This document shows, piece after piece, positions 1 through 53,762 of a stretch of DNA of 53,762 bases. Origin of the DNA: Prauserella alba (GTDB taxonomy: Bacteria; Actinomycetota; Actinomycetes; Mycobacteriales; Pseudonocardiaceae); the NCBI RefSeq assembly GCF_024171735.1, contig NZ_JAMTCH010000011.1:1-53762 (forward strand). Direction: 5' to 3'. The position numbers were made by a program, and so were the translations under genes. The notes under the pieces are model-generated. The model ran no database searches. It was not told the DNA's origin and was given only the letters and a program-made list of their open reading frames with translations. Every line of letters begins with the position of its first letter. Position 1 is the first letter of the stretch.

Positions 1-256
1 ACATTCCCTCCCGCCGCAGATCCGCGATCCGTTCCCGCTCGGGCAACGTCAAAAACCGGGGATGCAACTCCGCCTGAACCGCCGCCAACGACCCATCACC
101 AGACACCACCGGGTTATATCCACCAGCCCGGGCCGCCCGCACCCACCTCAACCCCGTCGAACGATGCACCCCCACCGCCCGCGACGCCGCCGCGACATTC
201 CCACCCTCCCCATCCAACACCCGACAAAACACATCCCACACCACCGACAACCCCAC
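1..256 (-). CDS. IS30-family transposase, N-terminal fragment
   Basis: This is the first 85 or so codons of a transposase that runs off the left edge. It is the same frame as the better-exposed copy at the right end. That frame reads a helix-turn-helix segment (SRAVGVHRSTGLRWVRAA), then the IS30 hallmark LTLPERERIADLRREGMSL, which recognises the element ends. A GTG at 254-256 lies about 5 nt after a GAGGAG ribosome site; GTG at 260-262 is the alternative. The catalytic DDE domain is outside the window. Confidence 0.8.
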   Translation of the reverse strand, partial: MGLSVVWDVFCRVLDGEGGNVAAASRAVGVHRSTGLRWVRAARAGGYNPVVSGDGSLAAVQAELHPRFLTLPERERIADLRREGM

Positions 257-304
257 AACCACTCCTCAAAACCAGGAGCGTTGCAACCACCACTAGAACC
301 CGCC
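1..304 (-). mobile_element. IS30-family insertion sequence, 5' end (left copy, cut by window edge)
   Basis: Positions 1-304 are the reverse complement of 53436 onward with no difference that I noticed. The element end reads GGCGGGTTCTAGTGG outward from position 304. It abuts a repeat unit that is missing its first bases and resumes as TTGCGGATTCC. Only the transposase 5' side is present, so the other terminal inverted repeat and the full length cannot be seen. Confidence 0.85.
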
Positions 305-424
305 TTGCGGATTCCGGGGGCCGTGTTGCGGATTCCGGGGCCCGTGTTGCGGATTCCGGGGCCCGTGTTGCGGATTCCGGGGGCCGTGTTGCGGTTTCCG
401 GCGCCCGTGTTGCGGTTTCCCGTC
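305..424 (+). repeat. 21-bp intergenic repeat array (type A), about six units
   Basis: Tandem copies of a 21-bp unit with core CGTGTTGCGGATTCCGGGG; the last units vary to GGTTTCC. The first unit is truncated by the IS30 insertion. The array lies about 65 bp downstream of the stop codon of the minus-strand gene at 489-1088. On that gene's sense strand the core reads GGAATCCGCAACACG. A 21-bp period is both seven codons and about two helical turns, so every frame stays open and spurious ORFs arise over it. Confidence 0.95.
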
Positions 425-488
425 GTCCGGTGGCCGCCATCGAAGGCGCGATTCGGCGCGATGGGTTCTCGCGCACGGTCCGCAGTTG

Positions 489-1088
489 TCAGAACGGCGC
501 GTGCTCGACGCGTTCGTTGACGTCGCCGATGTGCTGCGAGCCCGCGTACCTGCCGGGGAGGTAGCGCTGCAGCGCCTCATGGGCCTGCAGGGCCGACTCG
601 GAACGTCCGCCGACCCGCACCTGGTACACGGCGTCGCCTCGATGGAGCCGGTGCGCTTCCGCCAACCCTCCGGACGCGGCGTGCGGGTCGAGGTGCAGGT
701 CGAGTGCGGTCAGCACGGCGCCCTCGCGGCGCTGGGCACGCCGCGAATACACGAGCTGGGCCGTGCGCAGTTCGGCCGACCGCACATTGGTCCAGTCCAC
801 GCGAAGCCGTTCCCCCGACCTGCCGGAGTAGTCCAGTCCCGTCGGCGTCAGTGCCAGCCTGGCCGGTTTCAGTGCACGCCGCAGCCTGCGCATCGACGGC
901 ATTCCGCCCAGGAACGTCAGCACACCGAGAAGTATCGGGATGAGCCGCAGCAGCATCGAATCGTCGGTGGGCCACAGTCCGGCACCGATGAAGACACCAC
1001 CGAACACGACCGCCGCCAACGCCCACGCCGTGGCGCGCCGAATCTCCTCGGCGGGCGGTCTCGTATCGATCAACCAGCCGTCATGCAC
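489..1088 (-). CDS. Putative membrane protein with PH-like C-terminal domain
   Basis: A 199-residue protein of unknown function. Two hydrophobic segments lie at about residues 22-40 and 44-62 (AAVVFGGVFIGAGLW and LLRLIPILLGVLTFLGGM), separated by a short loop. The remainder is soluble and begins ARLALTPTGLDYSGRSGERLRVDWTN, a layout seen in small actinobacterial PH-like membrane proteins. The start is the ATG at 1088. It stands alone, downstream in orientation of the MFS gene (120 bp gap), and is followed by the repeat array and IS30 end. No catalytic motif is visible. Confidence 0.7.
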   Translation of the reverse strand: MHDGWLIDTRPPAEEIRRATAWALAAVVFGGVFIGAGLWPTDDSMLLRLIPILLGVLTFLGGMPSMRRLRRALKPARLALTPTGLDYSGRSGERLRVDWTNVRSAELRTAQLVYSRRAQRREGAVLTALDLHLDPHAASGGLAEAHRLHRGDAVYQVRVGGRSESALQAHEALQRYLPGRYAGSQHIGDVNERVEHAPF

Positions 1089-1208
1089 CCGATCAGGGTA
1101 ACGACGGCGATCACCTCGCCGGTTCGCCGCGTCGCGCGGTTCGCCTGTGATCCGCCGAACCGGCTCGTCACAATGCGGAGGAGATCGTGGCGGAGCGGCC
1201 TCGCGTAC

Positions 1209-2378
1209 TCACGGTTCGGTGCCACCTGCGACCACTCTTCGCGAGGACCCGTGCAACATCAACGCCACCCCACTGAGCAGTGACGTTACGGAAGTGAGGA
1301 TCAACAGCGGGCCCAGCCCCAGTCCGGGGATCATCGCACCAGCCAAGGCCGGGGCTGCAACCGAACTGAAGGCCCCTACGACCAGGCAGATCGTGAACGC
1401 CGCGCCGGCACGCTCGGGGACCAACTCGGCGGTCCACACCGCAAGCACTGCCGAGCCCATCATGTACCCGATACCGAAGATGCACGCCGAGGCAATCGTC
1501 GCAGTCAGCGAGTCGCTTGCCAGCCCGAGCAGCGCCAGCGCCGCACCAACCGTTCCGAGGCACAGCGCTGCGACCCGCAAGCTGCCTACCCGTTGGACAA
1601 GGCTCCCCGTAGCCACGCCCACCATGCCGGTGAGGCCGATGGCCGAGTACAGAACCGGGACGACGGCCGCCGGAAGGGTACCGCGGTCGACGACATCGGC
1701 GGCGTAGGTGAAGTAGATGACGACGACCGCGAAGTAAACGACGGAGTAACCGATCGGGACCCACAGCGCTGCCGCCAACGACGATGCGCCGCCCTGCCTG
1801 TCCGGACGCGGGGCCGACCTGGTTCTCGGCACCAGGCGTAGGTTCACGAGTGCGGCGGTTGCCGCGGCCAGGGCGATGCCTCCCCAGACGAGGCGCCAGG
1901 AACCCGCGAGCGCCAGCACGGCGAGTCCGCCGAGCAGCACCAGTCCACCGCTGGTTCCGGTCGTGATGATCGCCAAAGCTCTGGGCTGCTGCCGCACGGG
2001 CACCACACGGGTAACGATGTCGGAGTAGGCGGCCCAAACCCAGCCGCCGGCGCTGCCGGCTAGGACGACACCGACGGCGAGCAGCCCCGGAGACTGCGCG
2101 AAGGCCACGATCACCGCACCCAGAACGCCGCAGGTGCCGCCTACGGTCGTCGGGGCACGCGAACCGTGGCGGGCAGCGATTCGCCCCGCGAGCAGTAGTC
2201 CCGCCAGGTAGCCAGCGAACGTGGCGCTGGCGATGAGGCCGAGAGCGAGCTCGGAAAGCCCCAGCTCCTCCCGGACACTCGGCAGCGTCAGACCGTAGGC
2301 GTAGCGAGCCATCCCGAAGGCGACCCCGACCACAGCCGCACCGGCCAACCCGATCCGGCCGTCCGCGGAGAGTCCCAT
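1209..2378 (-). CDS. MFS transporter, YbfB/YjiJ-like
   Basis: A 389-residue polytopic inner-membrane protein with about 12 hydrophobic segments. It opens with the signature AFGMARYAYGLTLPSVREEL, typical of YbfB/YjiJ-type major facilitator proteins, which are probably exporters of small organic molecules. I chose the ATG at 2378 because AGAGGA lies 5 nt upstream; in-frame starts at 2393 and 2438 would add 5 or 20 residues that look non-conserved. It is divergent from the TetR regulator at 2551, and the shared control region holds a palindromic operator, so substrate-induced derepression is likely. The substrate cannot be told from sequence. Confidence 0.85.
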   Translation of the reverse strand: MGLSADGRIGLAGAAVVGVAFGMARYAYGLTLPSVREELGLSELALGLIASATFAGYLAGLLLAGRIAARHGSRAPTTVGGTCGVLGAVIVAFAQSPGLLAVGVVLAGSAGGWVWAAYSDIVTRVVPVRQQPRALAIITTGTSGGLVLLGGLAVLALAGSWRLVWGGIALAAATAALVNLRLVPRTRSAPRPDRQGGASSLAAALWVPIGYSVVYFAVVVIYFTYAADVVDRGTLPAAVVPVLYSAIGLTGMVGVATGSLVQRVGSLRVAALCLGTVGAALALLGLASDSLTATIASACIFGIGYMMGSAVLAVWTAELVPERAGAAFTICLVVGAFSSVAAPALAGAMIPGLGLGPLLILTSVTSLLSGVALMLHGSSRRVVAGGTEP

Positions 2379-2510
2379 CCATTCCTCTTCCATCGACGAA
2401 GCGACTCGGCCCCACCCGCCACAGCGGGATCGGGCCATGATGCAGGCAGCTGCTGAACACCGGGGTTCGCTTCTTTCCCTCCAACAACAGAATGACCGTC
2501 ACGGTTTACC

Positions 2511-2544
2511 AGAACGTTCGTTCTGTCCGGGCGGCTCCTACAAT
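2511..2544 (+). promoter_or_regulatory. TetR operator and promoter between the MFS and tetR genes
   Basis: AGAACGTTCGTTCT at 2511-2524 is a 6-bp perfect inverted repeat with a TT spacer. TACAAT at 2539-2544 is a good -10 box ending 6 nt before the regulator's ATG at 2551, so that transcript would be leaderless. The palindrome sits where the -35 box would be, an ideal position for autorepression. The same site could also block the divergent MFS promoter. Confidence 0.65.
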
Positions 2545-2550
2545 AATGTG

Positions 2551-3132
2551 ATGACCGTCGCCCAGCGAACCCCTGCGCGCGCTCGCCTGCTTGAGGCGGC
2601 CGATCACGTGCTGTTCGAACGCGGGATCCGGGACACGCCCGTCGACGAGCTACTGCGCCGAGCCGGAGTCTCGACGGCTACCTTGTACACGCATTTCGGC
2701 AGCAAGGACGCTCTGGTCGCCGAGGCACTGCGAGTCCGGCTGGCGGACTGGAAGGCGGTCTGGGACCAGCACGTCGTTGCGGCCGACAACGACCTGGATC
2801 GGTTGCTCGCGGTGTTCGACGCCCTGGCGTCCTATCGGAACGACCGGCGTCATCCTTCGCGGTGGTGTGCCTTCCTGGCCGCCGCCACCGAGCTCGCCGA
2901 CGCCGCCGACGAGATCAGCGACGTCCTGGCCGGCGACACCGCCCTGCTCGCCGACCGCCTCCTGCACCTGTCTCGACCGCTCGCCGGACAGCACGCCCAG
3001 GATCTGGCCGATGAGGTACTCGTGGCGTACAGCGGAGCCCTGGCCGGATTCCTCCGTGGTTCCCCGCGGTCACCGATCGGCACCGGCCGTCGTCTGGCTC
3101 ACGCGGCAGCCCAAGCCCACGGCCGCGACTGA
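2551..3132 (+). CDS. TetR family transcriptional regulator
   Basis: A 193-residue repressor. The N-terminal helix-turn-helix (residues about 25-45: VDELLRRAGVSTATLYTHFG, followed by SKDALVAEALR) is classic TetR. The C-terminal ligand domain is alpha-helical and Ala/Leu-rich without a recognisable specificity motif. The ATG at 2551 is favoured because a -10 box lies just upstream; an in-frame GTG immediately precedes it. It is transcribed away from the MFS transporter and probably controls it and itself through the palindrome at 2511-2524. Confidence 0.9.
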   Translation: MTVAQRTPARARLLEAADHVLFERGIRDTPVDELLRRAGVSTATLYTHFGSKDALVAEALRVRLADWKAVWDQHVVAADNDLDRLLAVFDALASYRNDRRHPSRWCAFLAAATELADAADEISDVLAGDTALLADRLLHLSRPLAGQHAQDLADEVLVAYSGALAGFLRGSPRSPIGTGRRLAHAAAQAHGRD

Positions 3133-3511
3133 CGCGTTCGTCCGCGGTCGACGACACGATCAGCCGCCGAGCCATGAGGCTGGCGATCCGCACACACGTG
3201 GCGCCGCGTTTGCCACGGGCACCCGTTGGGTAGGGCGCCGGCCGCGCAAGGGTTGCAAGGACTCTCGCGTGAGAATCGCGCGGACTCGGCCGCGTATTAC
3301 AGCCTTGACCTGCGACTTTTTCCACATTTGTGAGCTGGCGTAGGCCGAGGAGGGCGTGGCACATTCGATGGTGCGTTGGGCCACGTCCCCCAGCGCCGAG
3401 GGACTCACCCGGCAACCGATAACTCGCGAGTGCGGCAGCGTTGTGCGCCGACGGAGGAGCCTCCTCGCCAAATGGGACGGCGAGCGCGGTACTGAAAGGG
3501 GGTGTCAAAGG
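3133..3511. other. Intergenic region without a supported gene
   Basis: 379 bp between tetR and the small ORF at 3512. A TTGACC hexamer at 3305-3310 has no convincing -10 partner. The stretch 3390-3500 contains complementary segments (for example ACTCGCGAGT, GGAGGAGCCTCC) and could fold as an mRNA leader. GGCAACC and CCAAAT boxes occur here, but not in the arrangement of a known riboswitch. I see no protein gene on either strand. Confidence 0.4.
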
Positions 3512-3619
3512 ATGCGAGTGATCTACACCGCGATTCGTCGCTACGTCGCCGAGCTGAACCGGATGCAGGACGTTGGCCGTGGCCTCTCCACGTACAAGGG
3601 AGAGCGGGTCGGCCGCTGA
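3512..3619 (+). CDS. Possible 35-residue small protein
   Basis: An ATG at 3512 preceded by purine-rich GAAAGGGGGTGTCAAAGG opens a 35-codon frame. It encodes a basic peptide starting MRVIYTAIRRYVAELNRMQD with no hydrophobic segment. A hairpin with a T-rich tail follows 29 bp after the stop, as expected for a short monocistronic transcript. I do not recognise the sequence and assign no function. The ribosome site and terminator are the only support, so it could be a chance ORF. Confidence 0.4.
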   Translation: MRVIYTAIRRYVAELNRMQDVGRGLSTYKGERVGR

Positions 3620-3647
3620 CCATCACCGGTAGTCCCAGTTGGTTGTT

Positions 3648-3702
3648 TCCGGTCCGGCGTTCACACGCCGCGGTCGAACACCGGACCGTTCTCATTCTTT
3701 TC
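3648..3702 (+). terminator. Rho-independent-type terminator after the small ORF
   Basis: CGGTCCGG with CCGGACCG, extended by GTT/AAC, forms a stem closing a GC-rich loop. The T-rich tract TTCTCATTCTTTT follows. This is the most canonical terminator in the window. Confidence 0.6.
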
Positions 3703-3711
3703 GGGTTGAGG

Positions 3712-3745
3712 AGATCGGCATGCCCATGGGGGCGTGCCGATCTCG
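3712..3745. terminator. Strong stem-loop between the small ORF and ltrA
   Basis: GAGATCGGCATGCCC pairs with GGGCGTGCCGATCTC across an ATGG loop, with one mismatch. It may terminate transcription from either side. It sits between the small ORF and the convergent LtrA gene. Confidence 0.6.
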
Positions 3746-3766
3746 TCGTTTCGGGCCCGCCCCCTC

Positions 3767-3831
3767 GCCGTGTTGCGCCCTCCGGGGGCCGTGTTGCGGA
3801 TTCCGGGGGCCGTGTTTCACGTTCCGGCGCC
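3767..3831 (+). repeat. 21-bp intergenic repeat array (type A), three units
   Basis: Three units: CGTGTTGCGCCCTCCGGGGG, CGTGTTGCGGATTCCGGGGG and a degenerate CGTGTTTCACGTTCCGG. It lies about 28 bp downstream of the minus-strand LtrA stop codon, in the GCAACACG orientation on that gene's sense strand. Confidence 0.9.
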
Positions 3832-3858
3832 CTCGACGCGAGCCGGGACCGCGCGAGG

Positions 3859-5034
3859 TCAGTTCTCGGCCTCCCGTTTCGAACGCAACTGCGTGGCAAC
3901 GGCGAGCGTCGTCATCACGGCGATCACCGCGAGCCCGACGGCGATCGGCGGGACGGAGTGTCCGAGGGCCAGTCCGAGAACGCCGATCACGGCGAGGACC
4001 GCCGCGGCCAGATACCGCTCCCTGGCCACCGCACCGGTGCGCGAACGCAGGAACAGGATGTTGCCCGCCAGGTAGATGAGCGGTCCGCCGACCGTCGTCA
4101 ACACCAGCGCCGGGTCGGTGTGCTCGTGGGTGATCCGCAGTTCGATCGACACCGCGACCACGATGGCGCCTGCGACCATCAGCGCGTGGGCGTACGCGAA
4201 CGCCGACCGCAGCGCACTGGTGCTGGCGTCGCCCTGGCTCGCTTGCGTGTCGTGTCCCGCGAGCGCGAAGTACGCCCACCACATGACGAACAGTCCGATG
4301 AAGCCGAACAGCGATGCCAGCACGGCTCGCGTCGTGATCGGGTCCATGCCGTAGAGCGTGTTGCCCATGATCAGGATCGACTCGCCGAGCGCGATGATGA
4401 ACACGAGCCGGTTGCGTTCTGCCAGGTGCGCGGCGTCGGTCGGCCACGTGTGCATGGGTGCCGAACCGAGACCGGGGAAGCGGAACTCGAACCGCGGCCC
4501 CGAGACGTCGATCAGCAGTGCGACGGCCCAGACGATCAGCCTCGGCACCGTGTCGAGGAACGCGCCCGCAAGGAACAGCACCCCGGCCGACGCGCTCCAC
4601 GCGAGCAGATTCGTGTAGTTCTTCGCGAGCACGTGACCCCGCATCGCCACGGCCATGAATGCGGGCCTGATGACCTGCGCGGCCACGTAGCACCCCGCGA
4701 ACAGCAGGCCGTCCTCGGCGAACGCGTGCGGGAGGGCCAGCGCCATACCCAGCGCGGCGAGCATCAACAGCCCGTTGAGGACACGCACGAGACCGCTGTG
4801 CGGGTCGAGCCAGTTCATCGCCCATGCCGAGTAGTTCCACGCCCACCACACGGCGCCGAACAGCACGGCGACCTCGGCGAACCCGAACCACGAGAGGTGG
4901 TCGAGGAGCGTGTGCGAGACCTGGATGATCGTGAAGACGTACACCAGGTCGAAGAACAGCTCGATCGGTGCGACCTCCGACCGTTGCCGCCCTTCCGGCC
5001 GCAACAACTTCGGCCGTGTCGCCTGCGGTGCCAC
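3859..5034 (-). CDS. Low temperature requirement protein A (LtrA) family membrane protein
   Basis: A 391-residue polytopic membrane protein. It begins near VAPIELFFDLVYVFTIIQVSH and contains AERNRLVFIIALGESILIMG, both characteristic of the LtrA family (PF06772). The family was named for a cold-sensitive Listeria mutant and has no established biochemical role. Length and the roughly 11 hydrophobic segments fit the family. The GTG at 5034 has GGAGG 7 nt upstream; earlier in-frame starts lack one. It is divergent from the nuclease gene at 5227 and is followed by a repeat array. Confidence 0.85.
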   Translation of the reverse strand: MAPQATRPKLLRPEGRQRSEVAPIELFFDLVYVFTIIQVSHTLLDHLSWFGFAEVAVLFGAVWWAWNYSAWAMNWLDPHSGLVRVLNGLLMLAALGMALALPHAFAEDGLLFAGCYVAAQVIRPAFMAVAMRGHVLAKNYTNLLAWSASAGVLFLAGAFLDTVPRLIVWAVALLIDVSGPRFEFRFPGLGSAPMHTWPTDAAHLAERNRLVFIIALGESILIMGNTLYGMDPITTRAVLASLFGFIGLFVMWWAYFALAGHDTQASQGDASTSALRSAFAYAHALMVAGAIVVAVSIELRITHEHTDPALVLTTVGGPLIYLAGNILFLRSRTGAVARERYLAAAVLAVIGVLGLALGHSVPPIAVGLAVIAVMTTLAVATQLRSKREAEN

Positions 5035-5226
5035 GGGGAACCCTCCAGATAGCCGACCCTGATCACGGACGCTCGGATTGTAGGCGTCGCTGCTCCGCTC
5101 GGCCGTTCGGATGAGTTCTCGCGGCCCCGCCATCGCGAGCCGGACGACCACGGGGCACCACCTCGCCGCGGTGATCAGGCCCCGGGTCGGGCAGGGGCGC
5201 GTGGGCGCCGAGGGGACGGGCCGGGG

Positions 5227-6291
5227 GTGGTCGGGGTGGAAACACTGTTCGCGTTCTTCATGCTCGCGTCGATCGTGGTCGCGGTCATGGCGCTGTTCCG
5301 GCGGAGCCCGGTCCGCCGGTGGTTCCGCTCGCGACAGCACCCGCGGCGGGCGGTCGTCGTCACGACGGTGTTGTGGCTGATCGCGGCGGTGATCCTCGTA
5401 CCGAAGACGCCCGCCGAGCCCACCGCGACGAGGGCAGAGGCCCCGCCGAGATCGACCGCTCCCTCGCGCCCGTCCCCGGAGCCTGCGCCGACCCAGACCA
5501 CGGCGCCGACGAAGACCGCTGGGCCGACCACGACCGACCCCGGCACGACCGAGCGCACGACGAAGCGCGCCTCCGCCCCGGCCGGAGTTCCGGCCGATGC
5601 GCAACGGGTTCGAGTGGAACGCGTCGTCGACGGTGACACCCTCGAAGCCGCCGCCGTCTCGGCGGGCGGTGTGCTGGCCAGCACGGCCCAGGTCGACGTT
5701 CGCCTGTTGCAGATCGACGCCCCGGAGACGAAGCACCCGTCCGAACCGGAGCAGTGCTACGGCCGAGAAGCCACCGAGAAGCTGCTCGAGCTCGCGCCGC
5801 CGGGCGGCACGATCTGGGTGCAGCGCGACGAGGAGCTCCGTGACCGGTACGGGCGGTATCTGCTGTACGTCTGGAACCACACGGGCGTCTTCGTCAACAA
5901 GGCGATGGTGACCGAAGGCTTCGCGCAACCGGAGCTGTACGAACCCAACGACAAGCACTGGCCGGCGATCCGAGACGCCGGCGGCCAAGCGCGATCGGTC
6001 GCCGCCGGATTGTGGTCGGCCTGCGCATCGTTCGGCGCGCCGGAGGACACGCAGCCGACGTCGACAACACCCGAGCCTGCACCGGAACCGTCGAGCGCAC
6101 CACAGCCACGGCAGCAGCCGGAACAGCCCGCCCCCGGCTCGGAACCGGCATCCGAACCGGACGGTGTCGTCAGCTACCCGTACCCGCCCGACAAGGACTG
6201 CAGCGAGATCGACGAAAGCCACTTCCGGGTTCAGGAGGGCGATCCGCACGAATTCGACGCCGACGATGACGGCATCGGTTGTGACAGCTGA
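5227..6291 (+). CDS. Membrane-anchored thermonuclease with Excalibur domain
   Basis: A 354-residue protein. An N-terminal hydrophobic segment (about 3-22) and a second (about 40-58) precede a Thr/Pro/Ala-rich linker (about 60-120). A staphylococcal-nuclease fold follows, with RVVDGDTLE, VRLLQIDAPETKHP and the basic catalytic stretch RDRYGRYLLYVW. A Pro-rich spacer then leads to a C-terminal Excalibur motif (DKDCSEI, then EFDADDDGIGCDS), a calcium-binding module. It probably degrades nucleic acid at the cell surface. The start is GTG at 5227; GTG at 5236 is the alternative. It converges on the xylulokinase gene. Confidence 0.85.
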   Translation: MVGVETLFAFFMLASIVVAVMALFRRSPVRRWFRSRQHPRRAVVVTTVLWLIAAVILVPKTPAEPTATRAEAPPRSTAPSRPSPEPAPTQTTAPTKTAGPTTTDPGTTERTTKRASAPAGVPADAQRVRVERVVDGDTLEAAAVSAGGVLASTAQVDVRLLQIDAPETKHPSEPEQCYGREATEKLLELAPPGGTIWVQRDEELRDRYGRYLLYVWNHTGVFVNKAMVTEGFAQPELYEPNDKHWPAIRDAGGQARSVAAGLWSACASFGAPEDTQPTSTTPEPAPEPSSAPQPRQQPEQPAPGSEPASEPDGVVSYPYPPDKDCSEIDESHFRVQEGDPHEFDADDDGIGCDS

Positions 6292-6337
6292 CGTCAACCG
6301 ATGGCGACCGGACGGCAACTCGGCTGCGCCCAGCGGT

Positions 6338-6378
6338 GCCGAGTGCAGAACACGCGGTGCCGAGTGCGGGACACGCGG
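6338..6378 (+). repeat. Intergenic repeat array, type B, two units
   Basis: Two units of CCGAGTGCAGAACACGCGG type, the reverse of GTGTTCTGCACTCGG. They lie 46 bp after the nuclease stop codon and run up to the xylulokinase stop codon at 6379. The orientation matches the nuclease gene as the upstream gene. Confidence 0.85.
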
Positions 6379-7779
6379 TCAGGGGTGCAGGTGCTGCCTC
6401 GCCGCCCGGTGGGCTTCCACCACGTTCGCGCCCGCGTCGAGGTCGGCGGCCGGCGGGGTGAGGGTCGTACCGTCGTCGTGGCCACGCCAGCTCGGCGGTT
6501 CCGCCCCGCCGCGCAGCGCCCACGCGGCCTGCCGCGCCGCGCCGACGGCGACGTGCTCCATCTCCGGCGGAAGGACCACGTCCGCGCCGAACACCCCGGG
6601 TGCGATGGCCCGGACGGCAGCCGACCGCGACGCACCACCGGTGAGCAGCACTCGCCGCAGCGCCACGCCGTGTTCACGCAACGAGTCGAGGCCCGCGGCG
6701 AGCCCGCACAGCATCCCTTCGACGGCGGCGCGCGCCACGTTGGCGGGCGTCATGTTGGACCGCCGGAGGCCGACGAGCGAGCCCGTGGCGTCGGGCAGGT
6801 TCGGCGTCCGCTCGCCGTCCAGGTAGGGCAGCAACGTCAGCCCGTCGGCGCCGGGCGATGCCGACAGTGCCAGCTGGTCGAGACCTTCGAGGTCGGTGCC
6901 GAGCATCGCGGCGGTGGAGGTGAGCACGCGCGCGGCGTTGAGCGTGCACGCCAGCGGCAGGTACCGGCCGGTGGCGTCGGCGAAGCCGGCTACGACGCCG
7001 GAACCGTCGGCGACCGGTTTCTCGGACACGCCGAAGACGGTGCCGCTCGTGCCGAGTGACACGGCGACGTCGCCGTCGGCGAGTTCGAGCGCGAGGCCCG
7101 CGGCCATGTTGTCGCCCGTGCCCGCGGCGACGAGTACACCGTCGGCGGTGTGTCCCGCCGCCCCGGCCGGTTCCAGCACCGTCGGCAGGCCCGGTTCCCT
7201 GCCGAACGCCCTGACCAGCAGGTCCGTGCGGTATGAACCGTCGACGGCCGAGTAGTAGCCGGTGCCGGAGGCGTCGCCGCGGTCGGTGGTCGGATCGCCT
7301 GCCCGGTCGAGCAGCTGCCAGGTCAGCCAGTCGTGGGGCAGCAGCACGCGGGCGACGCGTTTCGCCGCGTCGGGTTCGTGTTCGGCCAGCCACCGCAGCT
7401 TGGTCACCGTGAAGCTGGCCAGCGGCACGGACCCGACGGCGTCCGCCCAGGGTTGGCCGCCGCCCAGCTCGGCCACGAGGTCGTCGGCAGCGCCTGCGGA
7501 GCGGACGTCGTTCCACAGCAGTGCGTCGCGCACCACGTCGCCGTCGTCGTCGACGGTCACCATGCCGTGTTGCTGCCCGGCGACGGCGATCGCGGCGACG
7601 TCGTCGAGCAGACCGTCACCCGCGGTGCGCAGTGCCGCCCACCACTCGGCGGGGTCGACCTCCGTGGCATCCGGGTGCGCGGCCTGCCCGGTCCGCACCA
7701 CCCGTCCGCTCGCGGCCTCGCACACGACGACCTTGGTGGACTGCGTCGACGAATCAACTCCGGCTACGAGCTCGTTCAC
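6379..7779 (-). CDS. xylB: Xylulokinase
   Basis: A 466-residue FGGY-family carbohydrate kinase that phosphorylates D-xylulose to xylulose 5-phosphate. Visible motifs are the N-terminal phosphate loop [23 protein letters not shown], the second ATPase segment [14 protein letters not shown], and the C-terminal [15 protein letters not shown]. Length suits the family. The start is GTG at 7779. It is the last gene of the polyol operon, 53 bp after the ATPase gene, and would take the ketose made by the dehydrogenase at 12077-13081 into the pentose phosphate pathway. Confidence 0.92.
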
Positions 7780-7832
7780 AGTGTCAGGCGCCCCTTCGCT
7801 CCTGCTCGACGGCCGTCACCGTCCGGAGCCGG

Positions 7833-8909
7833 TCATTCCGCGCCGATGCGCAGGCCGGACTCCGGGTCGAAGACGTGTACCTCGCCAGTGTCCCGCACCG
7901 CGACGCGCACCGCCTCACCGAGCCTCGGCGGGGTGCGGCCGTCCGCGCGTACGACGATCTTGTCGGCGTGGCCGGCGAGGGTGCCGTGCACGTAGGCGTC
8001 GGCACCGAGCTCCTCGACCAGCTCCACCTGCAGTTCGAAGCCGTCCTCGGCCGCTCCGACCAGGGAGAGTGTCTCGGGCCGGATGCCGACCGTGACCTCG
8101 CCCGGCTCGACGCGGACCGGCAGCTGCACCTTCAGCTCGCCGAGCTTCACCCCGTCGCCGTCGACCGGCAGCGTCAGCAGGTTCATGGCCGGCGAGCCGA
8201 TGAACCCGGCGACGAACACGTTCCGCGGCGTGTCGTACAGCTCACGAGGGGAGGCGCACTGTTGCAGCACGCCGTCGCGCAGCACCGCCACCCGGTCGCC
8301 CATCGTCATGGCCTCGACCTGGTCGTGTGTCACGTAGATCGTCGTGGTGCCGAGCCGTCGCTGCAGGGCGGCGATGTTGGCGCGCGTCTCCACCCGGAGT
8401 TTGGCGTCCAGATTGGACAGCGGTTCGTCCATCAGGAACACGCTCGGTTCCCGGACGATCGCTCTGCCCATCGCCACCCGTTGCCGCTGGCCTCCGGAAA
8501 GGGCCTTCGGTTTGCGATCGAGATACTTCGTCAGGTCGAGCAGCTCGGCGGCCTCCTCGACCTTCGCGTTCACCTCCGATTTGGACATGCCGCGCAGTTT
8601 CAGCGAGAACGCCATGTTCTCGCGCACGCTCATGTGCGGGTACAGCGCGTACGACTGGAAGACCATCGCGATGTCGCGGTCCTTCGGCGGAAGGTGTGTC
8701 ACATCACGGTCGCCGATCGAGATGGACCCCTCGTCCACGTCCTCCAGCCCGGCGGCCATGCGCAGCGCCGTCGACTTGCCGGAACCGGACGGCCCGACGA
8801 GCACGAGGAACTCGCCGTCGCCGATGCACAGATCCAGGCCGTCGACGGCCCGCACGGAGTGCGCGCCAGGGTAGACGCGGGATGCACCGGCATATGCCAC
8901 TTGCGCCAT
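7833..8909 (-). CDS. Sugar/polyol ABC transporter ATP-binding protein (MsmK/UgpC type)
   Basis: A 358-residue ATPase. It has Walker A (GPSGSGKST), signature LSGGQRQRVAMGRAI, Walker B with D-loop (VFLMDEPLSNLD) and H-loop (YVTHDQ). A C-terminal MalK-type regulatory beta domain runs from about residue 235. It powers the importer encoded by the next three genes upstream. The ATG at 8909 follows an AAAGGAG ribosome site. Such MsmK/UgpC ATPases can serve several carbohydrate importers; this one lies inside a complete operon. Confidence 0.92.
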   Translation of the reverse strand: MAQVAYAGASRVYPGAHSVRAVDGLDLCIGDGEFLVLVGPSGSGKSTALRMAAGLEDVDEGSISIGDRDVTHLPPKDRDIAMVFQSYALYPHMSVRENMAFSLKLRGMSKSEVNAKVEEAAELLDLTKYLDRKPKALSGGQRQRVAMGRAIVREPSVFLMDEPLSNLDAKLRVETRANIAALQRRLGTTTIYVTHDQVEAMTMGDRVAVLRDGVLQQCASPRELYDTPRNVFVAGFIGSPAMNLLTLPVDGDGVKLGELKVQLPVRVEPGEVTVGIRPETLSLVGAAEDGFELQVELVEELGADAYVHGTLAGHADKIVVRADGRTPPRLGEAVRVAVRDTGEVHVFDPESGLRIGAE

Positions 8910-8920
8910 CGATGACTCCT

Positions 8921-9745
8921 TTACTTGACCGCGCCCATGGAGAGGCCGCGTACCAGGTGGTTCTGTGCGATCCAGCCGACGATCATCACCGGCAGCGAGG
9001 CGAGCAGCGCCGCGGCCGACAGTTGGGCCCAGAACAGGCCCTCGCTGGTGATGAAGCCGACCAGGAACACCGGCACCGTGCCGGCCTGCGCGGCCGTCAG
9101 GTTGACCGCGTAGAAGAACTCGGTCCACGAGAAGATCACACAGATCAGCGCTGTCGCCGCGATTCCCGGTGCCACGACGGGAAGTATGACGCGGTACAGC
9201 ACGGTGGGCAGTTTCGCACCGTCGACGCGTGCCGCCTCGATCATCTCGGTGGGCACCTCGAGGAAGAACGAGCGCATCATCCACACCGCGAGCGGCAGGT
9301 TCATGCCCGCGTACAGCACGATCAGCGCCCACACGTTGTCGAGCATGCCGAGGTTCTGCGAGATGATGTACAGCGGGATGATCGCAGCGACGATCGGCAG
9401 CATCTTCGTCGACAGGAAGAAGCCGAGAGCGTTCGAGGTCTGCTTGACCGGTGCGAGCGACAGCGCGTACGCCGCGGGCACGCCGAGCAGCAGCACGAGC
9501 GCAGTGGACAGCACCGTCACGAACGCCGAGTTCGCCAGATACGGCAGGAAACCCCGGTCGAGGATCGTCGTGAACTGTTCGAGAGTCGGCGCGAACGCGA
9601 ACGTCGGCGGATCGGTGGCGGCGTCGACCTCGTGCTTGAACGAGGTCACGACCATCCAGATCACCGGGAACACGAACAACAGCGCGACGAGCCAGGTGAG
9701 CCCTGTCAGCGCGCTCCGGCCCAGCCGGTTCGTCCTGGCAGTCAT
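8921..9745 (-). CDS. Carbohydrate ABC transporter permease, MalG type
   Basis: A 274-residue inner-membrane permease with six predicted transmembrane helices. The cytoplasmic coupling loop EAARVDGAKLPTVLYRVILP binds the ATPase. It starts one base after the stop codon of the MalF-type permease at 9747 and is followed 11 bp later by the ATPase gene, so it is translationally linked to both. Confidence 0.92.
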   Translation of the reverse strand: MTARTNRLGRSALTGLTWLVALLFVFPVIWMVVTSFKHEVDAATDPPTFAFAPTLEQFTTILDRGFLPYLANSAFVTVLSTALVLLLGVPAAYALSLAPVKQTSNALGFFLSTKMLPIVAAIIPLYIISQNLGMLDNVWALIVLYAGMNLPLAVWMMRSFFLEVPTEMIEAARVDGAKLPTVLYRVILPVVAPGIAATALICVIFSWTEFFYAVNLTAAQAGTVPVFLVGFITSEGLFWAQLSAAALLASLPVMIVGWIAQNHLVRGLSMGAVK

Positions 9746-9746
9746 G

Positions 9747-10679
9747 TCACTTCACCCCACGCGAGACGTCGAAGGCCCGGAACATGAGCCGCAGTGCGAA
9801 AGTCGCCACGATCAGGGTCATCGCCACGACGACCACGCCCATCGCCGAGGACTGGCCGACGTCGAAACCCTCGAACGCGCGCTGATAGATGTAGTACGGC
9901 AGGTTGGTGCTGGCCGTTCCCGGGCCGCCCTGCGTCATCAGGTAGATCGCGTCGAAGCTGTTGACGATGTAGATCGCGCCGAGCAGCACCGCGAGCTGGA
10001 GGTACCGCGAGAGCTGGGGCAACGTGATGGACACGAACGTGCGCCACCGGCCCGCACCGTCGACCTGCGCCGCTTCGAGGACCTCGCGCGACTGCGCCTG
10101 CAGGCCCGCGAGGATCAGCAGCATCATGAACGGCGTCCACTGCCACACGATCTGCGTCATCACCGCGGCCAGCGGATAGTCCGACAGCCATTCGACCTCG
10201 ATGCCGAAGGCCCAGTTGAGCAGGCCGTAGCTCGGGTCGAACATCGTCGTCTTCCACAACAGCGCGCCTGCCGCGGGCAGGATCAGGAACGGCGTGATCA
10301 GCAGTGTCCGCACGATGCCGCGGCCGAGGAACTTGCGGTCCAGCAGCAGCGCCAGCCCGAGACCGAGCAGCATCGCCACGAGCACGCACACCACGGTGAT
10401 CGTCACCGTGTTGCCGAGTGCCTGCAGGAACACCGAGTCGGTGAACACGTCGACGTAGTTGTCGAACCCGACGAAGTGCTGCGAGCCGGGCCGGACCATG
10501 TTCCACGACTGGAACGAGTAGAAGACCGTCACCAGGAAGGGAACCTGGGTGACCGCGATCGTGAACAGCAGCGCGGGCAGCAGCGGCGCGCGCCGTTTCC
10601 ACGCTGCCGACCGCGCCTGCGTCCTGGTTCGCGTGGCAGGCGGCTCCGACGACTGGGGAGCCTCGATGAGGGCAGTCAT
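9747..10679 (-). CDS. Sugar ABC transporter permease, MalF type
   Basis: A 310-residue permease, partner of the MalG-type protein. It has an N-terminal hydrophobic helix (about 35-55), a periplasm-facing loop, then five more helices and the EAA loop EAAQVDGAGRWRTFVSITLP. Its start lies 34 bp after the binding-protein gene. The heterodimer forms the membrane channel of the CUT1-type polyol importer. Confidence 0.92.
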   Translation of the reverse strand: MTALIEAPQSSEPPATRTRTQARSAAWKRRAPLLPALLFTIAVTQVPFLVTVFYSFQSWNMVRPGSQHFVGFDNYVDVFTDSVFLQALGNTVTITVVCVLVAMLLGLGLALLLDRKFLGRGIVRTLLITPFLILPAAGALLWKTTMFDPSYGLLNWAFGIEVEWLSDYPLAAVMTQIVWQWTPFMMLLILAGLQAQSREVLEAAQVDGAGRWRTFVSITLPQLSRYLQLAVLLGAIYIVNSFDAIYLMTQGGPGTASTNLPYYIYQRAFEGFDVGQSSAMGVVVVAMTLIVATFALRLMFRAFDVSRGVK

Positions 10680-10713
10680 CGCTCACCTCCTGCCGACACG
10701 GTGTGTTTCGGCG

Positions 10714-12084
10714 TCATTCTCCGCTCTCCTGATAGGACTTGCCGACCGTCACCGCGTACTCCTGCGCCTGCTGGAGCGCTTCCTCCGGGGTCTTCTGCCC
10801 TGCGATCGCGGCCGAGAGCTGCTGCGACACCCTCGTTCCGAGGTCCTGGAACTCGGGGATGCTCAGGAACTGAATTCCCTCGTACGGCACCGGTTTCGTC
10901 ATCGTGTGCTGCTGGTCGGCAACGCTGATGGCGTCCAATGTGGGCTGTGCGTATGCTTCAGCGGCCTTCCTGTACTGCGGGATGTCGTACGTGGAGTTCC
11001 GGGACCCGGTGGGCACGCGGTTCCATCCGAACTCGTTGCCGACGGTTCGCACGAACTCCTTGCCCGTCATCCAGCGGAGGAACTCCCACGCGGTGTCCTT
11101 GTTCTCCGCGACCTTCGGAATGGCGAGCGACCACGTGTACAGCCAGCCGCCCGCCTCGGTCCGCTGCCGCGGCGCAGGCGCGTACCCCGACTTTCCGACG
11201 ACCTCGCTGCTCTTCGGGTCCTCGTTGGTGCCGGCCATGACGGTCGCGTCGTACCACATGGCAGCCTGTCCGCGGCCGTATCGGTTGCCGCACTCCTGGA
11301 AGCCGGCCGACGAAGCACCGACCTCACCGTGGTTTCGCACCAGGTCGATGTAGAAGTTCCACGCCTTGCGGAACTCCGGCGAGTCGAGCTTCGCGTTCCA
11401 GTTCTCGTCGTACCACCGGCCGCCGAAGGTGTTCACGACCGTGTTGAACGGCGCGAGGCTCTCACCCCACCCCGGCTTGCCGCGCAGGCAGATACCAGCG
11501 ATGCCGTTCGCCGGGTCGTGCAGCCGCTTCGCGAAACCCCGGATCTGCTCCCAGGTCGGATTGTCCGGCATCGCCAGCCCCGCCTTCGCGAACAGGTCCT
11601 TGCGATAGGCCACGAAGGACGATTCGCCGTAGAACGGGACCGCGTACATGTCGCCCTGATGCGACAGCGCCTCCCGGATGCTCGGGATGAAGTCGCCCGC
11701 GTCGTAACCCGGGTCGGCGTCGATGCGCGGCTGCAGATTCTCCAGCCAGCCGTTCTCCGCCCACTGCGGCGTCTCGTAGTTGCTGATCATCACGGCGTCG
11801 AACTCGCCACCCTCGTTGGCGACCGACGCGGTGATCTTCGCGCGTGCCTGGTTCTCGGGCAGCTGCACGAACTTCAGCTGAACGCCGGGGTGCTGCGCCT
11901 CGAACCGGTGCGACAGCGCGACGGCGTCCTCCATCTGCGGGTTCGACACGATCGCGATGACGAGCGTCTCCCCGCCCGCGCCGAGTGCGCCCGCACCCGC
12001 GCAGCCCGCCGCGGGCAGCAGCGCGGTGAGCAGAATCCCCAGCCGTGCGAGGAATCCGCGTCGCCGCGGTTCCGGCCTACGCAT
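10714..12084 (-). CDS. Sugar/polyol-binding lipoprotein of the ABC importer
   Basis: A 456-residue extracellular binding protein (family 1 type). The N-terminus RRRGFLARLG followed by a hydrophobic stretch and lipobox ALLPAAGC (Cys28) indicates a lipoprotein, possibly exported by the Tat route. The body shows family features such as WGESLAPFNTVVNTFGGRWY and KEFVRTVGNEFGWNRVPTGS. Its ATG overlaps the end of the dehydrogenase gene by 8 bp, showing tight coupling. The precise ligand is not readable; the neighbouring enzymes point to a pentitol or hexitol. Confidence 0.9.
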   Translation of the reverse strand: MRRPEPRRRGFLARLGILLTALLPAAGCAGAGALGAGGETLVIAIVSNPQMEDAVALSHRFEAQHPGVQLKFVQLPENQARAKITASVANEGGEFDAVMISNYETPQWAENGWLENLQPRIDADPGYDAGDFIPSIREALSHQGDMYAVPFYGESSFVAYRKDLFAKAGLAMPDNPTWEQIRGFAKRLHDPANGIAGICLRGKPGWGESLAPFNTVVNTFGGRWYDENWNAKLDSPEFRKAWNFYIDLVRNHGEVGASSAGFQECGNRYGRGQAAMWYDATVMAGTNEDPKSSEVVGKSGYAPAPRQRTEAGGWLYTWSLAIPKVAENKDTAWEFLRWMTGKEFVRTVGNEFGWNRVPTGSRNSTYDIPQYRKAAEAYAQPTLDAISVADQQHTMTKPVPYEGIQFLSIPEFQDLGTRVSQQLSAAIAGQKTPEEALQQAQEYAVTVGKSYQESGE

Positions 12085-13081
12085 CGGCGGACCCCGGCAG
12101 TACCTGTGTCTTCAGGCCCCGGCCGCTGCGCATGAGCTGCAGTGCGTCGCCGAACTGCTCCAGCGGCAGGCTCTCGGTGAGCAGCGACGACGTGTCGATC
12201 GCCCCCGTGGCCACGAGGTTCAGTGCCGCTCCGTAGCTGTGCAGCACCGCCATCGAGCCGACGATGGTGATCTCGTCGTTGTAGATGCGGAACGGCGACA
12301 GCGCCACGCGCGCATCCTCGGGGGCGACGCCGAACACGAGGAGGCGACCGCCGCGGCGCAGCGAGTCGAACGCGGCCTCGATGGCGGGTACGGCACCCGT
12401 GCAGTCGACCGCGGCGTCGAACTTCTCGTCACCGAGCTCGGTGACATCGGCAACCGCGACCTCGGCGCCGAGCTCGCGGGGCCTGGCGAGCCGTTCGGTG
12501 TTGCGGTCGACCATCGTGACGGTCGCACCCGCGCGTTGCAGCAGCTGCTGCATGATCAGGCCCATCGTGCCCGCGCCGAGCACCAGGAAACGCTCACCGG
12601 CCTCGACACCGATGCGCCGCACGCCGTGAACCGCGCACGACACCGGTTCCACCAGCGCACCCTCCTGGTACGTCATCTCGTCCGGCATGCGGTAGCAGGT
12701 GGCTGCGGGCACGGCGACGTACTCGGCGAAGGCACCGTCGACGGTGTCACCGGTGGCGCCCCAGTTGGCGCAGAGATTGCCGCGACCCGCCCGGCACGGG
12801 CCGCAGTGGCCGCAGAACAGCGACGGGTCGACGGCCACGCGGTCGCCGACGGTCAGCCCGCCGGGTGCGTTCGCTCCGACCTCGACGATCCGTCCTGCGA
12901 ATTCGTGACCGGGGACGATGGGATACGGCGTCGGCGGGAAGTGCCCGTCGGCGATGTGCAGATCCGTCCCGCAGATACCGCACGCGCCCACGGCCACGAC
13001 GACGTCGTGGTCGGCCGGTTTGGGGTCGGGGACCTCGCCGACGCGTACCGAGCCCGGCGTATCGATGATCGCGGCCCGCAT
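12077..13081 (-). CDS. Zinc-dependent alcohol dehydrogenase, polyol dehydrogenase type
   Basis: A 334-residue medium-chain dehydrogenase. The catalytic zinc ligands are in GACGICGTD (Cys37) and PGHEFAG (His59). Four cysteines of the structural zinc lobe lie in CGHCGPCRAGRGNLC, and the NAD-binding Rossmann turn is GAGTMG. It is the first gene of the operon and probably oxidises the imported polyol to a ketose, with xylulokinase completing the route. Xylitol or D-arabitol would fit best because both can give D-xylulose; sorbitol is the alternative. The substrate is inferred from context. Confidence 0.85.
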   Translation of the reverse strand: MRAAIIDTPGSVRVGEVPDPKPADHDVVVAVGACGICGTDLHIADGHFPPTPYPIVPGHEFAGRIVEVGANAPGGLTVGDRVAVDPSLFCGHCGPCRAGRGNLCANWGATGDTVDGAFAEYVAVPAATCYRMPDEMTYQEGALVEPVSCAVHGVRRIGVEAGERFLVLGAGTMGLIMQQLLQRAGATVTMVDRNTERLARPRELGAEVAVADVTELGDEKFDAAVDCTGAVPAIEAAFDSLRRGGRLLVFGVAPEDARVALSPFRIYNDEITIVGSMAVLHSYGAALNLVATGAIDTSSLLTESLPLEQFGDALQLMRSGRGLKTQVLPGSADA

Positions 13082-13216
13082 GAGGCGCCACCCTCCTGGT
13101 GCTCACTCGGGCAGTGCCGGCCCGGTTCCGCCGGCCGCCACGACCTGTCCGATGTCACCTCGGTGGCACCCGCTGCGGCGTCGAAGCGGCCGATCAGGAC
13201 CAAGCCGGGCTGATAT

Positions 13217-13232
13217 CCGCTCAACTGAGCGG
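13217..13232. promoter_or_regulatory. 16-bp palindrome CCGCTCAACTGAGCGG upstream of the polyol operon
   Basis: Perfect 7-bp inverted repeat with an AC spacer, 136 bp before the dehydrogenase start codon in the divergent control region. It may be an operator or a short stem in the operon leader. Confidence 0.5.
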
Positions 13233-13248
13233 TACTGCCCATTGCCTG

Positions 13249-13301
13249 AACGTTGACTTACAGCTGCATTGAATGCTTCGGATCGACGTGAAGTCAACGT
13301 T
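13249..13301. promoter_or_regulatory. Paired half-sites AACGTTGACTT and AAGTCAACGTT, probable regulator operator
   Basis: Two 11-bp perfect inverted arms at 13249-13259 and 13291-13301 have centres 42 bp apart, close to four helical turns. This spacing suits a tetrameric SorC-type regulator bound to one face or looping the DNA. The TTGAC within the arms may also form -35 elements of the divergent promoters. Confidence 0.65.
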
Positions 13302-13323
13302 TCCAGGGGAAGTTCGTGCTAAG

Positions 13324-13339
13324 TTGCTCATATGAGCAA
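13324..13339. promoter_or_regulatory. 16-bp perfect palindrome TTGCTCATATGAGCAA spanning the sorC start codon
   Basis: The palindrome is perfect over 16 bp and contains the regulator's ATG at 13332. Protein bound here would block the initiation region directly, so this is a likely autoregulatory operator. Confidence 0.65.
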
Positions 13340-14306
13340 GATGCGGCGCCGTGACCGGCAGGGACCCGCCGAGTTGCTACTCGCGGCGTCGATCGGCAGA
13401 AGGTTCTACGTCCAGGGCTCGTCGAAGCTGGAGATCGCCGAGGAGTTCGGCATCAGCCGGTTCAAGGTCGCGCGTATCCTGGACCAGGCACGTGACAACG
13501 GGTTGATCCGCGTGGAGTTCGACCTGCCTGCTCCCCTCGAGCCGACGCTGTCCGACGAAGTGGCCTCCGCGTACGGGATCCGCAGGGCACTCGTGCTCGA
13601 ACGAGCACAGCGCACCGAGATCGAACTCCGCAGGCACCTCGGCGCGCTGGCTGCCGATCTGCTGACCGAGTTGATCACCGAGGACGACGTGCTCGGCGTC
13701 GTCTGGGCGCGGACCGTCAACGCGATGACCGACTCGCTGCGCGGGCTTGCACGCTGCCCCGTGGTGCAGCTGTGCGGCGTCTCGTCGCGGATCGACACCC
13801 GGGAGAACTCGGCCGACCGCTCGGTCGAAACGGTCCGCCGGATCGCCGCGGTCTCCGGCGGGGAGGCGTTCCCCGTCTTCGGCCCACTGGTACTTCCGGA
13901 TCACCGCACGGCTCAGACCCTGCGGCAACAGCCCGGCATCGCCGAGGCGTTCGAACGGTTCGCTAAGATCACCACGGCGGTCGTCAGCATCGGCGCGTGG
14001 CGGAGTGGACAGTCCACCGTCTACAGCGTGCTCGGCCAACAGCAGCGCGAGGAGCTCGCCCGCAAGGGCGCCGTCGCCGAGGTCGCCGCACGGCTCTTCG
14101 ACGCCGACGGCAACGAACTCGCCGGCCATCCCGGCCACCACGTCCTCGCCGTCAGCGTCCCCGAACTGAAACGTGTCCCCGAGGTCATCGCCCTCGGTGG
14201 CGGCGCCGGTAAGGCCGACGCCATCGCCGCGGTGCTGCGGTCGGGCATGGTCGACACCCTCATCACCGACGCGGGCGCCGCCGAACGTCTCCTCGCGCAG
14301 GCGTGA
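13332..14306 (+). CDS. SorC/DeoR-type sugar-binding transcriptional regulator
   Basis: A 324-residue regulator. The N-terminal helix-turn-helix (residues about 30-60: SSKLEIAEEFGISRFKVARI) is joined to a SorC-type ligand domain that begins around residue 65 and contains DVLGVVWARTVNAM, VVSIGAW and ALGGGAGKADAIAAVLRSG. Such proteins bind phosphorylated sugars and control polyol or pentose operons. It is divergent from the polyol operon and should regulate it. The start codon sits in a 16-bp palindrome. Confidence 0.9.
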   Translation: MSKMRRRDRQGPAELLLAASIGRRFYVQGSSKLEIAEEFGISRFKVARILDQARDNGLIRVEFDLPAPLEPTLSDEVASAYGIRRALVLERAQRTEIELRRHLGALAADLLTELITEDDVLGVVWARTVNAMTDSLRGLARCPVVQLCGVSSRIDTRENSADRSVETVRRIAAVSGGEAFPVFGPLVLPDHRTAQTLRQQPGIAEAFERFAKITTAVVSIGAWRSGQSTVYSVLGQQQREELARKGAVAEVAARLFDADGNELAGHPGHHVLAVSVPELKRVPEVIALGGGAGKADAIAAVLRSGMVDTLITDAGAAERLLAQA

Positions 14307-14346
14307 GGGCCCCTCGCCCAGGCCTGCGCCGCGGCCGGTACCGGCC

Positions 14347-15396
14347 TCAGAAGTCGATGGCGTCGGCGACGTCGGCCTCATGCAGGTGCCCGATGTCGTT
14401 GCGCGGGCCCGGATCGGTGAACTTCGATGAGCCCGACTCGTACAGCACGTAGAGCCGCCCGTCGTGGTCGGTCACACCCTCGGACATGCTCGGAGCGCGG
14501 TAGCACGTCGCGGAAGGGTCGATGTCGGTGGCGCCCTCGTCGACGGTGTAGATGTTGCTGCGGTTCGTCCGGCCGTACGAGGTGCTGTAGATGAACTCAC
14601 CACCGGCGACCGTCATGCCCTGCGTCTTCTTCGGCACCTCGTACTCGGTCCCCTGTGTCAGCGTGCCGTCGCCGGCGATCGAGTACCCGTGCATGTAACC
14701 GCGACCGGTCTCGTTGAACTTGCCGGAGTACAGCGTGTCACCGCCGGAGCCGAGGAACGACGCCGCGGGCACCGGCTGCGACGTGCCGGTCTGCGCGAGA
14801 TTAGGAATGCCGGCCTCGGTCATCGCCGTCCTCAGCTCGCCCAGGTCGTACTTGCGGATGCGGTCGGAACCGTCACCCGGGACGAACGCCCAGCCGCCCG
14901 CGACCACGATCCCGCCGACGTGCGCCTCGTCGATGTCCACCGAACCGATGTGATCACCGCTGCCGGACTCGATGCCGTAGATGCGCGAATGCTCACCACT
15001 CTTGTACGCCGTGACCAGCAACAGGTCGCTACCGCTGCCGTCCCAGTTCTCCCAGTGACCCAGGCCCTGCGGAGTGAAGCCGTCGTCGAGGTACGGCACC
15101 GCGGCTCCGCGGCTGTAGCGGTCGTCGTAGATCTGCGACGCCGATTCGCCGGGGTAGAACGGATCGCTGCCCATCGCGGTCTCACACTCGATCCCGGCGG
15201 TGCCGACGTCGGAGCGCACCGCTCCCGCGGGCCCGGCGGTGTCGGTGGTGGCAGTGGTGTCGGCGGTGAGTGCGGACGCCGGGGCCGCCACGAGGCCGGT
15301 GACGAGTGCGGCACCCGACAACGTCGACAGTGCCCGGTTCCGCGCCCTGTTTCGCAGGGTGCCGTGACACGAGGTCCTGTTCCGCGAGCTCGTCAT
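14347..15396 (-). CDS. Secreted propeller-like protein of unknown function
   Basis: A 349-residue protein with a Sec signal peptide (basic N-terminus to residue 23, hydrophobic core about 24-39, cleavage after APASA). The mature part has repeated short beta-rich blocks such as DLLLVTAYKSGEHSRIYGIE, GGIVVAGGWAFVPGD and TQGMTVAGGEFIYSTSYGR. These suggest a beta-propeller that may act as a lectin or surface protein. I see no catalytic motif. It converges on sorC with 40 bp between stops. Confidence 0.75.
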   Translation of the reverse strand: MTSSRNRTSCHGTLRNRARNRALSTLSGAALVTGLVAAPASALTADTTATTDTAGPAGAVRSDVGTAGIECETAMGSDPFYPGESASQIYDDRYSRGAAVPYLDDGFTPQGLGHWENWDGSGSDLLLVTAYKSGEHSRIYGIESGSGDHIGSVDIDEAHVGGIVVAGGWAFVPGDGSDRIRKYDLGELRTAMTEAGIPNLAQTGTSQPVPAASFLGSGGDTLYSGKFNETGRGYMHGYSIAGDGTLTQGTEYEVPKKTQGMTVAGGEFIYSTSYGRTNRSNIYTVDEGATDIDPSATCYRAPSMSEGVTDHDGRLYVLYESGSSKFTDPGPRNDIGHLHEADVADAIDF

Positions 15397-15550
15397 CGTC
15401 CCTCCAGGCAGGATGGCGGGGCCAATGACGACGGTAAGGCCTTCGCGGCGATTCCCCGCCGGATTCGGTACTTACGGATGGCACTCACACGGACGCGGCG
15501 ACGCTGCGTACACGGGCACGCACGAGGCCCGCACCGTGACACCCGCCGCA

Positions 15551-15570
15551 TAATTATGATAATCAATACT
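15551..15570. promoter_or_regulatory. AT-rich promoter/operator box with ATTATGATAAT
   Basis: A 5-1-5 inverted repeat, ATTAT-G-ATAAT (15553-15563), stands in very GC-rich surroundings between two divergent genes. TATGAT at 15555-15560 can serve as a -10 box for the PPOX gene at 15610. The dyad looks like the AT-rich sites used by Fur-family regulators, but no such gene is nearby. Confidence 0.4.
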
Positions 15571-15609
15571 CGTGTCTGTGCGCACGGTGGAGGCGCGACA
15601 GGAGGGACG

Positions 15610-16167
15610 GTGGTCGCAGTGCACGGTGACGAGACCGGCCGTGGAGGCCCCGGCGGCGCCGCACCACCGCCGGTGGGGACCCGCGACCTCGAGGATCTCA
15701 GGGGAGCCCGGCTGACCGCCGACGCCCGCGCCGAGCTGCTCGCGACGCAGACCGAGTGCACCTTCGTGTTCACCGCCGAGGACGGCGCGTCCGCCGCCGT
15801 CGTACTCAGCTTCGCCTACGACGACGGGCGCTTCTGGTTCACGAGCGTCGACGGCCGCACCCAGGTGCGGGGAGTCGACCGAGATCCGCGCGCGTGCGTG
15901 GTCGTGTCGAACGCGGGCACGGACCTGGCGGGGCGGCGGATGCTGTCGGTGCGGGGCGAGGTCACCGTGCACCGCGATCCCGCCGCGGTAGCCGACCTCC
16001 TGCCGATACTCGCCCGCAGACTCGCTCCCGAGGGCACCGACCGGTTCCTGCGATTGTTGTCCAGTCCACGGCGTGTCGTCCTGGAACTGGCGCCCACCGA
16101 GATCGTCGCCAGTCACGACTCGCGACGCATGGCAGGCGACGGGCGCGGTGGCCCGAACCGGGAATGA
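15610..16167 (+). CDS. Pyridoxamine 5'-phosphate oxidase-fold (PPOX class) protein
   Basis: A 185-residue protein with the split-barrel flavin- or F420-binding fold. The sequence FVFTAEDGASAAVVLSFAYD, then GRFWFTSVDGRTQVRGVDRD and RRMLSVRGEVTVHRDP, matches PPOX-class oxidoreductases that reduce unknown substrates with F420 or FMN. The GTG at 15610 follows AGGAGGGA; a GTG at 15619 is possible. The first 25 or so residues are Gly/Pro-rich. Its role is not determined by context. Confidence 0.75.
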   Translation: MVAVHGDETGRGGPGGAAPPPVGTRDLEDLRGARLTADARAELLATQTECTFVFTAEDGASAAVVLSFAYDDGRFWFTSVDGRTQVRGVDRDPRACVVVSNAGTDLAGRRMLSVRGEVTVHRDPAAVADLLPILARRLAPEGTDRFLRLLSSPRRVVLELAPTEIVASHDSRRMAGDGRGGPNRE

Positions 16168-16235
16168 CAACGCACGCGGGGAGGATCCGACGACGATGCG
16201 CAGCAGCACCGCACGGTCGACGGCCGGCCCGCAAC

Positions 16236-16274
16236 GTCACGCCGGGGCGCCCCCCGACGACACCCCGGCGTGAC
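16236..16274. terminator. Stem-loop between convergent genes
   Basis: GTCACGCCGGGG at 16236-16247 pairs perfectly with CCCCGGCGTGAC at 16263-16274 across a 15-nt loop. It lies between the PPOX stop and the DUF5666 protein stop and could serve both. There is no T-tract. Confidence 0.65.
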
Positions 16275-16290
16275 ACGTCCGCCCGCCAGG

Positions 16291-16905
16291 TCAACCGGGC
16301 GGGGCGGCACCGGAAGTTCCACCGTCGCCGCCCTGGGACGGGCCACCCCGCGACCGGCCGTTCCCGATCGTGGTCGCCACGGCCGTGTTTTCCTCGACCG
16401 TCGCGGTGACCGTGACGGTCGAGCCCTCGGCGAGCTCCCCGGCGTCCTCGGATCCGCCGGTGACCGCCGTGTCGGCGTCGATGGTGTACGTCTCGGTGTG
16501 GTCGTCCGCGCTGCGCACCGTGACCGAATCGGCTCCGGCCGACGTCACCGACCCCGTCTGTGTCAGCCGTGTCTCGTAGCCACCGTCGACCTCGACAACG
16601 GACTCGCTGTGCAGGGCGTCGGTCACCCCGCCCTGCATCTCTGCCGGGCTGTCCTGCATACCTCCGAAGCCGCCCCTCATTCCTCCGGGACCGCCGTTCA
16701 TGCCGCCGGGCATTCCCCGCATGCCGCCGGAAGCGTCCTCACCTCCGGAATCTGCGCTCGTGCCCGCCCACACGGCCAAGCCACTCGCCCCGGCGATCCC
16801 GGCTCCGGCCGCCACCGCGGCGGCGGTCATCCGCGCCGTCCAGCGCCGTGGGCCGGACACGGGCGGCGCACCCCAGGTCTGTGGCGTCTCGTCTCGTTCG
16901 CTCAT
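16291..16905 (-). CDS. Membrane-anchored DUF5666-like protein with Gly/Met-rich linker
   Basis: A 204-residue protein. A short cytoplasmic N-terminus (MSERDETPQTWGAPP) is followed by one transmembrane segment (about 27-47). A Gly/Met-rich linker comes next (GGMRGMPGGMNGGPGGMRGG), then a DUF5666-type domain with repeats TGSVTSAGADSVTVRSADD and EGSTVTVTATVEENTAVAT. The ATG at 16905 follows a GTGAG purine run. It is divergent from the two-component system that starts at 17028, so it may be a target or accessory of that system. Function unknown. Confidence 0.75.
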   Translation of the reverse strand: MSERDETPQTWGAPPVSGPRRWTARMTAAAVAAGAGIAGASGLAVWAGTSADSGGEDASGGMRGMPGGMNGGPGGMRGGFGGMQDSPAEMQGGVTDALHSESVVEVDGGYETRLTQTGSVTSAGADSVTVRSADDHTETYTIDADTAVTGGSEDAGELAEGSTVTVTATVEENTAVATTIGNGRSRGGPSQGGDGGTSGAAPPG

Positions 16906-17027
16906 GTCGCTCACCGTGCCCCGGCGAACTGTGCGCGAGCTGTGCCTGCGCCATGAGCCTCCTGTCACACAGCTCGCGCACAGGTTCTCCACAGGCAGAT
17001 CCCAATCACATCCGCGACGATGAGCCC

Positions 17028-17750
17028 ATGACCAGCGAACACACCGGCGCGCGAGGCGCAAACCCCGCGGTCCGCGCCCTCGTGGTGGACGATGAACCGG
17101 CGATCGCCGAGCTCGTGTCGATGGCGCTGCGCTACGAGAAATGGGAGGTACGTACCGCGGCGGACGGCATGAGCGCGGTCGCCGCGGCACGCGGGTTCCG
17201 GCCCGACATCGTGGTGCTCGACATCATGCTGCCCGATTTCGACGGGCTCGAGGTTCTTCGCCGCATGCGCGCCGACCACCCCGGTCTGCCGGTCCTCTTC
17301 CTCACGGCCAAGGACGCGGTCGAGGACCGCATCGCCGGGCTCACCGCCGGCGGGGACGACTACGTCACGAAGCCGTTCTCCATCGAGGAGGTCCTGCTTC
17401 GGCTTCGGGCGATGTTGCGCCGCACGGGAGCGCTGACCACGGCGTCCGGGTCGCAACTCGTCGTCGGCGATCTCGTGCTCGACGAGGACACCCGCGAGGT
17501 GACCCGCAGTGGCGACGCCATCCACCTCACCGCCACCCAGTTCGAACTCCTGCGATACCTCATGCGCAATCCCCGCCGCGTGCTGTCGAAGGCGCAGATC
17601 CTCGACCGCGTGTGGAACTACGACTTCGGGGGCCAAGCCAACATCGTCGAGCTGTACATCTCGTACCTGCGCAAGAAGATCGACGTGGGCAGGACACCGA
17701 TGATCCACACGATGCGCGGGGCCGGGTATGTCCTCAAGCCCGCCGGCTGA
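17028..17750 (+). CDS. OmpR-family response regulator
   Basis: A 240-residue regulator. The receiver domain has the acidic pair VVDDEP, phospho-acceptor Asp65 (VVLDIMLPDFDG) and Lys in DDYVTKPFS. The C-terminal winged-helix DNA-binding domain reads LTATQFELLRYLMRNPRR to HTMRGAGYVLKP. The ATG at 17028 is used. It overlaps the histidine kinase gene by 23 bp. It resembles TcrX/PrrA-type actinobacterial regulators, but I do not assign a symbol. Confidence 0.93.
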   Translation: MTSEHTGARGANPAVRALVVDDEPAIAELVSMALRYEKWEVRTAADGMSAVAAARGFRPDIVVLDIMLPDFDGLEVLRRMRADHPGLPVLFLTAKDAVEDRIAGLTAGGDDYVTKPFSIEEVLLRLRAMLRRTGALTTASGSQLVVGDLVLDEDTREVTRSGDAIHLTATQFELLRYLMRNPRRVLSKAQILDRVWNYDFGGQANIVELYISYLRKKIDVGRTPMIHTMRGAGYVLKPAG

Positions 17751-19260
17751 CCGGGCACGGCCGCGGTGGCTACGACGGCCACGCCGCGGCACGTCCCGCC
17801 GCTCCCTGCGCGGGAGGCCACCCCGGTCATTGCGCGCGAGGCTGATCGGTGAACTGCTCGCACTGCTGGCCGTGATCTGCCTGATCATCGGTGTGGTGAC
17901 CGAGATCGCACTGAGCGCGTTCCTGGTGCACGAGCTCGACGAGCAGCTCGGTTCCGCGGGCGACCGTGCGGTCCAGGTCTTCGACCGCCCCGGCCGCGGC
18001 CCCGACACGCCGCGGCCTGCGGGGCCGCCGCCCGATCCGCTCAACGCGCGCGGCGTGTCGCCGGGCACGATCGCCGGCCTGGTCGTCGACGGTTCGCTGG
18101 TCCACGCCAGCATGCTCGGCGATGACGGTGACCCGCGGCCGCTCGGCAGCCCGGCAGAGGCTGACCTGCTGGACGTCCCCGTCGACGGGGAGCCGAGGAC
18201 GGTCTCGCTCGGCGATCTCGGCGACTATCGCGTTTCCGCGCTGCGCAACGAACTCGGCGACGTCGTGATCACCGGACTGCCACTCGACGACATTCACGAG
18301 ACACTGCTCGGCGTTGGGCTCATCCTCGGTGGAGTGTCACTGATCGGCCTGGCCGTGACCGGCGTGTCCGGAGCCTTCGTCGTCCGCCGCACACTCCGTC
18401 CGCTCGAACGGATGGCCGACACCGCAGGCGAAGTCACCCAGCTGCCGCTGCACACCGGGGAGGTGGACCTTCCGGTCCGCGTACCCGATGTGGACAGTGA
18501 CGGCAGAACCGAGGTCGGCAGGGTCGGGGCGGCACTGAACCGCATGCTCGGGCATGTCGGCGATGCGCTCGACGCGCGACAGCAGAGCGAGATGCGAGTG
18601 CGCCGCTTCGTCGCCGACGCGAGCCACGAGCTGCGCACACCGCTCGCCTCGATCAGTGGATACACCCAGCTCATCCGGCGGTCCGACGAGAGCCTGTCCG
18701 CCGAGACGACGCATGCGCTGCGGCGCATCGAATCCGAGGCGGGACGGATGACGACGCTGGTCGAGGACATGCTGCTGCTGGCACGTCTCGACGCTGGCAG
18801 GCCGCTCGCCACCGACGAGGTCGACCTGTCGGCGCTCGTCGTCGACGCGGTCGGGGACGCCACGGTCGCGATGCCCGGCCGCCGGTGGCGGCTGGACGTG
18901 CCACCGGAACCGGTGACGATCCGCGGCGACGAGGCACGGCTGCACCAGGTGATCGCCAATCTGCTGTCCAATGCGGGCAAACACACGCCCGAAGGCACAA
19001 CGGTCACGGCGGCGCTGTCGGCCTCGGACGAAGGGGTGACGCTGTCGGTCGCAGACGACGGCCCCGGGATCCCTGGCGACCTCGCCGGTATCGTGTTCGA
19101 GCGCTTCGCCCGCGGCGAGGCCTCCCGGTCACGGGCGACCGGGAGCACCGGGCTCGGACTGGCTGTCGTCAGTGCCGTCGTGGGCGCCCATCGCGGCACG
19201 GTCGACCTCGACAGCGAACCGGGCCGCACCGTGTTCACCGTGCGGCTGCCCGCGAACTGA
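17728..19260 (+). CDS. Sensor histidine kinase
   Basis: A 510-residue kinase. It has a basic cytoplasmic N-terminus, transmembrane helix about 41-64, an extracellular sensor domain to about 193, and a second helix about 194-220. A HAMP segment (RTLRPLERMADTAGEV) precedes the phospho-acceptor His300 in DASHELRTPLASIS. The ATP-binding domain has N-box NLLSNAGKHTPEG, DDGPGIP and GSTGLGLAVV. It phosphorylates the response regulator whose gene it overlaps. The extracellular stimulus is unknown. Confidence 0.93.
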   Translation: MSSSPPADRARPRWLRRPRRGTSRRSLRGRPPRSLRARLIGELLALLAVICLIIGVVTEIALSAFLVHELDEQLGSAGDRAVQVFDRPGRGPDTPRPAGPPPDPLNARGVSPGTIAGLVVDGSLVHASMLGDDGDPRPLGSPAEADLLDVPVDGEPRTVSLGDLGDYRVSALRNELGDVVITGLPLDDIHETLLGVGLILGGVSLIGLAVTGVSGAFVVRRTLRPLERMADTAGEVTQLPLHTGEVDLPVRVPDVDSDGRTEVGRVGAALNRMLGHVGDALDARQQSEMRVRRFVADASHELRTPLASISGYTQLIRRSDESLSAETTHALRRIESEAGRMTTLVEDMLLLARLDAGRPLATDEVDLSALVVDAVGDATVAMPGRRWRLDVPPEPVTIRGDEARLHQVIANLLSNAGKHTPEGTTVTAALSASDEGVTLSVADDGPGIPGDLAGIVFERFARGEASRSRATGSTGLGLAVVSAVVGAHRGTVDLDSEPGRTVFTVRLPAN

Positions 19261-19325
19261 CACGCACAGCCGGCGCACAGCCGCGACACACGCGAGGCCC
19301 AGCGCAGCGGCCGAACGTGGGGTGC

Positions 19326-20579
19326 ATGACGGCCATCCAGACAGAACCAGACCGACGACGCGAACGCGTCGGCACCGACGGTCCTGCGCCGGTGCTGGAC
19401 GTGGTGGTGCCGGTGTACAACGAGGAAACCGACCTCGAACCGTGTGTTCGCCGCCTGCACGAGCATCTCGGCAGCGATTTCCCCTACACGTTCCGGATCA
19501 CCATCGCCGACAACGCCAGCGTCGACGACACGCCACGGGTCGCCGAACAGCTCGCGGGCCGGCTCGCCGAAGTCCGCGTCGTCCGCCTCGAACAGAAGGG
19601 ACGCGGCAGGGCGCTGCGGCACGTCTGGTCCATTTCGGACTCTCCGGTGCTGGCATACCTCGACGTCGACCTCTCGACCGACCTCGCCGCACTCGCACCA
19701 CTCGTGGCGCCGCTGATCTCCGGACACTCGGATGTGGCGATCGGCAGCAGGCTCGCCCGCGGGTCGAACGTGGTTCGCGGGCCGAAGCGGGAGTTCATCT
19801 CGCGCTGTTACAACCTGCTGCTGCGCGGCACCCTGGCCGCCCGATTCTCCGACGCCCAGTGCGGTTTCAAAGCGATTCGGTCCGACATGGCGAACGAACT
19901 GCTGCCCCACGTCACGGACCCGGCGTGGTTCTTCGACACCGAACTGCTCGTGCTCGCCCAGCGTGCGGACCTGCGGATCCACGAGGTGCCGGTCGACTGG
20001 GTCGACGATCCCGATTCCCGGGTGGACATCGTCTCTACCGCGGTCGCCGACCTGAAGGGCATCGTGCGTCTCCTGCGAGGCACCGTCACCGGCTCCGTAC
20101 CGGTCGCACGGCTACGCGCCCAGCTCGGCCGAGCCCCGCGCCCCGTGTCGGCCGACGGCGTCCCGGAGACCCTGGCCCGGCAGCTCGTGCGCTTCGCAGC
20201 GGTCGGCGTCGCCAGCACGCTGGCCTACCTGGTGCTGTACCTGCTGTTCCGCCTCGGCGTCGGCGCTCAAGCCGCCAACCTGTCGGCGCTGCTGCTCACC
20301 GCGATCGGTAACACGGCGGCCAACCGCAGGCTGACGTTCCGGGTGCGCGGCGCCCACCGCGCACCGACCCACCACATCCAGGGACTCGTCGTCTTCGGGC
20401 TCGGCCTCGGCCTGACGAGCGGATCGCTCGCCATGCTCGAACTCGTGACCCAGCCGAGCCGCACCCTCGAACTCGCCACACTCGTCGGCGCCAACCTGCT
20501 CGCCACGATCATGCGATTCCTGCTCTTCCGGGGCTGGGTCTTCCGCCCCACCACCGATTCCGAGGAGGCAGGCCGATGA
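19326..20579 (+). CDS. GT2-family glycosyltransferase fused to a GtrA-type membrane domain
   Basis: A 417-residue protein with two parts. Residues about 24-260 form a dolichol-phosphate-mannose-synthase-like GT2 domain (DVVVPVYNEE, ADNASVDDT, YLDVDLSTD with the metal-binding DxD, and FSDAQCGFKAIR). Residues about 285-410 hold four hydrophobic segments of a GtrA domain (LVRFAAVGVASTLAYLVLYL). It probably makes or flips polyprenyl-phosphate sugars for the glycosyltransferase encoded next. The ATG at 19326 is 65 bp after the kinase gene; its 3' end overlaps the next gene by four bases. Confidence 0.9.
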   Translation: MTAIQTEPDRRRERVGTDGPAPVLDVVVPVYNEETDLEPCVRRLHEHLGSDFPYTFRITIADNASVDDTPRVAEQLAGRLAEVRVVRLEQKGRGRALRHVWSISDSPVLAYLDVDLSTDLAALAPLVAPLISGHSDVAIGSRLARGSNVVRGPKREFISRCYNLLLRGTLAARFSDAQCGFKAIRSDMANELLPHVTDPAWFFDTELLVLAQRADLRIHEVPVDWVDDPDSRVDIVSTAVADLKGIVRLLRGTVTGSVPVARLRAQLGRAPRPVSADGVPETLARQLVRFAAVGVASTLAYLVLYLLFRLGVGAQAANLSALLLTAIGNTAANRRLTFRVRGAHRAPTHHIQGLVVFGLGLGLTSGSLAMLELVTQPSRTLELATLVGANLLATIMRFLLFRGWVFRPTTDSEEAGR

Positions 20580-22624
20580 ACGCCGCGACACGCGTGGTCG
20601 AGCGCATGCGACCGACGACCGCACCGGCCACGCAGGCCGCCGCGGCGACGAGCGGCCGTGGCAGGCCGCGATGGGAGTGGACCGCGCTGGCAGTGGTGCT
20701 CATCGGCACGGCCGTGCTGTACCTGTGGGGCCTCGGCTCCACGGGATACGGAAACTCGTTCTACGCCGCGGCCGTGCAAGCCGGCACGCAGAGCTGGAAG
20801 GCGCTGCTGTTCGGTTCGCTGGACGCGGGCAACGTCATCACGGTCGACAAGCCGCCCGCGTCGCTGTGGCTGATGGGCTTGTCCGGGAGGATCTTCGGGT
20901 TCAGCACGTGGAGCATGCTCGCGCCGCAGGCGCTGCTCGGTGTCGGGTCGGTGGCTCTGCTGTACGCGGCCGTTCGCCGCTGCTCCGGCCCGATCGCGGG
21001 CCTGGTCGCGGGCGGCCCGCTCGCGCTGACTCCGGTCGCCGTGCTGATGTTCCGCTTCAACAACCCCGACGCGCTGCTGGTGTTCCTGCTCGTGCTCGCG
21101 GCGTACTTCATGGTGCGTGCCGTCGAGAAAGGACAGTGGCGCTGGATCCTGCTCGCCGGTTCTGCGATCGGGTTCGGCTTCCTGACGAAGATGCTGCAGG
21201 CGTTCCTCGTCCTGCCGGCGTTCGCGCTGATGTACCTGGTCGCCGCTCCGGTGTCACTGCCGAAACGATTGCTGCAACTCCTCGGAGCAGGGGCGTCCGT
21301 GATCATCTCGGCTGGCTGGTTCGTCGCACTCGTCGACCTGTGGCCGTCGGCGAGCAGGCCGTACATCGGCGGCTCCGAGAACAACACGGAGCTCGAACTG
21401 GCCCTCGGCTACAACGGACTCGGCCGGATCCTGGGTCAAGGTGCCGGCCCGGGCGGCGGTGGCCCCGGCGGTGGCGGCATGGGGTCAGCGTTCGGCGGCG
21501 AGACCGGCATCCTTCGTATGTTCAATACGTCTTTCGGTACCGAAGTGTCGTGGCTGCTGCCTGCAGCGCTGGTCGGTCTCGTCGCGGGTCTGTGGTTCAC
21601 CCGGCGTGCGCCGCGAACGGATCGCACCCGCGCCTCGCTGATCCTCTGGGGCGGTTGGACGGTCGGCACCATGCTGGTGTTCAGCTTCATGTCCGGCACG
21701 ATCCACCCCTACTACGTGGTCGCACTCGCACCCGGGATCGCCGGGTTGATCGGCATCTCCGTACGCGAACTGTGGCGCGGACGGGAGCACCTGCCCGCGC
21801 GGATCACGCTGTCGGCGATGGTCGCGGTGACCGGGGCGTGGTCGTTCGTGCTGCTCGAACGGACCCCGGACTGGCTACCGGCCTTGCGGTGGCTCGTGCT
21901 GGTACTGGGCGTCCTCGCTGCGACCGCGATCGCCGTCGGCGCGCACCGGTTCCGCAGAGCCGCGGTGGTGGTCGCCGTGGTGACCGCGCTGGCGGGGCTG
22001 TCGGCGACGGCTGCATACGCGCAGAAGACGGCATCGGTCCCGCACACCGGTTCGCTGCCGATGTCCGGACCTTCGGGTGACGGCACCGACATGATGGGCA
22101 GACAAGGTGGTCAGGGTGGCCCGGGCACGGGGACGGCGAACGCCGAGCTGGTGGCCGCGCTGCAGGACACCGACACCGACTGGGCCGCGGCTGCCGTGGG
22201 CGCGCAGGGGCAGGGAGGTCTGCAGCTCGCCTCCGGACGTCCGGTGATCGCCATCGGCGGGTTCAACGGCGGCGATCCGGCCCCGACGCTCGAGCAGTTC
22301 AAGCAGTGGGTGGCGGAAGGGCGGATCGCCTACTTCGTGAGCGGAGGCGGTATGGGGATGGGTGGTGGCCCCGGCGGCGGTATACCGACCGGCGTTGGCC
22401 AGAACACCGCTCCCGACGAAGGGACCGGAGGCACGAATGACGGGCAAGCCGACGGGCAGGCCGGCGACCGCGGGTTCGGTGGCGATGGCCCCGGTGGCGG
22501 CGGCCTGGGTGGTGGTTTCGGTGGCGGACCCGGTGGCGGCTCCGGCAACGAGATCAGCTCATGGGTGGAGGACCATTTCGAGGAGACAACCATCGGCGGA
22601 GTCACGGTCTACGAACTGCGGTGA
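20576..22624 (+). CDS. Polytopic GT39/ArnT-type glycosyltransferase with Gly-rich loops
   Basis: A 682-residue membrane enzyme of the PMT/ArnT type. It has an early extracellular loop containing ITVDKPPASLWLM and about ten transmembrane helices. It should transfer sugar from a polyprenyl-phosphate donor, supplied by the preceding gene product, onto an extracytoplasmic acceptor. Two very Gly-rich segments interrupt it: about 286-300 in a loop, and about 580-675 near the C-terminus around GGGMGMGGGPGGG and GGGLGGGFGGGPGGG. The ATGA overlap with the GT2 gene indicates translational coupling. The acceptor is unknown. Confidence 0.88.
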   Translation: MNAATRVVERMRPTTAPATQAAAATSGRGRPRWEWTALAVVLIGTAVLYLWGLGSTGYGNSFYAAAVQAGTQSWKALLFGSLDAGNVITVDKPPASLWLMGLSGRIFGFSTWSMLAPQALLGVGSVALLYAAVRRCSGPIAGLVAGGPLALTPVAVLMFRFNNPDALLVFLLVLAAYFMVRAVEKGQWRWILLAGSAIGFGFLTKMLQAFLVLPAFALMYLVAAPVSLPKRLLQLLGAGASVIISAGWFVALVDLWPSASRPYIGGSENNTELELALGYNGLGRILGQGAGPGGGGPGGGGMGSAFGGETGILRMFNTSFGTEVSWLLPAALVGLVAGLWFTRRAPRTDRTRASLILWGGWTVGTMLVFSFMSGTIHPYYVVALAPGIAGLIGISVRELWRGREHLPARITLSAMVAVTGAWSFVLLERTPDWLPALRWLVLVLGVLAATAIAVGAHRFRRAAVVVAVVTALAGLSATAAYAQKTASVPHTGSLPMSGPSGDGTDMMGRQGGQGGPGTGTANAELVAALQDTDTDWAAAAVGAQGQGGLQLASGRPVIAIGGFNGGDPAPTLEQFKQWVAEGRIAYFVSGGGMGMGGGPGGGIPTGVGQNTAPDEGTGGTNDGQADGQAGDRGFGGDGPGGGGLGGGFGGGPGGGSGNEISSWVEDHFEETTIGGVTVYELR

Positions 22625-22640
22625 CACTCCACGACTGCCG

Positions 22641-22676
22641 GCCTGGGCGGTGTCGAAAATCCGGCACCGCCCAGGC
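22641..22676 (+). terminator. Stem-loop terminator after the glycosyltransferase operon
   Basis: GCCTGGGCGGTG pairs perfectly with CACCGCCCAGGC across a 12-nt loop, 17 bp after the stop codon. There is no T-tract. Confidence 0.7.
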
Positions 22677-22710
22677 ATGCCCGAGCGAGGCGAGGCTCTG
22701 ACCGGAGCGC

Positions 22711-22795
22711 CAACTCGCAACACGACACCCGGAATCCGCAACACGCGCCCCGGAGACCGCAACACGGGCCCCGGAATGCGCAACACGGGGTCGGG
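22711..22795 (-). repeat. 21-bp intergenic repeat array (type A), four units
   Basis: Four units reading GCAACACG on the plus strand (for example CCGGAATCCGCAACACGCG). It lies 87 bp after the glycosyltransferase stop codon, in the usual sense orientation for that gene, with a terminator-like hairpin between. Confidence 0.95.
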
Positions 22796-22812
22796 GGGGA
22801 CGCGGGCGCGGT

Positions 22813-22856
22813 ACGGGTACGGCCCCCGAAGTGTGCACCTCGGGGGCCGTACCCGT
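22813..22856. terminator. 17-bp-arm inverted repeat between convergent genes
   Basis: ACGGGTACGGCCCCCGA at 22813-22829 is perfectly complementary to the arm ending ACCCGT at 22856, with a 10-nt loop. It sits 21 bp from the end of the sseC gene and probably terminates the sulfur operon. It may work in both directions. Confidence 0.75.
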
Positions 22857-22877
22857 TCGCTGTGAGTCCGAGCGGCG

Positions 22878-23183
22878 TCAGGCGACCGCGATCGTCACCT
22901 GGTGCAGGCCGGGGCCCGCCGCGTCGACCGTGGCCTCACCGTTGCCGCTGCGGTGGAGGGCACGCACCTTCCACTCGCCCGGCGCGGCGTAGAACCGGAA
23001 GTCGCCCTCGGGGGAGGCCTGGACCTCGCCCGCGAACTCGCCGTCGGCGTTGAGCAGCCGCACGTAGGCGCCGCCGAGCGCGCCCTCGCCGCCGGTCACC
23101 TTGCCCGCGACGACGACCTGGTCGCCGGTGTCCTCACCGGTGACGACCGCCGACTGCTCGGGAGCTCCGCATCCGTCCGTCAT
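22878..23183 (-). CDS. sseC: DUF1416 family protein, SseC-like
   Basis: A 101-residue protein of the DUF1416 family, annotated SseC in mycobacteria, where it always accompanies a CysA-type thiosulfate sulfurtransferase. Visible blocks are CGAPEQ at the N-terminus, VVVAGKVTGGEGALGGAYVR and GEFAGEVQASPEGDFRFYAA, suggesting a carboxypeptidase-regulatory-like beta sandwich. It starts one base after the rhodanese stop codon. Exact role in sulfur transfer is not established. Confidence 0.9.
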   Translation of the reverse strand: MTDGCGAPEQSAVVTGEDTGDQVVVAGKVTGGEGALGGAYVRLLNADGEFAGEVQASPEGDFRFYAAPGEWKVRALHRSGNGEATVDAAGPGLHQVTIAVA

Positions 23184-23184
23184 G

Positions 23185-24030
23185 TCAGTTGCCTCCGTTC
23201 GAACCGGTCTCGACCGGCACGCCGACCAGCGAGCCGTACTCGGTCCACGAACCGTCGTAGTTCTTGACGTCCTTCAGGCCCATCAGCTCGTGCAGCGCGA
23301 ACCACGTGTGGCTGGAGCGCTCGCCGATGCGGCAGTAGGCGATCGTCGCCTTGGACGTGTCGAGGCCGGCCTCTTCGTAGAGCTCCTTGAGCTCGTCGGC
23401 GGTCTTGAAGGTGCCGTCCTCGTTGGCGGTCTGGGCCCACGGCACGTTCAGCGCCGACGGGATGTGACCCGCACGCTGCGCCGATTCCTGCGGCAGGTGC
23501 GCAGGGGCGAGCAGCTTGCCGGAGAACTCGTCGGGCGAACGCACGTCGACGAGGTTCTTGGTGTTGATGGCGTCGACGACCTCGTCGCGGAAGGCACGCA
23601 GCGACAGGTCCTGGTCGGCGGCCTTGTAGTCCGTGGCCGGGCGGTCCGGAACCTCCTTGACCAGGTCACGGCCGTCGAGCTCCCACTTCTTGCGGCCGCC
23701 GTCGAGCAGCTTGACCTTGTCGTGGCCGTAGAGCTTGAAGTACCAGTACGCGTACGCCGCGAACCAGTTGTTGTTGCCGCCGTACAGGACCACGAGGTCG
23801 TCGTTCGAGATGCCCTTGGCCGACAGCAGCTTCTCGAAGCCCGCCTTGTCGACGAAGTCACGGCGGACCTGGTCCTGCAGTTCGGTCTTCCAGTCGATCC
23901 GGACGGCGCCCGGGATGTGACCGCCTTCGTACGCGGTCGTGTCTTCATCGACCTCGGCGAACACGACACCCGGGGTGTTCAGGTTCTCCTCGGCCCACTG
24001 CGTAGTGACCAGGACGTCTTCACGGCTCAT
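23185..24030 (-). CDS. cysA: Thiosulfate sulfurtransferase (rhodanese)
   Basis: A 281-residue tandem rhodanese that moves sulfane sulfur from thiosulfate to an acceptor thiol. The inactive first domain includes GGHIPGAVRIDW. The second holds the active loop YCRIGERSSHTW with catalytic Cys233 and the DVRSPDEFSG motif. It is equivalent to mycobacterial CysA2/CysA3. The ATG at 24030 lacks a strong ribosome site. Direct repeats of CGACATCAGCAA lie in its 121-bp leader. It is followed immediately by sseC. Confidence 0.93.
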   Translation of the reverse strand: MSREDVLVTTQWAEENLNTPGVVFAEVDEDTTAYEGGHIPGAVRIDWKTELQDQVRRDFVDKAGFEKLLSAKGISNDDLVVLYGGNNNWFAAYAYWYFKLYGHDKVKLLDGGRKKWELDGRDLVKEVPDRPATDYKAADQDLSLRAFRDEVVDAINTKNLVDVRSPDEFSGKLLAPAHLPQESAQRAGHIPSALNVPWAQTANEDGTFKTADELKELYEEAGLDTSKATIAYCRIGERSSHTWFALHELMGLKDVKNYDGSWTEYGSLVGVPVETGSNGGN

Positions 24031-24151
24031 GGAGCGGAACTCACTTTCTGTTACTCGTGTTCGGATGCGGCTGTCGGTGTTGCTGATGTCGTTGCTGATG
24101 TCGGTGGTAACGCCCGCGATGTGGCGGACCGGGTGGCGCGGCCGGCACCTC

Positions 24152-24589
24152 TCACGAGGCGCTCCCCGCTCGCGGCGAGAGGCGCTGCAGCAGCAGGTAC
24201 ATCTCGCAACCGAGGCAGAAGCCGAACGCCGCGTTGAGGAATGCCGCGAACAGGGCCAGCGCCGTGGCGACGATGCCGAGCGCGGTCACGCCGAAGGCAT
24301 ACCCGATGGTTCCCACCAGCGCGAACGCAAACCCCACCACCTGGGCGAACCGCAGCGGCGCCGCGTCCTCACGCTCGTCGGTCGGCTGCAGCCGCGGCGC
24401 GACCAGCAGCCGGTACAGCACCGAGTACGGCGCGGGTTTCAGCCCGACGAACGCGCCGATCGCGAACACCACCGTCTGCGCAGCCAGCAGCGGCCACCAG
24501 CCGGTCGCGAGCACGACCACCAGCACGACCGTGGTGACGATCGCGGCGAACCGGGGACCACGCGGATCGACCGCTGGCTGGGCGGACAT
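24152..24589 (-). CDS. DUF4395 family membrane protein
   Basis: A 145-residue protein with about four hydrophobic segments. It begins after VDPRGPRFAAIVTTVVLVV and ends with the paired-cysteine segment FLNAAFGFCLGCEMYLLLQR, typical of DUF4395. The ATG at 24589 has AGGAGGTGTC directly upstream. It is commonly found with rhodanese and thioredoxin genes and may help membrane redox or sulfur transfer. The Cys-x-x-Cys-like pair FCLGC supports that idea. It follows the leader peptide by 35 bp. Confidence 0.85.
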   Translation of the reverse strand: MSAQPAVDPRGPRFAAIVTTVVLVVVLATGWWPLLAAQTVVFAIGAFVGLKPAPYSVLYRLLVAPRLQPTDEREDAAPLRFAQVVGFAFALVGTIGYAFGVTALGIVATALALFAAFLNAAFGFCLGCEMYLLLQRLSPRAGSAS

Positions 24590-24624
24590 GACACCTCCTG
24601 GACTGGCTGTCTCCTGCGGCGGAG

Positions 24625-24768
24625 TCAGCGACTCGAGCTGCGCGCGCACTGCCGACTCGGTGCGTGAGCCGACGTACACAGGCTGCTACGCACGCGGCAG
24701 AAGTCAACCGCGCGCCGCTGGGTGAGTGCGACACCCAGCGCGAGGAGGTGACAATCGGGCCTGTCCAC
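24625..24768 (-). CDS. Leaderless Cys-containing leader peptide (putative attenuator) upstream of the DUF4395-rhodanese-sseC operon
   Basis: A 47-codon ORF starting GTG at 24768. It contains ALTQRRAVDFCRVRSSLC, matching the conserved LT-RR-VD-CRV-S-LC pattern of actinobacterial leader peptides found before sulfur-metabolism genes. A -10 box TAGGCT at 24776-24781 places the transcription start at the GTG, so translation would be leaderless. TTCCCG, 17 bp further upstream, is a plausible -35. The stop codon lies 35 bp before the DUF4395 ATG. Related mycobacterial peptides act as cysteine-responsive attenuators. Here the cysteines are spread (four in total) rather than clustered at the end, so the mechanism is inferred. 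Confidence 0.7.
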   Translation of the reverse strand: MDRPDCHLLALGVALTQRRAVDFCRVRSSLCTSAHAPSRQCARSSSR

Positions 24769-24810
24769 GGCGGCAAGCCTACTCAGGGTTCCCAGGAGCG
24801 GGAACCGTGT

Positions 24811-25344
24811 TCATTCTGTGGGACGCCCGCCGTCGGGAGGTTCCGTCGCGGGCCGCTCGGCGCCGGCTAGCCGGGGTTCCAGTGCAGTGAGCAGTTCCTC
24901 GCGTTTCGGCACGCCGGACACCCGCAGCAGCTCCGCACCCGATCGGGCGTAGGCGATCGTGGTGGGCGTGCGCAGCACACCGAGGTCGCGGGCGATGCCG
25001 GGCTTGTCGGTGACGTCGAGGTCGACGTGGCGCAGGCCGTCGGCGCCTTCCGCGATGTGCGTGAGCAGTGCCCGCGCGTGCCGGCACGGGGCACAGAACG
25101 TCGTCGAGAGCTGCACCAGTGTCACGTCCGCGGGCTCCTCGGCGAGCGCATCCCGCACGTCGGCCGGCAGCCCGGCCAGCGCACCACCATCGGCCGAACC
25201 GCCGTCCGGCCGCGCCCCGTCCGGCGCGCTCCCGGCAACCGTGCCGCCGCCGGACCGACGGATCCGCCCGTTGCGGGAACGCACGACCAGGCCGACGACG
25301 ACCGCGGCGACGATCGTCACCCCGGCGACGATCAATCCCGTCAT
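24811..25344 (-). CDS. Membrane-anchored thioredoxin-family protein (ThiX-like)
   Basis: A 177-residue protein with an N-terminal transmembrane segment (about 3-22), a Gly/Asp-rich linker (about 33-58), then a thioredoxin fold with active site FCAPCRHA (Cys84 and Cys87) and the cis-Pro loop VLRTPTTIAY. It should catalyse thiol-disulfide exchange. The start at 25344 follows GGAGGAA. Position between lmeA and the rhodanese genes matches M. tuberculosis thiX (Rv0816c). Confidence 0.88.
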   Translation of the reverse strand: MTGLIVAGVTIVAAVVVGLVVRSRNGRIRRSGGGTVAGSAPDGARPDGGSADGGALAGLPADVRDALAEEPADVTLVQLSTTFCAPCRHARALLTHIAEGADGLRHVDLDVTDKPGIARDLGVLRTPTTIAYARSGAELLRVSGVPKREELLTALEPRLAGAERPATEPPDGGRPTE

Positions 25345-25422
25345 CCGTTCCTCCCGTCGTGACCGCCGCAACCCGTCGTGGCCATCGTGACCCGTCGTGA
25401 CCACCGCCGGGCGGGCGACGCG

Positions 25423-26382
25423 TCAGCCCGCGTTCCCGCCCGCGAACCTCACGTTCTTCGCCTCGCCGCGCACCGTGATGCCGTCCGGCGTGGCCACCAC
25501 CGCCGTCGGCGTCACGGTGAACGGCAGGTCGCCCGCGTTGATGTCCGCCTCGAAGCTCGGCAGCAGCTGTTGCTGCACAGCCCGGGGAACAACGGTCGTG
25601 TCCTGGTCATTCCCGAACTGCAACCGGTGCGGGGTGATCTTCACCGTGGAGCCGTCGAGCTGGATGATCGCGAACGCGAAGATCTCCTGCTCCACGCCCG
25701 CGACCTGCACCTTGCCCGACAGGCGGACGCCCGCGGAGCTGTCGTCGTTGTCGTCACCGTCCGGGCCGTAGACGGGGTCCCCGCCGGAGCCTTCCCCGTC
25801 ACCGGACCCCGCCCCTGGCGCGTTGTCGGCGTCACCGCCGGTGTTCGCGCTGTCGTCGGAGTCGGTGGCCTGCTCACCGGAGCCCTCGCCGTTGCGCACG
25901 TAGGCCTCGCTGGACGAGGCGATCTGCAGGTCCTGGATGTTGTCCAGCGGGCTGACCCGGTTGATGTCGCTGGCCTTCAGCGTGACCTCGCCCTCGACCC
26001 GGTCGATCGTGACGTTGTCGACGTTGCCCTGCGTCAGGTCCGACAGCGGGGCGTCGACGTCGTAGAGCTCGGCCTTGACGTCGACGTCCTGCAGCACGTC
26101 CTGCACCGGCACCGACTTCGCCTCCACGGTGATGTGGCCGTACTCGCCGGAGATCGCCTGCGTGAGGAACGGGAACCCGCCGATGCCCACCTCGGGGTCG
26201 CTGTCGAGGCCCAGCTGCTGCCGCGCCTTCTGGGACACCGTGTGCTCGGCGAAGGCCGCGCCTGCGAAATCGACACCGACCAGGACGGCCACCACCACGA
26301 GCACGACCGTCACGATCCTGCGCACGCGGCGCCCCGAGCGTGGCGAGGACGACTTGGAGGGTGTGGACACGGTGTCACTCAC
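25423..26382 (-). CDS. lmeA: LmeA-like DUF2993 protein
   Basis: A 319-residue protein with one N-terminal membrane segment (about 22-42) and an exported DUF2993 domain (GIGGFPFLTQAISGEYGHI to VRGEAKNVRF). It corresponds by position and family to mycobacterial LmeA (Rv0817c), a phospholipid-binding protein needed for lipomannan maturation. An acidic, Gly/Asp/Ser-rich insertion (about 165-215, with DSDDSANTGGDADNAPG) interrupts the domain and is probably a flexible loop. It is divergent from glnR. Confidence 0.82.
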   Translation of the reverse strand: MSDTVSTPSKSSSPRSGRRVRRIVTVVLVVVAVLVGVDFAGAAFAEHTVSQKARQQLGLDSDPEVGIGGFPFLTQAISGEYGHITVEAKSVPVQDVLQDVDVKAELYDVDAPLSDLTQGNVDNVTIDRVEGEVTLKASDINRVSPLDNIQDLQIASSSEAYVRNGEGSGEQATDSDDSANTGGDADNAPGAGSGDGEGSGGDPVYGPDGDDNDDSSAGVRLSGKVQVAGVEQEIFAFAIIQLDGSTVKITPHRLQFGNDQDTTVVPRAVQQQLLPSFEADINAGDLPFTVTPTAVVATPDGITVRGEAKNVRFAGGNAG

Positions 26383-26497
26383 AAGCGGCTCTCAATCGGC
26401 GTCTGGCGGGTTCTGGCGGACACTGGAAACGGCAGGGTGCGACACATCCCCGATACACAATGCACACGAGGACACCCGAATCGTAAACACGGCGCTG

Positions 26498-26595
26498 TGT
26501 GATGCCCGTTCCACGTGCTGCTCGTTTCACGATTTGTGATGCCCGTTTCACGACTGCAGACACCCGCGGGGCGTCGACGCTATTGTCACTGACAA
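26498..26595. promoter_or_regulatory. Direct and inverted repeats in the lmeA-glnR control region
   Basis: TGTGATGCCCGTT occurs at 26498 and again at 26535. GTTTCACG occurs twice 21 bp apart at 26524 and 26545. TTGTCACTGACAA at 26583-26595 is a 6-1-6 palindrome, 50 bp before the glnR start. GlnR sites in other actinomycetes carry GAAAC/GTTTC half-sites, so autoregulation is possible, but the spacing does not match the usual 22 bp. Confidence 0.35.
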
Positions 26596-26644
26596 CCAGC
26601 CCGAGCCCGACCCGAGGCGCTCAAAACATTGTGAGGCGGTGGCC

Positions 26645-27424
26645 ATGAGCCTGGACTTGCTGGTACTGACTGCGGAATCCGACGCCACCTCGGTGCTGCC
26701 CGCCCTCGATCTGCTCCCGCACACGGTACGCGTACGCGCGCCCGAGGTCACCGCATTGCTGGACGCCGGACACCGCGACGTCATCCTGCTGGACGCACGC
26801 TCGGACCTCGCATCGGCCAAGAGCCTGAGCAGGCTGCTCAAGGGCGCAGGCGACGAGGAAGCGGCGACGCCGGTCATCGCGGTCGTCGGCGAGGGCGGAC
26901 TCGTCGCCGTCAACTCGGAGTGGCGTACCGACGACATCCTGCTGCCCACCGCCGGTCCCGCCGAGGTCGACGCCCGTCTGCGCCTTGCCACGACCCGCGA
27001 CGGCGGCGCACCCCAGGTCGACGCCGAGTTGCGTGTGGGTGACCTGGTGATCGACGAGGCCACCTACACCGCCCGGCTGCGCAAGCGCACCCTCGAACTC
27101 ACGTACAAGGAGTTCGAACTGCTCAAGTACCTCGCCCAGCACGCGGGCCGTGTGTTCACGCGCGCTCAGCTACTGCAAGAGGTGTGGGGCTACGACTTCT
27201 TCGGTGGCACGCGCACCGTGGACGTCCACGTGCGGCGACTGCGCGCGAAACTCGGCCCCGAGCACGAGCAGATGATCGGCACCGTGCGCAACGTCGGCTA
27301 CAAGTTCGAGCGTCCGGCCAAGTCGACCGGGCCGGTAAAAGGAGGTAACCCCAGCGGGGGGCACCTCGCCGGGCCCGTCGCGGGGCCCGTTCCCGCCGAA
27401 CGCTCCGAGTACTCCGGACGCTGA
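26645..27424 (+). CDS. glnR: GlnR-type orphan response regulator
   Basis: A 259-residue OmpR-type regulator that controls nitrogen metabolism in actinomycetes. The N-terminus [12 protein letters not shown] is family-typical. The receiver lacks a normal acidic pocket and has VILLD (Asp50). The winged-helix domain runs from [18 protein letters not shown] to [13 protein letters not shown]-like sequence near residue 225. A low-complexity Gly/Pro tail of about 30 residues follows, ending in the first unit of a tandem repeat. Orthologue of Rv0818 by position. An ATG at 26645 is preferred over GTG at 26639. Confidence 0.9.
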
Positions 27425-27496
27425 GCACACTCCGGCCGCTGAGCACACTCCGGACGCTGAGCACACTCCGGCCGCTGAGAGTACTCCGGGCGCTGA
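27411..27496 (+). repeat. 18-bp tandem repeat at the 3' end of glnR
   Basis: About four and a half copies of CTGAGCACACTCCGGCCG. The first unit supplies the last codons and stop codon (TGA) of glnR, and the rest is intergenic before mshD. The spacing and GAGCAC-CCGG character recall the 18-bp repeat in the DUF6328 gene. Confidence 0.9.
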
Positions 27497-27563
27497 CGAA
27501 CCCGGCTCCCACGAACCGGACGACGACGGCACCGGCAACGTCCACCCGGCTAGCCTGTCGGGC

Positions 27564-28478
27564 ATGCTGGAGCTGCACTGGGCCGAGAACCTGGACGACG
27601 AACGCACCGCGGCGGTGCGCGCGCTGCTGACCGCGGCGCGCGGCGTCGACGGTAAACCCGAGGTCGAACCGGACGGCCCGCTTCCCGGCGAGTTCTCCGG
27701 GGGCCGCTACCTGCTGGGCACCGCGGACCGTGACCTCGTCGGCGTCTGCCACGTCGACGTGGCGGGCGACGCCTTCGGGAGGCAGGTCGCGGAACTCGTC
27801 GTGCACCCCGATCACCGCCGCCGCGGCTACGGGGCCGCACTGGCCGAGGCGCTGCTCGCGGAGTACCCGCGGAACCTGCGGGTGTGGGCACACGGCGACC
27901 AGCCGGGTGCCACCAGGCTCGCCGAACGTCACCGCCTGCTGCGCAGCCGCGAACTGCTCATCATGCACGTCGCCGCGGCGGACGCCGACTGGCCGGAGCC
28001 CGCGCTGCCCGAAGGCGTCACCCTGCGCACGTTCACGCCCGGCTCCGACGAGCAGGCCGTCGTCGACGTCAACGCGCGTGCCTTCCACTGGCACCCCGAG
28101 CAGGGAGCGCTCACCGTCGACGACCTCGCCGCGACCGAGCGCGAGGACTGGTTCGACGCCGACGGGTTCTTCCTGGCCGAACAGGCGGGTTCGGTGATCG
28201 GCTTCCACTGGACGAAGGTGCATCCACCGAACCCGGCGAAATTCGGCGGCAAGGCGGCAGGCGAGGTGTACGTCGTCGGCGTCGACCCGGCGGCCCAGGG
28301 CGGCGGACTCGGCCGCGCGCTGACCGTCGCGGGCCTGCGGCACCTCGCCCAACGCGGGCTGAGCCAGGTCATCCTCTACGTCGAAGGCGACAACGCTCCC
28401 GCCGTTGCGGTGTATCGCAGGCTGGGGTTCACACCGTACGAAGTGGACGTTCAGTACGCGACGGCCGACGAAAGGTGA
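27564..28478 (+). CDS. mshD: Mycothiol synthase
   Basis: A 304-residue tandem GNAT protein that acetylates the cysteinyl-glucosaminyl-inositol precursor to give mycothiol. The first domain carries ELVVHPDHRRRGYGAAL and the second YVVGVDPAAQGGGLGRAL, both acetyl-CoA loops. The C-terminus YVEGDNAPAVAVYRRLGF is typical of MshD. It follows glnR exactly as Rv0819 follows Rv0818. Its presence confirms an actinobacterium that uses mycothiol. Confidence 0.95.
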   Translation: MLELHWAENLDDERTAAVRALLTAARGVDGKPEVEPDGPLPGEFSGGRYLLGTADRDLVGVCHVDVAGDAFGRQVAELVVHPDHRRRGYGAALAEALLAEYPRNLRVWAHGDQPGATRLAERHRLLRSRELLIMHVAAADADWPEPALPEGVTLRTFTPGSDEQAVVDVNARAFHWHPEQGALTVDDLAATEREDWFDADGFFLAEQAGSVIGFHWTKVHPPNPAKFGGKAAGEVYVVGVDPAAQGGGLGRALTVAGLRHLAQRGLSQVILYVEGDNAPAVAVYRRLGFTPYEVDVQYATADER

Positions 28479-28509
28479 GGGTGCGCACGTGACGGCCGGT
28501 CACCTGCCG

Positions 28510-28712
28510 TCCGGTGGTAGCGTCGCACGAGGCCAGCCGCGCTCACGGGTGACGTGAGTCAGGGAATCCGGTGCGAATCCGGAACTGACGCGCAGCGGTG
28601 AGGGTGACGGCCGGAACATACGCCACTGCAGCCTGGCACGCGCCGCAACGGCCCGGGCGGGCGGCGGGAAGGCGTTCCGGCCGGACGACCCCGAGTCCGA
28701 AGACCTGCTGGC
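28510..28712 (+). ncRNA. Cobalamin riboswitch
   Basis: The leader holds the conserved core GGGAATCCGGTGCGAATCC, then ACTGACGCGCAGCGGTGAG, the B12 box GCCACTG (28622-28628) and the closing GTCCGAAGACCTGC (about 28695-28708). It precedes the binding-protein gene at 28782 and should shut it off when adenosyl- or hydroxocobalamin is plentiful. Confidence 0.93.
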
Positions 28713-28713
28713 C

Positions 28714-28730
28714 CCCGACGTTCCGTCGGG
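28714..28730 (+). terminator. Short stem-loop after the riboswitch aptamer
   Basis: CCCGACG pairs with CGTCGGG across a TTC loop, about 50 bp before the start codon. It may be the expression-platform hairpin that responds to ligand. There is no U-tract, so control may be by translation or Rho. Confidence 0.4.
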
Positions 28731-28781
28731 ACCTCGTCCGCTCGGGCTCCGCGTATGGGCCCTCGACAGCAGGGAACAGCC

Positions 28782-29822
28782 GTGACCATCCTCCACCGCT
28801 CCCCCTTCCGCAAGTTCGTCGCCGTGCCCGCGTGCCTCAGCGCCCTCGTGGGACTGGCCGCGTGCGGCGCAGGACCGGAGGCCGAGCAGCAGGCCGCGCC
28901 GGGCTATCCGCGCACGATCGACAACTGCGGCCAGGTCACGCGCGTCGAGGAGCCGCCGAAGCGGGTCGTGTCCCTCAACCAGGGCAGCACCGAGATCCTG
29001 CTGTCCCTCGGCCTCGGCGACCGGCTCGCCGGCACCGCCACGTGGACCGACCCGATCCTGCCGAAGCTCGAGGAGGAGGGCGCCGACATCCCACGACTGG
29101 CGGAGAACGCACCCTCGTTCGAAACCGTGCTCGACGTCGAACCGGACATGGTGACCGCCTCCTTCCAGTCGACACTCGGCGTCGGCGGCGTGGCGACCCG
29201 CAAGCAGTTCCGTGATCTCGGCGTCGCGAGCTATCTGTCCCCGACCGACTGCATCGGCAAGGACAACAGCGGCGACGGCGACGGTATCCGCACGGAACCG
29301 CTCACGATGGACATGCTCTACGGCGAGATCCGTGACCTCGCCAAAATCTTCGACGTGGAGCAGCGCGGCGAAGAGCTCGTCGCCGACCTCAAGCAGCGAC
29401 TGCGGAAGGTGCGCGAGACCACGGCTTCGGACGTGTCGGTGATGTACTGGTTCGCCAACTCCGAGGCGCCCTACATGGCAGGCTGCTGCGGTTCGCCGGG
29501 GATCATCACCGACACCGTCGGCACGAAGAACGCCTTCGACGACACCAAGGGCGAATGGCCGCAGGTCAACTGGGAGACCGTCGCCGAACGCAACCCGGAC
29601 GTCATCGTGCTGGGCGACCTGACCCGCCGATCGCAGACAGCCGAGAGCGGCAAGGCGAAGATCGATTTCCTCGAGTCCCACCCGGTGACCAAGAACCTGC
29701 CTGCGGTGAAGAACGAGCGCTTCGTGCAGCTGTCCGGCCAGGCGTTGAACCCCTCCATCCGCATGGTCGCCGGCGCCGAAAAGCTCGCAGGCAAACTGCG
29801 TGAGTTCGGGTTGGCCGACTGA
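28782..29822 (+). CDS. Corrinoid-type ABC transporter substrate-binding lipoprotein
   Basis: A 346-residue binding protein. The signal sequence ends in lipobox VGLAAC, and the fold is that of the BtuF/FepB class (PKRVVSLNQGSTEILLSLGL to PDVIVLGDLT). I chose the GTG at 28782 because it gives a normal lipoprotein signal and has an AGGGA site upstream; an ATG at 28755 would add nine residues. The cobalamin riboswitch in its leader indicates cobalamin or another corrinoid as ligand, although the family also includes ferric siderophore receptors. Confidence 0.85.
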   Translation: MTILHRSPFRKFVAVPACLSALVGLAACGAGPEAEQQAAPGYPRTIDNCGQVTRVEEPPKRVVSLNQGSTEILLSLGLGDRLAGTATWTDPILPKLEEEGADIPRLAENAPSFETVLDVEPDMVTASFQSTLGVGGVATRKQFRDLGVASYLSPTDCIGKDNSGDGDGIRTEPLTMDMLYGEIRDLAKIFDVEQRGEELVADLKQRLRKVRETTASDVSVMYWFANSEAPYMAGCCGSPGIITDTVGTKNAFDDTKGEWPQVNWETVAERNPDVIVLGDLTRRSQTAESGKAKIDFLESHPVTKNLPAVKNERFVQLSGQALNPSIRMVAGAEKLAGKLREFGLAD

Positions 29823-30868
29823 TGACGACGGCACCCGTACGCGAGCCACTGCGGCAGCGTTCGCGGCTGCCCGCGGTACTGCTGGCAGGCGGCGTGGTGC
29901 TGCTGCTCTCCATCGCCGTGGCGGTGACCATCGGCCCGGCCGACATCGAGGTCGCCGACGTCTGGGCGAGCGTGGCCGACCACCTCGGCATCGGCGACTC
30001 CACACTGTCCGTGCTCCGCGACGGGATCGTGTGGGACCTGCGGATGCCACGGACGCTCATGGCCGCCGTGTGCGGTGCAGGACTGGCCGTGTGCGGTGTC
30101 GTGATGCAGTCGCTGCTGCGCAATCCACTCGCCGACCCCTTCATCCTCGGCGTCTCGTCGGGCGCCTCGACCGGTGCGGTGCTCGTGATCGTGCTCGGCG
30201 CTGGCGCCGGTGTCCTCTCCATGGCGGGCGGCGCGTTCCTCGGTGCGGTGGCCTCGTTCGCTCTCGTCCTGATGCTGAGCCACACGCTGGGCGGCACCAC
30301 CGACCGTGTCGTGCTGTCGGGCGTGGCCGTGATGCAGCTGCTGTCGGCCTTGACGTCGTTCATCGTGCTGACCTCGGCCGACGCCGAGACGACCCGCGGC
30401 GTGCTGTTCTGGCTGCTCGGGTCGTTGGCGAACGTGGGCTGGCCGGAGGTCGCGACCGGTGCCCTCGCACTGGCGGCGGCGCTCGCGGTGTGTGCCGGCT
30501 ACGCGCGCTCGCTCGACGCGTTCGCGTTCGGCGAGGACGCGGCGGCGACACTCGGCATCGCGGTCGCGCGGACCCGCGTGGTGCTGATGTCGGTGACCGC
30601 CCTGCTGACCGCCGTACTCGTCAGCTCCGTCGGCGCGATCGGATTCGTCGGCCTGGTGCTGCCACACGCTGCGCGCATCCTGACCGGCCCCGGGCATGCG
30701 CGGCTGCTGCCCGTGAGCGCACTGACCGGTGCGGTCCTACTCGTGTGGGTCGACACGGTCGCGCGAACCGTGCTCCAGCCGCAGGAGATCCCGGTCGGCG
30801 TGGTGACGGCGTTGATCGGCGTGCCGGCCTTCGTGCTGATCCTCTACCGCTCGCGAGGTGTGCAATGA
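29822..30868 (+). CDS. FecCD/BtuC-type ABC transporter permease
   Basis: A 348-residue permease with about ten transmembrane helices, the BtuC/FecCD architecture. Typical motifs include RMPRTLMAAVCGAGLAVCG, QSLLRNPLADPFILGVSSG and IGFVGLVLPHAARI. Its ATG shares one base with the stop codon of the binding-protein gene, and its own end overlaps the ATPase gene by four bases. It forms the channel of the corrinoid importer. Confidence 0.92.
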   Translation: MTTAPVREPLRQRSRLPAVLLAGGVVLLLSIAVAVTIGPADIEVADVWASVADHLGIGDSTLSVLRDGIVWDLRMPRTLMAAVCGAGLAVCGVVMQSLLRNPLADPFILGVSSGASTGAVLVIVLGAGAGVLSMAGGAFLGAVASFALVLMLSHTLGGTTDRVVLSGVAVMQLLSALTSFIVLTSADAETTRGVLFWLLGSLANVGWPEVATGALALAAALAVCAGYARSLDAFAFGEDAAATLGIAVARTRVVLMSVTALLTAVLVSSVGAIGFVGLVLPHAARILTGPGHARLLPVSALTGAVLLVWVDTVARTVLQPQEIPVGVVTALIGVPAFVLILYRSRGVQ

Positions 30869-31635
30869 CCGCTTCCGGGTTGGCCGCCCACCGGGTGTCG
30901 AAGCAACTCGGCGGCGGCCTCGTACTCGACGGGGTCAGTCTGTCGCCCGCCGCGGGATCGACCGTCGGCGTGCTCGGCCCCAACGGTTCCGGCAAGTCGA
31001 CCCTGCTGCGCGTACTCGCGAACGTGACACCGCCGTCGTCAGGACGGGTCACGATGGACGGCCAGGACATCACCGAGTTCGGGCGGAAAGCGCTGGCGCG
31101 CCGCGTCGCCGTCGTCGAGCAGCACTCCGACACGCAGATTCCGCTGACGGTGCGCGACGTCGTCGGGCTCGGGCGAGTACCGCATCGGCGCGCGTGGCTG
31201 TCCGCGTCGGCGGAAGACGAGACGGCCGTCCACGAGGCCCTCGAGCAGACCGGGATGACCGCGAAGGCCGACCAGCGCTGGCAGACCCTGTCCGGCGGCG
31301 AACGGCAACGGGTGCAGATCGCGCGTGCACTGGCACAGCGTCCGAGCGAACTGCTGCTCGACGAACCGACGAACCACCTCGACGTTCAGCACCAGTTCGA
31401 GCTGCTCGACCTGCTGAGCGGGCTGCCCGCGACGTCCGTGATCGCCCTGCACGACCTGAACCTCGCCGCGACGTACTGCGACGACATCCTCGTGCTCGAC
31501 GGCGGAGTCGTCGTCGCCGCGGGCCCACCGGACGACGTCCTCACCGAATCGCTGATCATGCAGGTCTACAACGTCAAGGCCGAGGTCACGACCAGCCCCG
31601 AAGGCCACCCCCACGTGCGTTTCATCCGCTCCTGA
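30865..31635 (+). CDS. BtuD/FepC-type ABC transporter ATPase
   Basis: A 256-residue ATPase. It has Walker A GPNGSGKST, signature LSGGERQRVQIARAL, Walker B LLLDEPTNHLD and H-loop ALHDLN. It is the third gene of the riboswitch-controlled importer, coupled by an ATGA overlap. It energises corrinoid uptake. The gene block separates mshD from the pst genes, which are adjacent in M. tuberculosis. Confidence 0.92.
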   Translation: MTASGLAAHRVSKQLGGGLVLDGVSLSPAAGSTVGVLGPNGSGKSTLLRVLANVTPPSSGRVTMDGQDITEFGRKALARRVAVVEQHSDTQIPLTVRDVVGLGRVPHRRAWLSASAEDETAVHEALEQTGMTAKADQRWQTLSGGERQRVQIARALAQRPSELLLDEPTNHLDVQHQFELLDLLSGLPATSVIALHDLNLAATYCDDILVLDGGVVVAAGPPDDVLTESLIMQVYNVKAEVTTSPEGHPHVRFIRS

Positions 31636-31651
31636 CGCGCGCGGCACTCGC

Positions 31652-31795
31652 CGTGTTGCAGTTCCCAGGGGCCGTGTTGCAGGTTCCGGGGCGCGTGTTG
31701 CAGTTCCCGGGGCCGGTGTTGCAGATTCCGGGCGCGTGTCCTGCACTCATGCCCGCGTGTCCTGCACTCGTGCAGGCGTCCTGCACGCCGGCTCC
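31652..31795 (+). repeat. Mixed intergenic repeat array: four type A then three type B units
   Basis: Four units of CGTGTTGCAGTTCCCGGGG type are followed by CGCGTGTCCTGCACTC twice and a truncated GCGTCCTGCACG. It begins 17 bp after the ATPase stop but is oriented like the minus-strand gene remnant at 31799-31905, whose stop codon it abuts. It is the clearest place where both repeat types are joined. Confidence 0.93.
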
Positions 31796-31798
31796 CTG

Positions 31799-31905
31799 TC
31801 AGTCATCCTGCCTGCTCAACGCCTCCCACTTCGCGAACTCGGCAGTCGTCGCGCGGAACACGTCCATGGACATGTCGTAGGCCGCACCGCCGAGGAGGCG
31901 GCCGG
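31799..31905 (-). pseudogene. C-terminal remnant of an unidentified protein gene
   Basis: About 35 codons on the minus strand, including YDMSMDVFRATTAEFAKWEA and ending SRQDD-stop, have the look of a real amphipathic protein C-terminus, unlike the surrounding repeats. Upstream of 31905 the frame enters repeat sequence, so the rest of the gene is gone. I cannot identify the parent protein. It is enclosed by two repeat arrays of opposite orientation. Confidence 0.45.
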
Positions 31906-31909
31906 AACG

Positions 31910-31990
31910 CTGCAACACGGCCCCTGGAACCCGCAACACGGGCCCCGGAAAGCGCAACACGGCGTTCCCCGAGTGCAGGACACGCGGGCG
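31910..31990 (-). repeat. Intergenic repeat array: three type A and one type B unit, reverse orientation
   Basis: Reads GCAACACGGCCCCTGGAAC, GCAACACGGGCCCCGGAAA, GCAACACGGCG and then GAGTGCAGGACACGCGG on the plus strand. It ends 16 bp before the pstB stop codon. It faces the array at 31652-31795 across the gene remnant. Confidence 0.93.
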
Positions 31991-32006
31991 GAGGCGGGGT
32001 GGTGGC

Positions 32007-32786
32007 TCAGCCGAAGCGGCCCGAGATGTAGTCCTCCGTGGCCTTCTGCGACGGCGTGGAGAAGATCTTCGTCGTCTCGTCGATCTCCACGAGTTCACCG
32101 GGCTTGCCGACGCCCTGCAGGTTGAAGAATCCGGTGGTGTCGGACACCCGCGCGGCCTGCTGCATGTTGTGCGTGACGATGACGATCGTGTAGTTGGCCT
32201 TGAGCTCCAGCATCAGGTCCTCGATGGCCTGCGTGGAGATCGGGTCGAGCGCCGAGCACGGCTCGTCCATCAACAGCACCTCGGGCTGCACCGCCACGGC
32301 ACGCGCGATGCACAGCCGCTGCTGCTGACCGCCCGACAGGCCCGAACCCGGCTTCTGCAGGCGGTCCTTGACCTCTTCCCACAGGTTGGCCGACTTCAGC
32401 GACCGCTCCACGAGATCGTCCATTTCGGACTTCTTCAGCCGCCGGTTGTTCAGCTTGAGTCCGGCGGCGACGTTGTCGTAGATGGACATCGTCGGGAACG
32501 GATTCGCCCGCTGGAACACCATGCCGATCTGGCGGCGCACGTTCACCGGGTCGACGCTGGGGGCGTACAAGTCGTCGTCGTCCATGACGATCGAACCCTC
32601 GACCCGCGCGTTCGGCACGAGTTCGTGCATGCGGTTGAGGGTGCGCAGGAAGGTCGACTTGCCGCAGCCCGACGGCCCGATCAGCGCCGTGACCGATCGC
32701 GGCTGGATCGTCATCGACACGCCCTGCACCGCGAGGAACTTGTCGTAGTAGATGTCGAGGTCCTTGACCTCGATGCGCTTAGCCAC
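32007..32786 (-). CDS. pstB: Phosphate ABC transporter ATPase PstB
   Basis: A 259-residue ATPase that drives high-affinity phosphate import. It shows Walker [30 protein letters not shown], signature [14 protein letters not shown], Walker [13 protein letters not shown] and H-loop VTHNMQQA. It is the last gene of pstSCAB, 26 bp after pstA. Equivalent by position to phoT (Rv0820) of M. tuberculosis. Confidence 0.96.
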
Positions 32787-32812
32787 AGTTACTTCCTACT
32801 CTTTCCGGGCCG

Positions 32813-33898
32813 TCAGCGGGTCTTCGGGGCGAACAGCTTGGAGATGATCCGGGCGATGAGGTTCAGCACCATCACGATGATGATCAGCACCAGCGCGGCG
32901 CCCCACGCACGATCGAACGACGCCTCGGCGAACAGGCCGGGGCTCACGTACTCGTAGTACGAGTACACCGACAGCGTCGTCATCCGGCCGTCGAACGGAT
33001 CGAAGTTGTCACCGTCGGTCAGTCCCGCGGTGACCAGCAATGGCGCCGTTTCGCCGATGACGCGGGCGATCGCCAGGGTCACACCCGTGGCGATACCGGC
33101 CAGCGCTGTCGGCAGCACGACCTTCACGATGGTTCGCCATCTGGGCACGCCCAGCGCGTACGAGGCTTCCCGCAGCTCGTTCGGAACGAGCTTGAGCATC
33201 TCCTCCGTCGAACGCACGACGGTGGGGATCATCAACACGCTCAGCGCGACGGCGCCCGCGATGCCCATGCGCACACCCGGTCCGAAGATCATCACGAACA
33301 GCGCGTACGCGAACAGACCGGCGACGATCGACGGGATACCCGTCATCACGTCGACGAAGAACGTGATGGCCTTGGCGAGCTTGCCGCGCCCGTACTCGAC
33401 GAGATAGATCGCGGTCAGCATCCCGATCGGCACGGAGATCAACGCGGCCAAGCCGGTAATGATGAGCGTGCCCATCATGGCGTGGTAAATGCCGCCGCCC
33501 TCGCCGGTGACACCGACCATCGAGTACGTGAAGAACTCGGCATCGAATCGTTCGAGGCCCTTGGACACGACGGTGAAGAGCACGGAGATCAGCGGCAGCA
33601 GCGCCAGCAGGAAGGCGCCGGACACGATCGCCGTGACGAGCCGATCGGTGGCCTTACGCGGCCCTTCGACCGCGCGCGACCAGGTGTAGACGATCACCAC
33701 GTAGGCGGCCGCTGCCAGCAGTGCACACGGCACGATGGCCCAGCCGGCCAGCAGCCACAGCAGCAGCCCCGCGACTGCCGACGCGACGAGCATGCCCGGC
33801 GCTGCACCGCGCGGTAGCTGACCGGCCGTCAGCGGGACCCCGCCGAGCGGCGTGTGCAGCTCCGGGTCCTGTTCGGGAGTCGTGGTCGAAGTGGACAT
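32813..33898 (-). CDS. pstA: Phosphate ABC transporter permease PstA
   Basis: A 361-residue permease. It has an N-terminal extension with two hydrophobic segments (about 35-75), then the conserved core PLISVLFTVVSKGL and the coupling loop ELREASYALGVPRWRTIVKV. It forms the channel with PstC. The ATG at 33898 shares one base with the pstC stop codon. Confidence 0.95.
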   Translation of the reverse strand: MSTSTTTPEQDPELHTPLGGVPLTAGQLPRGAAPGMLVASAVAGLLLWLLAGWAIVPCALLAAAAYVVIVYTWSRAVEGPRKATDRLVTAIVSGAFLLALLPLISVLFTVVSKGLERFDAEFFTYSMVGVTGEGGGIYHAMMGTLIITGLAALISVPIGMLTAIYLVEYGRGKLAKAITFFVDVMTGIPSIVAGLFAYALFVMIFGPGVRMGIAGAVALSVLMIPTVVRSTEEMLKLVPNELREASYALGVPRWRTIVKVVLPTALAGIATGVTLAIARVIGETAPLLVTAGLTDGDNFDPFDGRMTTLSVYSYYEYVSPGLFAEASFDRAWGAALVLIIIVMVLNLIARIISKLFAPKTR

Positions 33899-34845
33899 CA
33901 ATTGGCTCCGGAGAAGTCTTTGCGCCGGTTGATCACCGCGCGGGCGATCATGTTCACGACCAGCGTGATGGCGAACAGCACGAGTCCCGAGGCGATCAGC
34001 GTGTTGATCGCGATACCGCTCGATTCGGGGAACTGCAGCGCGATGTTCGCCGCGATGGTCGGCGGGTTCTCACTGCTGATCAGGTTGAACGAGACACCGC
34101 CGGAGGCCGACAGCACCATGGCCACGGCCATCGTCTCGCCGAGAGCCCTGCCGAGGCCGAGCATCGAGGCACCGATGATGCTCGAGCGAGCGAACGGCAG
34201 GGCAGCCATGCGGATCATCTCCCAGCGAGTGGAGCCGATCGCCAGGGCGGCCTCCTCGTGCAGCTTCGGCGTCTGCGTGAACGCCTCACGCACGACCGCG
34301 GTGATGATCGGCAGCACCATCACCGCCAGCACGATGATGGCCACCAGCATGGTGCGGCCCGTCGACGACGCGGGGCCCGCGAAGAACGGGATCCAGCCGA
34401 GGTGTTCGGACAGCCACGTCGTCGGATCGACCGTCACGGGCGCCAGCACGTTGATGCCCCACAGGCCGAAGATGATGCTCGGCACGGCGGCGAGCAGGTC
34501 GATGACGTAGCCGAGTGCCTTCGCGATGCTGCGCGGCGCGTAGTGGGTGATGAACAGGGCGATCGCGACGGCGAGCGGCACGGCGATGACCAGCGCGAGC
34601 ACCGCCGAGATCAGGGTGCCGAACAGCAGTGGCCAGATGTAGAGGGCGAGGCCCTCACCGCCCGGGATGTCCTCGGCCGGCGCCGTGAGCGAAGGCCACG
34701 CCTCTGTCACCAGAAAGACCGCGACACCCGCGAGCGCCAGGAGGATCAGCACACCGGAGCCGGTCGAAATACCGGCGAAGATGCGGTCCCCCGGACGCTG
34801 CGGCGCCCGGTCCTTCCGGGGCGGGGCCTCGGTAGTGGAAGCCAC
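33898..34845 (-). CDS. pstC: Phosphate ABC transporter permease PstC
   Basis: A 315-residue permease with six main transmembrane helices. Conserved parts include SLTAPAEDIPGGEGLALYIW near the N-terminus and the coupling loop LHEEAALAIGSTRWEMIRMA. It is separated from pstS by 181 bp containing a 12-bp-arm stem-loop and overlaps pstA by one base. Confidence 0.95.
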   Translation of the reverse strand: MASTTEAPPRKDRAPQRPGDRIFAGISTGSGVLILLALAGVAVFLVTEAWPSLTAPAEDIPGGEGLALYIWPLLFGTLISAVLALVIAVPLAVAIALFITHYAPRSIAKALGYVIDLLAAVPSIIFGLWGINVLAPVTVDPTTWLSEHLGWIPFFAGPASSTGRTMLVAIIVLAVMVLPIITAVVREAFTQTPKLHEEAALAIGSTRWEMIRMAALPFARSSIIGASMLGLGRALGETMAVAMVLSASGGVSFNLISSENPPTIAANIALQFPESSGIAINTLIASGLVLFAITLVVNMIARAVINRRKDFSGAN

Positions 34846-34926
34846 GTTCTATTCCTTCCGTTCTTGCGTTCGGCCGCCGCGGTGGCGCACAACCTGTCTC
34901 ACGAACAAGTCTCCTTACACGCGCGT

Positions 34927-34966
34927 GTCCGGGTGGTCACCTCATCGTCGAGGAGACCACCCGGAC
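34927..34966 (-). terminator. Stem-loop in the pstS-pstC intergenic region
   Basis: GTCCGGGTGGTC and GACCACCCGGAC form a perfect 12-bp stem with a 16-nt loop, 60 bp after the pstS stop. No T-tract follows. It is likely a partial terminator or RNA-stabilising element that lets the binding protein be made in excess over the permease. Confidence 0.6.
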
Positions 34967-35026
34967 CGTACGGGCATGCCACGCGGGGTCGCCCGTTCTC
35001 GCGAATGCGACGTTTTCCGGCGGGTG

Positions 35027-36115
35027 TCAGCTGCCGGAGTTCGACGAGCCGATGGCCTCGACCGCCGGCTGGATCTTCGACCGCAGCTCGTCCGAGATCG
35101 GCGCGGAACCGGCCTGCTCCGCGGCAGCCTTCTGGCCCTCGGCGCTGATCATGTAGTTGAAGTAGTCCTTCACCATGGCGGCCTTGTCGGCGTTGTCGTA
35201 GTTGGTGCAGGACAGGACGTAGGACACCAGCACGATCGGGTAGGTACCCGACTCCTTGGTGTCACGGGCCAGGTCGTACGCGAAGCTGTGCTCACCGCGG
35301 CCCTTGGCCCGCTCGGAGACGTCGAGCACGGCGGCCGCGGCCTCCGGGGAGTACTTGACGAACTCGTCACCGACGCCGACCTCGACGGTCGTCAGGTCGC
35401 CGGCCTGGCTGGCGTCGGCGTACCCGATGGTGCCGCTGCCGTTCTTGACGGCCTGGACGACACCGGAGGTGCCCTGCGCGGCCTCGCCGCCCTCGACCGG
35501 CCAGTTGCCGCTCACCTCGTGCGGCCACTGCTCGGGAGCCGCGGCCTCCAGGTACTCGACGAAGTTCTCGGTGGTGCCGGACTCGTCGGCACGGTTCACC
35601 GGGACGATCGTGGTGTCCGGCAGGTCGACGCCCTTGTTGGTGGCCGCGATCTCCGGGTCGTTCCACTTGGTGATCTTCTGGTTGAAGATCTTGGCGATCG
35701 TCTCCGGCTTCAGCTTGATGCTGTCGACACCCTCGATGTTGGTGATCAGCGCGACCGGCGACACGTAGGCGGGCACCTCGACGAAGCCGCCCTCACCACA
35801 ACGCTCCTGCGCGGCCTTGACCTCCTTGTCGTCGAGGTAGGCGTCCGAGCCCGCGAAGTCCACACCACCGCTGGTGAACTGCTCACGGCCGCCGCCCGAG
35901 CCGACGGGGTCGTAGTTGATGGTGCCGTCGTTGTTCTTCAGGAAGCCGGTGCGCCACGCGCTCTGCGCCGCCTCCTGCGAGCTGGCGCCCGCACCGTTGA
36001 TGGTGAGGCCGCCGGACGCCCCTTCCTCGTTCGCGGAGCCGCAGGCGACCAGACCGAACGCGAGTGCGGCCGTCGTCGGCAGAACAAAGGCGCGGCCCAG
36101 GGTGGAACGCTTCAC
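35027..36115 (-). CDS. pstS: Phosphate-binding lipoprotein PstS
   Basis: A 362-residue binding protein. The signal sequence ends in lipobox FGLVAC. Phosphate-binding segments include GAGASSQEAAQSAW, DFAGSDAYLDDKE and RADESGTTENFVEYL. I chose GTG at 36115 since it gives a standard lipoprotein signal and has AGAGG about 8 nt upstream; an ATG at 36214 would add 33 residues. A PHO box lies about 100 bp upstream. Confidence 0.94.
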   Translation of the reverse strand: MKRSTLGRAFVLPTTAALAFGLVACGSANEEGASGGLTINGAGASSQEAAQSAWRTGFLKNNDGTINYDPVGSGGGREQFTSGGVDFAGSDAYLDDKEVKAAQERCGEGGFVEVPAYVSPVALITNIEGVDSIKLKPETIAKIFNQKITKWNDPEIAATNKGVDLPDTTIVPVNRADESGTTENFVEYLEAAAPEQWPHEVSGNWPVEGGEAAQGTSGVVQAVKNGSGTIGYADASQAGDLTTVEVGVGDEFVKYSPEAAAAVLDVSERAKGRGEHSFAYDLARDTKESGTYPIVLVSYVLSCTNYDNADKAAMVKDYFNYMISAEGQKAAAEQAGSAPISDELRSKIQPAVEAIGSSNSGS

Positions 36116-36210
36116 AGTTGACCTCTTCCGGGGTTCTGGTGCGGCAGGGCTCCTGCCGCCGCTCGGGGTTTGTGCCGCGTCGAACGCTATGGGCGGGACA
36201 TGACACCGCT

Positions 36211-36238
36211 TCATGAAGCGAATGAACGGGAAGTGAAC
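36211..36238 (-). promoter_or_regulatory. PHO box upstream of pstS
   Basis: On the minus strand GTTCACTTCCC and GTTCATTCGCT follow one another with an exact 11-bp period, then a partial third unit TTCATGA. This is the direct-repeat arrangement bound by actinobacterial PhoP under phosphate starvation. It sits 96-123 bp before the pstS start. Confidence 0.8.
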
Positions 36239-36364
36239 GAGGCGTGTCGCCCCGCCGACGTCACAGCGACATCACCGAGGGGTGACGCACTGTTGTCGAG
36301 GATGCATTCCCAGGTCATACGGCACGTGTCCAACGTGTAATCCGAGCGGATGAATGCCCGTCGA

Positions 36365-37027
36365 TCAGACGTCGCTGGAACTGTGATTTGGCATACGCCC
36401 CGTGACGACGAACAGCATCCGGCGCGCCACGGAGACCGCGTGGTCGGCGTACCGCTCGTAGAAGCGGCTCAACAGAGTCAGGTCCACGGCCGGGGACACG
36501 CCGTGCTGCCAGTCCCGGTCCATGATCACGGTGAACAGGTTGCGGTGGATCTCGTCCACCTCGTCGTCGTCGTCCTCGAGGCTCTTGGCGGCTTCCGCAT
36601 CGTCACCGCGCACGACCCGTTCGAGCTTGCGAGCCAGGCGCACGTCGACGTCACCGAGCCGCTCGAACGCGGGCCGCACGTCCGACGGCAGCACCGGTTC
36701 CGGATGCCTGCGCCTGGCGGCCTTCGCGACGTGCAGCGCCAGGTCGCCCATCCGCTCAATGCTCTCCGCCGCGTGCAGCGACGCGACGACGATCCGCAGG
36801 TCCGTCGCCACCGGAGCCTGCAGCGCGAGCAGACCGTAGGCCTTCTCCTCCGCAGCCGACCGGGCGTCGTCCACCTTCACGTCGTCACTGATGACCTGCT
36901 CGGCCGTTTCGAGGTCCTGGTGCAGCAACGATCGCGTCGCACGCTCCATCGCTTCGGCCACCAGCTGGACCATGTCACCCAGTTGAGCACGGAGATTGTC
37001 GAGTTCGAGGTTGTAGGCGTCCCGCAT
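36365..37027 (-). CDS. phoU: Phosphate signalling protein PhoU
   Basis: A 220-residue all-helical protein with two PhoU repeats. Each has the metal-binding D/E-rich helix (EAMERATRSLL with DDVKVDDARS, and HAAESIERMGDLALHVAKA with YERYADHAVSVARRM). It down-regulates Pst activity and PhoR signalling when phosphate is plentiful. Transcribed in the same direction as pstSCAB with a 249-bp gap that holds the PHO box. Corresponds to phoY2 (Rv0821c). Confidence 0.94.
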   Translation of the reverse strand: MRDAYNLELDNLRAQLGDMVQLVAEAMERATRSLLHQDLETAEQVISDDVKVDDARSAAEEKAYGLLALQAPVATDLRIVVASLHAAESIERMGDLALHVAKAARRRHPEPVLPSDVRPAFERLGDVDVRLARKLERVVRGDDAEAAKSLEDDDDEVDEIHRNLFTVIMDRDWQHGVSPAVDLTLLSRFYERYADHAVSVARRMLFVVTGRMPNHSSSDV

Positions 37028-37133
37028 ACGGCTGACTCTACGGCCCGCAATGGCCCAACGCCGAATCCAGATCTGAACCGTCGGTGAACGCGGAAGGGCG
37101 ACTCCGTGACATCTCCGGGCGCCGTGACGTCTC

Positions 37134-37238
37134 GTGTTGCGCTCTCGGGGGCCGTGTTGCGGGTTCGGGGGGCCGTGTTGCGGGTTCGGGGGGCCGTGTT
37201 GCGGGTTCGGGGGGCCGTGTTGCGGATTCCGCGGGCCG
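37134..37238 (+). repeat. 21/22-bp intergenic repeat array (type A), five units
   Basis: Five units with core CGTGTTGCGGGTTCGGGGGG. Three consecutive ones are identical, which implies recent amplification or conversion. It ends about 43 bp before the stop codon of the minus-strand LCP gene, in the GCAACACG sense orientation for it. Confidence 0.95.
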
Positions 37239-37280
37239 ACCCGGCCGTCCTCGACGGTGCACCCGCGCGCGGGCGGCGGG

Positions 37281-40200
37281 TCAGGGGGCCGAAGCGCTGG
37301 CGGGCTGTTCCGCGGCCTGCTGCTCGTCGGACTCGGGCTGCTCACTCGGCGACGACTCGCCTGCGGGCGCCTCGTCGGCCGCGGGCTCCTCGCCCGGCAA
37401 CGGCGTGTTGTCGATGATGGCGTCGAACAACGCCTGCGAATCCTCTTCGAGCAGTACCTCGTTGCCACGTTCGTTGGGATCGCCGACCGTCGGCACGGTC
37501 AGGAACTCGACCTTGCCCGCGTCGAATCCGCGCATCGATTGCGCCAGCGTCAGCATCTGGTCGACACCAATCCCCTCCCCGAAGGTGGACCGCGTGAACG
37601 CGTCGATGAACCTGCTCAGCTTGCCGGTGTCGAGGAGCACGTCACTCGACAACGTGGCGTCGAGCAGCGACGAGAGGAACTTCTGTTGCCGCTCCATGCG
37701 GCCGTAGTCGGAGAACGTCGGGTCGCTGTACACCTTGCGGGCGCGGACGTAGTTGAGCGCCTGGTCGCCCTTGAGTCGCACGTTCCCGGTCTGCGTGACG
37801 ATCTTGCCGAGCGTCTGGTCGACGATCGGCTCGTCGATCTGCACGTTGACGCCGTCGACCGCGTCGACCATGTCCTTGAAGCCGTGGAAGTCGATGCCGA
37901 CGAAGTGGTTGACCTTCATCCCGGTGAGTTCCTGGACCACCTTCGTCACGCACTTCGGCCCGCCGACCGCGAACGCGGTGTTGATCTTGACCTGGCTTGC
38001 GGCGGGCACCGTCTCGCCGTACCGGCCGGACTCCGAGTCCCACCGCTCGCATTCGGGCCGGGATATCTCCAGGTCACGCGGGAACGACACGACGACGGCG
38101 CGGCTGCGGTCCTCCGGCACGTGCGCCACCATCAACGTGTCCGACCGGGCTCCGCCGACGTCTGCCGTAGTACCGACGTTCTCCTCAGCCTCGGCGCCCT
38201 CGCGCGTGTCCGAACCGAGGATGATGAAGTTCTCGTCGCCGATCTGACCGGGCATGATGTGCGCCGAGTTCTCGTCGAGCGCGGCGATCTGGTTGAACTT
38301 CGAGTCGAACCACGTCTTCGCGCCCCAGGCGGCGCCCGTGGCGAGGAAGACCAGCGCCGCCGCGACGATGGCCAACGTCTTGGTCGCCAGCCGTGCACGG
38401 TCGTTCTTACGCTTCTTCTTCTCCTGCAGGCGGGTACGCGCGGGCGTGTCGTCCTCGCCGGGGTCCTGCTCGTCGGTTTGCCGGGCGTCGGACCTGTCGG
38501 CGTCCGCTGCGGCCTCGTCGCCGGACTCCCGTTCACCCGCCACCGCCGAGCCACGCCCGCCGATCTTCGACGTGACGACAGCCTGCAACTTCGTGCGCGT
38601 GTGCTCGATCCGCGCCGCGAGCCGTTCCTTGCGCGCACGGCGCTCGCTCTCCTCGGCCTCGAGTTCGTCATGCGCTGCGGAGAACCGCGCGAGCGTGTTG
38701 TCGATCTTGCGCTTGTACTGCGTCTGCTCGTCGACCGGTTCCATCTGGTCGGTCATCGAGAGCCGGTCTTCCTCGCGTTGCCTGCGAGGAGCGAGCGGCC
38801 TGCGTGGCCGCGGCGGAGACGGCGCGGAGCGGCCGGGCTCGTCGGGGCCTGCCGGCTCGACGGGTTCGACGCGCTCATCGGGGCCGTCGGGTGCCGAATC
38901 GCCTTCAGGGCCGGCGGACGGCGAGGCGGTAGATGGCGGTCCAGCAGGCGATGGGCCGGTAGATGGCGGGGCGGCAGGCGGTGGCGCGGCAGGCCGGGGC
39001 GCGGCCGCTCTGCGCGGACGCGGCGGGGCGGGCCGATCTGCCCCGTTCGGCCCGCCGGCGTGCTCGGCACCGGGAGCCGCCCCGGCACCGTTGGCCGCAT
39101 AACTGTTGAATCCAGCGCCGGTGGCCCCAGCACCGGGAGCAGCGGTGCCGTGAACCGCGGCCGAGCGGCGGGCGGCGGAACGGCGGGCGGCGGGCTCGCC
39201 ACGATCGTCGACGTGCTCGTCACCGTCGATGTCGGCGACCACGCCACCGTCCAGCACGGACGCGACGGCACCGAACACGGTCGGCGGTTCCGGTTCGCGG
39301 TCCGATCCCGGGCGTCGTCCGTGGGGTACTGGACGCTGCGGCTCCGGACGCGGCGACTCGGGACGTTGGGGCTCGGGACGTTGGGGTTCCGAACGTTGCG
39401 AACCCGGGCGTGGCGGCTCGGGAGGTGGCGGCTCCCGGCGCGGATCGGGACGGCGCGCTCCGGCACCGCCTGCGGCCACGCCCGGAGGGACGCCGTTGGG
39501 CCGGGGCCCGTCCGCAGAGGGCGGTTCGGTGTGGTGGCGTGGCCTACCCGGCGGCGGCCCCGGCCGGGGCTGAGGCCCGCTGGGCTGCTCGTCCACCTCT
39601 CCTCGCCCAGGGCCGGTTGCCTCGGGCGGAACGGGAAAACCGGGCTTACCGGGAGTGCTGGGAGTACCGGGCGAGTCCGGAGTAGCCGGCGGCGCGTCGA
39701 CCGGCCCGCTCCGGCCAGAAGGCCGGCGCTGTGGACCCGGCCTGTCCGGTGCGTCGTACGACATCGGCGCCTCGGCCGCCGCAGGGACGGGCCGCCCCTG
39801 CGGTGCGGACCCCTGCGGTGCGGGCCCCTGCGCTGGGGGCGTTCCGGCGGGCGGGACCGGCCGTGGGTTCGGGCCGGAGTGCTGCGGTACGCGCCGTCCC
39901 GGAGCGTTCGGGGGATGCGGGCCCGCCTGGGACGGCCCGTCGGCGGGAGCCTGACCGGGAGCGGCCGGGCCGACCTCCCGTGGATCACGCGGCGGTTCCC
40001 GTCGCGGCTGGGGCTCGGCAGGCTCACCCTGCGGGCGCCACATGTCGGGTGCCGGACGGGTCGCGCGTGGCCGCGGGTCCTCCGGTTCCGGCGGACGCGC
40101 CGGCTCCCGCGGAGATGCCGCAGGCCCCGGTGCAGGGGGCGCGGACGGGGCAGGCGCCGACTGCGGGCGCCGCGGCGGTTCGGCGGGCGAGGGGCGCATC

Positions 40201-40829
40201 GGGGCGTCGCGCGGCGGTTCCGACGGTGTCGGGGGGCCGGGGCGCGCCGCGGGGCCCGGCGGTTCCGGTGGGCCGGGGCGCGCCGGACCGGGTGACTCCG
40301 GCTGCCGCGCGCCGCGCCGCGGCGTCGACGGGGGAAGGGCCGAAGGGGGAAGGGGAGACTCGGCGGCGCGATCGGACCGAGCATCCGCACGCGCGTCGGG
40401 CGCCCCACCCGCAGGAGCGCCGTCAACCTCAGGAGCACCACCACCGGTCTGAGCACCGCGACGGTCGAACCTGTCACGACCGTGGGGCGACGGGAGCGGT
40501 TCACCCGGTTCGGCGGGCGGCCCGGAACGCGCAGGTCTGCGCGGACCACTGGGCGGAACCGCCGATGCCGCGGGCGGGCCCGGGCGGTGGCTCTGTCCGG
40601 CGGCGTCGGAGTCGGTGGTGGTGGCGGGCGAGAGTGTGTCCGCCCGTGGGTTGTAACCGGTCTTGGCGAGCAGTTCCGACACGCTCGTGCCGCCGTCACC
40701 GTCGAGGGAACGCCGGCGTCTGCGTTCGGAATCGGCGCGGTTGCGTTCGGCGCGGCGACGCCATTCGGAGATCTGGTCCGCGGCAGCCTGGGCGTGGCGC
40801 GAGGCAGGCGAGCCGTGCTCGTCGGACAC
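37281..40829 (-). CDS. LytR-CpsA-Psr (LCP) family protein with giant disordered N-terminus
   Basis: A 1182-residue protein. After an N-terminal charged segment and a short motif SVSELLAKTGYNPRA (about 57-71), residues about 80-760 are Pro/Arg/Glu/Ala-rich and disordered, with repeats like EPQRPEPQRPESPRPEPQRP. A basic stretch (KKKRKNDRARLATK) and one transmembrane helix (about 812-832) lead to an extracellular LCP domain with ILGSDTREG, VVVSFPRDLEI, HFVGIDFHGFKDMVDAV and DQALNYVRARK. LCP enzymes attach polymers to peptidoglycan. The C-terminus is Glu/Pro/Ala-rich. GTG at 40829 follows GGAAGGAG. Usual LCP proteins have 350-550 residues. Confidence 0.85.
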   Translation of the reverse strand: MSDEHGSPASRHAQAAADQISEWRRRAERNRADSERRRRRSLDGDGGTSVSELLAKTGYNPRADTLSPATTTDSDAAGQSHRPGPPAASAVPPSGPRRPARSGPPAEPGEPLPSPHGRDRFDRRGAQTGGGAPEVDGAPAGGAPDARADARSDRAAESPLPPSALPPSTPRRGARQPESPGPARPGPPEPPGPAARPGPPTPSEPPRDAPMRPSPAEPPRRPQSAPAPSAPPAPGPAASPREPARPPEPEDPRPRATRPAPDMWRPQGEPAEPQPRREPPRDPREVGPAAPGQAPADGPSQAGPHPPNAPGRRVPQHSGPNPRPVPPAGTPPAQGPAPQGSAPQGRPVPAAAEAPMSYDAPDRPGPQRRPSGRSGPVDAPPATPDSPGTPSTPGKPGFPVPPEATGPGRGEVDEQPSGPQPRPGPPPGRPRHHTEPPSADGPRPNGVPPGVAAGGAGARRPDPRREPPPPEPPRPGSQRSEPQRPEPQRPESPRPEPQRPVPHGRRPGSDREPEPPTVFGAVASVLDGGVVADIDGDEHVDDRGEPAARRSAARRSAAVHGTAAPGAGATGAGFNSYAANGAGAAPGAEHAGGPNGADRPAPPRPRRAAAPRPAAPPPAAPPSTGPSPAGPPSTASPSAGPEGDSAPDGPDERVEPVEPAGPDEPGRSAPSPPRPRRPLAPRRQREEDRLSMTDQMEPVDEQTQYKRKIDNTLARFSAAHDELEAEESERRARKERLAARIEHTRTKLQAVVTSKIGGRGSAVAGERESGDEAAADADRSDARQTDEQDPGEDDTPARTRLQEKKKRKNDRARLATKTLAIVAAALVFLATGAAWGAKTWFDSKFNQIAALDENSAHIMPGQIGDENFIILGSDTREGAEAEENVGTTADVGGARSDTLMVAHVPEDRSRAVVVSFPRDLEISRPECERWDSESGRYGETVPAASQVKINTAFAVGGPKCVTKVVQELTGMKVNHFVGIDFHGFKDMVDAVDGVNVQIDEPIVDQTLGKIVTQTGNVRLKGDQALNYVRARKVYSDPTFSDYGRMERQQKFLSSLLDATLSSDVLLDTGKLSRFIDAFTRSTFGEGIGVDQMLTLAQSMRGFDAGKVEFLTVPTVGDPNERGNEVLLEEDSQALFDAIIDNTPLPGEEPAADEAPAGESSPSEQPESDEQQAAEQPASASAP

Positions 40830-41030
40830 GCGCCCACTCCTTCCCCAGAACACCTGGTCACATGCCGCTTTCGCGACATTTCCGCGACCGTGGCGTGATC
40901 GGCTCTCCGGCAGTGTGCGCTATCGTACGGACGTCCCTCTTTCGTGACGACACCAAGGCCCGAACTTTTTACACAGAGTTGCGATGAATGGTGTCTACGG
41001 TCACACGACCGCGAAGCGGGTGCAGCGGCG

Positions 41031-41747
41031 TCACGAATGCGGTCGAGCGGTATGCGCACTGAGGGTACGCATCACTCGATGCCCCTCGCCGCGATCCAGC
41101 GCCACCGAGTTGCGGCCCCCTCGTTTTGCCTGGTAGAGCAGCTCGTCCGCAATGCGTAGGCGGGTCTCGGCGTCGCCGTCGGCAGGTGACACACCCGCAC
41201 TGATCGTCACCGTCAGCTCCGGTTCGACCGTCCGCCACGGGAACTGTTCGACCCGCATCCGCGCACGCTCGACGATCGCCGCGACCGTCCGCTGCGACTT
41301 CACCGGCACCACCAGCACGAATTCCTCACCGCCGTAGCGCGCGCAGAATCCGCCGGGAGGAAGCGATTGCCGGAGGATCCGCGCCACCTGCCGCAACACC
41401 CGGTCGCCCACCTCGTGCCCGAAACGGTCGTTGACGCTCTTGAACTCGTCGAGATCGACCAGCGCCACGGCAACGGGTTCGAGCCACGGCAGCGTGCGGT
41501 CGAGGTAGCGGCGGTTGTACACGCCCGTGAGCGCGTCGGTCAGGCTCTCGTGGCGCAGCTGCTCGACCTCGCGGCGGTACTGCTCGGGGATACGCGCCGC
41601 GACAGGCAGGTTCCGGGCGTGACCGAGCGCCGAACGCAGGTGCTCGTACGCGCTGCGCCAGTCACCCTGCTCGGCGAAGGCACCGGCGAGCGATTCGTGG
41701 GCGTCGACCAGCGCGGCGGTGTCGTGGACGGGTTCGGCGGGTGTCAC
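41031..41747 (-). CDS. GGDEF-domain diguanylate cyclase
   Basis: A 238-residue cytoplasmic protein. The N-terminal 65 residues are helical and TPR-like (LAGAFAEQGDWRSAYEHLRS). The GGDEF domain begins DALTGVYNRRYLD and has VDLDEFKSVND and the active loop ARYGGEEF (139-143). The inhibitory RxxD site that would precede the loop is absent (PPGG there), so product feedback is unlikely. GTG at 41747 has GGAGGTGA four bases upstream. There is no transmembrane segment, so input is cytoplasmic. Confidence 0.85.
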   Translation of the reverse strand: MTPAEPVHDTAALVDAHESLAGAFAEQGDWRSAYEHLRSALGHARNLPVAARIPEQYRREVEQLRHESLTDALTGVYNRRYLDRTLPWLEPVAVALVDLDEFKSVNDRFGHEVGDRVLRQVARILRQSLPPGGFCARYGGEEFVLVVPVKSQRTVAAIVERARMRVEQFPWRTVEPELTVTISAGVSPADGDAETRLRIADELLYQAKRGGRNSVALDRGEGHRVMRTLSAHTARPHS

Positions 41748-41919
41748 CGCGTCACCTCCAACAGCGTCGAACCCCATACAGGGATGTCGACAGGAGAGAG
41801 GCGCTGCTTGAGCCACAGGGACTCGCCGAACGCGAAAATCGCTCGACAGGACGAGCGGGGCCACGGACCGCCACGGACCGAACCCGCCGCCGACCACGGA
41901 ACGGACGAAACGGGCAGAA

Positions 41920-42564
41920 TCAGATTCGGAACGACCGGGTGAATGCGGCCAGCAGCTCCTTCGGCCCGGTGATCACCACGCTGCCGTCGGCGACCGCGTC
42001 GTCGGGAGTGAGCTCACCCGCGAGCAGTCCGCGGAACGCCGGGCCGGTTTCGATGACCAGGTCGGCACCGTCGGCCTCCCCGGTCCCGGTGACGAGCCGA
42101 CCGGCCTCGACCCGGGCGTGCACGACGACGTCACCGAGCCGGATCTCGTAGGTCGCGTCGGTCTCCACCGCTGCGACGTCGGGCAGGAACGCCGTCCGCA
42201 GCGCGATGACCAGGGAATCCGGTGTGATGATCTCGTCAGGTCCGGGTTCGCCGAGCGCCCGTGCGCCCCACCGGCCGAACGCCAGCACGGCCTCCTCGAG
42301 GTCGGCACCGTACTCGGTGAGGGCGTACACGACCGAACCGTCGGGACGTGGCCGCAGGCGGCGCTCGACGATGCCCGCGGTCTCGAGTTCTTTCAGGCGC
42401 GCCGAGAGGACGTTCGTCGGGATCCGCGGCAGTCCCCGTTTCAGGTCCGTGTAGCGCTTCGGCGAGACGAGCAGGTCGCGCACGATCAGCAGAGCCCAGC
42501 GTTCCCCGACCAGCTCGACGGCGCGAACGAGTCCACAGAACTGCCCGTACTGCCGCTTTCCCAT
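41920..42564 (-). CDS. HxlR-family regulator with C-terminal SCP2-like domain
   Basis: A 214-residue protein. The winged helix has CGLVRAVELVGERWALLIVRD, RYTDLKRGLPRIPTNVLSAR and a wing RRLRPRPDGSVVYALTEYG. The C-terminal 100 residues resemble a small sterol-carrier-like domain (EIRLGDVVVHARVEAGRLVT to GPKELLAAF), a known pairing in actinomycetes. It probably binds a hydrophobic ligand. It stands alone between the GGDEF gene and dusB, so the target is unclear. Confidence 0.85.
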   Translation of the reverse strand: MGKRQYGQFCGLVRAVELVGERWALLIVRDLLVSPKRYTDLKRGLPRIPTNVLSARLKELETAGIVERRLRPRPDGSVVYALTEYGADLEEAVLAFGRWGARALGEPGPDEIITPDSLVIALRTAFLPDVAAVETDATYEIRLGDVVVHARVEAGRLVTGTGEADGADLVIETGPAFRGLLAGELTPDDAVADGSVVITGPKELLAAFTRSFRI

Positions 42565-42755
42565 CCTGCGGAGTCTACCGCCTCATGCACCGACCGAACC
42601 CCACTTGCTTTTCCGCAGCGATGCAGACCTCGATTCAGCGCCTCGAAGGGCACCGTTGGGGCATCGACGCCAGCCATGCGCCGGCGTACCCGTGAGAGGT
42701 GGTCGCCGGCAGTACGGCGCTACCGCACGTCGTGGCGCGTTCGGATCGCGGTCGC

Positions 42756-43895
42756 TCAGCCGCCGGAGTGCATCATGTCGGCACCCTCCGGCACGCACGG
42801 ATCGTCGGGGTCGTCCAGCCAGCCGTGCGGCAGTGTGACCTTGCCGGGGGAGCCCTGCCGACCGCGCGGACCGAGCGCGTCCGCGGGGAACGGCGCGTCG
42901 TGTTCCAGCTTGCCGATCAGATCGTCGAGCTGTTCCAGCGACGACACCGTCGCGAACGACCGCCGTAGCTCCGATCCGACCGGGAACCCCATGAAGTACC
43001 AGGCCATGTGCTTGCGGATGTCGCGCATGGCTTTGTCGTGGCCGTCGTGCTCGATCAGCAGCTCGGTGTGCCTGCGCAGGACACGCGCAACCTCGCCGAG
43101 GTTCGGCGGCTCCGGCGCGGGCCTGCCCTGGAACGCCGCCTCCAGCTCGCCGAACAACCACGGCCTGCCGAGGCATCCCCGCCCGACGACCACGCCGTCG
43201 CAACCGGTCTCGTCGACCATGCGCATGGCGTCGTCGGCGGTGAAGATGTCGCCGTTGCCGAGCACCGGGATGCCGGTGACCGCTTCCTTCAGCCGGGCGA
43301 TGTGCGACCAGTCGGCCTTGCCCGAGTAGCGCTGGGCAGCGGTACGCGCGTGCAGCGACACCGCCGCAGCTCCCTCGGCCTCGGCGATGCGGCCCGTGTC
43401 GAGGTAGGTGTGGTGGTCGTCGTCGATGCCGACCCGGAACTTCACCGTCACCGGCACACCCGCGGGCTCGGCGGCTTCGACCGAGGCGCGCACGATGTTG
43501 CCGAACAGCTTCCGCTTGTAGGGCAGCGCAGAACCGCCACCCTTCCGGGTGACTTTGGCTACGGGACAGCCGTAATTCTGGTCGATGTGATCGGCGAGAC
43601 CTTCTCCGACGATGATCTTCACGGCTTCGCGCATCGTCTCCGGGTCGACGCCGTAAAGCTGCATCGACCGCGGGTACTCGCGCTCGCCGAAGGTCATCAT
43701 GTGCATCGTGCCGGGATGCCGTTCGACGACGGCGCGAGCGGTGATCATCTCGCACACGTACAGCCCGGCGCCGTACTCCTGGCACAGCTTCCGGAACGCG
43801 ACGTTGGTGATGCCCGCCATCGGAGCGAGCACGACGGGAGGGTCGACCCGGTACGGGCCGACCTGCAGCGCAGGCGTCGTCAAGGTGGCGGTCAT
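42756..43895 (-). CDS. dusB: tRNA-dihydrouridine synthase
   Basis: A 379-residue FMN enzyme that reduces uridine to dihydrouridine in the tRNA D-loop. The TIM barrel shows VVLAPMAGITNVAFRKLCQE, DQNYGCPVAKVTRKGGGSAL with the catalytic cysteine, VSLHARTAAQRYSG and GNGDIFTADDAMRMV. The C-terminal helical domain contacts tRNA (DIRKHMAWYFMGFP). Length and motifs match bacterial DusB. Its downstream gene is the HxlR regulator in the same direction. Confidence 0.93.
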   Translation of the reverse strand: MTATLTTPALQVGPYRVDPPVVLAPMAGITNVAFRKLCQEYGAGLYVCEMITARAVVERHPGTMHMMTFGEREYPRSMQLYGVDPETMREAVKIIVGEGLADHIDQNYGCPVAKVTRKGGGSALPYKRKLFGNIVRASVEAAEPAGVPVTVKFRVGIDDDHHTYLDTGRIAEAEGAAAVSLHARTAAQRYSGKADWSHIARLKEAVTGIPVLGNGDIFTADDAMRMVDETGCDGVVVGRGCLGRPWLFGELEAAFQGRPAPEPPNLGEVARVLRRHTELLIEHDGHDKAMRDIRKHMAWYFMGFPVGSELRRSFATVSSLEQLDDLIGKLEHDAPFPADALGPRGRQGSPGKVTLPHGWLDDPDDPCVPEGADMMHSGG

Positions 43896-43966
43896 GACTC
43901 CAGGTTAGTCGTCGCCCCCTGCGATCATCGCCGCCGGCCGGTCCGCCCACCGGCGACACCCGACAC

Positions 43967-44010
43967 CGCATGTCCTGCATTCAGCACCGCGTGTCCTGCA
44001 TTCGGGGTCC
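43967..44010 (+). repeat. Intergenic repeat, type B, two units
   Basis: CGCATGTCCTGCATTCAGC and CGCGTGTCCTGCATTCGGG in tandem. It lies about 105 bp downstream of the minus-strand MFS stop codon at 44116, in the usual orientation for that gene. Confidence 0.85.
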
Positions 44011-44115
44011 CGCCGCTGTCCGGACGACGGCCGGCGTGCACGTTCGCGGTTCGTGGTCGTGCCGCCCGCGAGGCGCAGCGGGAGCCGCCCTGTGCAGGTG
44101 GGCGGCCTCAGCACC

Positions 44116-45606
44116 TCACCGCGAATCCGCAACACGGCCTCCGGAATCCGCAACACGCTCGCCCGAATCCGCAACACGGCCACCCAGGACGGCGACCGCC
44201 GCGAACGCCGCCGCGACGACCGCTGCCGCGACCGCATACGCGAGCGCGTATCCCCCGAGTGCCGCCTCCCGTTCGCCGGAACCGCCGGTCAGCAACGTCT
44301 CCGTACGCGTGGCGGCGAGAACCGTGAGCACCGACAGCCCGATCGCACCGCCGAACTGCGTCACGGTGTTGAACAGCCCCGAGGCGAGACCCGAATCCTC
44401 CGGAGCGGCGTCGGTCATCCCCGTGGCCATCACGGCGGGCAGCGCCGAACCGAAACCGGCGCCGATCAGCAGCATCGCGGGCAGGATGTCGAGTGCGTAG
44501 GCCGCGTCGGCCGGGACCCGCGTCAACAGCAGCAGTCCGGCCGCGATGAGCGCCAGCCCGGCGAGGATCACCGACCGGTGGCCGAACCGGCCGATGAGCC
44601 GTGCCGACAGCCCGAGCGAGATCGCACCGATCACCGCCGGGGTGGGCAACATCGCCAGACCGGCGTCACGGGCGCCGTATCCGAGCGGCCCGCGCAGCAG
44701 CAGCACCGACACGATCATGAAGCCGAACATGCTGCCTGCCATGAGGAACGCGGCGACGTTGGCCACGACCAACCCGCGGGAACGCAGCAGCCGCAGCGGC
44801 AGCAACGGCTGTGCCGCGCGGCGCTCCCGCCATCCGAACGCGGCCAGCAGTACGAGCGACAGCGCACCGAAACCGAGTGTGTGGGCCGATGCCCAGCCGA
44901 CGTCCTCGACGGTGATCACGGTGTAGATCCCGACCATGAGGGCAGCCGTCACGAGCGCGGCTCCGATGAAGTCCGCTCCGGCCGCCAGACCGGTTCCGCG
45001 TTCGGAAGCCAGTAGTCGCACGGCGAAGGCGAGCGCGATCAGTCCGATGGGGACGTTGAGGAAGAACACCGCGTGCCAGCCCGCGACCTCCGTGATCATG
45101 CCGCCGGCGAAGGTGCCGATGCTGCCGCCCGCGGCCTGCACGAAGCCGAACGCGCCGATCGCGGTCGCTCGCTCGCGGGTGTCGGTGAAGAGCGTGACGA
45201 TCATGCCGAGCAGCACCGCCGTCATCATGGCGGCACCGAGGCCCTGCACGAATCGGCCTGCGATGAGCACCGGAGCCGTCCACGCCGCGCCGCACAACGC
45301 CGACGACGCCGTGAAGACGACGAGTCCGCTGACGAAGATCCGCTTGCGCCCGAGCAGATCGCCGAGCCTGCCGGACAGCAACAGCAGACCCGCGTACGCG
45401 ACGAGATACGTCCCGGTGACCCATGCCAGCCCGGACTGGGTGAAACCGAGGTCGCGTCGGATCACGGGCAGCGCGACGTTGACGATCGTTTCGTCGACGA
45501 TCGCCATCAGCGCACCCGCGCACAGCACGACGAGTGCCGCCCAGCGCTTGCGGTCTCCGGTCTGGGCTCGGGCCGGGGTCGGCCCGGCCGTTTCCGCCTC
45601 GGTCAT
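44116..45606 (-). CDS. MFS drug/metabolite exporter (DHA2-like, 14 TM)
   Basis: A 496-residue transporter of the EmrB/QacA type. Motifs are MAIVDETIVNVALPVIRRDL, the loop SGRLGDLLGRKRIFV, and antiporter motif C-like AAGGSIGTFAGGMI. The ATG at 45606 has GAGGAG upstream. It is divergent from an HxlR regulator at 45685. The last 20 or so residues (GGRVADSGERVADSGGRVAD) and the stop codon are encoded by type A repeat units in reverse orientation, so the original C-terminus has been replaced or extended by repeat invasion. Confidence 0.9.
   Translation of the reverse strand: MTEAETAGPTPARAQTGDRKRWAALVVLCAGALMAIVDETIVNVALPVIRRDLGFTQSGLAWVTGTYLVAYAGLLLLSGRLGDLLGRKRIFVSGLVVFTASSALCGAAWTAPVLIAGRFVQGLGAAMMTAVLLGMIVTLFTDTRERATAIGAFGFVQAAGGSIGTFAGGMITEVAGWHAVFFLNVPIGLIALAFAVRLLASERGTGLAAGADFIGAALVTAALMVGIYTVITVEDVGWASAHTLGFGALSLVLLAAFGWRERRAAQPLLPLRLLRSRGLVVANVAAFLMAGSMFGFMIVSVLLLRGPLGYGARDAGLAMLPTPAVIGAISLGLSARLIGRFGHRSVILAGLALIAAGLLLLTRVPADAAYALDILPAMLLIGAGFGSALPAVMATGMTDAAPEDSGLASGLFNTVTQFGGAIGLSVLTVLAATRTETLLTGGSGEREAALGGYALAYAVAAAVVAAAFAAVAVLGGRVADSGERVADSGGRVADSR
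44120..44180 (-). repeat. Type A repeat units inside the 3' end of the MFS gene
   Basis: Three units (CGCGAATCCGCAACACGGC, CCGGAATCCGCAACACGCT, CCCGAATCCGCAACACGGC on the plus strand) encode the transporter's C-terminal RVADSG repeats in frame. The orientation is opposite to the usual one relative to the gene. Confidence 0.92.
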
Positions 45607-45648
45607 CGATGAGCTCCTCAGTGCACGATTTGTAACTGGGCTCATCGT
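45607..45648. promoter_or_regulatory. Inverted repeat between the MFS exporter and HxlR genes
   Basis: CGATGAGC at 45607-45614 and GCTCATCG at 45640-45647 are perfect inverted arms. CACGA/TCGTG is nested within them. They fill the 78-bp divergent intergenic region and probably include the regulator's operator. Confidence 0.5.
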
Positions 45649-45684
45649 GTGTGACCGTTGTGGCGCGCGGAAGGAGGCACTTTC

Positions 45685-46149
45685 ATGTCCCGGAGGAACA
45701 GCGCTGTAACCGACGAGGGCAGCGACGGCCGGGCTCGCGCCGATGTAGCCGACGCCACCGCGCCCGGCCGGGCGCGGGCCGACGCGGTCCGCAACAGTGT
45801 CGAGCACGCGTGCCCGATCAACGAGGTGCTCGACCACGTCGCGGGCAAGTGGAGCGTCGGCGTGCTGGTCGCGGCGGCGTCGGGACCGGTGCGGTTCACC
45901 GAGCTGGAACGCGCCATCGACGGCATCAGCAGGCGCATGCTCACGCTGACGCTGCGCAAGCTCGAACGCGACGGCCTGCTCGTGCGGACCGTCTATCCGA
46001 CGGTGCCGCCGAAGGTCGAGTACACGCTCACCGACATGGCACGCGAACTGCACCGGACACTCGTCGACCTCACGTCATGGGCGGAGCGCCACGCCGGGGC
46101 GATCGCCACCGCCCGCGCCGCCTACGACGAGCGCGAGGCGGCGACCTGA
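45685..46149 (+). CDS. HxlR-family transcriptional regulator
   Basis: A 154-residue regulator. A non-conserved N-terminal 45 residues precede the winged helix CPINEVLDHVAGKWSVGVLV, RFTELERAIDGISRRMLTLT and wing VYPTVPPKVEYTLTDMA. The ATG at 45685 follows GGAAGGAGG. It is divergent from the MFS exporter and probably responds to the exported compound or a redox signal; HxlR proteins often sense electrophiles or oxidants through cysteine. There is a single candidate, Cys in HACPIN. Confidence 0.9.
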   Translation: MSRRNSAVTDEGSDGRARADVADATAPGRARADAVRNSVEHACPINEVLDHVAGKWSVGVLVAAASGPVRFTELERAIDGISRRMLTLTLRKLERDGLLVRTVYPTVPPKVEYTLTDMARELHRTLVDLTSWAERHAGAIATARAAYDEREAAT

Positions 46150-46185
46150 ACGAGGGCCGTGCCGCCGCCGTGCCCCGAGCGCGGA

Positions 46186-46276
46186 ACACGGGGTGCCGAG
46201 TGCAGGACACGCGGCCTGGAAAGTCCGACACGGCCTCCGGAATCCGCAACACGGTCCCCCGAATCCGCAACACGCG
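46186..46276 (-). repeat. Mixed intergenic repeat array between hxlR and the sodC-like gene
   Basis: About five units, types A and B mixed: GGAACACGGGGTGCCG, GAGTGCAGGACACGCGG, a degenerate GTCCGACACGG, then two CCGAATCCGCAACACG-type units. It starts 37 bp after the HxlR stop and ends 8 bp before the convergent superoxide dismutase-like stop codon. Confidence 0.92.
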
Positions 46277-46284
46277 TCGAGGGG

Positions 46285-46926
46285 TCAGAAGTCGACGTTG
46301 ATGCAGGCCAGGCGCGAGCCCGCGGAGCCGGCCTCACCCGGTTCGGCCGACGTGTGGTGTTCGTGGATCACCACGGATGCGGGCCTGCGGTCGTCGTACG
46401 ACCAGTCCACATGCGACGACGCGAATCCGTTGCCGTGGGAGGTGGTCGTGAAGTCGAGCCACACCTCGTTGTCCGGGTTGGCGTACTCGGGGTCGGTCGA
46501 CGGCTGGTTCGGGTCCTGCACGTGCTGGAAGTGCGGGCCCGCGTCGTCGCCGCTCGGGCCGCACGGGTTCTCGTGGACGTGCGCGCCGTAGTGCCGGTCC
46601 GGCTGCAGGCCGGAGACGGAGAGTTTCGTGGCGGTGCCGACGCCGCCACTCGACAGCGAGAACACCGACGCGCGCGCTCCCGCGGGCACGCGGTCGAGGT
46701 CGTACGTCGTGGCCGCGGCGCCGTCGACGTACGGTGCGAACGTGCCGTGCGCGAACGCCACCGCAGCTCGGGACTGTGCGCCGGGTGACGTGCTGAATGA
46801 CGTGCCGGATGGCTGAGCGCCGGGTGACTGCGCCGACTCGGCGGCAGCCGGGGCAGCGGCCGCGGTGCCGGCACCCATCAGGGCGACGGCCGACGTCAGG
46901 GCAAGGACAACGGGGAGTCGTTTCAT
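46285..46926 (-). CDS. Secreted Cu/Zn superoxide dismutase-like protein
   Basis: A 213-residue exported protein with a signal peptide (cleavage near AAAAPAAA) and a Ser/Pro linker. Copper ligands are His116 and His118 (YGAHVHENPCGP), His132 (GPHFQH) and one of the IHEHHTS histidines. Cys122 and Cys208 can form the usual disulfide, and Arg205 matches the catalytic arginine. There is no lipobox, unlike mycobacterial SodC. The zinc loop is unusual, carrying DPNQPSTDPEYANPDNEVW. It should protect the envelope from superoxide. Confidence 0.82.
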   Translation of the reverse strand: MKRLPVVLALTSAVALMGAGTAAAAPAAAESAQSPGAQPSGTSFSTSPGAQSRAAVAFAHGTFAPYVDGAAATTYDLDRVPAGARASVFSLSSGGVGTATKLSVSGLQPDRHYGAHVHENPCGPSGDDAGPHFQHVQDPNQPSTDPEYANPDNEVWLDFTTTSHGNGFASSHVDWSYDDRRPASVVIHEHHTSAEPGEAGSAGSRLACINVDF

Positions 46927-47028
46927 GGCTCGTCCTTAACCCCGTCGCGCGACCGACCACAAGCCGATTGACACGGTCGGGCGATCTCACTGCGTGACAC
47001 GACCGGGTTCGTCGTCGGTGTCCGGTCG

Positions 47029-47034
47029 TAATCT
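47029..47034 (+). promoter_or_regulatory. -10 box TAATCT for a leaderless transcript
   Basis: TAATCT ends 7 bp before the GTG at 47042, so transcription should begin at or next to the start codon of the EamA-type gene. Confidence 0.5.
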
Positions 47035-47041
47035 GGCACGC

Positions 47042-48043
47042 GTGACTACGGCGGACGTATCGACCTCAGGCTCAGGAACTTCGGGGGCGGGAACCCCAGG
47101 TGCGGCCGACCCGGCGGGCGCCGGGGACCGGACGTGGCTCGTCGCGGTGGCGGCGGCGCTGTGGGGCACCGACGGGCTCCTCCGGCTGCCGCTCGCGGAG
47201 GGGCTGCCGTCGGGCACGGTCGTGTTCTGGGAGCACCTGATCATCGTCGCCGTGCTGACGCCGTTCGTGCCGCGTGCGGTGCGGGCGCTGGCGCGCTGCG
47301 GTCCGCGGGTGTGGCTGGCGGTACTGATCATCGGCGGTGGCTCGTCCGCACTCGCCACGGCGCTGTTCACCGCGGCGTTCCAGACTGGTGACGCGATCAC
47401 GCCGCTGGTGTTGCAGAAGCTGCAACCGGTCTTCGCGGTACTGGCCGCGTGGGCCGTACTGGGCGAACGGCTGCGCAGCGGCTATGCGTTGTTCGCCGTT
47501 CCCGCGCTCGCGGGTGCGTGGCTGTTGGCGTTCGCCGATCCGCTGGACATCGAGTTCAGCGCGTTGCGCGCGGCGCTGCTCGCGCTCGGGGCCGCGGCGC
47601 TGTGGGCCGCCGGCACGGTACTGGGACGGCTGGTGTCGACCAGCCTGCCGTCACGGGACGTCACCACCCTGCGGTTCACCGTGGGACTTCCCGTCGCCGC
47701 GATTATCGTCGCCGCTCAGGGGAACCCGTACACGGTGAGCTGGGACAACGCCGTGGGACTCGGACTGCTCGCGCTGATTCCAGGACTGTTCGCGCTGAGC
47801 CTCTACTACACGGGACTGCGCGCGACACCGGCCGCGCGCGCGACGCTGGCCGAACTCGCCTATCCGGCGACGGCCGTCGTCATCGGAGTGTCCTTTTTGG
47901 ATGAAACGATGACTGCGACGCAGTGGGTGGGGCTCGTCGTGGTGGTGGCCGCTGTCACGGCGCTGGGCTGGCACGAACGGACCGCGAGGCGGCGTCCCGT
48001 GGTCGTGCCGCCCGAAGCAGCATCGACAGGCGGCCGGAGGTAG
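47042..48043 (+). CDS. EamA/DMT-family transporter
   Basis: A 333-residue membrane protein with ten hydrophobic segments in two EamA repeats (AVAAALWGTDGLLRLPL, then ALLALGAAALWAAGTVLG). The second repeat ends ELAYPATAVVIGVSFLDETM. DMT proteins export metabolites such as amino acids. The GTG at 47042 is preferred because of the -10 box just upstream; a GTG at 46994 would add 16 residues. The stop codon lies 9 bp before the DUF6328 gene. Confidence 0.88.
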   Translation: MTTADVSTSGSGTSGAGTPGAADPAGAGDRTWLVAVAAALWGTDGLLRLPLAEGLPSGTVVFWEHLIIVAVLTPFVPRAVRALARCGPRVWLAVLIIGGGSSALATALFTAAFQTGDAITPLVLQKLQPVFAVLAAWAVLGERLRSGYALFAVPALAGAWLLAFADPLDIEFSALRAALLALGAAALWAAGTVLGRLVSTSLPSRDVTTLRFTVGLPVAAIIVAAQGNPYTVSWDNAVGLGLLALIPGLFALSLYYTGLRATPAARATLAELAYPATAVVIGVSFLDETMTATQWVGLVVVVAAVTALGWHERTARRRPVVVPPEAASTGGRR

Positions 48044-48052
48044 AGCCCCACG

Positions 48053-48673
48053 ATGGGCAGCACGGGAGCGCAAGCGCGCGGCGAAGGATCCGGCACCGGG
48101 TCCGATCGCGGCGCGCCGCACCAGCCCGACCGGCAACACGACGCCGGAACGCAACACGACGCCGGAGCGGAACACGGTGCCGGCCTGCAACACGACGCCG
48201 GTGCGGAGCACAGTGCCGGAACGCAGCACGATGTCGGTGCGGAGCCGCACCACCAGCGGCTGACGCGGAACGTCAACGAGCTGCTCGGCGAACTCCGAGT
48301 CGCCCAGGCCGGGGTTCAGATCCTGTTCGGCTTCCTGCTCGCCGTGGCGTTCACGGCGCAGTTCCGTGAAGCCAGCGGGTTCGAGAAGACGCTGCACCTG
48401 GTGACGGTGCTGTTCACGGCCGCGGCCACCGCCATGCTCACCGCACCGGCCGCGTGGCACCGCATGCTGTTCCGTGCCGGGCGCAGGCAGACGATCCTGC
48501 GCGTCGGCAACAGGCTGGTCATCGCGGGGCTGGTGTGCCTGGCCATCGCAGTGACGCTCACCGTCGGGCTGATCGCCAAGGTCGTCTACGGCCCCGTGCT
48601 GATGGTCGTGGCGATCGCCCTGATCGGCGGCCTGTTCTCGACGCTGTGGTTCTTCATCCCGACGAAGCTGTGA
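48053..48673 (+). CDS. DUF6328 membrane protein with repeat-encoded N-terminus
   Basis: A 206-residue protein. Residues about 72-206 form the DUF6328 core with four hydrophobic segments (NVNELLGELRVAQAGVQILF and onward). Residues about 27-65 are six-residue repeats of QHDAGT/EHGAGL type, encoded by 18-bp DNA repeats that resemble the intergenic GCAACACG family. Function is unknown. It follows the EamA gene by 9 bp, with GGAGG overlapping that gene's end, so the two are probably co-transcribed. Confidence 0.8.
   Translation: MGSTGAQARGEGSGTGSDRGAPHQPDRQHDAGTQHDAGAEHGAGLQHDAGAEHSAGTQHDVGAEPHHQRLTRNVNELLGELRVAQAGVQILFGFLLAVAFTAQFREASGFEKTLHLVTVLFTAAATAMLTAPAAWHRMLFRAGRRQTILRVGNRLVIAGLVCLAIAVTLTVGLIAKVVYGPVLMVVAIALIGGLFSTLWFFIPTKL
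48131..48242 (+). repeat. 18-bp coding tandem repeat in the DUF6328 gene
   Basis: About six units of ACGCAACACGACGCCGGA with drift (GCGGAACACGGTGCCGG, GCGGAGCACAGTGCCGGA). The core CGCAACACG...CCGGA is shared with the 21-bp type A intergenic units. All units keep the reading frame and encode x-x-H-x-x-G hexapeptides. Confidence 0.85.
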
Positions 48674-48688
48674 CCGCGGCGAGCTGAT

Positions 48689-48741
48689 GCCCCCAGGGGC
48701 ACTTTGGTGGCGTTGAGTGCAACCACAGTGCCCCTGGGGGC
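48689..48741. terminator. 15-bp-arm stem-loop between convergent genes
   Basis: GCCCCCAGGGGCACT at 48689-48703 pairs perfectly with AGTGCCCCTGGGGGC at 48727-48741. The 23-nt loop contains TGGTGG and CAACCAC, which can extend the pairing. It lies between the DUF6328 stop and the minus-strand gene stop at 48754 and is a probable bidirectional terminator. Confidence 0.7.
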
Positions 48742-48753
48742 GCGAACCGGCCG

Positions 48754-49773
48754 TCAGTCCTCGTCGGTGAGGTACGGGTGGAGGCCGGCGGTGTCGTTGT
48801 ACCGCGGGTCGGGGCGGAACCAGGTGATGACGTCGGAGTCGAAGGCCTCGAGGTCGGAGACGTCGTAGAGCTCCTCGTGGGCACCGTCGGCGAACGCGTA
48901 ATCGTCGAAGTGGGCGAAGATCTCGGCGGCGCGTTCCTCGGGCATGGCGTCGGCGAGGTCGAGCTCCAGCTCGGCCCGCGACTTCACGACGTGCAGCGCG
49001 AGCGCCTCGGCCAGGCACAGCGGGGCCGTCCACTCCTCCTGCGTGAGCCGGTAGCCGAGGATCGCGGTGGTCACGAGCAGCTGCTTGGCGAACAGTGCGG
49101 TGTACTGGTCGGCGTACTGCTGGGGCAGTTCGTCCATCACCCAGAGGGCCTCGACGTCGACGGCGGTGCCGTCCTCGTCCTCGAGCAGCTGGATGTCGCC
49201 GAACAGTTCATCGGTGACCATCTCGACGCCGTGCATCACGGCCCCCGCGACGTAGCGGGCCTCCTGTTCGGTGACGTCGCCGCCGTCGGTGAAGCCGAAC
49301 GCGTCGAGTTCGAACGCGCGCAGGTACTCGGACGCATCGAGGAGCCGCTGCCTGCGCTCGGTCAGTTCGAGCTGGTCGGCCGGGTCGATCTCGATGACGC
49401 CGTCGTCGGCCGGTTCGGTCGACGCGGCGAGCGCGCTTTCGAGCTGGTCGTCGGTGGCCGTGACGGCGCAGTGCTTGACCTGCCAGCCACGGAGCAGTTC
49501 GGTCTCCTCCAGCAGCTGCTCCAGCACGGCGCGCGTGGCGTCCTCGGCGAACACGAGCGCGGGCGCGTCGAGCAGCCAGCTGACGTTCGCCCCGCCGAGG
49601 TGTGCGTGCACGGCGTGTTCGACGGGCGTGATCTCGACACCGTCCGGCCCTTCGATCCCGGCCAGGCGGGACAGCCGCGAGTCGAGCAGCGCCACCACGC
49701 CGACCTGCTGGAGCGGGTCCAGGTCAGGACCGTTTTCCGGGGCGGTGAGCTCTGCCGACAGTTGGTACTCCAC
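48754..49773 (-). CDS. Hypothetical acidic cytoplasmic protein
   Basis: A 339-residue acidic protein without signal or membrane segments. Sequence blocks include LSAELTAPENGPDLDPLQQV, WLLDAPALVFAEDATRAVLE and HLGGANVSWLLDAP, with a C-terminus DVITWFRPDPRYNDTAGLHP. I do not recognise the family. The start is ATG at 49773. It lies 30 bp after the LuxR gene on the same strand and may share its transcript. Confidence 0.75.
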   Translation of the reverse strand: MEYQLSAELTAPENGPDLDPLQQVGVVALLDSRLSRLAGIEGPDGVEITPVEHAVHAHLGGANVSWLLDAPALVFAEDATRAVLEQLLEETELLRGWQVKHCAVTATDDQLESALAASTEPADDGVIEIDPADQLELTERRQRLLDASEYLRAFELDAFGFTDGGDVTEQEARYVAGAVMHGVEMVTDELFGDIQLLEDEDGTAVDVEALWVMDELPQQYADQYTALFAKQLLVTTAILGYRLTQEEWTAPLCLAEALALHVVKSRAELELDLADAMPEERAAEIFAHFDDYAFADGAHEELYDVSDLEAFDSDVITWFRPDPRYNDTAGLHPYLTDED

Positions 49774-49803
49774 GGTCTGCAGTGTGGCACGGCGAACGGC
49801 GGC

Positions 49804-52524
49804 TCAAGCCATCAGCTCCAGTTTCGCGAGCTCGCCCCTGCCGGAGACGCCGAGCTTGGGATACGCCTTGTACAGGTGGTAGCCGACGGTGCGGGGGCTC
49901 AGGTACAGGCGGTTGCCGATGTCGCGGTTGCTGAGTCCGTCGGCAGCCAGCTGGACGATGCGGAGCTCCTGGGGCGTCAGGCCGTCGGCGTCCGGGGCGG
50001 AGTCACGGCCGGGACGGCTGTCGCGGCCCTCGCCCGCGGCGCGCAGTTCGGTCCGGGCGCGGTCGGCCCACGGCCTGGCACCGAGCCGGTCGAACGCCGT
50101 CAGCGCCGCTCGCAGGTGGGGACGGGCCCTGGCGGGGTTGCGGTCGCGGCGGAGCCATTCGCCGTGGGCGAGGTCGGTGCGTGCCTGTTGCCAGGTGCCC
50201 GCGTGGTCGGCGAGACCGAGCGCGGTGGGCAGCAGGTCGGGTTCGCCCAGCAGGGCACGGCTGCGGAGAGCGACCGCGCGGGCCGGCGACCGGTCCACGG
50301 AGTTCGCCCAGGTCACATAGTCCGCAAGCGCTTGCGTCGCGAAGTCGTCGTCGGAGGGACGGTCGGTGCGGGCCGCGGCCTCGACGAGATCGGGCACGGC
50401 CGTCAACCCGGCCAGTCCTGACCGGTGCGCGGCGGCCAGCCGGTCGACCGCCGCCTCCGCCCGGCCCTCGCCGAGGTCCAGCAACGCCAGCGCGTGCGCG
50501 GCCGTGGCGGGATCCGCGTCGGCGGCGTAGGCGGCCGTGGCTTCCGCATCGCCACGGGCCGCGGCGACGAGGCCCGCCACGCCCGACAGCATCGCGATGC
50601 CGCGCCGCTGTCCGATGCACCTCGCGACCTCCAGTCCTTCGCCCGCCGTCCTCGCGGCTCCGTCGAGGTCGCCGAGCTCCAGCTCGGCCTGCGCGAGCAC
50701 ACCGAGCGCGGCGGGCAGCGCCCCGGTGGCGGCCTGCCGCCTGGCCTCGCGCACGGTGTCGGTCGCCCTGGCGTAGGCACTGTCGGGGTCGCCGAGCAGC
50801 AGCGACCACCACGACCGCTGCACCTCGGAGCGCAGCGTCAACGCGATGTCGGTGCAGGCCGTCAGCTCTGCGCAGTCGACGGCGACGAGCTCGCGCACCG
50901 CCGTGACCGCTTCCGCGACGTCGGCGCTCGCGGCGGTGCCCAGCGCCCGCACCTGTGCGGCACCGGGAAGAGCCAGTTCGTCCGCGACGGCAGCCGCCTC
51001 GACGGCGCGGGCCGGGTCGTCCCCCCGCCACGCGGCGCCGACCGCGAGGAAGAGTAGTTTGCCCGCGGCTTCGGGAACCCGGCCCGCGATCCGCCTGGCG
51101 GTGGTGACGAGCAGGTGATGCGCCTCGGCGACGCGGCCGTCGTCCTCGGCGAGCGTCGCCCTGACGATCGCCGCCCACGTCGCGTCCACCGGCTCCGGAA
51201 GCAGCGTCGCCGCCTGTTCCGCCAGGTCACGTGCTCGTTCGGGCTGCCCCGCATCCGCGGCCGCGCGGGCGGCGGACGTCAGCCGCAGCCCCTCGTCCCT
51301 GGGCCGCGGGCTCAGGTGGGCGGCGCGTTCGTAGTCGTCGGCGACGGCCGCCATGCCGCCGCGGACACGCGCACGGTCGATGCCGGCTTCGAGCGCCGCG
51401 GCGACCGACTCGTCCGCGGTGGTCGTGGCTGCGGCGAGGTGGCGGGCGCGCCGGTCGGCGTCGGTGTCCTCGCTGAGCACCTCGGCCAGCGCCCGATGGG
51501 CTTCGAGTCGCCTGGCCAGCGTGGCCGCCCGGTACACCGAGGTGCCCACGAGCGGATGCCGGAACCCGAAGCAGCCCTCGGTGAACATCACGAGTTCGGC
51601 GTCCTCGGCGACCCTGAGGTCGTCGATCGAGGCGCCGAGGCTGTTCGCGGCGGCGAGGATCGTGCCGATGTCACACGTGCCGTCCGCGGCCGCGACCAGC
51701 AGGACGGTACGGGTGGCCTGCGGCAGCTCCGCGATCATGTCGGCGAACGGATCGCCCCTGCTGTCGCGTTCGGACGATCCGAGTTCGAGTAGTGCCAACG
51801 GGTTCCCGCCCGCTTCGGCGATGACCCGGCCCCGCCGATGGCGCGGCAGTTCGGTCGCGGCGAGGATCCGGCTCGCGGCCTCGTCGTCCACACCGGACAG
51901 CCGGAGTTCCGGAAGCCCGGGCGTGGGCATCGCGGGTGCGTGCGGTTCGCGAACCGCCAGCAGCACCCCGACCCGTTCACCACCGAGCCTGCGTGCGGCG
52001 AACGACAGGGCGTCGGCGGACGCCGCGTCGAACCAGTGCGCGTCGTCGGCGAGCACCAGCACGGGCCTGCTCCGTGCGAGCGTCCCCAGCAGTTCCAGCA
52101 CCGCCACCCCCGCGGCGAACCGGTCGACGGACCCGTCACCGGCGAGCACCCGGCGCACCGTGGTGGCATGCGGTTCGGCCAGCCCGTCGACGTACCCGGC
52201 GACGGGGCGCAGCAGGAGGTGCAGCCCCGCGAACGGGATCGCCGCCTCCGCCTCGACACCCGCGCCGCGGAGCACGAGCACGTCACTCGCCCTGCCGTCG
52301 GGGTGTGCCGAACCGGGCGTGGCAGTGCCGGCCGCGTCGTCGGTGCCGGCGGTGCCGGTGGTGCTAGGCCCGGTGCTGGCGGCGAACCCGAGCAAGGTCG
52401 ACTTCCCGATCCCCGCCTCACCGCGCAGCACCAGCGCCTGACCCGCTCCGGCGCGCACCTCGTCGGCGAGCGCGGCGATGCGGGCGAGTTCGTCGTCGCG
52501 GCCGTGGATCCCTGCAGAACTCAT
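49804..52524 (-). CDS. Large LuxR-family (LAL) ATPase transcriptional regulator
   Basis: A 906-residue regulator. It starts with HGRDDELARIAALADEV and a P-loop GEAGIGKST with Walker B VLVLADDAHWFD. A long helical TPR-like sensor region (about 380-820) follows, then a C-terminal LuxR helix-turn-helix GLTPQELRIVQLAADGLSNR and TVGYHLYKAYPKLGVSGRGE. LAL proteins activate catabolic or secondary-metabolic genes. ATG at 52524 is next to a probable transcription start (see 52532-52562). Its target is not evident; neighbours are the hypothetical gene and the FMN reductase. Confidence 0.9.
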   Translation of the reverse strand: MSSAGIHGRDDELARIAALADEVRAGAGQALVLRGEAGIGKSTLLGFAASTGPSTTGTAGTDDAAGTATPGSAHPDGRASDVLVLRGAGVEAEAAIPFAGLHLLLRPVAGYVDGLAEPHATTVRRVLAGDGSVDRFAAGVAVLELLGTLARSRPVLVLADDAHWFDAASADALSFAARRLGGERVGVLLAVREPHAPAMPTPGLPELRLSGVDDEAASRILAATELPRHRRGRVIAEAGGNPLALLELGSSERDSRGDPFADMIAELPQATRTVLLVAAADGTCDIGTILAAANSLGASIDDLRVAEDAELVMFTEGCFGFRHPLVGTSVYRAATLARRLEAHRALAEVLSEDTDADRRARHLAAATTTADESVAAALEAGIDRARVRGGMAAVADDYERAAHLSPRPRDEGLRLTSAARAAADAGQPERARDLAEQAATLLPEPVDATWAAIVRATLAEDDGRVAEAHHLLVTTARRIAGRVPEAAGKLLFLAVGAAWRGDDPARAVEAAAVADELALPGAAQVRALGTAASADVAEAVTAVRELVAVDCAELTACTDIALTLRSEVQRSWWSLLLGDPDSAYARATDTVREARRQAATGALPAALGVLAQAELELGDLDGAARTAGEGLEVARCIGQRRGIAMLSGVAGLVAAARGDAEATAAYAADADPATAAHALALLDLGEGRAEAAVDRLAAAHRSGLAGLTAVPDLVEAAARTDRPSDDDFATQALADYVTWANSVDRSPARAVALRSRALLGEPDLLPTALGLADHAGTWQQARTDLAHGEWLRRDRNPARARPHLRAALTAFDRLGARPWADRARTELRAAGEGRDSRPGRDSAPDADGLTPQELRIVQLAADGLSNRDIGNRLYLSPRTVGYHLYKAYPKLGVSGRGELAKLELMA

Positions 52525-52531
52525 GATCACA

Positions 52532-52562
52532 AGCCTGCAACTTCGAGTAAGGTAGAAGTCAA
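52532..52562 (-). promoter_or_regulatory. Promoter with 19-bp spacer and internal dyad before the LuxR gene
   Basis: On the minus strand TTGACT (52557-52562) and CAGGCT (52532-52537) are separated by 19 bp. The dyad ACTTC/GAAGT (52540-52544 and 52555-52559) lies in the spacer. An over-long spacer holding a dyad is the layout of MerR-family-activated promoters. Transcription would start at about the ATG. Confidence 0.4.
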
Positions 52563-52661
52563 CGGATTCTCGCGGACCGCCGCCGTCCGGGTGATCGATT
52601 CGGTGGATCCATCGACGCCCCTCGCGGTCGCCGCCCGGCTCCGGGGCGGCGACCGCGAGGG

Positions 52662-53276
52662 TCAGTTGCTGCCGTACGGGCGCACCGCGCGGGCCTCGTG
52701 CAGTGCCCTGCCCCACCACGACAGCTGGCCGAGCATGCCCTTGGCCGCCTGGCTCGCCGACTCCGCGTCGTGCGGGACACCGTCGTCACCGAAACGGTCC
52801 GGGTAGTTGTAGAAGCTGACGGTGTCGCGGACGGTGACGGCGTGCAGCTCGGCGAAGACGCCGCGCAGGTGCTCGACGGCGCGCAGGCCGCCGCTCATGC
52901 CGCCGTAGGTGACGAAGCCGACGGGCTTGGCGAGCCATTCCGCGTGGAAGTGGTCGATGGCGGCCTTGAGCGGAGCCGGGTAGCTGTGGTTGTACTCGGG
53001 CGTGACGACGACGAACGCGTCGGCTGCGGCCAGGCGCTCGCCGAGTGCGTCCGTGTCGGCGGAGCCGTCGAGCGAACCCGGCAGGTCCATGCCTGCCAGG
53101 TCGACGACGTCGACCTCGAACCCGTGATGCTTGCGCACCTCGTCGGCGAACCAGGCGGCCGGTACCGGTGCGAACCGGCCGGTGCGAACACTGCCGATGA
53201 TCACCGCGAGCCGCAGCGGCGCTTCGGTGCCCCGGGTGTCGCCAAGGGTCGTGGTCGTTGCGTTGTCGCTGGTCAT
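52662..53276 (-). CDS. NAD(P)H-dependent FMN reductase
   Basis: A 204-residue flavodoxin-like protein. After 22 linker residues comes the phosphate-binding loop LAVIIGSVRTGRFAPVPA, then VVVTPEYNHSYPAPLKAAID and GFVTYGGMSGGLRAVEHLRG. These are marks of the NADPH-dependent FMN reductase family, which reduces quinones, azo compounds or free FMN. ATG at 53276 follows GAGGAAC. It is in the same direction as the LuxR gene, 137 bp upstream of it. Confidence 0.92.
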   Translation of the reverse strand: MTSDNATTTTLGDTRGTEAPLRLAVIIGSVRTGRFAPVPAAWFADEVRKHHGFEVDVVDLAGMDLPGSLDGSADTDALGERLAAADAFVVVTPEYNHSYPAPLKAAIDHFHAEWLAKPVGFVTYGGMSGGLRAVEHLRGVFAELHAVTVRDTVSFYNYPDRFGDDGVPHDAESASQAAKGMLGQLSWWGRALHEARAVRPYGSN

Positions 53277-53385
53277 GATGGTTCCTCTCGCGTCGATCGG
53301 TGCGTTGTCGATTGCCGTCGACGCTACGAACGCCGGTCGCTCGGCAGCATCCGTCGACCGACCGGTACGACGACTGTCGCCCGCC

Positions 53386-53435
53386 GCGTGTTGCGGATCC
53401 CGGGGCCCGTGTTGCGGATCCAGGGGCGCGTGTTG
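53386..53435 (+). repeat. 21-bp intergenic repeat array (type A), interrupted by IS30
   Basis: Two full units (CGTGTTGCGGATCCCGGGG and CGTGTTGCGGATCCAGGGG) and a third cut after CGTGTTG, where the IS30 end begins at 53436. Confidence 0.93.
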
Positions 53436-53762
53436 GGCGGGTTCTAGTGGTGGTTGCAACGCTCCTGGTTTTGAGGAGTGGTTGTGGGGTTGTCGGTGGT
53501 GTGGGATGTGTTTTGTCGGGTGTTGGATGGGGAGGGTGGGAATGTCGCGGCGGCGTCGCGGGCGGTGGGGGTGCATCGTTCGACGGGGTTGAGGTGGGTG
53601 CGGGCGGCCCGGGCTGGTGGATATAACCCGGTGGTGTCTGGTGATGGGTCGTTGGCGGCGGTTCAGGCGGAGTTGCATCCCCGGTTTTTGACGTTGCCCG
53701 AGCGGGAACGGATCGCGGATCTGCGGCGGGAGGGAATGTCGCTGCGGGGTATTGCGCGGGTG
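53436..53762 (+). mobile_element. IS30-family insertion sequence, 5' end (right copy, cut by window edge)
   Basis: Begins GGCGGGTTCTAGTGG directly after CGTGTTG of a repeat unit. It matches the left copy base for base in the overlap as far as I can see, but in inverted orientation. It runs off the right edge. Confidence 0.88.
53484..53762 (+). CDS. IS30-family transposase, N-terminal 93 codons
   Basis: A GTG at 53484, 5 nt after GAGGAG, opens a frame that runs off the window. It reads WDVFCRVLDGEGGNVAAASR, GVHRSTGLRWVRAARAGGYN, then HPRFLTLPERERIADLRREG and MSLRGIARV. The last segment is the IS30 helix-turn-helix that normally continues into a SPSTISRE-type motif. The catalytic DDE core is missing here. 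Confidence 0.85.
   Translation, partial: MGLSVVWDVFCRVLDGEGGNVAAASRAVGVHRSTGLRWVRAARAGGYNPVVSGDGSLAAVQAELHPRFLTLPERERIADLRREGMSLRGIARV

Follow-up and report, generated by a model that had tools for sequence, protein, structure and literature searches.

What are the 21-bp tandem repeats that recur between the genes of a Prauserella alba contig, and what might they do there? We analysed the contig as a single window of 53,762 nt, both ends of which are IS copies inserted inside array units. The original prediction, made from the letters of the window, described nine tracts of a REP-like element placed at gene 3′ ends, and guessed at roles in mRNA 3′-end formation, RNA stability or chromosome packaging.

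Repeat units in the window and the genome

All nine tracts are present, with edges within ~20 bases of those predicted. A 19-mer with up to three mismatches matched 26 units in the window, compared to a shuffle mean of 0.02, and the genome-wide search that the original prediction had proposed gave 300 matches (153 forward and 147 reverse), compared to one and one in the control. Prauserella alba has two unit types, T1 (CGTGTTGCGGnTTCCGGGGcc), which is G-rich and the commonest Prauserella unit, and T2 (CGTGTyCTGCAcTCgg), and within the window both can be mixed in single, mosaic arrays. The second type had been missed, and with it the arrays at 6334-6375 and 43969-44010 and parts of those at 31652-31776, 31920-31984 and 46170-46274; also overlooked was the IS that cuts both outermost tracts (305..426 and 53387..53435). 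Three identical units reported near 37134 were found at 37153, 37174 and 37195, and the active amplification read from them is consistent with the number of units at orthologous gene ends, which varies from 2 to 8. An Rfam search of the window at gathering thresholds gave no match to the arrays, its sole match being a cobalamin riboswitch at 28517-28726, and no tRNA or known RNA genes were found beside the window's orphan arrays.

Table 1. Arrays and IS copies of the window.
Position	Strand	Feature	Context or detail
1..304	-	IS copy end, transposase fragment	inserted in array at 305; terminus GTTGCAACCACCACTAGAACCCGCC
305..426	+	T1 array, 6 units	first unit cut on left by IS; junction CGTG^TTG
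3769..3831	+	T1 array, 3 units	behind 35-codon + ORF (3512-3619) and terminator-like hairpin; from sequence read and translation
6334..6375	-	T2 array, 2 units	3 nt past stop of FGGY kinase gene 6379-7779
22725..22787	-	T1 array, 3 scored units and a fourth CGTGT at far edge	behind DUF1416 gene 22878-23183
31652..31776	+	mosaic array, 4 T1 then 2 T2	16 nt past stop of ABC-transporter gene 30865-31635
31920..31984	-	mosaic array (T2, T1, T1)	22 nt past stop of ABC-transporter gene 32007-32786
37133..37236	+	T1 array, 5 units, three identical	orphan; 44 nt from stop of - gene 37281-38756
43969..44010	+	T2 array, 2 units	orphan
44116..44178	-	T1 array, 3 units	within 3′ end of MFS ORF 44116-45606; no stop before array
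46170..46274	-	mosaic array (scored T1, T1, T2, T2)	10 nt past stop of SodC-like gene 46285-46761
53387..53435	+	T1 array, 2 full units and one cut	cut by IS after CGTGTTG
53436..53762	+	second copy of that IS, same end, transposase fragment with HTH_38	in array 53387-53435

A spacing of 21 bp accounted for 191 of 212 same-strand steps between units. Triples of units numbered 101 at period 21 vs. 0 to 2 at each of periods 18-20 and 22-24. When retention was measured in units for which the neighbours alone were fixed, each base of CGTGT was kept at 98-100% in the P. alba genome (n=96), other Prauserella (79) and the genomes G001 (15), G262 (24) and G210 (34), and at 94% in G173 (n=14); the remaining 16 positions were retained at 72-82%, a figure biased upward by the filter. 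What is constant across lineages is CGTGT together with the 21-bp period, while the other 16 positions drift. The period had been equated with seven codons and with two helical turns. The former is irrelevant because all window arrays but one, at an ORF end, are non-coding; the latter may be relevant.

Arrays lie at the 3′ ends of genes

We surveyed the 80 arrays of the genome with at least two units, 78 of which were measured for stops. In 38 of the 78, a same-strand stop precedes the array by no more than 30 nt, and in 14 a convergent stop is that close, whereas no array lies within 30 nt of a start (0/74 and 0/77) and random intergenic placement would put 6-8% in each such distance class, so the predicted placement at gene 3′ ends is borne out. 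The arrays begin directly past the stop codon or past a terminator-like hairpin. In unselected sequence, array density per 10 kb of gap was 7.67 for convergent, 1.92 for tandem and 0.74 for divergent gaps, making convergent gaps about ten times denser than divergent ones; five of 52 arrays in such sequence fell inside ORFs as delimited by our own simple ORF caller. Coding repeats were rejected as an explanation since most arrays lie past stop codons, the exception in the window being the one at 44116.

The orientation bias that the original prediction had described is present, but in Prauserella its direction is the opposite, the gene's sense strand usually reading CGTGT. Arrays in convergent gaps were closer to the stop of the gene with sense strand CGTGTTGC in 29 cases and to the other stop in 11 (p 0.006), and tandem gaps held 17 sense vs. 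8 antisense arrays (p 0.11). In G262, which belongs to another genus, arrays adjoin stops in either orientation, indicating that a directional block is not general.

Taking the nearest gene as the partner of an array misled in two places. The array at 3769 is preceded by a 35-codon ORF without a Pfam match and by a hairpin, and is not paired with the minus-strand gene at 3859; at the place of the array at 301-426, four relatives (G003, G004, G005 and G006) have an array behind a plus-strand gene. No same-strand gene was found just upstream of the array at 37133..37236.

Some orthologous gene ends retain arrays genus-wide, even with differing unit sequence. Both arrays of the convergent ABC-transporter pair are present in 7/7 Prauserella genomes, three of which have retained them around two inserted genes, and G001 keeps both with a different unit sequence. 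At three other gene ends where at least half of the relatives carry arrays, G001 has none. Orthologs of the FGGY kinase gene are followed by arrays in G004, G005 and G006; no array was found in G001, G002 or G003, and G001 has a hairpin-like sequence. At least ten array hits were counted by hand in 39 of the 297 Pseudonocardiaceae genomes sampled, and P. rugosa NRRL B-2295 is among the strains with arrays. CGTGT arrays are common in eight of 46 sampled Pseudonocardiaceae genera and nearly absent outside the family, where matches to the tandem pattern (L117, L138, L165 and L179, four of the 80 loci listed) had 1 to 6 CGTGT/21 pairs per locus and were set aside as isolated GTGTTGC-rich stretches.

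RNA structure and helical phasing

Strong hairpins were found near only two of 51 convergent ends with an array starting within 30 nt of the stop (4/63 including tandem ends), compared to 86 of the 300 convergent ends that lack a sense array (p 8e-5 against 4/63). Where arrays start 31-150 nt past the stop, 12 of 25 are preceded by a hairpin, as in the window between the DUF1416 gene stop and its array (score 52.5). Hairpins were equally common in tandem gaps with an array near the stop (2/12) and without one (84/500), and occurred 3′ of arrays in 7/46 and 3/22 cases. Folding of the arrays as RNA gave no signal on either strand in six sets (mean z -1.53 to +0.21); for the 24 arrays of the P. 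alba genome with at least three units, the first 84 nt had a mean z of -0.79 in sense and -0.50 in antisense. An RNA hairpin from a single array was rejected on these grounds, and the lack of a fold signal does not fit an intrinsic terminator, in which the element itself would form a G+C-rich hairpin followed by a U run.

Distances between opposing arrays in G262 increase in multiples of ~10.3 bp, a pattern suggesting that the DNA is bound from one side of the helix. Outward steps between opposing members were 10-13, 21-22 and 42-43 bp and inward steps 20, 30, 39, 48, 59, 81, 91 and 92 bp, with a best-fitting period of 10.2-10.3 in a scan from 8 to 14. When outward and inward pairs were fitted together, they shared a single centre lying 4.55 bp from the first C (or offset from that by half a turn), which coincides with the midpoint of the conserved block CGTGTCGTCC. 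De-duplicated inward pairs gave p 0.024 (n=8), 0.011 (n=9) and, under a looser rule, 0.003 (n=11). Additional loci of the same genus fit the phase (n=16), but nearly all lie near multiples of 21, and steps of 19 and 27 deviate. Prauserella arrays opposing each other at 113-347 bp showed no phase (n=14, p 0.58), and same-strand breaks in this genus had a weak periodicity, best at 8.25. The test in G210 gave p 0.095 (n=7), and the few pairs of G001 (37, 57) and G173 (15, 132) fit poorly. The phasing, and the one-face binding that it suggests, is based on a few places in one genome.

These results bear unevenly on the three roles that had been guessed. A role in RNA stability or 3′-end structure is weakened because the arrays lack RNA structure, and the helical phasing in G262 speaks for chromosome packaging or a DNA-level boundary; 3′-end formation may still be a function of the arrays.

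A possible DNA-level boundary and its alternatives

The arrays resemble docking sites on DNA, of a type not previously described, for a protein that would keep adjacent genes apart. Our preferred reading, which we hold tentatively and short of an even chance, is that the arrays work at the DNA level as boundary elements, each placed where a transcription unit ends. Each 21-bp unit would be one predicted site, consisting of CGTGT and a few further bases that differ between lineages, and the two helical turns between sites would place all of them on one face. We infer a sequence-specific protein that would bind the row cooperatively; the bound row would halt polymerase reading past a weak or missing terminator as well as polymerase arriving from a convergent neighbour or, alternatively, would confine the supercoiling that accumulates at the gene end. 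Arrays with no preceding gene (37133 and 43969) count against a boundary role, as do those that lie past a hairpin able to terminate alone. To our knowledge, transcription termination in GC-rich actinobacteria is poorly understood, and fewer than one third of the array-free convergent ends examined (86/300) had a strong hairpin. The arrays would represent a further, DNA-bound type of boundary, whose five-base core is kept in several genera of one family while the rest is rewritten and which may be read from one side of the helix, and their lineage-specific units would be a natural record of hundreds of sites changing together in one genome.

A bolder version, which we regard as rather unlikely, is that the Pseudonocardiaceae have a dedicated boundary system for transcription units, in which a putative protein would polymerise along CGTGT sites in helical phase behind genes, blocking polymerase or supercoiling; co-evolution of site and protein would rewrite everything but the core of the site throughout the genome in each lineage. 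Such a system would parallel, in bacteria, the TTF-I/Sal-box terminators of eukaryotic rRNA genes, which are rows of short protein sites. Like these, the arrays line up short sites immediately behind a transcription unit; unlike them, they stand at many protein-coding gene ends, and their binding protein is putative.

Two other explanations seem improbable to us but deserve weighing. The arrays could be gyrase sites, in which phased flexible CG/TG steps, like BIME-2 in E. coli, aid the wrapping of DNA around gyrase past the ends of transcription units, in regions that gather positive supercoils. The enrichment in convergent gaps, the phasing in G262 and the length of its six-site elements (~130-150 bp) agree with this, and the excerpted text of PMC6379681 describes a gyrase motif of phased 10-bp G/C variation, sites enriched downstream of transcribed operons, and BIME-2 of E. 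coli as having properties of strong gyrase sites. BIME-2, like the arrays, is intergenic and repeated and, as is proposed for them, acts as DNA. The E. coli motif is, however, an extended composition pattern, whereas the arrays have one strict, near-invariant pentamer per 21 bp with the rest drifting, and 71 of the 80 Prauserella arrays have 2-5 units only.

Alternatively, and again doubtfully, the repeats could be mobile or selfish, spread by some agent and surviving at gene 3′ ends without host benefit because they are least harmful there. High copy number, lineage-specific units, variable unit number, T1/T2 mosaics and patchy occurrence within two genera (g16 and g27) would all fit. Against this, CGTGT is retained preferentially over other positions (although the same could be seen if a transposase recognised the core), orientation and distance are biased in Prauserella, and arrays are still present at a given gene end where the DNA around it has changed. 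PF01797, the REP transposase family, was missing from 16 of the 18 genomes searched, including nine of the 11 array-rich ones (G001, G210 and G262 among them); its three members, one in the P. alba genome and two in G030, had no CGTGT/21 pairs within ~1.5 kb. The "REP-like" label was therefore apt for extragenic habitat and copy number, but stem-loop fold and a link to a cognate RAYT are lacking, and membership of REP/RAYT was rejected on fold and transposase. REP/BIME/REPIN elements with RAYT share with the arrays high intergenic copy number, nearness to gene 3′ ends, mosaics of unit types, species-specific sequences and, in some genomes, inverted pairs; the arrays differ in being 21-bp head-to-tail direct repeats with no fold signal and PF01797 in only 2/18 genomes.

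It is less probable still that the transcribed array is an RNA-level 3′-end signal, a loading site for Rho or an RNA-binding protein. Sense orientation and nearness to the stop in Prauserella, the few hairpins where arrays start at stops of convergent genes, and a C-rich CGTGT strand in several lineages speak for it, but T1 is G-rich, there is no fold signal (although Rho needs none), G262 stops carry both orientations, and the steps between opposing arrays there follow the DNA helix. We give very little credence to the arrays being sites for WhiA as a nucleoid or segregation protein, even though its box (GACAC/GTGTC) resembles the core, WhiA binds GACAC according to the excerpt of PMC3781837, and CGTGTC starts most G262 and G173 units among those listed. 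T1 has AACAC, not GACAC, and the targets described in that excerpt are promoters (PMC3781837). Each of 20 genomes, 12 with and eight without many arrays, has one WhiA gene, so WhiA does not explain array occurrence, and a WhiA paralogue as the specific factor is unsupported.

We found no account of such intergenic arrays in Pseudonocardiaceae in the literature, which is weak evidence of absence because the search covered open-licence PMC papers. Mycobacterial MIRUs, of 40-100 bp with small ORFs, likewise occur in actinobacteria as directional tandem repeats between genes and vary in copy number, but the arrays have 21-bp units, outside the MIRU size range, and are mostly non-coding. The clt repeats bound by TraB/TraA translocases are, in the excerpted text of PMC3583192, short direct repeats as well, and the pWTY27 repeat TGACACC shares GACAC, but they mark a plasmid transfer locus, whereas the arrays comprise hundreds of units at gene ends.

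Repeat units, conserved core, and taxonomic distribution

The arrays of the P. alba genome (5.6 Mb in 11 contigs) are built from two unit types: T1, CGTGTTGCGGnTTCCGGGGcc, and T2, CGTGTyCTGCAcTCgg followed by a loose tail. In a 1.25-Mb sample consisting of the window, the 940-kb contig C3, and 13 segments of 20 kb selected for their arrays, we found 214 T1 and 106 T2 instances, compared to 5-15 and 4-12, respectively, for column-permuted matrices at equal score. Lowering the threshold yielded 332 units, making 80 arrays of at least two units; the step was exactly 21 bp in 191 of 212 cases, and T1/T2 mosaics were present (e.g., 2211 and 2221111). Genome-wide, a strict T1 pattern had 300 matches (control, 2), and the exact T2 core had 83 (control, 0). 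The spread of arrays on contig C3 is uneven, with 23 of its 41 arrays between 550 and 710 kb. Separate 18-bp repeats at 27411-27496 and 48133-48231 of the window lie within called ORFs or at their ends; the second contains GCAACACG, but its period differs and it looks coding.

Constraint on the core was measured with a design that avoids circularity, in which CGTGT was fixed in two neighboring units only and the middle unit was scored. Five sets retained CGTGT at 98-100% per base, and G173, a further array-bearing genome, at 94%; the other 16 positions showed 72-82% identity to the preceding unit, a figure biased upward by the filter. Of 297 genomes of the family Pseudonocardiaceae, 80 contained the pattern (CGTGT N16) x3, representing 20 of the 46 genera surveyed. 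By hand count of this family survey, 39 genomes in 8 genera had at least 10 matches, a level that the reversed control reached in two genomes. Outside the family, a class survey gave at most 5 matches in each of 391 genomes (one control reached 56), using a pattern, CGTGT plus 21 bp, that is blind to arrays with another core. In G001, the most distant relative, Tandem Repeats Finder detected the units with neither CGTGT nor 21 bp assumed. With a two-unit pattern run over named genomes, 76 of the 80 matches listed were from Prauserella, with P. isguenensis, P. salsuginis, P. rugosa, P. aidingensis, and P. halophila among them.

A literature search of open-licence papers found no paper on these arrays, and two REP surveys (PMC3733652 and PMC12306157) lack the word Amycolatopsis and, in the portions available, describe no such arrays. 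The habitat, intergenic repeats at gene ends, is known; the array architecture is not.

Many arrays lie at the 3' ends of genes

Placement of the 52 arrays in unselected sequence (contig C3 and the window)
Location	Arrays	Arrays per 10 kb	Remark
Convergent gaps	21	7.67	
Tandem gaps	20	1.92	
Divergent gaps	4	0.74	
Inside called ORFs	5		Simple custom caller; some calls may be spurious
Edges	2		

In the whole sample, a same-strand stop codon lay at most 30 nt before the array start for 38 of 78 arrays and a convergent stop at most 30 nt away for 14 of 78, while the distance measurement placed none near a start codon. The original prediction had the motif reading GCAACACG on the sense strand of the gene it follows. 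Based on the observed stop distances and orientation bias, this rule is reversed in Prauserella: the bias was 29 to 11 in convergent gaps, which is significant, and 17 to 8 in tandem gaps, which is not. Nor is the Prauserella bias universal, since arrays in G262, an array-rich genome of another genus, abut stops in both orientations. Elements of ~147 bp with six sites, three per side and pointing outward, are frequent near G262 gene ends (loci L300-L309 and L323-L358), and several of its convergent gaps are filled from stop to stop by inward arrays.

We also compared the window with syntenic stretches of six relatives. At a convergent ABC-transporter gene pair, arrays were present on both gene ends in all seven genomes; in three, two genes are inserted between the arrays, each of which still lies beside its own gene. 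The G001 units at this pair (CGTGTTGGCACCCCACGACGC and similar) share their place, orientation, and period, as well as the first five bases, with those of the other genomes; the remaining sequence differs. Arrays 3' of the genes at 22878, 46285, and 6379 occur in at least half of the relatives and are absent in G001.

Hairpins were scored 3' of stops in our own sample and the six syntenic stretches, using the 891 of 1388 stops whose gap measured 40 bp or more. At convergent ends whose array started at most 30 nt from the stop, 2 of 51 had a strong hairpin within the first 100 nt, compared to 86 of 300 convergent ends lacking a sense array; tandem gaps displayed no such difference (2/12 with an array vs. 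84/500 without). When the array started 31-150 nt from the stop, a hairpin lay between stop and array in 12 of 25 cases. Hairpins 3' of the array accompanied 7 of 46 early-starting and 3 of 22 later-starting arrays. We conclude from these counts that arrays tend to start at the expected end of the transcript, at the stop in the absence of a hairpin and often beyond the hairpin when one is present. In four species, including P. alba, the kinase gene at 6379-7779 carries an array; in G001 it has a hairpin-like sequence instead. Elsewhere in the window, a 35-codon ORF at 3512-3619 (MRVIYTAIRRYVAELNRMQDVGRGLSTYKGERVGR; no Pfam match) has a plausible ribosome site and is followed by a strong hairpin and then an array, and a cobalamin riboswitch (RF00174, 76.3 bits) occupies 28517-28726, before the gene at 28782.

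RNA folding, helical phase, and candidate mechanisms

RNA folding of arrays of at least 3 units gave no useful gain over dinucleotide shuffles (mean z, -1.53 to +0.21; six sets of 5 to 24 arrays, both strands). Opposing array pairs are frequent in G262. Steps between opposing members were 10-13, 21-22, and 42-43 for outward pairs and 20, 30, 39, 48, 59, 81, 91, and 92 for inward pairs; a looser list adds 1 and 40 outward and 49, 51, and 69 inward. The inward steps include odd numbers of helical turns and therefore do not merely reflect the 21-bp register. When periods between 8 and 14 were scanned, outward pairs fitted best at 10.25 (n = 20, p < 0.0005) and inward pairs at 10.2 (n = 10, including two repeats from a single locus, p = 0.0025; p = 0.024, 0.011, or 0.003 after de-duplication, depending on the rule). 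Outward and inward pairs fitted jointly gave one center, 4.55 bp from the first C or a half-turn off, which lies midway along the conserved block CGTGTCGTCC. Additional loci from this genus are consistent with the phase (mean cosine 0.66, n = 16) but add little because they are mostly at multiples of 21. Prauserella opposing pairs, 113-347 bp apart, showed no phase (p = 0.58). We regard the G262 spacing as a promising indication, short of proof, that binding takes place at the DNA level on one helix face.

The best, if tentative, reading is that the arrays form a protein-bound boundary 3' of transcription units, with sites on one DNA face. The observations establish where the arrays lie, their core and period, their upkeep at some orthologous ends, and the lack of RNA structure; a protein, its cooperative binding, and the block it would impose are inferred. 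Among rivals whose mechanism is known, DNA gyrase is the strongest: according to the available part of PMC6379681, the composition of E. coli gyrase sites varies with a 10-bp phase, and these sites are concentrated downstream of transcribed operons. The portions available of that paper and of PMC2817692 describe BIME-2 elements as strong gyrase sites. As a lead for the binding protein, WhiA has a box given as GACAC in the accessible part of PMC3781837, but it is present as one copy in all 20 genomes tested. The arrays could also possibly be a harmless mobile repeat.

Insertion sequence termini within arrays

The window appears to span contig C9 in full (1-53762), and both of its ends run into an IS; the contig ends are an assembly effect. 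At positions 1-304 and 53436-53762 lie two copies of one IS, each represented by the same end. Searching the genome for this terminus gave four copies, of which three stand at the start of a contig and one at the end, and all four lie inside a T1 unit at one point, two adjoining TTGCG and two adjoining CGTGTTG. They are consistent with bidirectional insertion at CGTG^TTG^C, accompanied by a putative 3-bp target duplication that was deduced from single ends, as no two-ended copy was seen in the assembly. Given that the termini are all in T1 units, the arrays in P. alba are a target for site-specific transposition. The transposase fragment carries an HTH_38 domain, which we take to point to the IS30 family; a search for the fragment in six further Prauserella genomes at E 0.001 gave no matches. 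A different terminus, at the right end of contig C2 (L407), abuts a T1 unit at the insertion point given above; this end was chosen because an array was already known there. One related terminus in P. isguenensis adjoins neither a T1 unit nor CCTT(C/G)GGGGC, the sequence that all eight related termini in P. halophila (L408-L415) adjoin instead and that looks like a different repeat.
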